NCBI GenBank assembly: GCA_946699065.1
Contig: CAMPDV010000042.1
Location: 744,001 to 808,000, forward strand
DNA: 64,000 bases
Source of the DNA: Loxodes magnus
Taxonomy: Eukaryota; Ciliophora; Karyorelictea; Loxodida; Loxodidae
Direction of reading: 5' to 3'
Shown here piece after piece: positions 1 to 64,000 of the stretch; within the stretch, counting starts at the first letter, position 1, and every line of letters starts with the position of its first letter. A program made the translations under genes and the position numbers. Below the pieces are notes generated by a model. The model was not told the DNA's origin. It saw only the letters and a list, made by a program, of their open reading frames with translations, and made no database searches.

Positions 1-301
1 ATTTTCGCATTAGCAGATAGCCCCCATTATTTTAATAACTTTTGGAAACTTAAATAAAAAATGAATAAGTTTAATTTACTTTCTTTATAATAACTCTTTC
101 TTCAAAGGCTATAAATTTTTAGTCAAACTTCTCTTCTATTTTTATTTACTTCTATTTCAAAATTTAATCATTTCAAACTATTTCTTTTCGATGTTCTTCA
201 GCTTCATCAAATTACTCATTTAAATTTGTTTATTAAGAGCTGGTAATATTTCTAATTAATACTTCTATTTTTTAATGAACTATTTCTGAAATTCAATACA
301 T
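1..301 (-). CDS. partial gene, unknown charged protein, cut by the window edge
   Basis: Unrecognised. Reading TAR as Q and TGA as W, an open frame runs from an ATG at 299-301 to the left edge with a soluble, charged composition (stretches such as NLNEQFDEAEEHRKEI and KIEEKFDQKFIAFEERV). The other two frames of this strand give poorer protein. The start is uncertain: another ATG at 343-345 lies in a different frame and could belong to an upstream exon joined by a small intron. The 3' end lies outside the window. No domain is visible; it could be a helical or coiled-coil protein. Confidence 0.4.
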
Positions 302-345
302 CTAACTATAACTTTTTTCTACTTTTAAAGCGAAGACTATCCCAT

Positions 346-2719
346 TTAAATAAAAAATGCGAATATGCTTTAAAAATAAATTTATCATTTAAGTTAACTG
401 ACTAAATAGAATTAAAGCTAATACTCTTCTTAATGCTTTACTATAATTAGATACCTAATCTTATCTATTTTATATAGAATTGATATATTTATTTGGTTTG
501 CTTTAAACTATTTTAATTGATAAATTTGCATATACTTGGAGTATTTAACTCTTTATATATTTATTAAAATTGTATATATAACTAAGAGTAAAAGTAGCAA
601 CTAAAAGATATTAAAACTATTAGTACATAATATTAGATGGAGTATGCTTACAGTTAATTAATCCTTTAAATCCAATTACTTTAATATTAGATGCTGGTAT
701 GCTTATTTCATTTACAACCATAAATTAATTATTTAACAACCACCAGTTTTTCCACTTGATATTAACAAACATAAGAGAAGGTTCTTTTATGCAAAATTAA
801 TAAAAAGTAATATTAAGGATAATAAATAAAGTAAGAAAGAAGGTTAATTTTTAAGAGCGAGTGACTTTAAATTAAATCTATTATTAAGAAAAAGAAAACA
901 AATTGAATATTCTAATTATCTTATAACAAATAGATATGCTTATAATAATTAAAAAATTAAATTATCTAGCAAGTATTTCAATAAAATATATAATATTTAA
1001 TTAGTTATTTCAGAGAAATAGTCAAAACTATAATTTCTTATAATTATAATATACACAGGTAGCTTAAAAATTTAAGTATTTATCATTATAAAATTGTTAT
1101 CGATTTTCCATTTCTCTTATTGAGCATCGCTAATTTAATAGAAATTAATAAACTAGAAAACTTTTATATTTTACCCTTCTAGAGTTATATAAAGTTACTA
1201 TTCTAGTCTAAAAGTTTATATTTATAGCTTAAAATTAAATATTAATTGAAATTATGTCCTAATAACTTTAAAGCAAATATAGCTTTTTTTTAATTTTTAT
1301 GCAAACAGAGCAAGATATATTAATTTTGCTAAACTCTTTAAAATTTAAATTTAAAAGCATAAAATTAGCATATAAGTCTGTAGTTTAAATAATTATAAGT
1401 ATAAACTTTTGCTAAAAATAATTATTTTAAATAAATTAAATAATCTATATATTTAAAGCAAATACTAATTAATGGCAATCTAATGAATGATTATCTTTGC
1501 TTAATCTTTTAATTTTTATTTATAAAAATAGAAATTTCAATCTTATTTTTAAATTGATCTGTGTATCAATATAATAATGATAGAGATATTATTATACTAA
1601 TATAAAATTTATTAGCTAATTCTTTAACAAAACAACTTTAAATAACAAAAATAAATTAAATTAATTACGTATTTTTAAATTAAAGTACTAATAAATTTTA
1701 AATTTATTAGTACTTCATCTATATTAATTATATATTTAAGAGCTTTATTTTACATCTCCTAGAGTTTTTATTCCTTTTTAGTGAAAATAAAAATAGAATT
1801 AATCTGAAAATGACAAATAATTATGAATATAAAGTTTATTAAAAGTTTACTGCATATACAATTAATAAATTGCTATAATTAAATCTCCTTCATTTATTAT
1901 TCAAAAAGATTTCTCTGTTATCCTTTATTTTTGAGAAACTCCTAATATAAGAATATTTTCTTAGCTTATTGTTCTCTAACATCTTTCAAAAATATACCTA
2001 AAATAATTTTTTAATATAAATTATGAGTTTTTAAATAGTCAGACATAAGATTATATTTAGCAATAAACATATAAAAGTATCGTCATTGAAAAAATAAGCT
2101 ATCATTTCTAATATTTCTAAAAATATTATATTGTGTACTTAGTAATAAAAATTAATTTATCTCTTATATTTTCTTCTTCAATTGAAGCAAATATATCTAG
2201 CTCTTTTTTCTCACAATAATAAAAACCTAACTTCTATCAATATTTTCAGTTTATTATTCCTGAGATTATCTTTTTTATCTTAATTTAAAAATTATCAAAC
2301 TTAAAAGCAATTAGTAGTCATTTACAGCAAAATATTAACTAATTCTTACTCTAAAAAGATAGAATAAGCCTTAGATTTGTATAAAAAATAAACGAAAGAA
2401 TAAATAGTTATGTAATAATAAATTATGAATGAAAAATGTTTATTATTTTAAACTTCTATTCCATTATATAAGCAAATAATCCTAACTTTTAACTAATTTA
2501 ATAATAAATTTACAGTATAACTAATGCTTATAGACTACTTTTGTTTATATAGAGAATTATTTAATAGATAATATTTTAAAATCTACTTAAATTATATCAG
2601 AAAAACTACTTTTTTCTGTAATTAGTTATTTTTATTACACTTGAATATCTAATAAGGAAAAAACTTATAAAAATGAAATCTATATTATATTTAAAGGTAT
2701 TAATTCCTTTTTTCTTAAA
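346..2719. other. intergenic, mostly featureless AT-rich DNA
   Basis: No convincing gene. A near-repeat of about 20 bp (consensus TAATATTAGATG followed by TATGCTTA) occurs twice, near 640 and 682. Between about 1900 and 2330 one minus-strand frame reads somewhat like protein (for example IEEENIRDKLIFITKYT) but has no start, motif or codon signature that sets it apart from background; it may be a gene relic. Confidence 0.5.
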
Positions 2720-3214
2720 ATGAAGATAATTGACTCCAATTGTAAAGATTAACCTGGAGTTTACTTGGAATCCAAAAGCAAAAAAAGAAGTGCTGAACTC
2801 TTAATATATATAGTAATTTAAAATGTTTAAGAATGAAAGAAATTATATGGTGGAGGTTCAAAGCTAAATGATTTTACGAAAATTGATCTTAAAAGTGCTG
2901 CTTCTTAAGTTAAAATTAAAAGAAAATCTCTAGACGATTACTAAAACTAACTCAGAACAGGATATTATTTTAAGTTTGATTTTGATTAGCATAAAAATGA
3001 TAAAGTTGGCATTCTTAGAGAGTATAATAAATTCTTTAAAAAAATCAGTGAAATTTTTATCAAAAGAAAGTCCAATTTAGAAAACTTAACTCAAGCTTTT
3101 AAAAATTTACAGAAAAAAGATATGCGAACGATTCTAAAAAAGCATAAAATGGAGAATGGTAAGTACTGCTGCTATTTTCAAAACTTGAATGACATGCTAG
3201 AAAGAATGAATTGA
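2720..3214 (+). CDS. hypothetical protein, 164 aa
   Basis: Unrecognised small gene. ATG at 2720 to TGA at 3212 gives 164 residues in one exon, with TAA/TAG read as Q and one internal TGA read as W (VQEWKKLYGGG). The sequence is soluble and lysine-rich, with a likely helical second half (REYNKFFKKISEIFIKRKSN) and a Cys pair near the C-terminus (KYCCYF). There is no signal peptide or TM segment. The upstream ATG at 2673 is in another frame and meets TGA quickly, so 2720 is preferred. It lies 190 bp upstream of the glycosyltransferase gene on the same strand. The function cannot be inferred. Confidence 0.6.
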
Positions 3215-3404
3215 TACTTTTTATTAACAATATTCACATAACATATTTCAATTTAATTTGGTGAATAATCAAATCTTAGTTTCTAATTTGCAGTTAAATA
3301 ATACTATTTAAACTATTGAAATAATGCAATTTATTATATATATTCAAATAAAAGTTTAAATTTTGTGTAAAGAATTAAGATAAAGACTTAGAATTAACTA
3401 AAGT

Positions 3405-5945
3405 ATGTATTATACTAAACTAAAGAGATGCAAATATAAAAGCTAAAGATAATTTATTAAAGCTTCTAAGTTATTATTATTAAATTACTTTCCTTTGCTT
3501 TTATTAAAATATTAATTGGTATTAAGTAACTTATCCAAAATAGAAAAAATTAATTATGAACTATCTCCTAAAATAAAATTAAGTAAAGAAAGCTTTAAAA
3601 GAATTATCTTTATTGTGAATTATTTAATTGCTAAAAATGAGAAAAGTTCAAATATAGATCTTATCTATTTTGATTCCTTTAGTGATTATGATTCTGTATT
3701 CATTGTTTTGAGTCTCTTCTTCAACTAATAAACAAAAAGACTTTAAAAAAATTATTTAATAATAAAACTTTACAAGCATTTAGTTGAAGAAGAGAGAGAA
3801 AAATGAAAGCTTGCTTATAAGAGAGCAAAAAGTAAATAAAGCAAATGATCTTTAAGAAAATAACGTTAGCTAGCAATAGAATTTAATAGTCTCTGAAATA
3901 AAGGGCTAAAAGCAACTAATTCAAAGTGAATTTTTCGCGAAATTTTTTAAATAATCGAAACAATATTACTCTAGTCCTTAGAAACAACTAAGGGTTGCTT
4001 CTGACTATCCTTCCCTAGATTACCCAGAAATTACTCTAATGTTTTGAGTTAAAAGAGATAAAATATCAGATTCTATTTAAACTTTAATAAGCAATAACTT
4101 GTGAGGATGTGGAAGATAAATATTTCATTGAGGGTATTCAATATATATAATAAAAAATAAATTATTTATATAATTTGGAAACGATTAGACATGCTAGACA
4201 TTCAAAATTATGAATAATTTAAAGCTTGAATAATGAAATCATCTAACTTTTGTATTTACTGCATTAGGATCAAGCTATTCTGAGCAGTAATAATTATAAG
4301 TTTATCTAAACGGAAAATTGAGTTTCTCTAATTATAATGTATATCGTCTGATACAAGGAGGATAATCTTTAAGAATTGGTAGTTGAATTATTTCAAAAGA
4401 GTCAGTTAATAGAAATTTAAAAGAAAAAGTTGGATTTCACTTTAGAGGATGGTTTGACGATTTCATTTTAATAAATAGATTACTTCAATAATAGGAAATC
4501 TTAAATTTAATTTAAGGAAAAATTATCAAAGCAAATAAAGTTTTTTACGCAAATTTTGAACATGAAAATGAAAAAACATTGTAATTATAGAATCATGGTA
4601 TTCACTATATTTTTAATGAGAAAACTAATTAAATTTTCGAATAAATTGGAATTTCTTTAAAATATAATGAAAACCCTTGAAAAGTCAACTTAACGACTAA
4701 TAGAGCATTCGCTTTGGGAGAAAATTCTGATTTAATTGAGAGAGATAACAATGAAGGAATGGAATACTATAATTGATGAAATAAAGACACTTGAAATATT
4801 TCTGATTTTTGACTTTTAGACCCATCCCCTTATTATAAATAATTTGAAGACAGTTATAATAAAATAGCCTAAAGTCTACCTTAATTTTTTATTCCAATAT
4901 GTCTAATAACTTGTAAGCGAACTGACTATTTATCATAAGTTTTAAACTCTTTATTATATGTACGAGAGATTAATAGTACATTAATTGTTATTTCATAATA
5001 AGGGAATTGAAGTTAAACTACTAAGTTAATTGAAAATTATAAGTAGAAATTGAATATTGTCCATCTAAAGTATCCAGAATTACCAGATCATTTTGAGCTT
5101 AAAACTCCTATTCAGAAATATCTTTATTAAAGAATTTAGAGAATTAACAGACATATTATGTTTATAATGAACTTTACACTTGGATATATGAAAGCACCAG
5201 TCGCTCTTTATACTGAAGATGATTTTATATTTTCTCAAGATGCTTATGAATTTATGGTTTATTCATATAAATTCTGAATTTAGAATCCTTATTTAGGTAA
5301 ATCAGTGAGTTTCGTTGCATTAGGAACTCGATATTATCCAAAATGTGAAGAAAAAGAACCTGATCCAAATAAAAAATGAAACTGGTTTGGATGAGGAGTA
5401 CCAGTAGCTTCATATTTATTTCCTGCTTATGTGTTTCACACTTTTGTTGAGCATTTTCAGTGATAAGATCACTCTTATTGATTATAAGACGTTTTTAAAC
5501 AAATATACAACAAACCTTTTGTTGCTGCATACACTTAGAGAGTACTTCATTTAGCTTATAATAGTTCAACAGTTTTAGATTAGAAAGAAATTAAAGATGA
5601 AAAAATGTGGAAATAAATCTGAAAAGATTAAAAGAAAAGGAAAAGAATGTAAAAATTAATCTTAGGAGTTAAATTTACCACTCAAAAGCAACTAATTTAC
5701 TAAAATAATACTAATGAAGAGACATTTTAAAATCTTATTTCTCCTTGTATTGTTACAGATATTAATAGATGCAAGTAACTTGTTGAAAGAAAAGACGAAG
5801 TTCTTAAATGGATAGACAGTTATTTCTTCCAGGATTTCAGAAGTAAGTTGAAGAAATTCAAACTAAAGAAACATTTATAATAATTTAATACAAGAAATTT
5901 AATTTTATAAGAATAACTTAACTTCTAAATTTCAATAACTATTGA
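3405..5945 (+). CDS. LamG/ConA-lectin-like domain fused to a GT13 (GnT-I/POMGnT1-type) glycosyltransferase
   Basis: Likely Golgi type II membrane enzyme adding GlcNAc to glycans. The N-terminus holds a hydrophobic anchor (about residues 24-45, SKLLLLNYFPLLLLKYQLVL). Residues about 190-355 look like a LamG/concanavalin-type lectin fold (PEITLMFWV, WNHLTFVF, HFRGWFDDFILINR). From about 486 comes a GT13 catalytic domain: ICLITCKRTDYLSQVLNSL, the metal-binding acidic motif E596-D597-D598 (LYTEDDFIF), then WFGWGVPVASYLFP and WQDHSYWLQDV, matching GnT-I/POMGnT1 order. Many W are TGA. Two introns are inferred from frame changes: 3832-3856 (25 nt) and 5843-5868 (26 nt, GTAAGT...AAAG). With both removed the gene is 830 codons ending at TGA 5943-5945. 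Without the second intron the frame has no TGA before the opposite-strand gene. The start and the first intron are the least certain parts. Confidence 0.75.
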
Positions 5946-6055
5946 AAAATAAAATTTACTGATTGATAGATATTAATAGTATATTATAATGAAAGTTTAT
6001 TTATTTAAAGTTTTAAAGATTTGTGAGTATTACAATAAATTAAAAATTTCTAATT

Positions 6056-7134
6056 TCACTTTTTAGATGTACTTTTTTTGGCTGCTGTAGAAGGCTTTAT
6101 CTTTCCATTGTTCTTATGAAATTGAATGTAAGAGTTACTATTACTTCCTAAAACTTTTTCTTTTCTTGATACTGATCTTGCTCTTTATTTTTCTATAAAA
6201 GATTCAGTTTGAGATTTAGATATTACTGTGCTTTGGTTTTATTATTGATGTGATTTTTTCTAAATAAAAAAATTACCAAATCTGTTTTATACTAGTTATC
6301 TCTACTTTAATTAAGTGATCCATCATAGGATTATCTTTCAGTAAACGAACCCTTTTTAATACTTTCAAAAGTTTTGTATTTTTTAACAATTTACTTAGAT
6401 TTTAATCCTGGATTAAATGACTTTCTTTAATTATCGACTGTTTCACTTGATGTTTTCTTAACTGCTGAAAAATTATCAGAAAGTTTTCTTATTTTAGAAG
6501 CTTATTATTAATTTTCTGATTTAAGTTTCTCTTAATTTTTATTCTTTTCATTAAGTGCTTACCTTGGTTTAGAGTTTTCTGAATCTTAGTTTTAAATTTG
6601 TTTTCCTTTTTAATGTGATATTTAATCAACTTTACTACTCCTAATCTCTGCATCTATTGATTTTCTAAATTTAGCTACTCCGTTTTACTCGCCAATAGAT
6701 TTGATTTGCTTAGAAGGCATAGGAGAAAAGTTTTTTGAGACAATTTCTTTCTTTTCAGTTAAAGTTGGCTTGAATTTCTCTAATTCTTTCTTAAGAGCAT
6801 CGTTTTACATTTTCAATCCTTCTATTTATTTAGGGTGTTTTCGTTCGCATTCCTCAATTTTTTACTACAGACTTTCAATATGAAGCTTTAATTATTACTC
6901 AATTCTAATATGTGTTCTTACTTCTTTTTCGCTTTTCTAAAGCATTTTTTCATACTAAATTGATTATTACTCTGCTTACTCTTTACTTTCTTCTACAACT
7001 TCTCTAGTCATTTCTAAAATTTCACGAATTCAATCAATGCACTTAATAGGCTAATCAGGAACTTCTTTTTCAAAATACTCTTAGAAATCTTTACATATAT
7101 TAAGAAGAGCCTATCCTAATTCTTTTTCTTCCAT
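6056..7134 (-). CDS. coiled-coil protein with basic Ser-rich tail, 353 aa
   Basis: Unrecognised. ATG at 7132-7134, TGA at 6056-6058, one 17-nt intron at 6260-6276 (GTAATTTTTTTATTTAG). The exons sum to exactly 354 codons. Residues about 1-140 are acidic helix and coiled coil with heptad-like spacing (REVVEESKEQAEQQ, then QQLKLHIESLQQKIEE and NDALKKELEKF). The rest is basic, rich in S, K and Q, low in complexity and probably disordered, ending SRKEKVLGSNSNSYIQ...KKSTSKK. There is no signal peptide or TM segment. A cytoskeletal or scaffold role is possible but only inferred. It converges with the glycosyltransferase gene: the two stops are about 110 bp apart. Confidence 0.75.
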
Positions 7135-9578
7135 TTTGTAAATAAAATAAATTAAAATTTTTACTTTATTTATAGTATTCTAACTTCAAGCAATTCTATT
7201 TATTTATACTAAGAAAAAATTCATATATCTAAGGTTTAGCGAGTAGTAGTTCTTTACAAACTATATGAATTAATAATTTTTATAATTGTCTCTAATAACT
7301 ATTTTATCATTTTACCTAAAGATAAAGCTCTAAGCACATTTCAATTCCCTTTATTGCTTTTATTTAGTCTTGCAAGGAATACTTTTCATCTCTTCAAAAT
7401 ATTTCCCTCTTTCTTTTCATTATACCAAGCAAAAATTTCTAAAGCCTCTCTTCTTGGGCTTTTTAATGAGATTAAATAAATAAAATTCCAAGAAAATATA
7501 AGGTTATTGGTAAATAAACAAAAAGAGTAAAGATAAAGAAATATTAAAGTTACTGCATTTAGTTATATTATACTAGTTTGCTAATTTAAATCATTCATAT
7601 AGTTAATACAAGCACCTAACTAAATTATTACTAAGCCTTTAAATTAAAAAGATTTAATATCTAAGTTAATTTTATTTAAATTAATCCTAAGCAATCTATT
7701 CTTTTTATGAAAATTGCTTATTTTTAATTTTTGCTTTAGATAATATAGCAATATAGTTTATTTAAGTTATTTCAAAATTAACTTATCTAAGAGTTTTAAA
7801 TATTTCAGCTTTTGAAGGAAATAAATATCAGATAAAATTGTTTCTACACTGTAAAAGTCAGATGAAAATATTAAAGGAGTGCTTATGTTGTATTTAAACT
7901 TGCTCAAGCCAGCCTATTACAAATCAACAATAATTACAAAGTTGCTGATAAAAGGCAAACAGATATTGTATCTAGTTTATTCTGATTAGAATAACTTCAA
8001 GAAATTAATCAATAGTCAAAAAATATTAATTTATCTTATTATTATTAAGATTTATTAGTATAATACTTCTATGGATTTTTAGTTTTATAGCTTTAATATC
8101 TTTATTATTACAAAATTCTAAATAAGTAAAGTACTTTTAAATAGTAATTTTCCTAATGATTTACTAAAGTATATGCCTCATTTTCTTTACTGATATATTA
8201 TATTTTATCTTACTTCCAGTTTTCTTGGTAAAGATTCTTAGTAATTTGGAAAGAATTTATTATTTTAATATAATTAATTTGGCTTTACTAAGAATATGAA
8301 ATACTTAGTATTTAAGTTTAATATAATTGATGGAGAAATAGCTTTATAGAAAAATATATTTCTTAAATTCAAAATTGATTAATAAGATTATTTATACTTA
8401 ATGAGTTTTTATATATAGATGCTTTTTAATGAAATTCTAAACTCATCAAATATAGAAAATAATACACATCAAAATCTTTTTTTCAATTTATGCGAAGTAA
8501 TTAAAATCTTAAAGGCAAAATAGCAAGGAATAAATTAAAGTTTTGACTCTTTTGATTATTTTGCTATTTTAAGCCTTTTATATTTTTTATTTAAAGTATA
8601 AATTTAATTAGAATACTTAAATACTATAAGATAATTTGATAGTTGCTTAATATATCTATCAAATCTTTTTATTAATTCTAAATAAATTAATTTCATAAAA
8701 AACAACAAAATATTACTTAGCTTTTTGTTTTATTTTTCTACCTTTCAAAGAAAATAAATTTCTTGGTATTAGATAGCTTTTATTTAAATTTAGTAAAACA
8801 TCTCTTAATTTATAAAATTAATCCTTTAAAAATGTATCAGTATAAATAATTTTAGATTCCAAATAAAATAGGGAATATTTTAAAGTTGAGCACTTTAATC
8901 TTTTTTAAGTTAGTAATAAGTTTAATTAGATTTAATTTAATTAAGTACAAAGCCAAAGTATTTTATTTTAAATCTATTGTTAAATTTAATTTAGTTAACT
9001 CTTCTGTTTCATTTTTATTTATAGCTTTATTTCTTTAGATCAATAGCTTCACTTTTTTCAATAAGTAAAATTAATTAAGTTAAATATGAAAGTTTGAAGT
9101 ATATGGATTTATTATTAATCTTGATCGATAATAAATCAGTTTAAATTAAATAAAGTAAGGATTTATCATTAAACTTTATTGCTATTTTTAGATTGGAATT
9201 TCTTATATTCAAATTATGCTTAAACTTGATTAAAATAAGTTGTTTAAAATTATTTTACTTTAACTAACATCTGAAAGCTGTTTCTATAGTAAGTTTCTTA
9301 ATCAAGTTTTATGGTTTAAAATAATAAGAAGAGTATAGTTTTGTCTGATATTAAAATAAATTACTAGTGAAGAGTTCTTAGAGCTAATTATACTTATACT
9401 TACATTTTACCTAAAACAATTTATTTTTATCATATATAATAACTCCATTAGAAAATTGATTTTTTATACATCCTAAGTAAGAGCTGTTTTATTTTAAATC
9501 TTAATTAATTTAAATTATAGTTTATAACGCGAATGAGAGTGTCAAAGGAAAGTAAAATAACTAAATGTAATATCTAAA
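7135..9578. other. intergenic, AT-rich
   Basis: Nothing firm. At 7260-7480 the minus strand has a slightly more coding-like patch (SPRREALEIFAWYNEKKEGN in one frame, MKRKREIFWRDEKYSLQDQ in another), but no frame gives a start, a stop and consistent composition together. The rest is low-complexity AT-rich sequence. Confidence 0.5.
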
Positions 9579-11111
9579 TCAATTATAGTTCCAATAATAG
9601 CGATATTTTTCATTATAACTATTTTTATAAGTAGTTTAATAATTTTAGCTGCTTTATACAATCTACAAATTTGATTTTCTAAGATCGTTACTTTTAATTT
9701 TAGGTTCAACACTTTAGCTTCGTTTTGCGTTAAAACTTAATGACATAACACTCTGGCTTTGTTATGGATAATTACCTAGCTAAAAATGAGACTTTCTTAA
9801 ATCTGATTTAGTTTCAAAAGATTGAATTGTCTGAGAATTAGGTTTTTTGTTAAATGAGTTTTATTAAATAGTTGTATAAATATTAGGATCTGACCCTAAT
9901 TTAAAATGATGTGTTCTTAGATCTTTTTATTTTTCTTAAGATAGCGCAGCATTGGAAAATTCCTTTTTATTATAGTAAGTTTGACTAGTGCTTAACAGCG
10001 TTGGATTATCATTTCCCATTATTAAATTTGATTTTTGAAGCTACTTAGCATCAATTGCTCCTTACTGCTGTGATTCATTATAAAATTAACCATGATGAGT
10101 TTCTTTATAAAGAGTATTGTACATACTTGAGTTTAATTCATTTCCTAAAATAAAATTGGTTTTTCTTATAGATTATTAATCTAAAATAGGTGTTTATAGT
10201 ATTTCTTATGAAGGATAAGTGAAGCTTTCAGCCATTAAACTTTTATAATTACCTTAATTGCTACCTAATTAAAAATGGGATTTTCTTAAATCATTTATCT
10301 TCTCTTAATTAATTTATGCAGGTTATCCATCCTTCTTATTAAAAAAAGCTTACTAGCAAGATTAATATAGAGAAGGATAGTTTCCTAGTTTGAAATGTGT
10401 AGCTCTTAATTCTCCTGCTACTTCTTTTTTACTTTAAGCTGCAACATCTCCCTATATATATTTATGTGTTGCTTTAGTAATGCTTTTGTATGTTGGACTA
10501 TAATTGCCTAATTGGAAATGCGAAGTTCTTAGATCTTTCTTATGCTTTTAATCTTTTAGATTTGTTTAAATCCTTTTTTCTCTAAAGTCAGTTTAAAAAA
10601 TAGTAGCTTAATTAAAATTATCATATCCAAGCTAAAAATTGTGGTTTCTTAATTCCTAAACTCTAGCAATCCTTTATTACTTATTTAAACTCTTAGTTGT
10701 TTTTGGTTTGAATGTAGAAGCTGTTGTAGTTTAATAAGCTTTTTGTCCTTCATTCCCTAATATAAAATGCGTGCGTCTAAAATCTTATAACATTTCTTAT
10801 GAAATAAACTGCTTATCACCTTAAACTCCTTAAAAAGAAGAATGAGCAACTGATTAAGTTTATTGCTTTAGCAGAGAATTACCAATTGTAAAATGAGAAT
10901 TTTTTATATTGGTCATGAAATTTTTATCCATAAAATTTGATTAAAAAACTTAAGAAGGCTTTTTATAATGATCAAAATAAGTTCCGTTATTTCCTTAATG
11001 ATGAAATCCAAGATTAAAGTTGGTTTTACGAAGCTATTAAGCCATATTTTTCCTTTAATTTGTCAGTGCTGCAGCTCCAAAAGCTTAGTTTTTATCTTCT
11101 TTTGCTTTCAT
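9579..11111 (-). CDS. repeat protein with 12 copies of an L-R-x-[ST]-[HN]-F-x-L-G motif, 510 aa
   Basis: ATG 11109-11111 to TGA 9579-9581, 511 codons, no intron. The protein is built of about 12 units 35-45 residues long, each opening with a motif such as LRKTNFNLGF, FRRTHFILGN, LRTSHFQLGN, LRATHFKLGN, LRKSHFQLGS or LRTHHFKLGS, often followed by a Y-x-[ST] position and an aromatic-K stretch (SFNKK, AFFNKK). The last unit is degenerate (LRKSNLQIV). It is basic and Q/S/N-rich, with no TM or signal peptide. Short repeated R-x-[TS]-[HN]-F-x-[LM]-G elements are reminiscent of axonemal microtubule-associated or microtubule-inner proteins; that link is an inference and no named family is claimed. 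It lies 56 bp downstream of the CDPK gene on the same strand. Confidence 0.8.
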
Positions 11112-11167
11112 TTATTAAGAAGATATAAATTTGAAATTTAAATAAAAATACTAAAATAATTATTTTG

Positions 11168-12764
11168 TCAACTGAAAGCATTTAAAAGCATTTCTTTAAA
11201 TTCTTTGAGATCAACCTAAATTATAAATTATCTAACATACCTCTCCATTTCCATCTTTATCGACTTCTTTGATTATTTCTTGCCAAACACTCTCTTAAAT
11301 ATTCTCTTCACCTCCTAATAAATTTTTGAGTTCTTAACTGCTAATACTTCCGCTTGCATCTTTATCAAATGCTTTGAACGCAGCTTCAATTTTTTCCTTT
11401 TATAATATCTTTTTTCTATCTAGAGTAGCTGTAATAAACTCTGTGAAATCAATAAAGCCACTGCCATCAATATCTACTGCCTGCATAATTCGATTAACTT
11501 CCGTTTCAGCTTCTAAACTATCCATATGCTTTCTAAAACCTTCATATAATTCTTCTTTAGATAATTTTCCATCATGATTAGTATCAAGAGATGTAAAAAC
11601 ACGTTACATTTCAGATTTCTCTTCTTTTGAAGTTAATTGAGAGACAATAAAAGTGGTAACAGCTTAAGTTAATTTTCAGTTGCTCCTAAAGTTTTTTAGA
11701 TTTTGTAGTGACTATTATGCAAGTGGTTCTTCAACTATTTCTTTAGTAACCCTTTCTTTAATTCATTTATGATTAAGACATTCAGATGCATTTGGACGTT
11801 AATCTGGCTCCATTATTAGCATTCTCTTAATTAAATCTTTAGCATCCTAGCTTATTGAGTTTCAAATTAAATCATCAAAACTAAAGGCTCCTTTTTGCAC
11901 TTTTTAAAATATTACATCATCGGAGTTTCCAGAAAATGGTGGATAACCACACAAAAGTACATATAAAATTACCCCACATGATCAGATATCACATTTATAA
12001 TCATATCTTCTATTTAATACTTCAGGAGCAATATAATAGGGAGTTCCAAATTTCTAATTCATTTTTCTGCTGGGATCGAAAAAAGAGGATGTTCCAAAAT
12101 CTATTATTTTAATTGATGCACTTTCAGTTTTATCTTCCAAAAGTAAATTCTCTGGTTTTAAGTCTCTATGGACTATTAATTTGGAGTGGCAGTATACAAT
12201 AGCTGATAATATTTGCTCCATAATTTTTGCAGCGTCAACCTCTGAAAATTTTGTTATATCTACTATTTTATCAAATAGCTCACCTCCAGTACATAATTCT
12301 GTAACTAGATGATAATTACGTTCATCTTCATAAAATTCAAATAGTCTTAAAATATTAGGATGATCCATTGATTTCAAAATTTCTACTTCTGCAAAAAATT
12401 GTTCACTTCCTTATGTTTTCTCCACACTTTCTTTTGATATAGTTTTAATTGCTCTTTGAGTTTAAGTTGGAAGATGCAAAGCACTTCTAACTTTACTAAA
12501 AGCTCCATCTCCAATAACTTTTAGTATTTTATAATTTTCTTTAAGTTTTCCTGCCTGCTTAATGATAAAAGTGCCAGAGTTTAACTTTAATCCTTCTTTA
12601 TTAGTTACATGCTATTTTGCCTATTCTTATTTCTTAAATGATGATAATGACGAGTTTTGAGTTTTAGGCAAATCAACACTTTAAGGTTTTTTTAATTCAG
12701 TTGTTGCTTTATTCTAGTGCGCTTTATCAATATTTGCACCATTCTTTCCTGTAGAACAACCCAT
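11168..12764 (-). CDS. calcium-dependent protein kinase (CDPK), 523 aa
   Basis: Ser/Thr kinase directly activated by calcium. The N-terminal MGCS suggests myristoylation of G2 and palmitoylation of C3, hence membrane targeting. Kinase domain about 77-335: glycine loop GDGAFSKV, Lys107 (RAIK), HRDLKPEN 199-206, DFG 222-224, GTPYYIAPE, and D-I-W-S-C-G with W261 encoded by TGA. An autoinhibitory/CDPK-activation segment follows, then four EF-hands at 394-405, 431-442, 467-478 and 502-513, each with the usual acidic ligands. One 25-nt intron (11216-11240) interrupts the fourth EF-hand; without splicing that hand is lost. ATG 12762-12764, TGA 11168-11170. The exons sum to 524 codons. Domain order and length match the apicomplexan, ciliate and plant CDPK family. 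Confidence 0.95.
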
Positions 12765-13541
12765 TTTTACTTATTCTATAAAAATGTAAATAATGTTTCA
12801 TTCAATAGTATAAAAATTACATTACTCTTTTTACATATATAGCTAATATAAAAGAAAATAGTACTGGTAAATGCTAGAAGCAATCTAGTAAAATAATAAA
12901 TTAAACAATAACTTATTAATCTATTGTTAATCAGCTAAGTTATATTCGAAAAAGGCTATATCTAATAACTTTAATACAAGATTTATATTCATTTCAGACT
13001 AATCAAGCAGTCTAACGCTTCTTGTTAACTGCTAGAATGTTGGTAAATAAAGAGTTTATACTGTTCTTAAATGGTTAATATCTTTGAAGCAGTCAAGAGT
13101 TTTTGTAAAGGCTTAATGCTTTTGTTTCTTATTAGAAAAGTTTAGATATTTGTTGCTAAAGAGAGATTATTCTTTATTATAATGACTATACTTTACCAGT
13201 ATCCAACTCTTTATCTATTTAATCAATTTATAATTTAAATATTTTCATTATATCTTCAGTTATTTTTTATAAATCTCTACTTAAACATAATAACTAAGTG
13301 AATTAAAATTATATGTATGATACGAAACTAATTAGAAGAATTAAGATAAAAATGAAAACAATATTGAATTAATTTTAGATTAAGCAAGTATAGAATGTAT
13401 TAGAGGCTAAAAGAGAAACGAATGAAATTGAGTTTACTAGGATTTAAAGGTAAATTAGAAATAGAGTCATATAATGGAGTTTTATTTTAAAATTAAATAA
13501 TAATAATAGAGTTATTTAAGAGTTAGATTCTCAGTATTTGA
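12765..13541. other. intergenic
   Basis: AT-rich spacer between the CDPK start and the end of the four-TM gene. No gene, repeat or RNA seen. Confidence 0.5.
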
Positions 13542-14346
13542 TCATTGTACTTCTTTATTTTCAGCATCATATTTCCAATCATGGAATTTTTTTCTATAAC
13601 CGCAGCAGTAAAATAGATAGGTAATCCACATAAAACAGAATGAACCTTCGTAGACTGAACCGCCTGCGATTGTTTTGAGATTTCTAATTTCTTGGTTATA
13701 TTCAATGGCATATAAGACGCAAGTATAAATTATAAAGGCAACAGTCATAAAAACGAGTGCTAAATGAACACACACTCCACTTCCAATAGTTTTTCTGCAT
13801 AGTAAATTTCTAGAAAACCTTTTTGTATGAAAGACTGGCATAAACATTGCGAGACATCCAAAAACAAAAAATATGCTAGTTAATACAGCAGTCTATATAT
13901 GAAAAAATTACCGCAACACTACCAGCTACCCATTAATCGCAAACTGTACAAAAGTCATCATACCATTTATCATAATCTCTGAAAATATCACATCCATCGC
14001 AATCGCAAAATTCTTATCTGAATTGATACATATCTACGAAAAATGTCTGCTTATTATCATCCAATAAATTATGAGCATTTGTAGCCCACCAGCTGATACT
14101 AGATACAATTTCTCCCTTTTTAAAATCAGCCTCTGAATTTTGGATAGAATCGTGAAGCATATCCTCATTTTAAGTTATCAAATCCATCAGTGAGAAGTAA
14201 TCATAATAATATAAATGCTTTTGTGACTCAAAAGGTTAAAAGTCTTCCCAGACGAACCAGCCTGGAATTGTAAAAGCTATAAGGCCCATGCTTACACTCA
14301 AACATAATAGGGAACTCATTCAAACGGCGCAGGCTCTCTTTTCCAT
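13542..14346 (-). CDS. four-transmembrane protein, claudin/PMP22-like topology, 261 aa
   Basis: ATG 14344-14346, TGA 13542-13544, one 19-nt intron at 13893-13911. The exons give 262 codons. Four hydrophobic segments: about 10-32 (SSLLCLSVSMGLIAFTIPGW), 140-168 (around TAVLTSIFFVFGCLAMFMPVF), 180-205 (VHLALVFMTVAFIIYTCVLY) and 215-240 (SFCFMWITYLFYCCGY). A long first extracellular loop contains a Cys cluster (EFCDCDGCDIF, DDFCTVCD). This topology, with a short N-terminus and a Cys-bearing first loop, resembles claudin/PMP22-type tetraspan proteins, but the claudin W-GLW-C-C signature is not clearly present, so the family is unassigned. Plasma-membrane location is inferred. Confidence 0.8.
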
Positions 14347-16467
14347 ATTATAAATTTTAGTTTAATTATTTGTTTAAATAGCGCTTTGCTAATTTAACGA
14401 AAATACAACTTTTAAATATCTATCTATTTAAATAACTTCTACTTAAATATTTTCTTTAGGATTATATACTTTCCATGTATTTTACTTGTCTCTTATTATT
14501 TTAATTGCTTATTTAATCATATTTTAGAAAGCTTTTCAACTTTTAATTAATAGTGAGATTTAAAATACCTACACTAAAATCTCTTTTCTTTATAGCAGAA
14601 TTATACTTAACATTCTTTAATTACCTATTATTTAATTATTTACTCTTATATTATTAATAAAGCTCATATAATCAATAAAATCTTATTAAAATAAAGTACC
14701 TTTATTAAAGAGAATTAATTTCATTTATGCAATAAATATTTCAAATTAATGCTCAGATAGAGAGTTATTTGAAATAAGATATCTCATAAAGATTTATTTA
14801 ATACTTAATATAATCATCAATATATATCAATAGATATCAATAGATATCAATGGATATCAAATTAAAACTAAAAAGTAATTAAAATTAATGTGATTAAGAA
14901 ATTATTATCTTTAGGTATTAATTATGCCTAAACTATTTACTTTATTTCAGTTCTTTAGAGTTTCTTTATCAATTCCTTATTTTATACATTTTTTTCTTCG
15001 ATTCGAATGAATGATTTGAATAAACAATAACATTTAAGTATAAATAACTTTAAGTTGCTTTGTTAAATATCATTTTTCTAGATTCTTGATTAAAAGCTTG
15101 AAAAGAGCTAAGCAATCAAAAGCTCATAGGATACTTATAAGTGAAATTATCTAGCTACTTTAAGACTGTTGTGACTATAAGCAAACTCTTTTATTTAAAA
15201 GGATTAAAATTAATTATTTTATTAGAAGATATATCTTTTCAGCCATTTATAATAAAATAAATAAACTTCTTCCACTCCAATACCCAGTACTGATATTTTA
15301 CAATACCACAAGAAAGCAAATTTAAAAAATATAAAAGCTTAATTTGTAGAAGATTTTATAAAGCAGATTATAAATTTAAGGCAATAGTAAAATCTACTTT
15401 ATTATAGCTTTATAAATTAATAATATATAAAATAAATAATTTTAATGCTTCAATCAGTATTTTGCTAATAAAGACTTTAACTAAATATTTATACAAAGCA
15501 ATAAGCAATAATTTAAGAATAAGTATCTTATATCAAACACTTTTTCAAACTTTTTCCTAATCAATTTATTATTTACCTTTTTAATAAACTTGTTCCAATT
15601 ACTTAGTTTCATCTCATTTTTTTGATCTCTAACTAATTAAAGCAATATTTTAACCAAAGAAATTCAAAATAATTTTAAAAGTTTCAGCATATGTAGATAT
15701 TAATAACAATGATGATTTATATTAAGAAAGGTGAAGCTAGAATATAATAACTTAAAGAATAAAATTTAAAAGTTAAAACTAGCTCAAATTTCTTATAATG
15801 TAAATATATTATTAATATGCATAAAAATACTCAAATTTTAGTTTTTTTTCAATAGAGGTTTGGAGTCAACTAAATTGAATCATTTAATTAAATAAAAATC
15901 ATATTTATTTTATAATTTAAAGCGTCTCGCTATATTGAATCAATAAAATAGATCAGTGATAATTATCAATATTCTACCAAAAATACTAAACTAAGTTATA
16001 TCAAGTATTCTTATTTTCCTAAATGACTCCAATTTTTTAATTTCCTTTATATTATATTTATTTAATAGCTTCCAAGCTTTTAATAATTATTAAGTATTTC
16101 TTTAATTTTTAGTTACAAAAATAGAATTTCAGTAAGGTGAAACTTTTATAAAGTGATTATAATTCTTAACCAAATGCTTAATATAAAATTTTTTTATTTT
16201 AGATGAATATTTAAGATTCTATCACTAGATTATTTCTAGTTTCTTTCTAAACTCCAATGCATCATTGAATAAACTTAATAAATTTAGGATGAAATGAAGA
16301 ATTAAATTTTACATAATAATAATAAAGCAAATATGAATCATTGCTTAAAATAGCCTTGCTTCTTTGAAATAGCTATTTAAATTATATAATAAAAAGCATA
16401 AATAAGCAAATTACTGAAGATAGAAATAAAATAAAAATAGTTCCATTTTTATATAAATCTTTATATA
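14347..16467. other. intergenic
   Basis: AT-rich spacer with no supported gene. It contains the short tandem repeat listed separately at 14821-14860. Confidence 0.5.
14821..14860. repeat. 10-bp tandem repeat, 4 units
   Basis: Four units of the form TATATATCAA / TAGATATCAA / TAGATATCAA / TGGATATCAA stand back to back. The units differ at one or two bases. No gene overlaps it. Confidence 0.85.
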
Positions 16468-17298
16468 ATGACAATAGGTTGTGGAGATGTTATTTTTACT
16501 ACGGTAATATGCTACTTTTCTATAAAATTATTCTAAGACTGGGATGAATTTTCATGCTAAAATCCTTTAAATGGTTGGTTGCTTGGGTCTTACTTATCTA
16601 TAGTTGGTTTAAAACTGTGTTTTAAAGGATTTAGCGAAGCTGAAGAAAACAACAATCAGAAACTAGGAATATTCTGCAGTTTTGTATTATTAGTAGTTTT
16701 ATTTCCCTTTATTACAATATGAACTATAGTTGGCACCATATGATACACAGCTCTTATTGGGTCTAATTCTAGATGTGTAATTTTTTATTTTAGGTTCCTA
16801 AAAGTACACCTGTTTGGATCATATTCTTTCTTCTCTGCTGTTTTTACGTTCTTTCGGGAATTTATATCACAATGATGATTTATGGAATAGTTATTTTGAT
16901 AAAAGAGATAAAGCAATACAGAGAACAAAGAAGAATAGTGCAGTAAAGCGCTTAATTACTAGCATAAGGACTTATGTCATAAGAAGAACTCAACTAGGAT
17001 CCAGATTTAAGATAAGCTCTTGAAAGGGGGTTGAGCTAAAAAGAGATTACAATGATTCCTTTATACAAAATCAATGAAAAAAATTAAAATAACATGAATG
17101 AATGCCCAATATGCCTTTCTAATATTTCAGTAAGGTATTATTTAGATCGAAGAAAAAATTAAGCAACTACCTATTTGTGGACATTTATTTCATAAAAAGT
17201 GCATCGATTGTTGGTTAAAAACTAAAGCATTTTGTCCGTTATGCAGGAATAATGTCCGAGTTTCAATTAATAAAGTAAGCTCGGTGAATGAATAGTGA
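16468..17298 (+). CDS. membrane-anchored RING-H2 finger protein, 265 aa (probable E3 ubiquitin ligase)
   Basis: ATG 16468, TGA 17296-17298, introns 16777-16793 (17 nt) and 17130-17145 (16 nt). Spliced length 266 codons. Several hydrophobic segments come first (GWLLGSYLSIVGLKLCF, FCSFVLLVVLFPFITIW, WIIFFLLCCFYVLSGIY, TMMIYGIVILI). A cytosolic part follows with the C-terminal RING-H2: CPIC, then CGHLFHKKC, then a WLK segment and CPLC (C-x2-C ... C-x-H-x2-H-x2-C ... C-P-x-C). The second intron falls inside the first zinc loop. Such TM-RING-H2 proteins usually ubiquitinate membrane or secretory-pathway substrates; the substrate here is unknown. TGA is read as W twice in the TM part. Confidence 0.85.
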
Positions 17299-18564
17299 AA
17301 CATTAAATTTATTTCTTAAATTAATAATTACTAAAAATTAACAATCAAATAATAGTTAAATGAGCAATACACATTCATTTGCTCTCTAATTGTATAAAAT
17401 ACTTATTATTTAGGTTTCTTATTATTCTACAAATATAATTCACTTAAACCTAATTATCGTTAAACTAACCAAATTATTTACACTAAAGTATAATTCTTTC
17501 TTTATATATTTCATTCGCTTAAAATCTCGTTTATCAGCTTAATTTTTGCAACATGATAATTAAAAAAAGCTAACATTTTCTTCGACTATAAAGATTGAAA
17601 TGGTATATAGTCTAGTTTTTTTATGCAGTTAATAAAGAAATTTAAATATATTAAATTTAAATTTGAAGTGATTTAGTTTAAAAGATTTAGCATACTTTAT
17701 ATTAAAACAGTATATTAAAAATTTAAGCCATTAATTAATTTTAAACTATTATAAGCTCTTATTAACTTTTGCTATAATTTAAGAATTATATTACCTTTAA
17801 TTATTTATTTAGTGCTTACTCTACCTTATTTCTAACTTTAAATAAATAGTCTAAATATCTAACTTTTGCTATTAAAATAGCAATTCATTTACTTTATAGT
17901 ATATTTATCTTCCTCTTTTTTAAAATTAATTGATTGTAATTTAAATTAAAAAGGAGTTTATTCTGTTTTAACTAAGTAATCTTTAATTATTTTATTTGCT
18001 GCGAATAAAAAAGGAAAATCATTTTTAATTCCTACTTAGTAACTAGAGAAATTAATTTATATAGGAAGCATATTATTTGCTTATATTAAAAGCTGCTTAA
18101 TAACTTTATTTATTAGAGATGAGTTAGTTATTTTTAATACCATGATATATTAATTATTAAGATTAATATAGCTTCACTAATTTAATTGTAACCATTTAAA
18201 CATATTATTAGCAAGCTAGATATTTAATTTCTATGCTAATAGGCTATTTATCTATATATTTTATAAAGAACTTATCTATTTTTCAAATATAAGCAGTATT
18301 ATTTAAGCATTATTATTGCTTTATAATGAAGAATCTATTATAAATTATAAAAATAAGAGGCATGCTATTTTATATTAAGTTGCTAAGCAGCTATCTATTT
18401 AATAGGCAAATTAAGTCAAGTAGCTAGCATTTTTTATTAAACTAAAAGGAGAAAGGGTTTATATCTGAATATATGGAAAGGAAGTTTATTGTTACAATAT
18501 GGTGGTTAAATGTAAAAGGTATATTAGTAATTGATTATTATAAAACAATTAAATCAGCATTAAA
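17299..18564. other. intergenic
   Basis: AT-rich spacer between two plus-strand genes. Nothing recognisable. Confidence 0.5.
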
Positions 18565-19800
18565 ATGTCAGAAGAATCAGAAGATTTATTGCCAAATAAT
18601 TTTTAAGATGATTTCTATGACCGCATGTTTTAACTTATTTAAGAGTCCTTGGGCGTTCCTTAATAAGAAATTCCAAGGTGGTTTTTAGAAATTGCAGTGG
18701 CTACCATTCCAGAGGGATGGAGAATAGATAAGCATAATGATAAGTATTACTTTTTTTAAAACGAAAAATGAAGCAAAAAGCATCCTGCCAGACTCACTCT
18801 TTCTCTTGCTTTGTAGATTTTTATAAGCAATAAAATAAAAGTGAAACCAACTATAGCTAGAAAGTTAGTTGAAGTTCATAAAAAATCCAAAATGCTTGAA
18901 AATAAATGAGGCAAAGCTGTAAACAAAAAAGGTCAAACTGTATTTGTGAATAGGGAAACAAAAGAATAAAGTTTTGAAGATCCTAGGGTAGCAAGAGCTA
19001 AAAAGTTGATAGAAACATTAGTTAATAAATTAAAATAAAAGGAATAAAAAAATATGGAAGCTGGTGAGGACAATTCTATGATAAAGAGAAAAAAGGATGA
19101 AAAAAGTATTTAAGAAGAAAATTCTGGTTAATTTGATAGGTCGGAAGATATTGAAATATCTCAAATCAATCAACCTTGAAACAATAAGCAAGAAGTCGAT
19201 CCTTCTGTAAACTAATTAAATGGCTAAGTAAATAAAAATAAGAATGAAAATATTAATGTTATTGATAAGGTAAGAAGCATGAGAAACTAGAATCCTCAAA
19301 AAAGCTTACCAGTTTCTTTAGGATCCAAATTGTAAAATACCCAAATAAAAATCATTCCAAAAGTTGAGGATTCATTTGAAGCTCCAATGAAAAGTATAAG
19401 GTAGAATAATTAAGATTTACAAGATTTCGAGTAATAGATAGTATCAAATACTAAAGCCTAGCCTAAAATAGCTCTTTAAGGTGCTGGATTTAATGTGTAA
19501 AATAATTTTTATTAGCCAGCTTATTCAGCGAAAATTGCTAATTCTAATATAAAATATAAAAAAGTGAAAAACACAAGCAATGCTGAAGTGCAACCTAAAG
19601 ATTCTATCTTAAAAGATATAAAATCTGCGTCTCACTAGTCTCCAAATAAAAGCACCGATTTTTAGCAATAAAAAATTAACGATTTAAATTAATCGAGGTA
19701 AAATATCAGTAGAAATGAAATTAGATCTAGAAACACAAAATTAAGTGCAATTGCTAATACGAACATTATGCAAAAGATTTAATTGTTATCTATTTATGAA
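18565..19800 (+). CDS. WW-domain protein with CEP164-like N-terminus; 3' end uncertain
   Basis: ATG at 18565 opens MSEESEDLLPNNFQDDFYDR and then a helical part and WW domain (IPRWFLEIAVATIPEGWRID, KYYFFQNEKWSKHP; about residues 37-73). The second signature Trp (W69) is TGA. This arrangement, a short helix before a WW, is the one seen in CEP164 and related ciliary WW proteins. A second, weaker WW-like unit lies at about 112-140 (WGKAVNKKGQ...SFEDPR), with F in place of its second Trp. The rest (about 150-410) is low-complexity, polar and K/Q/N/S-rich, probably disordered. Coding character is clear to about 19790; the first in-frame TGA is at 20026-20028, so a short 3' intron or a longer tail is possible. 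It converges with the VASt gene. Confidence 0.75.
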
Positions 19801-20088
19801 ATATTTCATTCAATGTATATAAAAGTATTAATCTTATTTAAAAATTAACTAAATCATCCTATATCTACTCAAATTCATACTTTTCATATGATTTATTTCA
19901 TATTTATTGATATCAAGGATTGGATTTTCTATATAAATTAATTTAACATGATAACCAGTTCGGGTATTCTTCTAGTTACATAATTGCTAAAAGATATTTA
20001 ATATCTAAGATAGAAATGCTGCTTATGATTCTTTAATATTGAAGATACATTTAATAGAATAAGAAGCGAACTAGACTAAATTAAATGT

Positions 20089-20828
20089 TCATTTGAGAAT
20101 GGACGAGTTTCCTGAGTAAACAATCGGTTTTGTATCTTATTCGTCACTAACACTTTCATAGCAATTCCCACACCAAATACGTTTGCTGAATGCTTGCCAA
20201 ATTTTCTATTATGCAATTTATTTGATTTTATTCCATTTAGAAGTTTTAATTTCGGCGTTTTTTTTTATTCTTATATTTATTCTTATTCACACATATTTAT
20301 TAGCAAATCTTTGAAAAACTATGCTGTTATCTTTGCTTCAGCTTCAGTGTCTATCTAAACTATTGGTTTGGCCAAGCAGAATTTTTTAAAATCTACTTTA
20401 AAGTAAGTGTTTAATGTAGTATCGTTTACCATGTGTAACCACTTGCAATCGAAAGTGTCACTAAAAGGAATTCCTAAAGATAGAATAGAGACCTAAATCT
20501 AAAAATTTTATTCATCAAGAATGAAAAGTTCTTAGTATTCCTCAATGTTGATCTTTGAAGGAGAAAGAGGTCTTATAATTTTTGGTACATGTATATACTT
20601 AGCGGTTCTGATACAAGACCCCAGATACTCTTTTCGATAGTCTTAATTCCATTCTGACAAGGATATTTCAGAGTTATAAGGAGAAGCTAAAAATTAATTC
20701 CAAAAACAATTTAACTTGTCAGAAACTAGATATTCTTTCACTTGCTCATGATTCATTTTGAACTGAATAGTAAGCAAAGGCTCCTTGAAATCTTCTTTTT
20801 TCCATAGCCCGAGATTGATTTTTTCCAT
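20089..20828 (-). CDS. VASt-domain protein (StART-like lipid-binding fold), 238 aa
   Basis: ATG 20826-20828. Residues about 15-170 match the VASt pattern (VAD1/Aster/GRAMD1 and Atg26 family): EPLLTIQFKMNHEQVKEYL, a W-containing helix, EWNQDYRKEYLGSCIRTAKY, then EEYQELFILDEQNFQIQV, GIPFSDTFDCKWLHM and TTLNTYFKVDFKKFCL. VASt domains bind and move sterols or other lipids at membrane contacts. No GRAM or TM segment precedes or follows. The tail needs a frame change; a 23-nt intron (GTGTGA...AAG) near 20255 would give KKNAEIKTSKW...IWCGNCYESVSDEQ and stop at TGA 20089-20091, 239 codons in total. Without it the frame runs to TGA 19884 with poorer composition. Family call likely, exact 3' end less so. 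Confidence 0.7.
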
Positions 20829-22520
20829 TTTTATTTTAGAATTTATAAGATTAGAGATTTGAAATCTACTTTACGTATTAAACTTATGGAGTTTATTTAT
20901 AACTTTGTTTAATTTTTACTATATTATTAACTTTCTTTCTTATTTCACCTACATTCAAAACCATTTCAATTCATTTTAACAGATTTTAAGAAAATTGTCT
21001 AAACTTATCAGCTTTAAATTCATAAATGAAATTTGTTGATGAGCAAATAAGAATAATTAGTAATAAGTATGGCATATAGATAAATACTAATTATGAAGTT
21101 ATTTAATGACTAATAAACCATAATAATGCAATAGCATCTAAATCATTTAAGAAAATCAACGCTTACAATTAGCATAAGCTTAAATGTATTAATGGTATTG
21201 TAATTAGACTCCTATTATATAAATTATATAAGCTCAACTAGGAACATATAATAAATAGCATTAATACATTAATATTTTTAAGATTATTAGCAACAAGTAA
21301 ATATAAGATAGGATATTAACAGAATTGTAGTCTGAAATATGCATCGTATTAGTATTGTATTTTTAAATAATGCTCTTTTATGTTAATTATAAACTAAATA
21401 TATTATTATATCATACCTGATAAATAACTAAACTTAGAAAATTAATATAAATTCTTAATTGTAGTTTATATAATAAATTATATAATTAAAAGCTTATCAT
21501 TTTCTATAAATATTACCTATTTCATTTTTTATTCCTTGTTCTATTTTATAAGTTAAGACAAATAAGTTAATAAACATTTATTAAGAAATAAAAGATTTTT
21601 TAATGGGAATGAATTAGAAATTTTCAAAGAATAAGCATCTTTAAAACTAAAAAGTCTTAACATTGATTCATAAGCAGCTATTTAATTTATTAAATATTGT
21701 ACTTATTTTATAATTAATTTATATGACTTTTGTACAATTAATTCTTAAATATCTAACTACTTCTTTAACTTTTATCTACTTCACTAAATTTTATTATTTT
21801 CTTAATTTATTGATGAATATTGCATACTTTAAGTTAAATTTTTTAGTTATCAGTTAATAAGGAAATTGGCCTTTTAATGATCTTAAATAATCTAGGCTTT
21901 TAGTACTAGAAGATATATAAAATAATCATATTTTCTGCAAGCCCTTTTAAGTTTTAAGTAAAGTCTAATTTAATTTAAATAGTTTATTTAGTTAACCTTA
22001 ACAAATATTAATTATTATTTTAAATTTTAAACTATTTAAGCTATGCCAAAGTCAATCACTTCTAAACTGATATAATATTTTAAAATTTTTATCATTAAAA
22101 GCATGCATACAGTATTGAAAAAACTAGCTATTGCACAAAGAAATTATCCTATTGATTCCTTGATTTGTTTAAAAATGATTGCAAAATGCTAATAATCTAT
22201 CTATTGCCAAATTAATAACGTTTACTTTACTAGTTATTTTTAAAAGCTGTATATGAAATCTTTAGTACAAGATAGATAAATCATATGCAACAAAATTAAA
22301 GTGAATAGATATAGATAAGATTAATTGGCTATGATGCCTTTCACTTGTATGATGCTTGAATAAACTAATTTGATTTATTGATTTAATTGATTTAATTGAT
22401 GCTTTAAGTTATAAATATTATCTTTGATAGAAGATATTAATAATTAACTAAGTAAGTTAACCCTTAATATTAGATACATATTAGACTATTCAATTAAATG
22501 TTTTTAAATTATAGAGTACA
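20829..22520. other. intergenic
   Basis: AT-rich spacer without supported genes. A short 9-bp tandem repeat (unit TGATTTAAT, about three units) lies near 22371-22400. Confidence 0.5.
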
Positions 22521-23540
22521 TCAGGTTTTAAATGTTGAACCTCGTTTTTTATCAAGATTTTTCCAGTCAATTTCGAAAGGAAGTAAAGAATTTCTTAAAT
22601 AAAGAGAAGCTCAATTTGGCACTTTGGCCTATATTTTTGCTTCTCCTCTTTAGCCAAATGTAATTCAACCAAAGCCTTTTATTCCTAAATCTCAATCACT
22701 AGCTAGCTTTTTAGTAGTTTCTATTACAAAAGTTTCTTCTTTTCATTCTACTTCTTTCTATAAAGCAGGGTACAGTAAAGCTCCTGCATGCTTTTAGATC
22801 ATTTCTTCGGGTCTGGAAGTTCTATGGACGGTAATTTTGCTAGGTACTTATACTGAAGCAATAGTATAAGCTGAACTCAATAACTTAAAGGATGCCATAG
22901 CTCCGAGAAGTAAGGTTTATCCTGGTAACAAAGGAACGTTTATAGGCTTTATACGAACTTATTAAAGGCCTCATCTAATAGCATTTCAGTTAGGTTAGCC
23001 AGGACTATCAAATAAAAATCATTTATTTAATGGAAACTCAATAAAGCCTAAAGTAGTCCCTGGTAAAGGGCTTGCAGCTGGAACATATTATGATTAAATT
23101 AATTGCTTAATGAGAGTACTTTTGCCAGTGTTAGTATGACCTACCACATAAGTATCCATTGTTACTAAATCTCTTAAGCGTTAAATACCCCAACCCATTT
23201 TTGCGCTAATAAGTTCTATCTTCAAATCTTAATTTTTCACTCTAGATTTCACTCAATTCAAAATTCTTTAAGAGCTAGCATTTTTAGGAAGTAAATCTAT
23301 TTTATTAACTAATAAAACTGCATTTCTTCCTTCTAAAATAGAAGGGTCAAAAGTTGATTCAAAGTCTATAAGATCAATTAAGTAAAAAAGCTAAGTATTA
23401 TATTTAGGAATCTACTATAAGATATCAAACTAATGAATAACTCCTTCTCCCTTTCCATAATGAATTATTTAAAAACACCTTTTGCATAACTTATGATCTG
23501 GCTCAGGTTCAAAATCCGCTCCGCAGCCTGGACACTTCAT
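22521..23540 (-). CDS. circularly permuted GTPase, YqeH/NOA1 (RIF1) type, 339 aa
   Basis: Ribosome-assembly GTPase family. ATG 23538-23540 to TGA 22521-22523, 340 codons, no intron. An N-terminal zinc finger is visible (C3-P-G-C6 and C19-K-R-C22), then the GTPase motifs in permuted order: G4 NKID 79-82, G5 SAK 112-114, G1 P-loop GHTNTGKS 134-141, G2 PGTT 160-163, G3 DSPG 178-181. The C-terminal third (about 200-339) is the variable domain of YqeH/NOA1 proteins. Members act in small-subunit assembly of bacterial or organellar ribosomes, so a mitochondrial role is likely, although no clear targeting peptide is seen because the zinc finger starts at residue 3. Confidence 0.92.
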
Positions 23541-25558
23541 AATTTGTATAAATAAAATAAGGTAATTAAATTTAAAATACTATCTTCTAATAGTTAGCTA
23601 TTTCAATATTTCTAGAAGCTATATTATCAGCATGTATTAGCTTCTACAGATATTACATCATAACGCTTTAATCTTCTTTACTCTGCTAATCTTATTAAAA
23701 TAGCTATTTATAAGCATAACTAGCTCTAAATTATTTTTAGCTTAATTAAGAGTACTTATAAAGGAAGTTGATTAATACTTTATTAATAGATGATTCGTCA
23801 ATTAATAATTAAAAAAATATAATATATTAGATTTTAAAAAGAAAGAGACTGAAAGCTATAAATAAAATAAAAAGATCTAATTTTAAATAATTTTAGATTA
23901 AAGCTTCAATATTGAATAAATCTATTATAGCAAGCATCTTCTTATTTTTATCTTTTTATAATTGCTTAACTTAATTTTATTATTTTTAATGAGATTTAAA
24001 TTTACGAATTTAAACATCTTAGGAACTAAAAATAAATTAAAAAAGCCGCAGCCTTTTATATGAATTTATAGTATTAGATTGACTTTTTATATAATTAAAA
24101 GAAAAACAAGTATTATAAACTTTATTAGCTTAATAATTAAGTTTTATATTATTCTACTTGAAATAAAGAGTAAATACTTTAAATTATTATTATAAGCTTT
24201 TAAGGGAGAATGATATACATAATTATTATAATTTTAATCATTTATAGTTAGTTTGTCATATTGCAGTTAAAAATAGTTTAGGTCATTACAAATTAATATT
24301 CCTATATTGTATGCTTAAAATACATAAATATCAAGAATCATAATGAAAGCTTTTCCTAAAATGATGTATTTAGGTTTCTAAAATGATATCTAGATTAAAA
24401 TATAAGAATCTTTTAATTTACTTATAACTTTTTAAATAATTATAAGTATTAAAATATCTAATTTTTTAGCAAACTGACTCAATTCTAAATTGGCTTGCTA
24501 TTTTTTATAAAGGCTATTTAATATATTTATGGTTGTATTATTGGATTTATAAGCAAAAACTTAAAAATAATTGTATTATATTTCCTAAAAATAGAAAATA
24601 AAAAGTTTTACCTTTATATACATTTAACTTGATGCAAAATGATGTTACTAGATGGGAGATTTATTTATACAATGAATAAGCTTAATTAATAATAAGCTTT
24701 TACGTAAAAATTAATAAGTTAAATAATAATTATACTAGTTTGCTTATTTACTCAAATTTTTCTATTAATAACTAAAGGAAAATTCTAGTAATATATTATT
24801 AACTTTTCCATTATCTTTAGTTATAAAAGCTTAATAAAGTTTAGAGTTTAAATACTTGAATTACTATAAACTTATATATCCAGAATAGTCTTTTACTATT
24901 TACAAATGGTTAACTATAATTAAAATTAAATTAGTTAAAATTTTTGTATTAGTTGACTAAATTTTATATTTAAGCAATATAGTTTTGAATTTAGAAATGA
25001 TCTTAGCAAGATTAAATTGGTAAATACCTAGAATTTTATCTAGATTTCCTTTAATGGAAAAGATAAATATTTCGTTATAAAACAATTGAAGGATTTTCTT
25101 ACAAAGTTTATTGCTTAAAAGAAGTTTTACTCGTATAAAAGCTCTTAATTGGAGTACTTTGGTTTTCAAATAAAAAAATTTTACTAGAAGCTATCAGCGA
25201 AAAGACTTGAATAATTGAAAATAGAGAAAGCAAAAAAGGAAGAAATAAAAGATGAGAAGATAATAAAAGTAGTTGAAAAATGAAGTAATCAAAATAAAAT
25301 TTAAAAAGTAATTTAAAAAACATTTAATAAAGTCTACAATTGAAAGAAGTAATTCTAGCAACTAAAGAAATAAAAAACTCTTTTAGCTTAAAATTTGAAT
25401 TTAAAGTTGTAAAGAAGGAGATTAAAATTAATATTAAAAGAGTAATATAATAGGATTATGATAAAACTAGATATTGTATAGTAGTAATATAAAAATTCCT
25501 TTCTTCATTTTATCTTTAGTTAACATATAAATCTTTTTTAAATAATTTTAATAATAAA
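23541..25558. other. intergenic, with one possible coding patch
   Basis: Mostly featureless AT-rich sequence. The patch at 24985-25300 is listed separately. Confidence 0.45.
24985..25300 (+). other. possible coding remnant (about 100 codons)
   Basis: One plus-strand frame reads like a soluble basic protein: FEFRNDLSKIKLVNTQNF, GKDKYFVIKQLKDFLTKF, SSQLEYFGFQIKKFYQKL, then AKRLEQLKIEKAKKEEIKDE. No in-frame ATG, signal or recognisable domain was found, and composition fades into background on both sides. It may be an exon whose neighbours I cannot place, or a decayed gene. Confidence 0.25.
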
Positions 25559-28500
25559 ATGAAAATAGCTTTAACTATTAGTATGTTACTATGTACTTTA
25601 GCTAATTGAAAATAATTTCCAAATACTTTAAATCCCCCTAATAAACGATACTAGGCTTAATATGCTACAAGTTAGTAATACGGCTACTTCATAATTTCAA
25701 TGGGAAAAGCGGAGAATATAATTTATGATGACACATGAAAGTTTGATATGCTTGAAAAAAAATGATATTTTATGGCTTTAACTAGTGAAGTTTAGCCGTA
25801 ATCTAGATTTGCTGCTAGTACTGAGTTCATTGAAGAAGAGTAGGCAATGATTATGTTTGGAGGATAGTCCGATTATGGACTATGTAATGATTTATGAAAA
25901 TTTTATGTTTAGAGTTAGTAGTGAGAACCTATAGTGGTAAGAGGCATCAAACCATAAGTGCGACAAGGATCAGGCTCTTATATAATTTAAACGGAAGGAA
26001 GCTAATTTCTATTTTTTATTGTTGGAGGATCAGGTTTCTTTAATTTTTTTAATGATGTTTGGATTTACAACTCAAGTTCAAATAGCTGATCTTAAATAAA
26101 AGGAAATGGAACTATTCCTTAGCCTTAAAATTTGATGTCTATTTTAGTAGATGATAAAGAATTAATTTTTAAAAATGCTGGATGAATTGAGGATTAAGAT
26201 ATGTATATCCTAAATTTAGAAACTTTAAAGTGAAGAAAATAAGTTGTAAATCCACATCCAGCCGACTAATATTTGTGTGGTTCTTGCCTTTTTAAGGAAA
26301 AAAAGGAAATGTATTTGGTTATGGGATGATCTGATTATTTGGGAGATTTGGATGAAATTTGAAAGTTAGATTATTCAAATCACAATGATCTTAAATGATA
26401 GCAACTTAAAGTAGAAAATTCATAACTATTTTCAAGGAGTAGTTTGAATGTTATTTGCTTTAATAATAGCATTTGGATTACATGTGGCTAAACTGTCTCA
26501 GGATTTAAGAACGATCTAGTAGTTTTAGATTTAAAACATTCAGTGCTTAAGTGAAATGTTATTCAAGATGATTTCGAATCACCTGAGCCTATTTCTTTTC
26601 ACAGTATGAATATTATATCTGGAATAGCTTATGTATTTGGAGGAATTAATTCTGAGAGTAAGGCTTAAAACAAGCTTTGAAAACTTGATTTAGAAAGATG
26701 AGAATGATAAGCACCTAATGTGAAGGGTGAAATACCTTAAAGCAGATATGGACACATTTCATCAGTACATGGAAATTTCATTTTAGTTTGAGGAGGTTAA
26801 GACGAAACTAATTTGTTTAACGATATGTATAATTATAATACTCTTACGTAAACCTGAAAAAAAGTAGAATAAAAGATAACAATAACATCAAGACGTGGTG
26901 CTTGTGGATCTATGGCAGGAGATGATTTCTGAATTTATGGTGGCTAAACTTCTTCAGGAGTTTCAAACGAGTTATGAAAATTTAATCTTGGCAAAAATGA
27001 ATGAACTTTAATAAACAAAGATATGATATTTGCTGGAAAAATATTTTATTGTAGCCTTTATTCAAGTTAAGACAATCTTTACATATTTTTTGGATAAGAT
27101 TCAGGTGATTATAACAATGAGTTTATTTTTGTCTATAATTTGAAAAAAAATTATTTTAAAAAAAGAAAGAGTAAAATAAAGGGAAGAGCTAAATCTGCTT
27201 ATAGTGCTGTCGATAATAATTTAGCCTTTTTAGGAGGCTAAATGTGAGGAACTATTCCCGATGATAGTTTCTATTTCATAAATCTAGAGCAAGATACGAT
27301 ATAGAAGTTAAATAAACAAAATTAAGAAAAATGGCCTCCAAAAGTATACGGCCATGCTATGGCTTACTATAAAAGAATGATTTTGATTTTTGGCGGAGTT
27401 TATGTTAGAGGTAATGTAAGTATTGTTAAAAGAGCTTAAAATGAATTCTGAATTTATGAAATCCCTAGAACATGCAGAAAGAGCGATATATTGTGTGGAT
27501 GGCCTTGTAGTTATGGCACTTTTGAAAATTAAAAGGATCAATGCGAACTTTGTCCTTAAGGTACTTATTCAAATTAAAGTCATTAATGCCAAAAATGTCC
27601 TATAGGAATGGAATAAATCAATTCAGGTGCAACTTCTTTCAAATAATGTTAACCCTGTGCTGAATAATACTATAATAACAAAGAAGGAGCGTAATTTTGC
27701 ATAGCTTGCCCACAAGGATTTTATTGTCCAGTCGGATCGACTTATCCTATTCAATTTAATAATAAAGCTGATGAATATTCAAAATAACCATAAAATTGAA
27801 AAAATCATTCTAGTGATATACAATAATATAACTTCTGAATTATCATAACGTTGATGATAATTGGAGTCTTAATAATAATTACAATCTTAATAAAAAAGCA
27901 AATCTATGACTATATGTAATCTTTGGATTTATTTGATTCTAATCATAATTATGAAATAGGATAGTCAATGAGACTAATCAAAACTTCCATAGGGGGACTC
28001 TTTTCAATTCTTTTCTTTATTTTAGTTCTAGCTTTGATTCTTAGTACTTTGCTAAGTTTTTATATTGATAATGTAGTTGAGAGCAAGGCATTAATTCCTT
28101 AACTTGTAATGAAAGAATCTTATCCAACTATAGCAGGAAACTTTTATGTTATTTTAAAAATTAATTACTACTAAGGAGAATGTCAAGCTTCCCTAAATTT
28201 GAATGAATATTCCAAATGCCATGAAAATATTTATTTTATATATGATGGGTTTATTCTAGATACCTAATATGGATACTGAGATTAAATTCTTTGTAAGAAA
28301 GAAGAAGGAAATTGTTCCGTGTAGATAAGCTGCAAGTAATGCTAAGTCTAGGAATCTTCTTATATTTTGCTAAATCTGGAAGAAGAGAATTCTTATTCCT
28401 CCTTTATCTAATTAAATGTTACTTCAACTTCTTCAATTCCTAATGAGTTTTCCTCAATTATAAGCAGTATTTATCCAGGGACTGATATGCTATTTAGAGG

Positions 28501-29611
28501 CCCTGATCCAAGTGTATTTGAAGTGATTGTCATCCCATCTGCTTACGAAACAAATGTTGCTAGTAATAAATAGTATGATAGAACTACAGGATATCATATA
28601 ATGAGTTCTGGTAATTTTCAAAAAGGCTCATAATTTACAAATTAAGAAGTTTAATTTTATAGAAATCTCTACATTAGGATAAATTTCATTCCTAGTACCA
28701 GCTCTCTCATGACATATTAGACTATTAAAATGAACTATCTTAACTTGATTTCATCTATTCTAGGTTCTGTATTTGGACTAATGGGAACAGTTGGGATAGT
28801 TATGAGACTTGTTGAAGAGAAAAAAATCAAAATAAAAAAAAGAGCTATTAAGAAGAAGAAAAAAAGGAATTTCAAGCATTTAATTGGATAAATCAATTAT
28901 TTGAGAGACTATTGATAGTTTAGAATGCCTAAGAAAAAAAAGAAGCAACCATTTTCAGTTAAAGCATTCTTCTAAGGTCTTAAACAAAGAATGAGAAAAA
29001 ATATAGTAGCTCCTATTGACTTCGAGACTTCCTAGCCTGTTTTTTCATAATAAACTTCTCAGCCAGATAATATTAAGAAATAAATTAAATTGCTAAATAA
29101 GCAATTTGCGAATTGAAATACTATATAAAGCCCTAGAAATAGTGAATTCATAAAATATAAATTTCCCACTTCCTCGAAAACTAAATCTCAATCACAAAGT
29201 GGAAATTAAACTCCTGACATAAAAGCTTATAGTTTTGAAGATTGATTCTAGAGAAATTTTAATATTTTAGTACTGATATTATTTTAACTTATCTCATATT
29301 TTATCTAATCTTATGAATATTCTAAATTAAATATGTTCTACTTAATGATTAATATTCTTTCCATGGCTATTAAGGCCTTTGCTTTTTATCTCTATATCTA
29401 TAATTAAAAATTTTAACTATTATCTATATTCTTCCAATTATATCGAAAATAAGGAATAACGATAAATCTATTTGTCTTTGCTTACTTTATTATATAAATT
29501 ATTTAACTTAAACTAAATTTTCTATTATTTTAGAAGGATATTAAATTTCAATAACTACCTAAAACTTTAAATATGTTAAGAATAAAGGATGATTTAATTA
29601 GCAAACGCTGA
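25559..29611 (+). CDS. large Kelch-repeat, Cys-rich, multi-TM surface protein, 1350 aa
   Basis: ATG 25559 to TGA 29609-29611, 1350 codons in one uninterrupted frame with dozens of TGA = W. Signal peptide (KIALTISMLLCTLA), then Kelch/galactose-oxidase-type repeats over about 30-620 (blades with FGGQSDYGLCNDLWKF, VGGSGFFNFFNDVWIY, FGGIN, YGGQTSSGVSNELWKF, IFGGVYVRGN). A Cys-rich ephrin-receptor/GCC2-like stretch follows (CELCPQGTYSN, CQKCPIG, CQPCAEQYYNN, CIACPQGFYCPVG), then a TM segment near 760, another near 815-840, an extracellular loop, and further TM segments around 1055, 1235 and beyond, with a K-rich cytosolic stretch. This layout is common in large ciliate surface proteins of unknown role. 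The C-terminal 100 residues and the exact stop are less certain; no in-frame TGA follows for several hundred bases. Confidence 0.85.
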
Positions 29612-29870
29612 ATTTTATTTATAGCAAATTCCTCTATAAATGTATTAAACTAAATTTAAATAATTAAAAGTTTGATTTATTTGATTAAAACACATAATAA
29701 AAATTAGGCGTTTACTATTTTGCTGTTAATTAGTTTTGCTAGTAACTAAATACATTTGTAAAGTTTTATATATTTTCATTAATCAACATTAGTTATTTTA
29801 GTTATGGTTTATATATATTATTAAATTTAAATATTTTTAAATAAAATAGAAATTCATTTTTTAAATTGCG

Positions 29871-31744
29871 TCATTCAGTCGATAAGTTCTCTTTTATTGC
29901 TGGATCTTTTTCTGAGTGAGCATTGCTTATTGTAACTGATTCAGGTTATGATGATTGCTTATTTGCCTTATTATATGAAAGTGATAAAATTTAACTTTTT
30001 TGTATAATTAACTAATTTTCCATAACCATAAATGGCTATATTACATTAAGAATTTCACCCTTAGGAATATTAATGCCTTACAAACTTTTTTTATCAGGAA
30101 TTGGAGAATTTTTAGCAATATAATAGAGTTTTTTTATGGCGTCTTCCTGTAGAGGATTTAAATTTTGTTAAATATCTGTAATTCTTAGCAAAACTTTTAA
30201 CATTTCTACACTAGCTCTTGTCATATACTAGTAATCTTCAACTCGGGGTTTGAAACCTCCAATATACATTATAAACCTAAAAAATCTATAGAGTCTATTT
30301 CTAGGTTTTTGTGCTTAAATTAAGTCAAGTATTTAGTTTTACTTTCTTTCTTTCAGCCTTAATGTATTGTAGAATCTATCATAAATTCAAAATCTTATGA
30401 ACTAATAGTCAAAATCTCTTATTTTTTCAAGATCAGAATTCCAGGTAAGTTTCTAGCAGATACATCATATGGAATAACTAGCATGTATTCTTAATAATTA
30501 GAAATTTCTACTTTATTTAGAACAGGTTCTACTTCTACGCAATCTTCTCTAAAGGAATACTCAATCGCTTTTATCATTAGTTCAACTTATTCTAAATATT
30601 AATTATAATCTTCTTGACTCATTTCCTCAACTGTATTTTTATCTTGTCTTATTATAATTTTTATCTTTCCATCAGAAAAACTTCTATTAAGAGGAGGTTA
30701 GACTTCGATTCTTATTCTTCCTACCCTACTTCTTAGTTTCCATATTTTATTTTTAAATAAAATTTTTCTGTCTACAAGGCTATTAAATTTTTCGGTGAAA
30801 GTGTCTGACTAATTAGCTTCTTCTTAAAACTAGAAAACGTCTTAAAATAATTCTTTGATCATAATAGCTGAATATTCCTAATAGTTTTCTATTTGGTGGT
30901 TTAGAACTGACACATTTCTGAATATGTATTCAATAATTCATAGTATTAGGAGCAAAATCATAATGTTGAACAAATTTCCTAGAATTACTTCTAAATAGAA
31001 TTAATTTAAACCCATTACTACTTCATACTCCAGAAAAACACTAGAAGTATTGTTGCTATCTATTGCAACTACTTTTATAGTGTATTTTTCTTTAGGTTCT
31101 TCCCCAGTGTTATAGCACTTACCTCCAAATTTTTTTTCATCATAAGATTAGTCTATATCGAAATTTAGAGCAAATCCATCTAGAGATACGAAGCAAGGCA
31201 TATTGTTGGATAAATCTTAGGATACTATTTTATTATCTGAAGGAAGTTTCTTTTCGTCGCCTTTTTCTACAAAAAATATTCTAAAATTAAGATTTTCAAA
31301 ACCAGTAGATGAGCTGAAATAATTGGACAAATCTATTAAAGCTGGAAATTCATCTTTAAATGTAAATTTAGTTTTTGCTTTTGAATTATACAAAATTCTA
31401 GAGTCATGAAGTTTTAATTATGCTCCTGAAACTTAAGGAATAATCTAGACTAAGTTTGCTAAGCAGCAATCAATACTTTCAAATATTTGAATTATTAAAG
31501 TAGCAATTTATTCTATAATTTAGATTATTGCTTATGGCTCTACTTCCTTCTACTGTCTTTTATTATTTTATTCAATATTTACTATTATATATGTATGTTA
31601 AGAATCCTAAAAATCATTTGCATTGCTCTCAGTAAACTATAAGATATGATCTTCTTTAAACGAAAGATTAATTCTTCCAATCAGTTTCATTTCTCCTAAA
31701 AAGCAAATGAAAAGCAAGTTTAAAATCAGCACAATCCCTTTCAT
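29871..31744 (-). CDS. membrane protein with dystroglycan-type cadherin-like (CADG) domain, 617 aa
   Basis: ATG 31742-31744 to TGA 29871-29873 with one 20-nt intron (GTTTAT...GGAG, near 30255-30275). Spliced length 618 codons. A signal peptide (KGIVLILNLLFICFLGE) opens it. Residues about 130-255 fit a CADG-like beta domain (FPALIDLSNYFSS, FENLNFRIFF, LDGFALNFDI, YTIKVVAIDSNNTSS, FLEYEVV). A single TM follows (LGNLFNIMILLLILWIIEYIF). The C-terminal 330 residues are cytosolic, charged and unrecognised. TAA/TAG = Q occurs throughout. It converges with the Kelch gene, whose stop lies 260 bp away. CADG proteins are abundant at ciliate surfaces; a role in adhesion or sensing is an inference. Confidence 0.75.
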
Positions 31745-33184
31745 AATATTATTATATATACTACAAAATTCCTTTAAAGCAATAGCAGTTAGTCCGATGA
31801 ATTTAAAATTTAGCAATAGACTTTGTTTTCCTTAAAAAATAGTTTACTTTAAATACTTTAATTTCCTCTAACTTATATAACTCATAACTTACTTTAATAT
31901 TTCTTAATGCATTAGTTGCCTTTAGTTATTAAAGTAACAGTATTGGTTAAACCAAAGATCTTTATTATAAAATTTATTCATAGGTAAGAAAATTAATCCT
32001 GGAGACCTTATTTTAGCTTTAGGAATAAAAAAGTATTAATAGAATTAAGAAAAAAATGTAGCCTATTTACTAATTAAATCTTAAAGTAATTGCTTCATTA
32101 CTTCTAAATTAATTTCAACTAAAGCTATTTAAATCAGGCTTGTTGTGCTAAAACTAATTAAAATTAAATTTTAATTTGATTACAATATTTTTCTAAAAGT
32201 TAAGTTATTTATACATAAATGAATCAGACTTGAACTAATTAATCATAATTATAAAGGATAGTCTTTTAAGTAATATATACTCTGTATATCTATATAGAAT
32301 GATTTTAATATTTAAGATGCAATTATTTGTTTAATGCTTATTTTTTATTTTTTATTTACATTTTTAAATTAGTATCCTGTATTTATAACTCTTTTTATTC
32401 TCTACTTATATTAAAAATATATTTGATTATATTTGAATGAATTTCTTAGGAGGCTTGACCAATGCTATCTCATATTACGATATTTATAAAACCTAAGTAT
32501 CAAATGTTTAGATTACTTAAACATACCCTTAATAATTATATGATCAAGCTAATTATACTTTTAAATGATAAAATGCTATAAGTTTATTTACTAAATTGGT
32601 CTCCTAACTAATGTTTATTTTCTATATTTAACTGGTCTAATGGAAGTATTTATTAAATAAGATAGATCTTATGGACTGATTTCTTTGTGAGATGTTTCAA
32701 AAATTGTAGAAACTTTCCTTTACAATTTACTCTTTTTCTGCTTATTCTTTGTTTAATATTTAAGAAGTCAAATCAATTATTGGTATTAACTACAAGTAAA
32801 TGTATCTTATTAACCTTATTTATTATATGTAGATGTTACTTCGATAAAATTAAGTTATAGACAGATTGTCTTTATACTTTAAAAGATTAAATAGATCATA
32901 AATTAAATCAATTAGCTCCATTAGAAATAAATAAGCCTTTTGTAATTTAAATCCTATAACTAAAGTAATTTCATGTAACTACTAAATAGTTTGGACTTTC
33001 TCTTATAAAGATAGTAATAATAGTAATAGATATAAAAGCTTCAATATTTTGAATATTGGAACATGATTGCATAGTTACATTGGATATAATAAGTAAATCA
33101 TGCTTAATTAAAGTTTTTATTTTAATTAAACCTCAATAGACCTTCTTATTTAAATCAATCTTCCAAATTTACTTTAGTATGCTA

Positions 33185-33392
33185 TTCTTAAATAAATCTT
33201 TTCCGTTTGATAATTTATAGATATTTATTTTTAACTTGAACATTTCTAATCTTCTTTCTATAATTGCTTATGAAAGTCTTTTACTAATTTATCTACTTTA
33301 GGAAGTTAAGTTAATGCTAAATTCTAGTTGATATGATTCTTATTAAATGAAACTAGTTTTTTATAATATTTCCCAAAATTAACTAATGGTTA
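33185..33392. repeat. dispersed repeat, copy 1 (matches 47255-47444)
   Basis: Clearly similar to 47255-47444 over about 200 bp. Shared blocks in the same order are TTCC-TTTG, AACTTGAACATT, CTAATCTTCT, ATAATTG followed by ATGAAA, ACTAATTTAT, GGTTAAGTT/GAAGTTAAGTT, AAACTAGTTT, TATAATA and TAATGGTT. Both copies carry many small changes and neither keeps a long frame with a recognisable domain, so this looks like an old unidentified element. A shorter block near 33027-33085 (AAAGCTTC...ATATTTTGAATATTGG) resembles 47518-47575, which suggests that the element is longer or rearranged. Confidence 0.65.
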
Positions 33393-33940
33393 GAAAATTC
33401 CTAAAATAAATCTCTATATAGTAAAGACTATTAAAATGTGTTCAAATTCAACAAAACTTTAGTCACATTTCTTATGAAGATCTAAAGTAACTTATGAAGA
33501 GGGAGTAATGTATCTTTGATAGACTAAGATATGAAAAATAACTAGTCATTATGCAATTTACATAATACCTAATATATAATATCTCTATTTACAATTCTTA
33601 CAATTAATGATTTAATAATCTAGAAGAAACTACTATAGAAGAAATATATAAAGGATTTTAAATTTAAAATATTAGTGATTTAAGTTTAAAATAGCAGAAG
33701 AAAGGTAAAATATGAAAAATAAAATAAGAAACATAAATTAGTGATGCATATCTTGATGATTATGAACATTTTAGTTTAAAAAAGACAAAAATAGAATTAC
33801 ATTTTCGATAAGTTTATAGGGATATGTAGTAATTTATAGATTCATAATTATTGTAAGCATAGGAATAACGATACAATGCAAAGCAAATCATAAAGTGGTA
33901 TAATAATTTTAAACTAAGCCTTTTATATTTTTTAGAATGT
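33345..33940 (+). other. possible coding patch overlapping the repeat
   Basis: From an ATG near 33345 one frame stays protein-like for about 200 codons (MKLVFYNISQNQLMVRKF, HISYEDLKQLMKREQ, FDRLRYEKQLV, then KQETQISDAYLDDYEHF and QVYRDMQQFIDSQLLQAQEQ), with one internal TGA. Its start overlaps the dispersed repeat, so it may be part of the same element or a decayed gene. No domain was recognised. Confidence 0.3.
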
Positions 33941-34111
33941 TAAACTTACAATAAATTTTAGAACATTCTTGATAAATTTTATATCTTTCTTATTAAATTT
34001 ACTCTAAAATTTTAATTTAGGTGAAAAAATGACGCTTTTCATCTATCCCTTATAGCAAGAATGAAGAATAAGTAAAACTTAAAAGGAATTTATATCTATT
34101 TATAGTAAAAA

Positions 34112-34250
34112 TGTACACGATATGGCGTATCTCGTGAGTAACTGTACTCCAAGAACGGGAATAATACCGTGCGACTTTTGCTCTGGGATTCGAACTCGCA
34201 TAGATCCACATATCACGGGCTATGCTTTAGCATTGAATCCGTACACTATC
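34112..34250 (-). other. tRNA-like / SINE-like element
   Basis: A patch of clearly higher GC in AT-rich DNA. On the minus strand it contains GAGTTCGAATCCCAG, which fits the T-arm/B-box of tRNA genes (GGTTCGANTCC), and about 45-50 nt upstream TAGTGTACGG, close to an A-box. The B-box stem does not pair properly and no acceptor stem closes, so this is not an intact tRNA gene. A further 70 nt unrelated to tRNA follows the B-box (GTCGCACGGTATTATTCCCG and a CACGA/TCGTG hairpin), which is the layout of a tRNA-derived SINE. GTGTAC occurs near both edges and might be a short target-site duplication. Confidence 0.4.
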
Positions 34251-35249
34251 AAATTATAAAGCTAGCAATAGTTTAAATACTTACTTTAAATAAATAAAAT
34301 ACCTATCTTGGTTTATCTATAAATCTAACTTTAAATTATTTCATTTAAAAGCTTCAAATAGTGAATAAGGTAATTTAGTTATGATTTAGTTATTAATTTA
34401 AAGCAAATCTTCTATGCAAGTTAGGTCTTTTATCACTATGCATTTCATAACTTTATACTATTAACAATTATATAAGTTTATCTATTCACTTGTATAAGTT
34501 ATAAAGAAATCTAATGCTTTAAACATTCTATAAATATGCTTTTAAATAGCTTAAACTTAATAAATTTAAGATACTTAAATTAAAATATAAATCAGCATCT
34601 AATTAAAATTAGTAGCTATGCTTTAGTTACTATAAAGACATTAATTAACTATCAAGGCAAAAGATATCAGCTTCTTTCAGCGCTTAATAATTATTAAAAA
34701 ATGTATAATATTGATGAAACTAGTCTAAATAATAAGAAACTATAAAATGGTTAAAGATAAATAGAAAATAATTACCAACTAGTTATATTTTAATTATGTA
34801 TGGAGAAATTATCTCATGTAACATCAAGAAATTACTTAATTGACGCATCTTGCTTTCACTAGTTTAATACTAACTTAATATTTTACCTTAGTTAATAACA
34901 CATAAACAATAAAAGAGTACTTTGATTGATCTATATAAACTAGATAGGCATTACTATATAATTCTAGAATTAGAAGGATATAAATAATTAGAATGACTAA
35001 AGAAAATTAAACAGTTAGTTGTAAGTTGCTGGTTATGATAGGTCTTCTAATAATAGTTTGATTCATTATAATAGCCAATTTAATAATCCTCATATAAGCA
35101 TTATAATGATATAATCTATTTGCTTGGAGTATTAAATAACGAGTTGTATTAATAATTGTGTTTTTCAATAGTATTAATAAATAATTCAAATCTAGTTCTT
35201 GTAAGTTACCAAAATCATAACTTTAAAATTTAATAAGTTATTAATAAAA

Positions 35250-35983
35250 ATGGCATAAGCAGCTGCAAACTCATTGGTAAAATATGATACTCCAATTCTA
35301 GTGTCTTCATCCTTAAAAGGTAAAGCATCCCCAGGCCGTTAAAAGAAAATTCCCGAAAAGGCTAACGCAACACCAACAGAGGATGTTTTGAACTCAATTC
35401 TACCACCAAGAGAAACAACAGAAGATGGTTAACTTTGGGTATAATATGTATCAAGTACTCCTGCAACTCGTGCTGATGTTATTAATTTATAAGTATAACT
35501 TGACACTAGACTTCAATAAAGGCAAGCAAGAGAAACTGGAATATGCCCAATAAGAGAAGAGTTATATGCTTAATGTTTTGATGAATTGATTAGATAAGTA
35601 ACTATAGAATGTACTGAGAGAGGTCTTCTTCTCTTGAGAGTTAGGTAAGTTTTAAATTTAGAGATGAAATTCGTATGACTATACAAGCATATTAAACTTT
35701 ATATGAATCTTCCATTGCATTTGGAATGCGCAAAGCTTTATAAGCTGAATAAAGAAAGGCTGAAATGGAGCAAAAAATTAAAGCATTGGAAAATGAATGT
35801 GCAGAATTATAAAAAGAAGTAGATACATTGGAGGAAACTATTTAGGAAATTGAGGAGCATGAAAAATAGTAATAAGAAGAGGAAGAAAAGAAACATCGAG
35901 ATCAAGTTGAAGAATTGAGAGCTAAAAACGCTAAGTATAAAGATAAACTCGAAATTTTACTAGCAGCTCCCAAAAAGTAGTGA
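35250..35983 (+). CDS. DNALI1: axonemal inner-arm dynein light chain p28 (DNALI1), 238 aa
   Basis: Light chain of single-headed inner dynein arms in cilia. ATG 35250, TGA 35981-35983, one 17-nt intron 35645-35661 (GTAAGTTTTAAATTTAG) that restores the frame between LLLLRVR and DEIRMT. Family blocks are clear: LVKYDTPILVSS, EDVLNSILPPRE, WVQYVSSTPATRADV, LDTRLQQRQARETGICPIRE, LYAQCFDELIRQVTIECTER, then DEIRMTIQAYQTLYESSIAF and the long C-terminal coiled coil (QRKAEMEQKIKALENE ... EEEEKKHRDQVEELR). The length is close to the usual 240-260 residues. A strong, unambiguous family match. Confidence 0.96.
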
Positions 35984-36796
35984 ATAGATTTAGTCATAAT
36001 ATATTTCTATATATAATAATGCTCTTAAAAATTTTCCATTCAGATATATTCCTTCTACAAATAAACTTTATTTAGCATAAAATATTTCTAAGTTATTAGT
36101 TAAATTAATTAATTACCTTAGTATCACTAGTCAATTAAAAGATTAACTCTGCCTCTTTTATTTTCCCTTATGTTTATAATTGTATTCATTAACTTAATGA
36201 TAACTTTATTTGATTTTTTGTAAAGTACAAACTTTAAAATATTACATAATTCCTATTAATTTCATTCTTATTTTGATATTTACTATCTTCTATTAACGAA
36301 GGTTTTAAATTTAATTATCCGAAACAGCTTAGAGACTTGCTTAATGAAAAAGGGCAAAAATAATATTAGAAAGTAAGATAAATGATCCAACTAAGAATAA
36401 AAAAAGTAAAATTCTAGCTTAGAAGCTAAAATAAAGTAGCAAATAGATTAACTTTAAAATATTAAAGGGAATTTATTTAGATTAAAATAGAGTAAACTAT
36501 ACTACATATTTGAAAGGCAGTTTATTAGAATTGCTCTTATTATATAATCATTTTATGCTTTTGTTTCCTTAAAGGTATTTACACGGATTTTATACTTATA
36601 ATTTGAAATAAATTTCCTCAAATTGTTTGATAAATAGATGATATCATAAAGTAGATTTATAAAGATTCTATTAGCTGCAGTTATTAAGATAGGTTCTAAA
36701 ATAGAATAGCTAGGTAGAAAAGTGTATTAATCACATTTAGATATATTGGTTTTAAAAGTTAGATATAGTTACTTTTAGATTAAAAGATTAATAAAA
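35984..36796. other. spacer; second half open in frame with the next gene
   Basis: 35984-36340 is featureless. From an ATG at 36344 the frame is open into the next gene and reads MKKGKNNIRKQDKWSNQ..., then hydrophobic and basic stretches (RQFIRIALIIQSFYAFVSLK). It may be an N-terminal extension of that gene, or chance. Confidence 0.4.
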
Positions 36797-39622
36797 ATGG
36801 TAGAGGAAGAAATTAACAATTAGAATGGAGAAAGTTTTATGTCTTAGAGTGATAATCCTTTTTAAATTTAAAAGAATGATAAGAGAGTTAGTTATGATAT
36901 CAGCATACAGCCTATTGAAAGTTAATAGTAACATTTTGCTAATTTTATGCAGGAATATCAAACTGCTTATTAGTTCTAACAAAGCTGTAACGAAAAAACT
37001 TTTGATTAACTAAAATAAAATAAAATTTATCGCTTAAAATAGCTTAAAGAACTAAAGTTCAAACTTCCTAAAATAGAAAAAAATTATGAATCAGCTCGTG
37101 TTAATATAAAAAAAATGAATGATGGAATTTTAAGCACTCTTCAACATTCAACTTAAAGGAAATTAACATATAGTGTTGCTGAAAGAGATAAGAAAACTGA
37201 TAAATCTTAAGATAAATAATTATCAAGTAAAGAAAACTCTAATTTATTAGAAAAAGAGTAAGATATCCAAGAAGTAGCTTCTAAAACTTATCACTAAAAT
37301 ATTTTTGTTAATTTTAGCGACTTAATTTAGCCTTCTAAAAATGAATAGATTTCAAAAACGTGTCGAGAGTAGTATGAAGATGAAATCATTAATGTAGGAG
37401 ATAAAAATATAAATAACAGTTAAAGCAAAAGATCATAATTTTTAAAATAGCAAAACAATAAGGGAGAAATCATACAACCTACCAAAGAAGGGCTAGTTTT
37501 ATAAACAATGCTTGCTAATTCTCCTTTTATGTTTACTGGTGGAATTAAAGGTCTTTAAAGTTTCGAATTCTCTTTGAGGAATTCAATTAATAGCTCTCCT
37601 TTTTAATCATAATCTATTCATTTATAATAACAAGTCTTCATCTCTTAACAACATTAAGACTACTAATAGAATAAGTAAAGGAAAGCCGGATTAGCTCCTC
37701 TATGTTGTAATTTGTATTAAGATACTAAATAGAACGTACCACCTCTTAAAGTTAGAACTTTGAATCCATAATGCAGATCTAAATCTTCACTTGCTAAAAA
37801 ATTAACGAAGAATTAATACTAAAGAGTATAAAGTCCAATTTAGAAAGAGATATCTTAAGTATAGTATAACAGCAACTAAAAGCAAAGCCCTTCTATTAAT
37901 AAATAAAAAAGAATTCAGTTCAAAAATCCTCCTTAAAAGTAAATTTCGATATAAGCAAAGTAGATTATTAATCCAGTAACAAAAGAAGAAAGTCCTAATA
38001 CTCTAAGAATTGAATGAAATCCTAGAAACTCTTTTTATAGTGGAAAAACACCATTGATTATTTTTAATTTCTAAGGACTTTGTGGAGATTTTTTCAAGAA
38101 CTAGTTTCAAAGTTAAAATAAGTCTACGAAGTTTTATGTAAGGCCAAATTTAATTGGAGGCATTTAATTATTCGCAAAGAAATTTCAAATAGTGTTAATA
38201 CTTAATTATAAGTAGAAGCTTTACTTAAAAATATTGAATTATTTCCAGAAATATAAAATTAAATTCGATGCTGTTTATATGAGCTATAACAACTAAAAGT
38301 TCATCTCTGAATCTGAAATTATAGACGAGTAAAAAAATTATTGACTGAAATAAAGAGAAAAGATCAAACACAGTTCCCATGTATAAGATTACAACTAAAT
38401 TTTGACAGACTTTTAAATAACTCCAAATAAAGTCTTAGTACTTAGTTCAATATCCTTGGACTCTGAAGAGATAAGTTTTCATAAAGGAGTTGATCTTCTT
38501 ATGGACACTACACGGCTGTATTAAACTTAATTTTATGCTTCTGGAATTCCTATTATAGATCTAGATTAAGAAGATTCTAAAGATCCTACACTAGAGCATA
38601 ACTCTTGGTCTTTGGAAAAATAACTACCTGTCACATTATTAATTTAAAACCCACGAGCAAGCACAAAAAATCAAGCAATTCCTATGAATTTCCTTCTTAA
38701 AATAATAGAAAGCTTAATTCAAACAATCAAAGTAAATTACAATACATCTAATTAGTCTTATGCAAATATTGACTTCTACAGTATTTTTAGAGTTTTGTAA
38801 AATAACTAAGAGCTAGAACTAAGTTAGTCTAATGTTATGTTTAAAGCAATAGAAACGTAATAGTTTCATCAGATTCTGCTTTATTAACAATTCTAACCTT
38901 TAGATGTTTAGTAGTTTTAAAATGTAAGCGAGTAAATAAGGATTTTTAAAGAAAGAGAGGATTTTACAAAAGTACCTTAATATCCAAAAGATCAAAATAG
39001 AAAAATAACAATATAGAAAAATTTAAGGCATAGAAGATATTCAGAGAGACATAGTTAGATATAGTAGCTATATAAATGCTATTGCATCTAAGAAATAAAG
39101 AAAAGGTGTCCTGGAGAAGGAAGCTGCTTAACTCTTAGAAAATATCCTTAAATATATAATTTGCTGAATTTAGCTAGTTGTGGAACACCTTAGGTAAAAA
39201 CTGGAATAACTTCATTCGAACAATGATCTAATACTTATTCGAAAAATGTTATACTTCACCCAGATTGTATTCCTAAGAATCAAGTTATTGTGTTTTCAAG
39301 TTCTAATTATCCAAGTTAGTAATATCAGTTTGTAGACATTTGTTAAGAAAATGATGAGAAGGAATTAAATATAAGTAAGTGAGTTTAGAAAAAAATAAGC
39401 ATTGATACTCCTAGCGATTGAAAAAGAAAATAGAAGATTGTTAACTAGGAAATTAATAGTTAGGTCACTCCTACCAACTTCTAAATGATTAAAATCAATG
39501 AAGTGAGTCCTAAAAAATAAAACACTAGAAACAAATCAGAAAATTTCAGAGTTTAAGAAAAGTAGAATGAAGTTAAAAGTATTCTTCACTTAAATCCTAT
39601 CTCCGTGATTCAAAAGAAATGA
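36797..39622 (+). CDS. FCP/SCP-type phosphatase-like protein, probably catalytically dead, 941 aa
   Basis: ATG 36797 (context TTAATAAAAATGG, like p28) to TGA 39620-39622, 941 codons, no intron. The first 400 residues are polar, Q/S/K-rich and probably disordered, with a short coiled-coil patch (QLKELKFKLPKIEKNYE). Around 410-560 the order of elements resembles the HAD-family CTD phosphatases FCP1/SCP: a beta strand with motif I (TPLIIFNFQGLCGDFF), then FYVRPNLIGGIQLFAKKFQI, LILNYKQKLYLKILNYF, and DYNQILTDFQITPNKVLVLSS. The catalytic DxDx[TV] is replaced by N-F-Q-G-L, so no phosphatase activity is expected. The C-terminal half is unrecognised. An in-frame ATG at 36344 would add 151 residues. 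The domain call is tentative. Confidence 0.6.
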
Positions 39623-40203
39623 TTTAATCATATTTAATTATTTTTTTAACTTTCTGCATTTGCTATATAAAGCTCTATTAGTTTTAGTGGAATATCTAAA
39701 CTAAAAGGTTATTAATTTATATTAAAGACTTCTAAAATTCATATATAATTAAATAAGAAGAAATAGAACATTTCATAAATAAAGTGAATAGGGAAAGAAA
39801 TGTTCTTTATTAAATAAATAACTAAATGCTTACATATTATATTGTAAATTATAATTAAAAATAATATACAAGTAACTCAAGCTAGAAGCATAAATATATC
39901 TATTTATTTCTTTTGCTTGCTAAAATATTTATATTTTATTTTTGAATTAAAAAATTTTATTTTATATATGAAAAATAGGTTTGATATTTAGAAAGTTAGT
40001 TTAAAAAAAGAAAATAACTTACTTAAAAAATGTTAGCAAAATATTAGAGATGAGTAAAAGATTGCTATGATATAGAAGGCTATTAATAAAAATGTTTGCT
40101 TTAAGATAAGTTAGAAAATAGTACCCATAATAATTTATTATTAAAAGCTAGTGAAATTTAACAATAAAATAGTTAAGCTTATAAAGTTTAAAAATACAAT
40201 TTT
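39623..40203. other. intergenic, convergent spacer
   Basis: Short AT-rich stretch between two convergent genes. Nothing recognised. Confidence 0.5.
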
Positions 40204-42042
40204 TCATTGTTTGGGCTTATTGACCATATGAGTTAGTAAATCCTTTGTATATTTAAGTCTTTTACTCATTTCTAAATCTTTATTTTCTAAAGCTACGTTT
40301 AAAGGAAAGAAACTTCTTTCCCCCTTTTTGTTCACATAAGTAACTTATTTTGTATCTGAACTTAAAATTATTTCAGTATGGTCCTGAAAATTAACTTAAA
40401 CAAGTTTGTTTGAAAGTCGGAACATGATAGCATGTTTTGTTCTTAGTCACTTTTTAACGTAAGGAGAAATTGTTTCTTCATTCTTTTTTTCTTCTTCTGA
40501 CATAGTAACTTCTTATTATTTAATATCTGTTTCGAGATAAGAACGAAAATGTTAAAGAAGAGTTACTTTCTTCTATAGAGTTTTCGGATAATCTGTTAGA
40601 GTGAATTGCTATTAAACATCTAGTCTGTCACTTCCTCTTTCGTAGAAATCAAATTTACTAAAAATTAAAATTTACTATCCATTTGAATGTAGAACAATCT
40701 TAGTACTGTCATTAAAAAACACCCCAATCGCTTAGTTACTTAAAATATATCCTAAACCATACTTACTACTGTAGTCTACTCACTTTTTAACCCAAATTGA
40801 TTAAAAGATTTGATTTTCTCCTTAAACATAATTTTGTTAGTCAATCGATTGCCTTGCAGATTGAATTTCTCTATTTAAATTTTACTATTCAATTTGAATA
40901 AACTGCTTATCTTCTGTCAAAGCTTTTTAATGTTTAGATTATTAAGTCATAGGAAAGTCAATTTTTATTTCTTTTTAGATAATGTCCTGAGGATTTTCAC
41001 CATTCATATATATATTATCAAGTTAATTATCTTTGGTCTATTTAGTAATTTACATTGGAGTAGTGCATAAAAATTTAGAGTCTTTAGCAGTAGGTGAAGT
41101 TAAAATTTGAACATTTCCAACGAACTGCTTTAAATAGCTTGCACTAGGTGGACAGGCAAGAGTACTTGCAGGAAGTAATTTTGGTATTGTTCAACCTTGA
41201 AAGAAAAATTCACTATCAACAATTTCAGTTAAACTAGGCCTTTTACCAGGGTCATTATTTAAAATTTTAGTTATTAAACTTTTAGCACATTCTGATATTG
41301 GAACATGTTCAGGGAACGTATAAGCATTCATTCTGATTCTTCGATAAGTTGTCTTTACATCACTTGTTTCAAAAGGAGGTTTGCCTATTAATAAAGTGTA
41401 TATTATAACGCCAATTGCCCAAATATCTACTTCATAACTATGCCCTGATTTTCCATCAAGGATTTCAGGAGCTATGTAATTAGGAGTTCCACATATTGTT
41501 CTTTTTTTCTCTCCTTCATATTCTAACTTTGTAGCAAGTCCAAAGTCCCCTATTTTAATTTCCATTTTTTCACTTAGAAATAAATTACCAAGCTTAAGAT
41601 CTCTATGAATAACTTTATGTTTGTGTAAGTACAAAGAGGCTTCTACTATCTAATTTACATAGCATTAAACTTCTATTTCAGTAAGTCTTTTGCGTCTACG
41701 CAAAAGTTCATTTAAAGTTTGATTAGGGCACATTTCTAGTACTATATAAACATTATCAGCATCCTCAAAAAAATGTTCAAAGTTAACTATATTTTAATGC
41801 TTCACACTTCTATGAATCTTAATTTCGCTCATCAGTTTTTACTTGCTTCTAGCTTTAGTAAGATTGGCTTTTGCTACTATTTTAACTGCATATTATTTCT
41901 TGGTATTTAAATCTAAGAACTCATAACATCTTGCAAATCCTCCTTTTCCAAGAAATCTACCTCGCTAATATTTTTTGACAGCAACTTCTCCATTCAATTT
42001 AATGATTTTTTCTTCAATTATAACATTCTCTTTTTCAGCCAT
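40204..42042 (-). CDS. PLK: Polo-like kinase, 612 aa
   Basis: Mitotic Ser/Thr kinase. ATG 42040-42042 to TGA 40204-40206, 613 codons, no intron, about the length of human PLK1. Kinase domain about 26-280: [13 protein letters not shown], Lys54 (AVK), HRDLKLGN 147-154, DFG 166-168, activation-loop Thr182 in [13 protein letters not shown]. Polo box 1 about 416-497 ([18 protein letters not shown]) and polo box 2 about 526-601 ([20 protein letters not shown]). W421, the equivalent of human PLK1 W414 in the phosphopeptide pincer, is a TGA codon. In polo box 2 the pincer His is kept (H555, QDHTE), but the partner Lys of PLK1 (K540) is Glu557 here. TGA after F-Q-G (W284) is also read through. Confidence 0.97.
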
Positions 42043-42545
42043 TTTAAGATTTAAAATAATCCAATTATAAGGAGTTCAAAAAGTAGTGAAAATAATGCTC
42101 TTAATAAAGTACATAATAGTAAGTTAATACATTATTATAAAGTAAGCCATCTCATTTCTTAGAAGCACTTCATCGTACTTATGATTACCATATTCAAAAT
42201 TATCATTAATATAAGAATCTAAAATTAACTAATTTTGCTGAATTACAAGATAACTTTCTTAAATATGCACTATAAACTATTAATATATGCTTTATCTTTT
42301 GGTCTTATCAATATATGTGTTATAACTATAAGAATGAAGTTATTTTATTCATTTTAAGCCAAATATCTTCATTTACACTCTTTAATTTTAAGCTTATTTA
42401 ACATTTATACCTTCGTCAGATTGGTAGAAAAGTAAATATTTACTAAGGTTAATTAGAATTTGTATGAATCATAATAGAGATTTATTATGAGTGAAGAGTA
42501 AAATTAAAATTAAATTAAAGTTGTTGATTGAACATCTCTTGTTTC
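42043..42545. other. intergenic
   Basis: AT-rich spacer upstream of the Polo kinase start and downstream of the ERICH3-like stop. Nothing recognised. Confidence 0.5.
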
Positions 42546-43292
42546 TCATGAAATGTTCTTTCTTTCCTCTTCTCCTTCATTTTCTTCTATTTTTTAAAAT
42601 TCGTTAATATTACCTTATCTAATCTTTTACTTGTCTTAATTTTCGATATTGTCCAATTTATTATCATAATCTGTTTAATCATTCTAATAGTTTCTACTTT
42701 TTTAACTGGATTTTTATTGTTTTTAATGTACTTAATGCTAATTATTCTTTTGTGAATTATACTACTAATTATAGGAGCTCCAAAGTTAATCATTTTCTTT
42801 TAAAGGTTAATTTGACTGTATTTTAGATCTAAAATCTTCAAGAATTTTGCTATATACTTCAGAATCAATCGGCTCTACCTTCTATTTTGCTCTTCTTTAA
42901 GTTTTATTCTGAACAGATTTACTTCTAGGAGTAATTTACCTTCTAACAGAATTTTCATTAGAAACATTCCTATATCTCCTATATCCTTAGTTAGAACTTA
43001 ATTCCTAGGCTCCTCTTTCATTTTCCATTTATATTTGCAATTAGGCGTTTCCAATAGAATTAGGGTTCAAGATAACTTTTTTAATAATTCCTGCTTTTAT
43101 GAGATGCTTGATTTTCCTTCGAGTGCTAAAATAGCTCTTTAAGTTAGCATCATTCAATGAGTTATAATAAGGAAGCTGAGATCTTTAACTTGAGCAATCT
43201 AGAATGAAATCTGGACGAGTATTCTTAGTGGTTTTCATTTTATTAAAATTAATTAATTTCCTTTTAAATTTTACTTCATCCATGCTTTGCAT
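42546..43292 (-). CDS. ERICH3-like protein, 248 aa
   Basis: ATG 43290-43292 (a second in-frame ATG at 43281-43283 is equally possible) to TGA 42546-42548, 249 codons, no intron. The N-terminal block LPYYNSLNDANLKSYFST followed by RRKIKHLIKAGIIKK closely follows the conserved start of vertebrate ERICH3 (YNSL-D-L-x-YF-N/x-R-R-HL-x-x-GLI), a protein tied to primary cilia. The rest is basic then Q/N/K-rich with an acidic tail (KIEENEGEEERKNIS) and no TM. It lies 48 bp downstream of the small secreted-protein gene on the same strand. The family call rests on the N-terminal 40 residues only. Confidence 0.75.
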
Positions 43293-43339
43293 TTATACTT
43301 CTAATATTCTCTACACTTCTACAATATACCTTCATTAAC

Positions 43340-43741
43340 TCACATCGTTAGAACAGCTTGAAATGTTATTTCTTGTACTAGTAGATTTGCATAAGGAAGT
43401 AGAGAGTTAAAAGAATTAAAAGGATTAAAGTAAAAAGGGTGAATTTAAGCAAGAGTATTTAAAGGTTTTTAAGTGTAAAATAAAAAGATGCTGTGAATAA
43501 GTTTGTCATACTGAGACTTATTTATTATTTTCCTGAATCTTGTTACTATTCCATTAGCCACTCTTATGTGTCTATGCTCTTCGTCTTTCAATTTCATTAA
43601 GAAAGAACATTACTCTGCTTAACCTTTATCTATTTTAGGAGATCCTCCTACATCCAAATCTTATAGGTTTGGAAATAAATCTAGCAAAAAGAAAAACGTT
43701 ATTGGAGCAAGAAGAACCAGCAAAGAGGACATAGTATGCAT
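43340..43741 (-). CDS. putative small secreted or membrane protein, 133 aa
   Basis: Unrecognised. ATG 43739-43741 starts MHTMSSLLVLLAPITFFFLLDL, a signal peptide or N-terminal anchor, then a soluble part (DLDVGGSPKIDKGQAEQCSF, MKLKDEEHRHIRVANGIVTR, FRKIINKSQYDKLIHS). The frame reaches TGA at 43340-43342, 134 codons. The last 40 residues are less convincing, and a short intron or a different end is possible. GC is higher here than in the surrounding spacer, which supports real coding. Confidence 0.45.
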
Positions 43742-45124
43742 TCCCTGTGGTATTAGCTTGCAAGTTGGGTATTCTTGTATATGAAAATTTTTTGAAGGAA
43801 AGGAGAATAAAGAGTGATCTTGATGTCGTATTTTAAAACTTATAAGGCTACTTTTAACTTTGTATATCGATATTTATTTTAACCTTTTTTAAGAAAGAAA
43901 TCTATTATCATATGCTACTTGAATGATTTCTCTCCTAACTAACTTAATTCAGTTGAATTTGGTTCATTCTAGCTAAGAAAATATAATAGTTTGGCTATTT
44001 GGTATTATGATTTAAAATAACGTATATAAAAGCACTTACTTTTTATAAATCTATTGTACTATTTGCTATTTACATAGTATAATCGCCTAAACTCAATATA
44101 TTATTCAAAGTATTAAAAGGCTAAAAGACATTCTTTTCATTCATTTTCTATTATAAGTTAAGATTTAATAGAGTTGTAAGTGTAAAGGAGAATTTATGCT
44201 TAAAATTAAATAATAATAAAATATCTATAGCAGCTAATATCATTAATCCTATTAATTCATTACTATCAAATAATCTACAAAGTTCTAAAGTCTATTTTAA
44301 ATCATTTACCTTATAGAAAAAATTAATATTTAATGAAGTATCTATTTTTAAGCTTTAAGTAATAATTGAATGACTAATTATATATTAATTAATTCAAATT
44401 AATATTGGAACTCTTACATTCATAATGAGATTCAAATACTATTTAAAATATAAGCATTCAAATATGTTAATTAATAAAGCTTATATTCAATTTAATCTTT
44501 TCTTTCCTGCTCTTGATTATCTCTAATTTCATAAGTTGACTATTTATGCTTAAAAATAAATTTTATATATTTTAATTAAAAAATCTTAGTTTAAGGCTTA
44601 TGTTCTTGCTTTAGCTTATTTCATATTAATTTCCTCCAAGATACTTTATCCTTATGTATATTTAGATAATAACTAATTTAAATTAATTATTTTATTGGCA
44701 AAAGCCTATTAACTAACTATAGTTATATAAATTAAAATTTAGTATAATTAAAGTAGAATAAGAAGACTGCTGATTATTTGGAATTGGCAAACTAACTTGA
44801 AATAATAATTTTAATAGTAGTTAATTTAAGTATTCCTAATGTAATTTATCAATTATATAAAAAGATTTAATCAAATACATTAAATTTAGCATTTTACATT
44901 CTAAACACTTTTATTCTATAATCTCTTTATATTTAAATATACCTTTTACAAGCTAATTTTGTGTAGTTATATATAAGCATCTTCAATTATGATGAACTAT
45001 TTAATATCTAAGAAATATAAAAAATACAGTCTAAAGAAGAAATACAGTGAAGATTGTATTGATTTATATAACTAAGGAGATATTTTTTAGATTAGATATA
45101 GAGTAAAAGTATAATTATTGTTTA
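43742..45124. other. intergenic
   Basis: AT-rich spacer, nothing recognised. Confidence 0.5.
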
Positions 45125-46147
45125 TCAAAGAACGGGATAAACGGGATCTACTGCAACACCACACTATCCCTAAGAAGTTTCACTTTCAGTTCTTAGAATT
45201 CTAATAAATCCCTACTCACCCCAACCAACTCCCCAGGAGTTTTTTATTTTCCAAAACATCTATCCATTATCAATTCCATATCCTACGGCCAAGACAGCAT
45301 GATCTAAATTTATATGACAATTAGACAATATACCCTCATTATAGAATTGCCAAGTGGAAGCATCAACTAAAATAGGAGTTGGTCTTTGACTAACTGAAGC
45401 TTTAAGAGCGAGTTCGTTTTTTTTAACATTAACATAATTAGACAAGTATCCCTATCCAAGTTTTTCTTAATACCAGCAACTATTGTCATTTCCTTCGTAT
45501 GGATAATCTGATTCCTTTTCAAACTAAAAGTCCATAAAATATTCATAAGATTCTTCAAGTAGTCCTCCTGCACAACCTTTGTTTCCGTATTTACGAGAAC
45601 AATCTACCAATTATTATTCAGAGAAATCTAGTAATTTGCCATTTTTAAGATAATAAGCTGATTCAATTCCAGCAATAGTTGCAAAAGCCCAGCAAGATCC
45701 ACATCTTCCCTGGTCTCTTACTGGATTTACTGCTCCTTTTTCAACCCAGTCTACTGAGTCAGGCAAATTATCCATCTAGTCATTTGATTTCATTCTTATA
45801 TCATGATTTCTAGGAATGAGATTCAAGTATTGCTCCTTAAATTCTTGAGCAGTTAAGTCTGCAAACTAGTTCAAAGCTAATTTGTAAGAATAGCCTTTTT
45901 GATTTTCGTTTTAAATTAATAAGTAGTTTTAATGGAAGATATCATATCTCTAAAAGAACTCCTCTTGTCCATTATAAGCTTTGTTATTCATTTTAACGTA
46001 ATTCTAGAATAGTTACCAACTTTCTTAGTTGCTTTCAGATTGCAACCTAGCAACTAAAAATCTTGTTTATCCTTAATAAAACATGAATGAAGCAAGTCCA
46101 CAAAAAGCAATGAAAAGAGCCAAACCCAATATTTTTCTATTCGCCAT
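45125..46147 (-). CDS. papain-family (C1A) cysteine protease with I29 propeptide, 340 aa
   Basis: Lysosomal/phagosomal or secreted cathepsin L-type protease. ATG 46145-46147 to TGA 45125-45127, 341 codons, no intron. Signal peptide or anchor at about 6-25 ([18 protein letters not shown]). The I29 inhibitor propeptide spans about 43-108 ([27 protein letters not shown]). The mature domain starts near [20 protein letters not shown]. The catalytic set is complete: Q146, C152 (GRCGSCWAF), H283 ([11 protein letters not shown]), N303 ([10 protein letters not shown]). The conserved SEQQLVDCS has both Gln (178-179) as TAA, clear evidence of the code. The GCAGG motif is also present. It looks active. 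Confidence 0.96.
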
Positions 46148-48755
46148 TTATAAGCAAATGTAAAATTTTTTTATTTTACTTGTCATTTTAACTCTATCTA
46201 GTTATTTAAACTAACTACAAATTTCTTAATTATAGTAATAATAAATTAGGAAGTCCTAGCTTCTAAAATTAAAATAATATCTAGATTTTACATTAAACAT
46301 TGCTCTTAAAATGATGTTTTAGTCATTAATTAGCAACTCTTTAAATACTAAATTGCAAAATTAGTTTTAACTATTTAGCATTAATTATAGTTAAATTAAG
46401 AATTTTATTTAAAAGCCATACTCACAGCATTCTAAATAAATTTATAAATCAAGCTTATAAAGATTAAAAGTTTAATTGAATGAAAGCATTTTATTTTATA
46501 ATTAATCCTTAAAATTAGCTTTTAATTTTAAATTAAAAGCTTTTATTTAATTAATCTATTTAGACTATTAAATTCTATTAATTTAATGATTCCAATTATT
46601 CTTATATGCTTAGCTTATTTAGCTTTTAGTTATTTATAATAATTATATTTGTAGATATATTACTTTAATCTCAGAATTTTAAATTTATATTAAATATCAA
46701 TTTTTTCATTGAGCTTTTTCATGAATTCTATGGAGTATTACTAAAATTAAAAATATAAGCAATATATCTTTTTCTTATAGACAGATTTGAAATAATTCTC
46801 TGCACTTCCATTTAAAATATGAAAAACATTAAGAAACTTAATTTTATTTATTGTTTTATGTGTTTATTAATATAATTATAAAGCATAAGGGTACTCTATT
46901 TATTAAACAACCTAAGATAGTTTTGAATTGATAATCTTATTATTATAATTATATAAATAATACTTTTTAACTAGCAATAATTTAGAATTTGATAGTTTAT
47001 ATATTATAAAGATTTAACTAATATAATAGAACTTTATATCACTTATTTAGTTTATTACCTTAGATATGCTTATCTACATGTGAAAATAATAAGAGTATAT
47101 AGTAATTATAATAGATTTAAAAGTTAATATATTTTTAATATTTAGCATAATTGCATCACTATGCTGAATGTAATATGCAAATCATGCGTAAACTAAATTT
47201 TTATTTCTTTTCGAACACTCAGTCATGATCCTCTTTGTAAGGATATTTGAATAATTCTTCTTTCCATTTGGAATTTATTTACTTTCATTTTTCAACTTGA
47301 ACATTACTAATCTTCTCTTCAATAATTGTTAATGAAATTTTGACTAATTTATTAACTTTAAAGGTTAAGTTCTAGAAAAATTCTAATAAGTTTAATAATA
47401 TAAAACTAGTTTCTATAATAATCTGATTTGTAGTATTAATGGTTTTGTAATTTTAACTTCTTAGATAGAATTTTAAGAATAAAATGAATGTATTTCAATT
47501 AAAATTACAGACTTTGAAAGCTTCTAGTATTTTAATATTTAGGAACTGCAACTTAACTCTTATATAATTATTGATAGAATAGTTATCCTAAAATGGCTAT
47601 TATCTTTGTAATTATCTTAAACTTATTTAATAGTTGGAAATATAAGCAAATTATTAAATTATAAAGGAACTAGAAGTTTAAATTATAAACTAGTAATTAA
47701 TGCTTTTTAACTTAGTATAATTATATAATTAGCTTAGTGCTTATAAAGATAAGCAAATAGCTCCTCATAATATTTTGATTTTATTGTATAATAAATGCTT
47801 ATATTGGTATATTGTATAGATATATTAAATAGTTTTAACTGTACTACATGCTTATATAGTTCTGATTATAAACTCATTTATTTTAAATTTATTAATAGAT
47901 TTAGACATTTAAAGATATATTTAAACTCATCTACTATTAAAGCATTAGCCATTTTATTATTATTTTAAAATCATTTCGTAAACTTAATTAAATATTTCTT
48001 TACTTAAATATTATTTTTGAGGTAAATCACATATAAAGCATATAGTTTCAATAAAAATAAAGTTAACTGAATTATATAAATAATAAATTTCTGTTGCTTA
48101 ATAGTTTGAGATAAAGAGATATTGTAATTAATATCTTGCTTTTATCTATTTGCTATAGATAGATATTCATAATGTATCTAATTTGGTTATTGTTATAGTA
48201 TCTTTATATAATTTGTAACTACCTAATTTATTGCAATTCAACACTTTTCTAATTAGCTTTCTAGGATCATTTTTAATTATTTTATTACTCTCCTTTGCTT
48301 CGGGCTAAAAATTGAATAATAAAAGAGTCGTTAAAAAGGAATATATTTATATAAATAAGCTATTTTAACTAAAATAAACATAAAGGAAATGCAAAAAAAA
48401 ACAATAACTAAGTGAGTAAAAGGTAAATTTAAGAGAATTATTTAGAATAAGCATAAGAAGAATAAATATCATATTTGAAAATATTGAATAAAAGAATAAT
48501 TAGGAATAAAGTAAATTAAAGTATTTTGGTTTTTTATTAATCATTAATCATTTTTTAATTATCTAAAAGTAAATATTATCTATTAATGAAAATCAAGTTA
48601 GAAGTTATTCTTTGATAGTTAAAGCTTACTATTCTTAGATGTTATTATTTATTGCTAAGCAATATGAATTAGTTTTGAGTAAGCTTATTAACGATTTTAA
48701 AAGCTAAAGAAAATAACATAAATCAGTTTAAATAGTAACTAAATCAAAAATTATA
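46148..48755. other. intergenic with one dispersed repeat copy
   Basis: Long AT-rich spacer. The only feature seen is the repeat copy at 47255-47444, listed separately. Confidence 0.5.
47255..47444. repeat. dispersed repeat, copy 2 (matches 33185-33392)
   Basis: Same element as 33185-33392, same orientation; see that entry for the shared blocks. In one frame this copy reads FNLNITNLLFNNCQWNFDQF and similar, with no motif. Downstream, 47518-47575 (GAAAGCTTCTAGTATTTTAA...) resembles 33027-33085, but that block lies on the other side of copy 1. Confidence 0.65.
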
Positions 48756-49304
48756 TCAAAAGTTTTGAGCAGCTGCCAAAGCGTAGCTCATAGTTTTCAT
48801 TATTCTTTCTGGATCCTTATCTGCTAGCATCTAAACAAACTCCATATAAACCTTTAATCTCTTTTTATCATTAGACTTTAGATTGCTGACTAATTAATCA
48901 ATTTAATCACTCTTTTTTCTAATTGTGAATGGTTTCTATATCATTCTTTTATCTATAAACTTGCTTAACGCCGTAGAAGACCATGATCTATTATATAAAA
49001 AGTCTTATTGCTTATTCATATTTAATTAAGAAAGTGGAGGCAACTGATCTAGCCAGTGTTTACTCTAAATTGATTAACTAAGAACTTAGTTTTATCGTCT
49101 TCTCTTTAAGTTGTTCTTAGAACTATGAAGCATGATAATTGAAGGCCCAAAATTCTTGTTATTGAATACTAGGTTTTGCTCGGTTAGCAGAAACGAATTT
49201 AAATTTTTTCTAACTTTAACATTTCATGTTGAAAAATCACTTTCTGTTTAACTGATTTAACTACCTTAAGACCCTGCCATTCCTCTTTTTTTAATTCCAT
49301 CCAT
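48756..49304 (-). CDS. hypothetical protein, 182 aa
   Basis: Unrecognised. ATG 49302-49304 to TGA 48756-48758, 183 codons, no intron, one internal TGA read as W (DFSTWNVKVRKN). The first half is basic and Ser/Gln-rich. The second half (DKRMIQKPFTIRKKSDQIDQ, then LVSNLKSNDKKRLKVYMEFV and MLADKDPERIMKTMSYALAA) is compact and helical and looks like a small folded domain. No signal or TM. It is isolated from neighbours by more than 1 kb on the 5' side. Confidence 0.7.
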
Positions 49305-50430
49305 CTAAATTTTCCTATAATTAATAAAAAAATTTATTTATTTAATTATCTGATTAAACAATCTCCTTTATAAGAGTTCCTTGCATTCACAATCACATTT
49401 ATTAGCAGCAAGATTGATGTACCATTAGTATGATTAAATAGTAAAGCTTATAGTATTTTAACGACATACCACTAATTAGAGTCTTAATGTTTAATATTCA
49501 CATTAATCTTTTTATTTTAGCTCTTACAAAATAATATTTAAGATACTTAGCTTATTTTATTAAACTAAGCTTTTATTTTAATTCACAAATTAATTGTTAA
49601 CATTTAATGCTAGGGATATTTAAATAAATTTAAAGCTTAAAACTGAAATATGTTAAATCCATTAGTAGAACTGATTTAATAAAGAGAAGATTTATAGATT
49701 TTTTTAATATCCTTTATCTAATTATTTTATATAGATTTTTATTAAGAAAAGCATTATAGTAACATTTTTAGATGATAGCTTAAGTAAAAATTATAGAGTG
49801 GTAATTTATTTTAAAGCAGGAGTTAATGGCGTAATTTATTAGCTTAATAAACTTAAAGATTTAGCTATTAAAATAAGTAGAAAATTAATTTTAAAAGTTA
49901 TTTTAAGCATTTCATATTTATATTAGTTTCCTTTCTTAATTTATTTTATTTCTAAATATTAGAAATAATTTAAAAACTTTATCATATTTCATTCTGATTT
50001 CCCTCTCTACTTGCTTCTTTCTGGATTCGCTTAATCTATCTAGTGTTTAATTTATATTTTACATGTAAATCTTAAATTTTAAGAAAATTTTAGATTCAAA
50101 TGTATTTCTTTCTTAAGTAATTTTTATTTCTAAAGCTTTATAGATGCTTATTATCTAAGTTGCTTGATAGTTTGATTTGCTCTATTTAAACTAAAAAATG
50201 ATAGCATTTAATTATTATACTTATATTCTTTTGCAAATAAAAATATTTTTTATATATTTGAGAATTGCTATTCTTATACCTTTATTAATACAAATTAAAA
50301 CCCAAAATATCATAAGATTATATAGTGGTAAATAAACTAATAATATATTTATTTATTAGTGAGATTTCACAGTTTGATATTTTGACTTATTTTTAGTTTT
50401 ATTAAATTAGTAAATTGCTGTTTTTAAAAA
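49305..50430. other. intergenic
   Basis: AT-rich spacer, nothing recognised. Confidence 0.5.
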
Positions 50431-50970
50431 TCATAAAATAAAAGAGAAAAGTTCTTCGTTGCATAAATTATTATCTTATTCTATTTACTCTTGTTTGTTC
50501 TTGCAATTATAATAAAATACATTTCCACATTATCCACCAGGTAAAGTTTATTATACTTTTAGACTCTTTTTAACTTCTTTATCATTTTCTTCAGTGTAAA
50601 ATATTGCCCCTGTATGGATGTTTATTTCATTTAGAATAAAATTATTATTTTCTTCATCCTTGCAAGCAAATACTATTAATTTAGATCCAATTCCTGGAGG
50701 ATCAATTCCACATGCCGCACTTGATCTGAAACCTTTTACTTTTACTTCTGAAGGACCACATGATTTATAATAATTAACATTATCTAAAGTAACAATAGAA
50801 TTCCATTCATTTTAGTTATTACTTTGCTAAGTGATTATTCCTTCTAAAACAACTCCTGCCGCTAGAGCTTATTCTTTAACAGTAGATGGAATCCAATCAG
50901 GCATAGGATCACAGCACTAAACATAAATAACTAAAAGTAATAAAGTGGTAAAATATCATAACACTCGCAT
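50431..50970 (-). CDS. secreted NTR (netrin/TIMP)-like protein, 179 aa
   Basis: ATG 50968-50970 to TGA 50431-50433, 180 codons. Signal peptide MRVLWYFTTLLLLVIYVQ, cleaved just before C-C-D-P. The mature part has the features of an NTR/TIMP OB-fold: an N-terminal Cys, ALAAGVVLEGIITQQ (A-x-V-V-x-G-x-V pattern), VTLDNVNYYKSCGPSEVKV, FRSSAACGIDPPGIGSKLIV, FACKDEENNNFILNE, NIHTGAIFYTEEN, and more Cys near the end (GGQCGNVFYYNC, NNLCNEE). NTR domains bind metalloproteases or other secreted proteins; the role here is unknown. The assignment rests on pattern and Cys placement. Confidence 0.65.
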
Positions 50971-52124
50971 ATTTAAACTAAGTAAAATATAAGGATAAAC
51001 TCTCTCTTAAGCTGTATCTATTAATTGTAAAATGATTTAGTAAATATAAATAGACTTTATCCATTATTTCAAATATAATTTCCTTAAATCATCTAGAATT
51101 ATCTATTCTTTATTATTTCTAATTTATCTCAGCTTTATTTTTTCTTCTTATAATCTAAATACCTCTATAAGCTGATGAGATAAGTTCATTAATTATTAAT
51201 GTAAGCAAATTGTTCTGCCGGACCAAACTCTTTAAAAATTAAAAAAGAAAAGAATGTTTAGGTTACTAATAAAATATTATACTTATTTATATATTTTCTT
51301 TATGTAATAATTTTATATCATCTTAACTAATAAATCCCTTTCATTATTATATTTCATTAATCTTTCGATAAATTTTATCTGAATTATACTCTCTATGAAA
51401 TTGTAAAATATACTTAATGAATTGATATTTCTTAGCTAGATTATTAAGCTTTTTATTGGAAATGCATTACTGAAATTAATAGAACTATTATTTAATTATA
51501 AGAGTGTTTTATTTGATCTTTAAGATATTTTCATTACTATTAATATTCCTAAAATTGTTTGATTAAATAACTATTTATTATAAAATTTAGCTGTTAAATT
51601 CTTTTTTATTTCTAATTGCTAATTATTCATTTTAGCTTAGACATTAACAAAATTATTTTTATCCATAACACTTTATTTATAGATTTAATAAATCCCTATA
51701 AAATTTATTGCTTAATTAATTGATATTAGATAAGTCTAATCTGAAGAGGTTTTTTATTGATAATAATATTCAATTTCGGATAAATAATTTAAAATGTTTT
51801 AATTAATTATTCAATTTTAGTTTCTTCTCTAATATTTTTGCCTCCTTTGTAAAATACAAATCTTATAATTTTAATTATTTTATCTTCTACTTATTCTATT
51901 GTCACTTTTAATTCTATTACTTATTTAGAAAAATTTTTTTTTTTATTTTTAGTAAAATTATGTCAAGCAGACTGTCTTTTGATAGAGAAAATAATATTAA
52001 CAAAAGATTATCGATATTTTAATTTCAGAATTTATGATTAAACACTAATTTTTTGGCCAAAATTAATGGCAATTAAGTTAAATTAATGTTTTTATCACTA
52101 TTCTTAATAAAAAATTAAAAGAAA
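50971..52124. other. intergenic
   Basis: AT-rich spacer with a long T run near 51935. Nothing recognised. Confidence 0.5.
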
Positions 52125-52607
52125 TCAGTCTGTTACTTCATTTTCAACATCTTCAATCTATTCTTCTATATCGTCTTTTTTATCTTCCTTTTTGTCTTCA
52201 AATTTTTCGCGGTAATCCTCCCAATTTTCTTTAGCTTCTTCATCATCAAAGTTAACTACCTTAAATTGATCTTAATCAAGAGTCGTCTCCTGTAGTTAAA
52301 TTTCACTAAAAGGCAAATTTTAAGCAAAATGATGTTTTTTCAAAAAACTACTAGAGATATGATTCTTTTCAATAAATGAATCAGATGAGTTTTAGGACTC
52401 TTCTATTTTATTAGCTTCATCTTCATCATTATCTTCGCTATTATCAATAACTTCAGTCTTGCTTTCACTTTCACTTCCACTTCCACTTTCAATTTTCTAA
52501 AGTTCATTGACAAGTATGTACCTGGCTTTGCAAGATATAAGCAAAAATGCAGGAGAAAAAGTGTAGGATAAGGAGAGGAGCGTAATGAAAATCGCGAGCT
52601 ATTTCAT
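52125..52607 (-). CDS. acidic secreted protein, 160 aa
   Basis: Unrecognised. ATG 52605-52607 to TGA 52125-52127, 161 codons. An N-terminal signal sequence (KQLAIFITLLSLSYTFSPAF) is followed by a Ser/Gly/Glu microsatellite (ESGSGSESESK) and very acidic stretches (NSEDNDEDEANKIEES, NFDDEEAKENWEDYREKFED, DDIEEQIEDVENEVTD). It is probably disordered and could bind calcium, perhaps within ER or secretory-granule lumen; this is inferred from composition only. The Ser/Gly/Glu codons form an imperfect 6-bp DNA repeat. Confidence 0.7.
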
Positions 52608-53148
52608 TTATAAAAACGAAGAAAAATTAAATAAATTTAGCTCGTTAAATTAGCTCTTACTATTACTGTTACAAAAACTTTTAGTTTTTAATTGTTTAGA
52701 TATTTTTATAATCATCTGCACTTTAGTTATTTCTTCAATAATAAACTTTAAATCAATCTTCTTATTATTTACCTCTAAACCTACGCCAGATATTATATTA
52801 TGACTAGTACTTGCTAAAGTTAGCTTAAGAAGTAAGGATCAGTTTTAATATAGATAGATATGTAATTTTATTAAAATATTGAATAGTCTAAACTTGTATT
52901 ATAAAGAAAGGAATATATTAATTATAAACATTTAATTTCAATCTAATTTAGCCAAATTTAAAACTTAGTTCCAATAGACCATACTTAGATGATTCATTTT
53001 TCTTTTAAATAAGTTCAAATTAAGAATAATTTATAATATTTTTGAAATTTTAATGCTATTTAGTCAAAATTAAGTAAATTAGGGAATTAAGAAAGATATC
53101 TTCTATAATTATTATAAAAATGTAATCTAAAAATTAAAAAGTTTATGT
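52608..53148. other. intergenic
   Basis: AT-rich spacer, nothing recognised. Confidence 0.5.
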
Positions 53149-54360
53149 TCATAATTTGCTATACTTTCTCTTTCCTTCATTGATAACATTTGCTATTAAG
53201 TTTTAGAATTATTAATTGTCTAATTTTTTTTTATAAGAGATTTGCTTTTTTTAATTTTTATGATTCCTTAGTGTTTACATAAGATCCTCAACGTCTTACT
53301 GTGATTTTTTATTTTATTCTCTTTTCTTAGAAAAAAATTCAGCTTCAACTATTTTAAATGGATTTATATCAATTATATCCTCTTCATTTTGAATATTTTT
53401 AAGGGCCTCTTCGCATAATTCTAGCACTCAGAAATCTAAGTAAATATAGCTTGACTAGTCAAAAAAAATTTTAATTTCTTCAGAGCTATAAACTTCTTTT
53501 GCCTCTTCCGATAATTTTTTTTCTCAAATTTCAGCCAGAATTTGAGCAATATCTTCTGAATATTTTAACTTAGTTTATTATACAACTTGTTAGTGCTAAA
53601 AGTAGCAAAATATCAAGAAAGGATTCTGAATTAAATCTTTTATCTTCTTAGTGTTACTCTAAAATTTGTAGTTTATCATTTTTTATATTTTTTCATTATC
53701 TTCCTCTATATACTAACTTCTAACTTTTCTATAAAAATCTTTTTCTTATGGAGTCTTTTCCTTTCACAATAAACTCCCTGCTTTCCAAATGGAAATTTTT
53801 TCTTTTTCTACTTTGTCTTAAATAATTTTTTTGTTATACTCACAGAAAATAGAGAATAATGATTTTTTTGATTTATACTTCTTTAGATTTTCCTATTTCT
53901 TTTTATCTCTCATCTTCTTCTTTTCAGTAGACTTATATCCTTTTTATTACTACGCTTAAAATTAATTTAGCTCTTTACGCTTTTCCTTCAGCTCTTTTTC
54001 CATTTTTTTGTATTTACTCTTTTACTCTTCATCCATTTCCTTCCACATTTGTGCTAATTCTTTTCCAAACCTTTATTAAACTAGCTTAGGATCTACATTT
54101 TCTTCCTTTAGTTTTTATTTAATATTTTTACCTTATTCTTTAACAAACAGCTAGTAGCAGTTAAGTCTTTTATTGATCTAAATCAGCAAATTATTGCTTT
54201 CAATTAAGTTAGATTTATTTATAGCTACAGAAGAATGATTCAAAACCAAATTATTCCCTTCTTTTAAAAATTTCTCATTCCTTTTAAACGTTTCTAAGTC
54301 ATTAAGATCAATGATATCAATTAATTACTTTCGATTAGATTATTACTGAGCATTCTACAT
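53149..54360 (-). CDS. protein with three HMG-box-like domains, 403 aa
   Basis: Probable chromatin or DNA-bending protein. ATG 54358-54360 to TGA 53149-53151, 404 codons, no intron. Box 1 at about 64-128 is the clearest (RLNCYQLFVKEQ, LVQQRFGKELAQMWKEMDEE, QKSKYKKMEKELKEK), box 2 at about 165-218 (KKSLFSIFCEYNKK, ISIWKAGSLLWKEKTPQEKD, FYRKV), box 3 at about 245-293 (NPFLIFCYFQHQQV, EDIAQILAEIWEKKLSEEAK, EVY). Each keeps the aromatic start, the W in helix 2 and the Y in helix 3; the helix-2 W is TGA in box 3 and TGG in boxes 1 and 2. The linker between boxes 1 and 2 and the tail are lysine-rich. Nuclear location is inferred. Confidence 0.85.
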
Positions 54361-54985
54361 TTTATTAATATAAAGAGCAATTAATTTAGGTTATTTAATT
54401 TAATTCTTATTTGCTTATTCACTAAACTTCTCAAATTGTGAAATGCTAAAAGCTTTAGACTCTAAAATTAGGAAATAATCAGAAAAATCAAGAAAATTTT
54501 ATTAGATAGAAAAGTAAAAATTAGAATTTGGTTAGTTTTAATAAAGGCAAATAAATAAGAAGATCTGTATTTAGATATTAACAGTAATAACCCTTTGCTT
54601 ATATTATTAAAATTAGCTATAATATTTGTAATTAACTTCATATAAAATGAAGCATGTATACCTTTTGATTTTAAAGGTTTCAACAGCCTATGAGATATTT
54701 AATAATAATACTGTTTAGTTGTTGTAAGTATATAAAAAATAAAAATAATTATTCTAAATAATACTCCTTAGTAGAGTAAGGATTAATTATATTAAATCTG
54801 AATATTCTAGTATAATATTTAATTATAGAATCAAATTTTCTCTAACTTCCTTTTAAAAGTAAGCGTTGATAAAGGTATTTTAGATTACTTAATTAACGAA
54901 GCTTAGAAGAATTATGATAATATTAAAATAGTATGGGTAAGATTATTTATAATGCTTAATTATTTAAAGCCAAATTTCTTTTAAT
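54361..54985. other. intergenic
   Basis: AT-rich spacer, nothing recognised. Confidence 0.5.
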
Positions 54986-56809
54986 TCAGTGTACTCAATT
55001 TTCCCTAAATAAATTTTGCCATAAATTAAAAAGCATTTGAACTTCTAAGTCCACAAAAATAAGAGAAGTCTATTGGTCTAAAAGCTACTTTAAGTTTTAA
55101 AAGCACATGTAGTTAAATAAATTATCCTCACTTACGACTTCTATTGTTCATTAATAATTTTCAGATTCTTCGCAGTATAATTTAGCAATATTTGTGAATT
55201 CCATACTTAAAACACTGTATCTTTAGACTTCTAACTACTATAGATCATATTAGCGAGTGTTATGCTTTAATCTTTATTCAGGTGCTTTACTTAATAACTC
55301 TTCTTTTAAGTATTTCTTTAGCTTCTATCTTACATCTTCATTGATCAAACTGAATGTTTTTTCTTTTATTCATATAATTTCCTACTAAGCTTCTCTTCTT
55401 TATATGGAAAACAGAAGCTAATTTTCCTCTACATTCTAGATATTTTTTATATAATATAGTGAAATAAGCTTTATAGATCATAAAATTACTAAGCAATGTA
55501 ACCTCAGAAGCAAAAAATAGTGCTGAGTCATATTTAAAATCTGTTAATGCAAATACTCACTTTCTCTTAAAGTCTTGATCAGAGAATTATAAAAATTTTT
55601 GCTTTTTTAGTCTATTTTAAATTAATTCCTCATATTCGCGAAATGAATTAAGAAAAGGCTAAATTAGGCGTATATATTTTCAATTTGTTTCTTAATTTAA
55701 TTAACAGCTTATCCTTATACTCCCTATTAATCTGGTTTAAGTGATTTGTTTCTCATTGAGAAACCTTACAGATAATCCTCTTTACCTTGATAATCAGGTT
55801 ATCCTTCTTAACTATAGTACTAAATATATTAATCTTCTATTATAAACGTTTTAAGTTCTTTCATAATATCACTTTCACTAGCTTCCATTTTTATAATTGC
55901 AAATGCTAATTACTATAAGTTATTTTTCATAAAATACTCAAGCTGCTTTATTTTTTAAAAAGTAACTTCTAGCCACGGTTCAATTTTAAATACCTATTAA
56001 ACTTATTAGTTTATAAAGCTGCTGATTACCATTTCATCTAGTTTGAATTAGCTTATTCTCCACTTAGTAACATCTTCTATCTGCTAGTATTAGAGTAAGA
56101 TCTTCTTTAAGCATTAGTCGTTAAATTTGATCAAGTACTATTACAAACTTATTTGTTCATCTATTTTTAAATGGAAGTTATTAATGATATAGAACATACT
56201 TTACCTGAAGATAGTACACTCTTTATTAAGCAAACTTTAGTATTTTTCTTCGATCTCAGATCAATCTTTTTCATCAGGCTACCTTATTTATTAGATGCTT
56301 CAGTTATAAACTTCTCCTCAAAAATAAAGAATATCCTATAGCTCTTTAAGACTTTATTCATTGGAACTCTAAACGTAATAAAGAGTCTATATATAAACCT
56401 GATTGTAATACTTTGCTATAGATTGCTAAAAATGTTCAGTACTTCCTAAGAATTAAGCCATTTATTAATTGAAGTATCCTGTCCAAAAACTGAACCTTAT
56501 TAGATCTTTGTAACTTCCGTTTTATTATACTTGTCTCTCAAATTTTTCAATAAGCTCTGAATTTGTAATTTAATAAACAGTGGATAAATTTTAAATGGTA
56601 GGCAATATAAATTTTTAATCCTGATACATAGATACTGCATGTTCATATTGTCTCTAAATGTATTTCTTCAGAATTTTGATGGCAATTTCGTACTTATCTA
56701 TATTTAAGTCTTTAATATTCAATAGTTAGTTCAGCATTATGATATAATTATTACTATCACTGTGACTATCTATTATCTGCTATTTTTCCTTAATTTCAGC
56801 ACTACCCAT
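54986..56809 (-). CDS. large helical protein of unknown function, about 607 aa
   Basis: Unrecognised. ATG 56807-56809, one frame throughout with eight or so internal TGA read as W, such as ILYFWGEVYNWSIQQ and PDEKDWSEIEEKYQ. The predicted product is rich in L, I, Q, K and Y and mostly alpha-helical, with no signal peptide and no clear TM; one hydrophobic stretch (RLHCLVILWSIKLISLYYI) might be buried. Two in-frame TGA codons close the gene three codons apart, at 54995-54997 and 54986-54988; either may be the stop. No domain recognised. Confidence 0.65.
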
Positions 56810-58087
56810 TTCAACAAGTTAACTAATAAAAATAAAATATTAAAATATAGAATAAAACTAATTCTAGTTATATAATCTAACTATTATCCCAATTCTTTAC
56901 TATTCTTGCTACCTTACTAACCAAGATAATTACCCTATTTGCCTTAGAATTACAATACCTTTAAAATAAATAGTGTTGAGCAGATTTTATCTACATTCTG
57001 TTATAATTAAGCATGATATAGTTACAGTTCAAATTCTAATAGCCTAATTTTAATACTATCAAAATGTAATTCCATTCATTGCCTAATTTAACGTTTATAT
57101 TTAAAAAAATAATTAAATAGATTTTCCTATAATCGTAAAATAATATACTAAGCAAGATTGAAAAAGCTTAGTGCTCAACTATGTAAGCAAAGCATCATCA
57201 AATAAATATGTTAAAAAAGTAGAGAATTCATAAGGGAACAACAAATTAAAAATATTTAAATATCTTTCCTTGTAAATTTTCACTTAGTCAGCATTAATAA
57301 ATTAAATTATTCAATATCTTCAAGATTTAACTTCATTTTAAATTAATATAAACTTTTTATGAAAAACTTTAATTTAATGGTTTTAAAAGAAAGAAATAGT
57401 CCAATTTGACAAGCATATCACTCTATATGAAATAGATGTATAATAAATAGTATGAGATGTTTAAGGTAAAAAGAAATGATGATAAAGTTAGAATTATCTT
57501 TTAAAAAAAAATCTTAGCTTAGTATATTTAAAAACTTATTATTTACTAAACTAAAATAACATTTATACCTTAAAATACAAGTAACTTGATTAATTTCTTA
57601 AAGTTTATTAATCAATCTTTAGATAGACTTACTAATTTAAAGGTGGAATTTTTTTAATTTAATTAAATCTAATTATAATAAAGAATATATTCTCTTTAAT
57701 AAATAAGGGTTAACTAAAATTATATTAAATTTTTAATAAGAATATTTAAATTTTCTTTAGCAATACGCTCTTTCTATAAAACATTTGCAATAGACTAGCT
57801 AATTTTGTATAATAAGCAAATAATTATACTAATTAATGGTTAAATTCATTAGAGATTTATTGAAGAGCATTATTTTAATATGAATTGCTTTGTTAACAGT
57901 AAAGCAGTTGAGTTAAATAAATTAGCTTCGAAATATTTAGTATTAATTTATTGTTAGCTTTTAGTTAGTTAATTTACTAAAGTATTTTTAGCATCTGAAT
58001 CTAATTTAACTTTTGAAGTTTATTATGGATAAGTTATAAATAAAAGATATAATAAATTACGAATAATGCAGATAAATAAAGCACTAA
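56810..58087. other. intergenic
   Basis: AT-rich spacer, nothing recognised. Confidence 0.5.
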
Positions 58088-59326
58088 TCAATAATTTTTC
58101 TTCTCGCTACTATTACGCAATATTTATTTGAACTTAGAGATTTTTTCTAAACGCTCCCTTTATTTTCCTATTTCTTCTTAATTAAAAATATCAGTTCTTT
58201 AATCTTCGAATCTTTCATTTGAATCTAATTCTTAATTATAATCCGAAAAAGGAGTTTTCTTTCCGATGATCTCTTGACTTTCATTTTGTACTTAATTATC
58301 TCTAGCTTAATTTTCTTCTGTACTTTACTCTATTTCTCTTTCAAAAATTTAATTAAGAATACTCAGAATTGCCTAACTTAAAGGAGAAGGTGGCAAATCA
58401 TTCTATAATGTCTTCTGATAATATTTGCATTCAAAATCTTCACTTTTCTCATTAGATTCAAAACTAGCATTCTATTCCTGGTTTATATTCAGCCTTTGTT
58501 TTTAAAGGTCTCTTAGAACCTCCCAATTGGATTTTCTTTGTGTTCTTTACAAGTAACTAGAGTTTCTTGATTTATTTGCTTCTGATCTCCTGAATTCGAA
58601 AAAATCAGTAATGCATTCTTCCACACTTTCTATTATTTTACTTTAAGAATATTTAAATAGTTCTTCAGAATCAGTCTTTTAATGTCTTTATAAGCTTATG
58701 TTTTATGTTACTAAGATATTTTGATGGCCTGGACTAGTAAAAAACCACTTTATACAAGAGAACCCCTCTTGAGTTTATTTAATAAGGTGAGTATCTTTCA
58801 CTGCAACATTTTATAAACATGTCACTATTTTATGCAAGACTGGGCAGATAATTACAATTATATTCTTAATTAATTTATGACTAATTCAGAATTTAGAGCT
58901 TGTAAGTTCTTAGCTTAGCTTTTGGAATTAGAAGTTTCTGTTTTACTATGTTAACGCTAATTAAATTTGGGAAAATAATTAGAACTTTTGTCGAATTGCT
59001 CATATATGGTACTAAAATGTTCGTCACTTTAATTAAATAGATTATCCTGTTCTCTTTCTTATTATTACTGCTGCTCTATATTTCCCTTTATTTCTCTTTA
59101 TTATATACTTGCCTCACTTATGCTGTTTTAGTCTGCTTGTTTCTGATGTAGGTAGTTAGATCTAAATGTAGAATCTATAGCAAATTAAGTTCTAGAAGCC
59201 TGCTATCTATTCTATATACAGTCTTAATAAATTGCTCATATAAATTACGATTAAAGCAAAGTAAATATAACGATATTTAGTTAGAAAATGCAAGGATTTT
59301 TAGCACTAAATACCCTTTTTTGCCAT
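58088..59326 (-). CDS. polar Q/E/S-rich protein of unknown function; 5' end uncertain
   Basis: Unrecognised. The coding frame is clear from 59199 down to TGA 58088-58090, joined across a 26-nt intron (58686-58711, GTAACA...AAAG). Together this is 362 codons. The protein is polar: SEASIQQREIKGNIEQQQ, SIYEQF-type stretches, then KIIESVEECITDFFEFRRSE and an acidic tail (FSDYNQELDSNERFEDQRTD, EEIGKQRERLEK). No ATG lies in this frame near 59199. An ATG at 59324-59326 opens a membrane-anchor-like stretch (HFLTKYRYIYFALIVIYMSN) one base out of frame; a second small intron between about 59200 and 59320 (length 3n+1) would link them, but I could not fix it. Confidence 0.6.
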
Positions 59327-59496
59327 TATAAATGTAGTCTATATTATGTCAATTGAAAAAGGATAATTTAAAACTATCGCTAAGAATAACTGATATCACT
59401 TTAATATCTTCATATGTTATTTAAATTCCAACCAAGCTGATTTGCATAGGTGATGGCTAAATATATAAGGACAAGAAAGGAGGAAAAGATATAGCA

Positions 59497-62400
59497 ATGA
59501 GTGAAGAGTTATAAGGTGTTTAAACAGTTTTGAATAAGATAAAAACTTTATGGATATGCTAAATTATTAGAATAATAATACTCTTTTATTTAACCTTATA
59601 AACTATGAAAAATAGCTCTAGTCCTAATTTATCGAAAGAGAATAAAACTGCTGAGATTCAAATTAAAATGAACTAGACTGAGACAAACTTCCCTTTTTCT
59701 TAACGTCCTGGAAGTAAAAACTTATAGCCATCCTTAAGGTTTGATTTAAGTACTCTTAATTCTATTTCTCTACAGAGTAAAGGAATGGGGCTTTCTCCTC
59801 TATCAAGGTTCAAGAGGAAATTAAAAAAGGAGCATTAAAATTAATCTTACTCTTGGCCTTAAGGTTAGGGATTTGGAAATCCTTTAGAAAAGCAAGTTTA
59901 AGAGACAATAAATAAGAACAAGATCTATGGATATCCTCTACCTTACTTTACAGCTAATAATGCTCATTAGAACACTACTTACATACTCTCTCCAATCAAA
60001 AACAAAGTAAAAGATTTAACTTATTTCGTTCAAAAAACGACCAAGCAAGCAAAAAAAAGGGATTCAAAGACTATTTTAAAGCCTTCTGAAAATGTAAGTC
60101 TCTAGAACTACAGAATAAACAGAAATCTGAGAGTCTAATTTTCAATTTAATGCCAAGATAAAGACTAAAAGGAAGAAACTAAATTAGTTAGCGAATAATA
60201 GAAAAAAGAGCAATAAGGTAATAAAGAAACGAGAAAGGTTTAGTAATTTAAGTGGAAGAAAAAGTATGAAGTAAACCTTGATTATAGAATACAAAAGTAG
60301 CTTAAACATGAAAATATAAAACTACCTACTCTAGTAAATTCTCACGAGTAAGAAGATCTTTAATGCATTCATACTGAACCTAATTAGTAGTCAAAAAGCT
60401 TCGATTTATAGTAGATTTGCTTATCCTAGAAAAATCGAAATATTTCCTAGAATTAAAAGTCTTAAACTGGCTATAATTCAAAAATTATCTTATAGAGCTA
60501 GATCCCTTTAAACACTTCTGGAAAGCATGGTTAACATCTAAAGGTAAAAAAGAGTCTTCTGAATGTAAAGAAGCAATTGCTGCAAGCTGTTTTTTGAGAA
60601 AAGCCAGTCAAATAAGCGACTCTGTATCATATATTGAAAGCATGAGCACTATTTTAATTTATTATTAAATCAAATTACTTTGCTTATACATCCATAATTT
60701 AATAGATGCTTCATATTTAATAATCAAGCATTCAAATAAAATAGTCTAAAGACATAAAGCATAAAAATACTTAAGTAAAAATCTAAAATTTATAAGCCTT
60801 AAAAGGCAGTTAATTTAAACTATCTGCTATCTACTTAGGAATTTAATTTAATAGACTATACTAGAGAAATCTAGCCAGGTCTAGGTAAAGAGAGGAGTAA
60901 GAAAGCAGTTGCAATAAATTGTCTTATATCATAGGCATATAATCCATCAAATACTGTAGTTATAACTACATATAATGCCTCATAATAAAGTAGCATTTCA
61001 ATAGTAGAAGAGTCTTGAGAGAACTATTAGTGCATAATAAGATAGCATCAGTTATAAGATATAACAGTATAAGGTAGAGGTATGAAATAGAAGAAATTAA
61101 AAGTGAATATTGGTATGAAAATGAATTTAGGAAATACTTAAGAAGTTAATTAAAAATAATGTCCTTAAAATCTTATTCTTAGAAGCTAGAAAACCTTATC
61201 TCGATTCTGCTTACTGCTGAAGAGCTTTTATTCTCTATAGCGCTTCCTTAAAGTATAATAGAAAGATACATTTCATTACGTAACCAACACTTTTAAAAGG
61301 CATAAATACCAAGTGATGATTAATTTGTTTTTAAAGTTAGCCAACTATAGAGATAGGCTAGATAAGAAAGTGAGAGGTAAAAGCTTTAGGAAGTTAGCTT
61401 TTTGAAATGTAGTTAGGAGAATGAAATGAAAGAGTAGAAAGCGCATTTATTAAAGATATCCTATTAGTGAATAGAAAGAATTGATCATTCTCATGAACTA
61501 CTATAATTCTCCAGGAAGCTGCTAGTAAGCTTGCTTTAGAAATAGTATAACTGGATTAGGTAACTAAATAAAATCTTTAATTCAACAGATGAGCAAAAAT
61601 AATTTTAGCCATGTATTGAAGATCCTTAATTCAATAAAAGATAGTCTAGTTAAGAAAATTATAAGGAAGCTATTGACTGATATCTGCTTCTAGAAGAATA
61701 GCATGGTAACTTCCTTTAGCAATTCATGCAAAAGATAGAAGAAATGGAGGTTTGTTTTCTAGACTCATCAAAGAAGTGACAAACTATCGTAAAATCTTAA
61801 GAAAATCTGCTGGATTAAATACGTACAGAGTTATAAACGAAGAAGGAGTAAGTCTTGATATCTTAGCAGAACTCTATCAACTAAAGCGACTCAATTTACT
61901 AGAAAACTTAGCAGCTTGAAGAAAAGTACGAAAATGCTTATTCGCAACTTAAATTACATTATGATCTATAGATAAAGAATGTTCAAATATAATGCTAATA
62001 GCAAATCAAAAAAACTGAGTTTGAACTTAACCAAATCAAATCTAAGTATGAAGACTTAATTTCACAGAACTAAAAGGAATAGGAAAAATTAGTTACTGAT
62101 TCATAGAAAAAGGAAACATAATTAAAGGATTAACTCAAAGCTGAGGCTTAGAAGACTAAGGCTTATTACGAAAACTAGTTAATAATTTTAAAGCAGTCTA
62201 ATTAAAATGCTCTAGATAAGGTACTGACTGATTTTGATTCTTCCTAGCAAAGCAAATCAAAAGAAATTTCTAATTTAAAAGAAAAATTTAAGAAGCAGAA
62301 GAAAGAAATCGAAGAATAAAGGTAATCAGAGAAGCTAAATTTGTAAAACTAGTATGAAACTATAATTAGCCAGTTAAAAGAACAGATTAGTAAACTTGAA

Positions 62401-63105
62401 GTTCAATATTCTAAATAAGTAGAAAAGTTAGAAAAGGTTAACACAAAAGAAGTAGAACAATTGAAAATACAGAACGAGCTAGAGAGAAAAAGTTACGATA
62501 AAATAATTAAAATATAGAAGAAGATGTAAACACCTACAGCTTTAAGTAGTGCTTAATAAAGCTAAGATTAGAATGATAAGAATTATTAGACTAAACAGAA
62601 TGCAAGCTCAAGATTAGAGTATAACGACTTATAAGAATCTATGCTTCAAAATGCAGAATCAATAAATAGCTTTTTACAGCATGTAGAGGATACTGTCATT
62701 AAGCTATTTTCTAAGTTTAAAATTTCTTTTCGTCAATCAACGCAAAAAAAAGTTTCATTTACTTAGTAAATTGAAAACAAAGAATAGGAGGACAATCAGT
62801 CTCTTCTATATAAAGCATCAGAAGCCTTTTAGAATTTGATAGAGTAGTTTTCTAAAGTTATAAGGGATAACAACTGGTTAATTGAGAGACTTAGTGATTT
62901 TGGAACTGAAAATAAATAGTTAAAGTAAAAATGCTTTTTAAGCTAAAAAACTAAAGCAAAATCATCTAGATAAATATCAAAAAGTATGGGGGATATTAAA
63001 AAGGAGTTAAAGCATTTTAGATAAATAAGTAAAGAATTTTAGGTAGCAAGGAAGAGTTTTTTAAACGAAATTTCTGAACCTTACAAACCTTTGCTAATTT
63101 AATGA
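59497..63105 (+). CDS. large coiled-coil protein, 1202 aa
   Basis: Unrecognised. ATG 59497 to TGA 63103-63105, 1202 codons in one frame without intron; an in-frame ATG at 59605 (MKNSSSPNLSKENK) is an alternative start and avoids a hydrophobic first stretch. Residues 40-400 are polar and basic, rich in S, Q and K. Residues 400-750 hold several R/Q-rich helices, some IQ-like (IKQHFNSRRVLRELL). Residues about 830-1060 form a long coiled coil (QLEEKYENAYSQLKLHYDLQ, KEISNLKEKFKKQKKEIEEQ, SQLKEQISKLEVQYSKQVEK). A further helical C-terminus ends NEISEPYKPLLIQ. A centrosomal, basal-body or cytoskeletal role would suit this layout but is inferred only. Confidence 0.75.
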
Positions 63106-64000
63106 ATTAATATTTAATTAAGCGACTTATATTTAAATAAATAAGAGAGGCAATCACAAAGATGTTTATATTAATATATAAATGAAATTCAAAATAAAGA
63201 TAGCTAAAATAAGCAAATACATGATAGAAGCTAAGTATATGAATTATACCTAAAGTAATTTTTTTCCTTTCATTATAGAGCCAAAGCATCAAAAAAAAAT
63301 TTCTAGTAATTAATCATAAAAGCCTCTTAATTTAGTTACTGTAATGAGGAATGGTACTCAGTATTATATTATAAACATGCTTTTAACTTTCTCATATCTC
63401 TGTTTTAATGATCTACAAAAGAAAAGAGGGAATATATTAAAGGTCTTAAATATCTAACATGTAAGGCAACTAACTACATACTTAGAGATAAATATCTTCT
63501 TATCAATACTAAAGAAAATTTTGAGAGCTAAATGAGGAAAAACGTAACAAACGCTCAAACTATAAAAGAGTAAACTAGCTTTTAGTATCTAACTATATTT
63601 AGATCTTTCTACATATCTCTATAAAACCAAACAAAAGAGCATATCATTCACTTTGAATAAAAGAATATATAAAGCTAATTAAGTTTAAAAGCTAAATATC
63701 AAAAGTAAGCATAAATCTTACTAGCTAAGCTTAAATAGATCCTTATTAATAAACATACTTGATTGTATAAAATATTCTATTAACTGAATATGAGAGAGCG
63801 AAATTGGTAAATCCTATCTAATTTGATATTAATTAACAGATTGAAGATTAAATTAATAAATGTGTAAATACAAATTTGGATTAAGTAACTAGCTAGAATA
63901 ATTTAGTTTGTATTAGCTTTATATTTTATAGTAAGCGATTATGAAATCAAAAAATATTTAAGATATCACAATTATGAATAAAAGGCATTTTTCACTTATG
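63106..64000. other. right-hand end, intergenic or start of a further gene
   Basis: Mostly AT-rich. From an ATG at 63408 one plus-strand frame reads weakly like protein to the window edge (MIYKRKEGIYQRSQ, RKFWELNEEKRNKRSN, EYERAKLVNPIQFD, QIEDQINKCVNTNLDQ). No domain or clear stop is seen, so it may be a partial gene or background. Confidence 0.3.

What the first reader, a model, noticed from the sequence alone, without database searches (positions are those of the whole stretch)
1..64000. All three standard stop codons used as sense; TGA is both Trp and stop
TAA/TAG fall at conserved Gln positions (papain SEQQLVDCS at 45611-45616 on the plus strand) and TGA at conserved Trp positions (CDPK D-I-W-S at 11982-11984; PLK polo-box W421). 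The same genes end at TGA. How the cell tells a sense TGA from a stop TGA is not obvious from the codon itself; in karyorelicts, position near the mRNA 3' end is thought to matter. About 27 genes here give test cases.
Basis: partly seen in the sequence, partly recalled or inferred. Interest (0 to 1): 0.8.

Follow-up and report, generated by a model that had tools for sequence, protein, structure and literature searches.

The report
Known ciliate code reusing stop codons
This stretch of ciliate DNA reads all three usual stop signals as amino acids and uses one of them, TGA, both as tryptophan and as the stop; that is real, but it is the code already published for this group of ciliates and, almost certainly, for this very genome.

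Summary
Inside genes TAA and TAG are glutamine and TGA is tryptophan; genes end at TGA. In the window's CDPK, three of four internal TGAs sit in columns that are Trp in 118-120 of 120 homologs; a Kelch gene aligns with a Stentor protein across 26 of its 27 internal TGAs. The papain motif is at the stated coordinates but on the minus strand. The window lies in a 705,730,643-base assembly, the size published for the Loxodes magnus macronuclear assembly (706 Mbp), whose ambiguous code (NCBI table 27) is in print. Genome checks agree: ubiquitin has TAA/TAG at Gln positions, actin ends KCF-TGA, and tRNA-Trp(CCA) has a four-base-pair anticodon stem, a published way of reading UGA as Trp. The window repeats the published end-of-gene pattern: TAA thins out before stops (9 seen, 19.6 expected, p=0.004); TGA goes the same way without significance; TAG does not. 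AT-rich DNA follows most stops, but not actin's, so composition alone is not the rule. A rediscovery of a known code: low interest.

The parts
11168..12764 (-). CDPK gene (kinase + EF hands) with 4 internal TGA, ending at TGA 11168-11170; 25-bp GT..AG intron at 11216-11240
   Evidence: Pfam Pkinase and EF-hand hits; homolog columns; intron restores DKDGNGEV-DLKEFKEMLLNAFS-TGA; C-terminus within 5 residues of 111 of 120 homologs
11982..11984 (-). sense TGA = Trp of the kinase D-I-W-S motif
   Evidence: W in 120 of 120 homologs
11862..11864 (-). sense TGA = Trp
   Evidence: W in 118 of 120 homologs
11763..11765 (-). sense TGA = Trp
   Evidence: W in 118 of 120 homologs
11676..11678 (-). sense TGA in a column that is not Trp in relatives (R 61, Q 40 of 120): the exception
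45125..46147 (-). papain-family (C1A) protease gene, no internal TGA, ends at TGA 45125-45127
   Evidence: Peptidase_C1 220 bits; C-terminus within 5 residues of 87 of 120 homologs
45611..45616 (-). two tandem TAA at the conserved Gln-Gln of SEQQLVDCS (minus strand, not plus)
   Evidence: Q in 118/120 and 108/120 homologs; strand check
40204..42042 (-). Polo-like kinase gene, 3 internal TGA, ends at TGA 40204-40206
   Evidence: Pkinase and POLO_box; two TGA align with Trp of a solved polo-box chain, the third with Tyr of PLK1
25583..29245 (+). Kelch / ephrin-receptor-like membrane protein gene with 27 internal TGA, 56 TAA, 18 TAG; last TGA 29243-29245
   Evidence: Pfam Kelch domains; aligns to Stentor SteCoe_15331 over query residues 5-1124 of 1220, 26% identity, a span holding 26 of the 27 internal TGA
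27797..27799 (+). sense TGA that a permissive composition model mistook for a stop; homology continues through it
   Evidence: split, read through
22521..23540 (-). YqeH-like GTPase gene, 8 internal TGA, last sense TGA 30 codons before the stop
   Evidence: MMR_HSR1 and YqeH-like_C
16468..17298 (+). RING-finger-like gene (motif read by eye, no Pfam RING hit obtained) with 17-bp and 16-bp introns in the model, ends at TGA 17296-17298
   Evidence: gene models with intron lengths 14-60 and 15-28 bp allowed
19780..19782 (+). candidate TAA terminator of gene 18565-19782 (next in-frame TGA is 82 codons further on)
   Evidence: chosen when TAA/TAG stops are allowed at a 3.5-nat cost; no 15-28 bp GT-AG intron starting at 19601-19800 leads to a TGA within 25 codons; one search had a 32-bp intron to a TGA at 19799

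Best explanation
The window is macronuclear DNA of the karyorelict ciliate Loxodes magnus, which uses NCBI code 27. UAA and UAG are Gln. UGA is read as Trp along the coding sequence, most likely by a tRNA-Trp with anticodon CCA whose anticodon stem is loosened to four base pairs, and as stop where it lies close to the mRNA 3' end, where release factor eRF1 outcompetes the tRNA, probably helped by poly(A)-bound proteins. Shown here: the sense meanings, the TGA ends, the tRNA shape, and TAA thinning before stops. Inferred from the literature: the tRNA's decoding role and the poly(A)-proximity mechanism. The species is inferred from assembly size and code.
For: Sense TGA at Trp columns; in the 60 best-scoring of 136 listed kinase domains, 58 TGA and 106 TGG codons behave alike (65.5% and 70.8% at conserved Trp columns), while TAA/TAG avoid Lys and Glu columns as CAA/CAG do. 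Six ubiquitin stretches have TAG at Q40, Q49, Q62 and TAA at Q31, Q41, Q62 (residue numbers recalled). Ends at TGA: CDPK and papain, actin KCF-TGA in 30 near-identical loci, one polyubiquitin RGGC-TGA-TGA. tRNA-Trp(CCA) with 4-bp anticodon stem, in arrays, as PMC13092985 (passage) says was found in Loxodes. Last 20 codons of 20 genes: TAA 9 vs 19.6 expected (p=0.004), TGA 0 vs 2.3 (p=0.10), TAG 6 vs 7.4 (p=0.37), the pattern printed for L. magnus. Assembly size 705,730,643 vs published 706 Mbp.
Against: One CDPK TGA lies in an Arg/Gln column. TGA depletion before stops is not significant here and is partly confounded with how stops were chosen; the p-values are not corrected for the several codons and window lengths tried. 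Coding GC is 28.5% here against 33.5% in the paper's transcripts. Actin's stop is followed by 36-40% GC DNA, so AT-richness right after the codon is not required. One ubiquitin stretch reads RLRG-TGA, one Gly short of the usual end. The assembly carries no name. No RNA or protein data could be examined. Whether a tRNA-Trp(UCA) also exists could not be tested (not answered; 77 of the 177 pattern hits were not listed).
Confidence: 0.95

Rival explanations
1. Condylostoma-type code (table 28): all three codons are both sense and stop, chosen only by position.
For: TAA, not only TGA, thins out before stops, and with TAA/TAG stops allowed 1 of 26 closed gene models (3.5-nat cost) or 4 of 26 (1-nat cost) end at TAA or TAG.
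Against: In the same test 25 of 26 and 22 of 26 still end at TGA; the conserved C-termini tested end at TGA; the one homology-proved intron is 25 bp and 10 of 15 modelled introns are 16-19 bp, against 15-16 bp reported for heterotrichs.
Confidence: 0.04
2. UAA is a minority terminator as well as Gln in this genome (two ambiguous codons).
For: TAA depletion before stops; candidate TAA end at 19780-19782. I recall, without a call, that Seah et al. 2022 reported a small minority of possible UAA stops in karyorelicts.
Against: A single robust candidate, with an alternative 32-bp intron model ending at TGA 19799; PMC11441545 calls UGA the only stop codon.
Confidence: 0.3
3. Internal TGAs mark decaying pseudogenes or selenocysteine sites.
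For: None found.
Against: TGA sits at Trp columns, 35 of 60 fetched kinase domains carry one, and in the Kelch gene the frame with homology continues past 26 of them; the window has no Rfam match at gathering threshold, so no SECIS element of a family held there.
Confidence: 0.01
4. A syndinian dinoflagellate like Amoebophrya ex Karlodinium, which also uses all three codons as sense.
For: Similar shares of the three codons: 64/27/9.5% TAA/TAG/TGA here (from the counts) against 58/32.3/9.7% in PMC12005148.
Against: Very short modelled introns, a Kelch protein whose only hit was from Stentor, and an assembly size equal to L. magnus.
Confidence: 0.01

Closest known systems
Loxodes magnus nuclear code, NCBI table 27 (PMC11441545; section 9 and passages read)
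   Same: TGA = Trp and stop; TAA/TAG = Gln (recalled for table 27); very short introns; AT-rich 3' flanks; depletion of UAA (and in direction UGA) but not UAG before stops; assembly of 706 Mbp
   Different: Coding GC here 28.5% against 33.5% in the paper's transcripts; I found no other difference in what I compared
Parduczia sp. code (Swart et al. 2016, PMC4967479; passages read)
   Same: Same meanings of the three codons; UGA declines near ends there
   Different: UGA is 0.12% of codons there, 0.76% in the window
Condylostoma magnum code (PMC4967479; passages read)
   Same: All three codons are sense; context-dependent stop; near-cognate tRNA-Trp(CCA) (no nuclear UCA form detected there)
   Different: UAA, UAG and UGA all terminate there; here TGA is the main or only stop
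Blastocrithidia nonstop code (start of the abstract of PMC12153298; passages of PMC13092985 and PMC12005148)
   Different: UAA/UAG = Glu and UAA is the ambiguous stop

Membership tests
Karyorelict code (NCBI table 27) | UAA and UAG encode Gln | tested here: met
   Ubiquitin Gln positions, kinase columns, papain QQ. Within the window alone TAG was unresolved.
Karyorelict code (NCBI table 27) | UGA encodes Trp | tested here: met
Karyorelict code (NCBI table 27) | UGA is the stop | tested here: met
   Conserved C-termini of CDPK, papain, actin and one polyubiquitin. Whether it is the ONLY stop is open.
Karyorelict code (NCBI table 27) | Coding UGA and UAA, not UAG, depleted about 20 codons before the stop | tested here: inconclusive
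   TAA p=0.004, TGA p=0.10, TAG p=0.37, 20 gene models
Karyorelict code (NCBI table 27) | Stop UGA lies close to the poly(A) tail | not testable with these tools
   No RNA data held
Loxodes magnus macronuclear genome | Assembly of 706 Mbp | tested here: met
   705,730,643 bases against 706 Mbp
Loxodes magnus macronuclear genome | Introns mean 19.3 bp, mode 17 bp, 93% at most 25 bp | tested here: inconclusive
   One intron is proved by homology (25 bp); 10 of 15 modelled introns are 16-19 bp and the model allowed only 15-28 bp; no RNA
Condylostoma code (table 28) | UAA and UAG are also regular stops | tested here: not met
   25 of 26 closed models end at TGA when all three are allowed at a 3.5-nat cost, 22 of 26 at 1 nat
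4-bp-anticodon-stem UGA suppressor tRNA-Trp(CCA) | anticodon CCA with the top pair of the anticodon stem unpaired | tested here: met
   ARAGORN on L132 and L133: 4-bp stem, A:C or T:C at the top pair
4-bp-anticodon-stem UGA suppressor tRNA-Trp(CCA) | it reads UGA in the cell | not testable with these tools
   Reporter assays are cited in PMC13092985 (passage) for other species' tRNAs

The most novel reading that the evidence does not exclude
Loxodes has two ambiguous codons, not one: eRF1 still ends translation at UAA when it is near the mRNA end, so UAA is Gln in the body and a minority stop at the end, which would explain why UAA but not UAG is depleted before stops. Gene 18565-19782 would be an example.
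Probability: 0.3. Interest if true: 0.4.

Novelty: already known. Interest (0 to 1): 0.2.

Why it matters
[quoted passage not shown] This window is a clean example and repeats most of the published signature from raw DNA. It adds a small caution: the AT-rich flank that helps gene finders recognise stops is absent after the actin stop, so composition is a correlate rather than the signal.

Tried and rejected
Rejected: pseudogene or selenocysteine reading; Lys or Glu for TAG. A blind likelihood using the genome's own kinases gave Lys first for TAA and TAG, but its controls failed too: it gave Lys first for CAA, and Gln first for GAA, because most of the residue under test is masked. I judged it invalid and used the conserved-column comparison instead. 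The gene models forced TGA as the stop; one search relaxed that. Intron lengths over 28 bp looked like noise, apart from the 32-bp case named above. Before the stop statistics, 8 of the 27 models were dropped (open, tiny, or unclear end): 1-345, 3688-5851, 18565-20028, 20089-20828, 34111-34236, 43566-43817, 58088-59326 and 59605-60645; one model (9579-12764) was split into the CDPK and its neighbour, which gives 20 genes. PF03463 hit L003 is pelota-like rather than eRF1 by my reading. The search for related loci found no relative in genome contigs or viral contigs; 48 phage records matched the PLK by tblastn, all under 60% identity and uninformative. The +4 base (T after 10 of 20 stops, 13 of 66 sense TGAs, p=0.02) is confounded with coding versus non-coding composition.
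Full report
What was checked. The window is AT-rich (19-29% GC in 2-kb steps) with no tRNA found by ARAGORN and no Rfam match at gathering threshold. A self-trained codon model found protein-coding frames with in-frame TAA, TAG and TGA. Gene models with start, stop and short-intron rules give 27 or 24 genes depending on settings; these models force a TGA stop. In a curated set of 20 genes (8,698 codons) TAA is 50.8, TAG 21.2, TGA 7.6 and TGG 5.3 per 1000 codons; TGA supplies 59% of Trp codons and TAA/TAG 77% of Gln codons if read that way. TGA is 15.1 and 42.2 per 1000 in the two other frames of the same genes.

Sense meanings in the window. The papain and CDPK proteins, with stop codons masked, were aligned to 120 homologs each. 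(The papain homologs had been collected with the unmasked protein; the CDPK and Kelch homologs with masked proteins.) CDPK TGAs fall at columns that are W in 120/120, 118/120 and 118/120 homologs; a fourth falls in an R/Q column. Papain's tandem TAA fall at Q in 118/120 and 108/120. Over 758 columns with at least 60 homologs, TGA is in Trp columns 3 of 4 times (p=7e-6) and TAA/TAG in Gln columns 5 of 28 times (p=1.6e-4). A blind column score gives TAA = Q (11.3 bits, next K 1.0) and TGA = W (14.7, next F -7.0), but for TAG it gives K 7.7 and Q 5.0. My sum of ten Pfam domain scores over five proteins is about 2 bits higher for TAG = Q than K, 4 higher than E and about 40 higher than Y. So TAG was not settled by the window alone. 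PLK: two of three TGAs align with Trp in a solved polo-box chain and the third with Tyr of PLK1. The Kelch gene aligns with Stentor SteCoe_15331 over query residues 5-1124 at 26% identity, past 26 of its 27 internal TGAs (positions), among them one that a permissive model had taken as a stop. At the 23 TGA positions aligned with a residue in the masked comparison, the Stentor residue is W in 30%, Y in 26% and F in 13%: mostly aromatic, but only a third Trp, in a fast-evolving gene with a single relative.

Ends. The CDPK end needs a 25-bp intron (11216-11240) and then reads DLKEFKEMLLNAFS-TGA. The CDPK and papain C-termini match homologs with median offsets of 0 and 1 residue (within 5 residues in 111 and 87 of 120).

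Identity. When the genome search answered, the window proved to be C42:744001-808000 of an assembly of 705,730,643 bases in 7,843 contigs. The Loxodes magnus paper gives 706 Mbp for the macronuclear assembly and states that karyorelicts including Loxodes use table 27, with UGA the only stop and also Trp.

Genome-wide tests. The search listed 136 scored kinase-domain matches (a lower bound); one of them, on C102, has none of the three codons inside. I fetched the 60 best-scoring. All 60 hold at least one of the three codons; 35 have TGA, 59 TAA, 53 TAG. TGA (n=58) is at conserved Trp columns in 65.5% of cases, TGG (n=106) in 70.8%. TAA (n=299) and TAG (n=139) are at conserved Lys columns in 2.3% and 4.3% and at Glu columns in 6.4% and 4.3%, like CAA (3.7%, 5.0%) and CAG (5.0%, 8.3%), unlike AAA (23.4% Lys) and GAA (40.5% Glu). 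The ubiquitin search listed 150 matches; six stretches were fetched and carry TAG at residues 40, 49 and 62 and TAA at 31, 41 and 62, all Gln in ubiquitin (numbering recalled); each of these columns reads CAA or CAG in at least one sister copy. Of 96 actin matches 30 loci were fetched; all 30, near-identical copies, end HRKCF-TGA. One polyubiquitin ends RGGC-TGA-TGA; another ubiquitin stretch reads RLRG-TGA, one Gly short of the usual end, which I did not resolve. A tRNA-Trp-like pattern that allows either anticodon CCA or UCA gives 177 places; the 100 listed all read CCA and lie in tandem arrays. Two fetched copies fold with a four-base-pair anticodon stem and an A:C or T:C mismatch at its top. 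PMC13092985 (start of abstract and passages) states that such a tRNA was found in Loxodes and that it raises UGA readthrough in reporters for other species. Two eRF1 genes on C196 keep NIKS (context HGRAQNIKS) and have FLCENTF where I recall YxCxxxF in other eukaryotes.

How stop and sense may be told apart. In the six genes called homology-supported (class A; the Kelch and RING-like ends only loosely so) the 45 nt after the stop are 7-18% GC against 18-44% after 44 sense TGAs (AUC 0.998); over all 20 genes AUC is 0.95, but the other 14 ends were chosen partly by composition. The actin stop is followed by 36-40% GC, inside the sense range, so a local AT-rich flank cannot be the sole signal. 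Before stops, TAA is depleted in the last 20 codons (9 vs 19.6, p=0.004; last 30: 19 vs 29.2, p=0.02), TGA goes the same way (0 vs 2.3, p=0.10), TAG does not (6 vs 7.4), nor CAA or TGG; no correction was made for the number of tests. That is the pattern printed for L. magnus. Selection against UAA near the end suggests eRF1 can still act on UAA there. Allowing TAA/TAG stops, one gene (18565-19782) prefers TAA at a 3.5-nat cost; at 1 nat two end at TAA and two at TAG, of 26. For 18565-19782 an intron of 32 bp leading to TGA 19799 is the alternative.

Verdict. Sources as I saw them: PMC4967479 (passages), PMC11441545 (section 9 and passages), PMC6935857 (passages; it gives UGA as stop and UAR as Gln in karyorelicts and does not mention UGA as Trp in them in the passages shown), PMC12005148 and PMC13092985 (passages), PMC12153298 (start of abstract in a search listing). 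Seah et al. 2022 (Peer Community Journal) is known to me only from a reference and from recall; the identifier I tried is not held.

Noticed in passing
L004 and L005 (G000:C196): Two eRF1 genes with the stop-reading motif context HGRAQNIKS and FLCENTF; changes from the usual TASNIKS and YxCxxxF (recalled) that may bear on how UAA, UAG and UGA are read.
   Followed up: partly
L066-L095: Actin genes in many near-identical copies; in six of the seven distinct ends printed the stop TGA starts the string TGAGTGAGTGA, which puts a TGA in all three frames, followed by unusually GC-rich DNA.
   Followed up: partly
G000:C67 and C148: tRNA-Trp(CCA)-like genes in long tandem arrays with spacings of about 187 and 241 bases.
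   Followed up: no
window 3688-5880: Gene with a Laminin_G_3 lectin domain (Pfam) and, by eye only, a GNT-I-like glycosyltransferase part; its end is unclear (a 16-bp intron to TGA 5851, or tandem TAA at 5878-5883).
   Followed up: partly
window 9579-11111: Gene made of repeated L-R-K-S/T-x-F-x-L-G motifs with no convincing Pfam match, directly downstream of the CDPK on the same strand.
   Followed up: no
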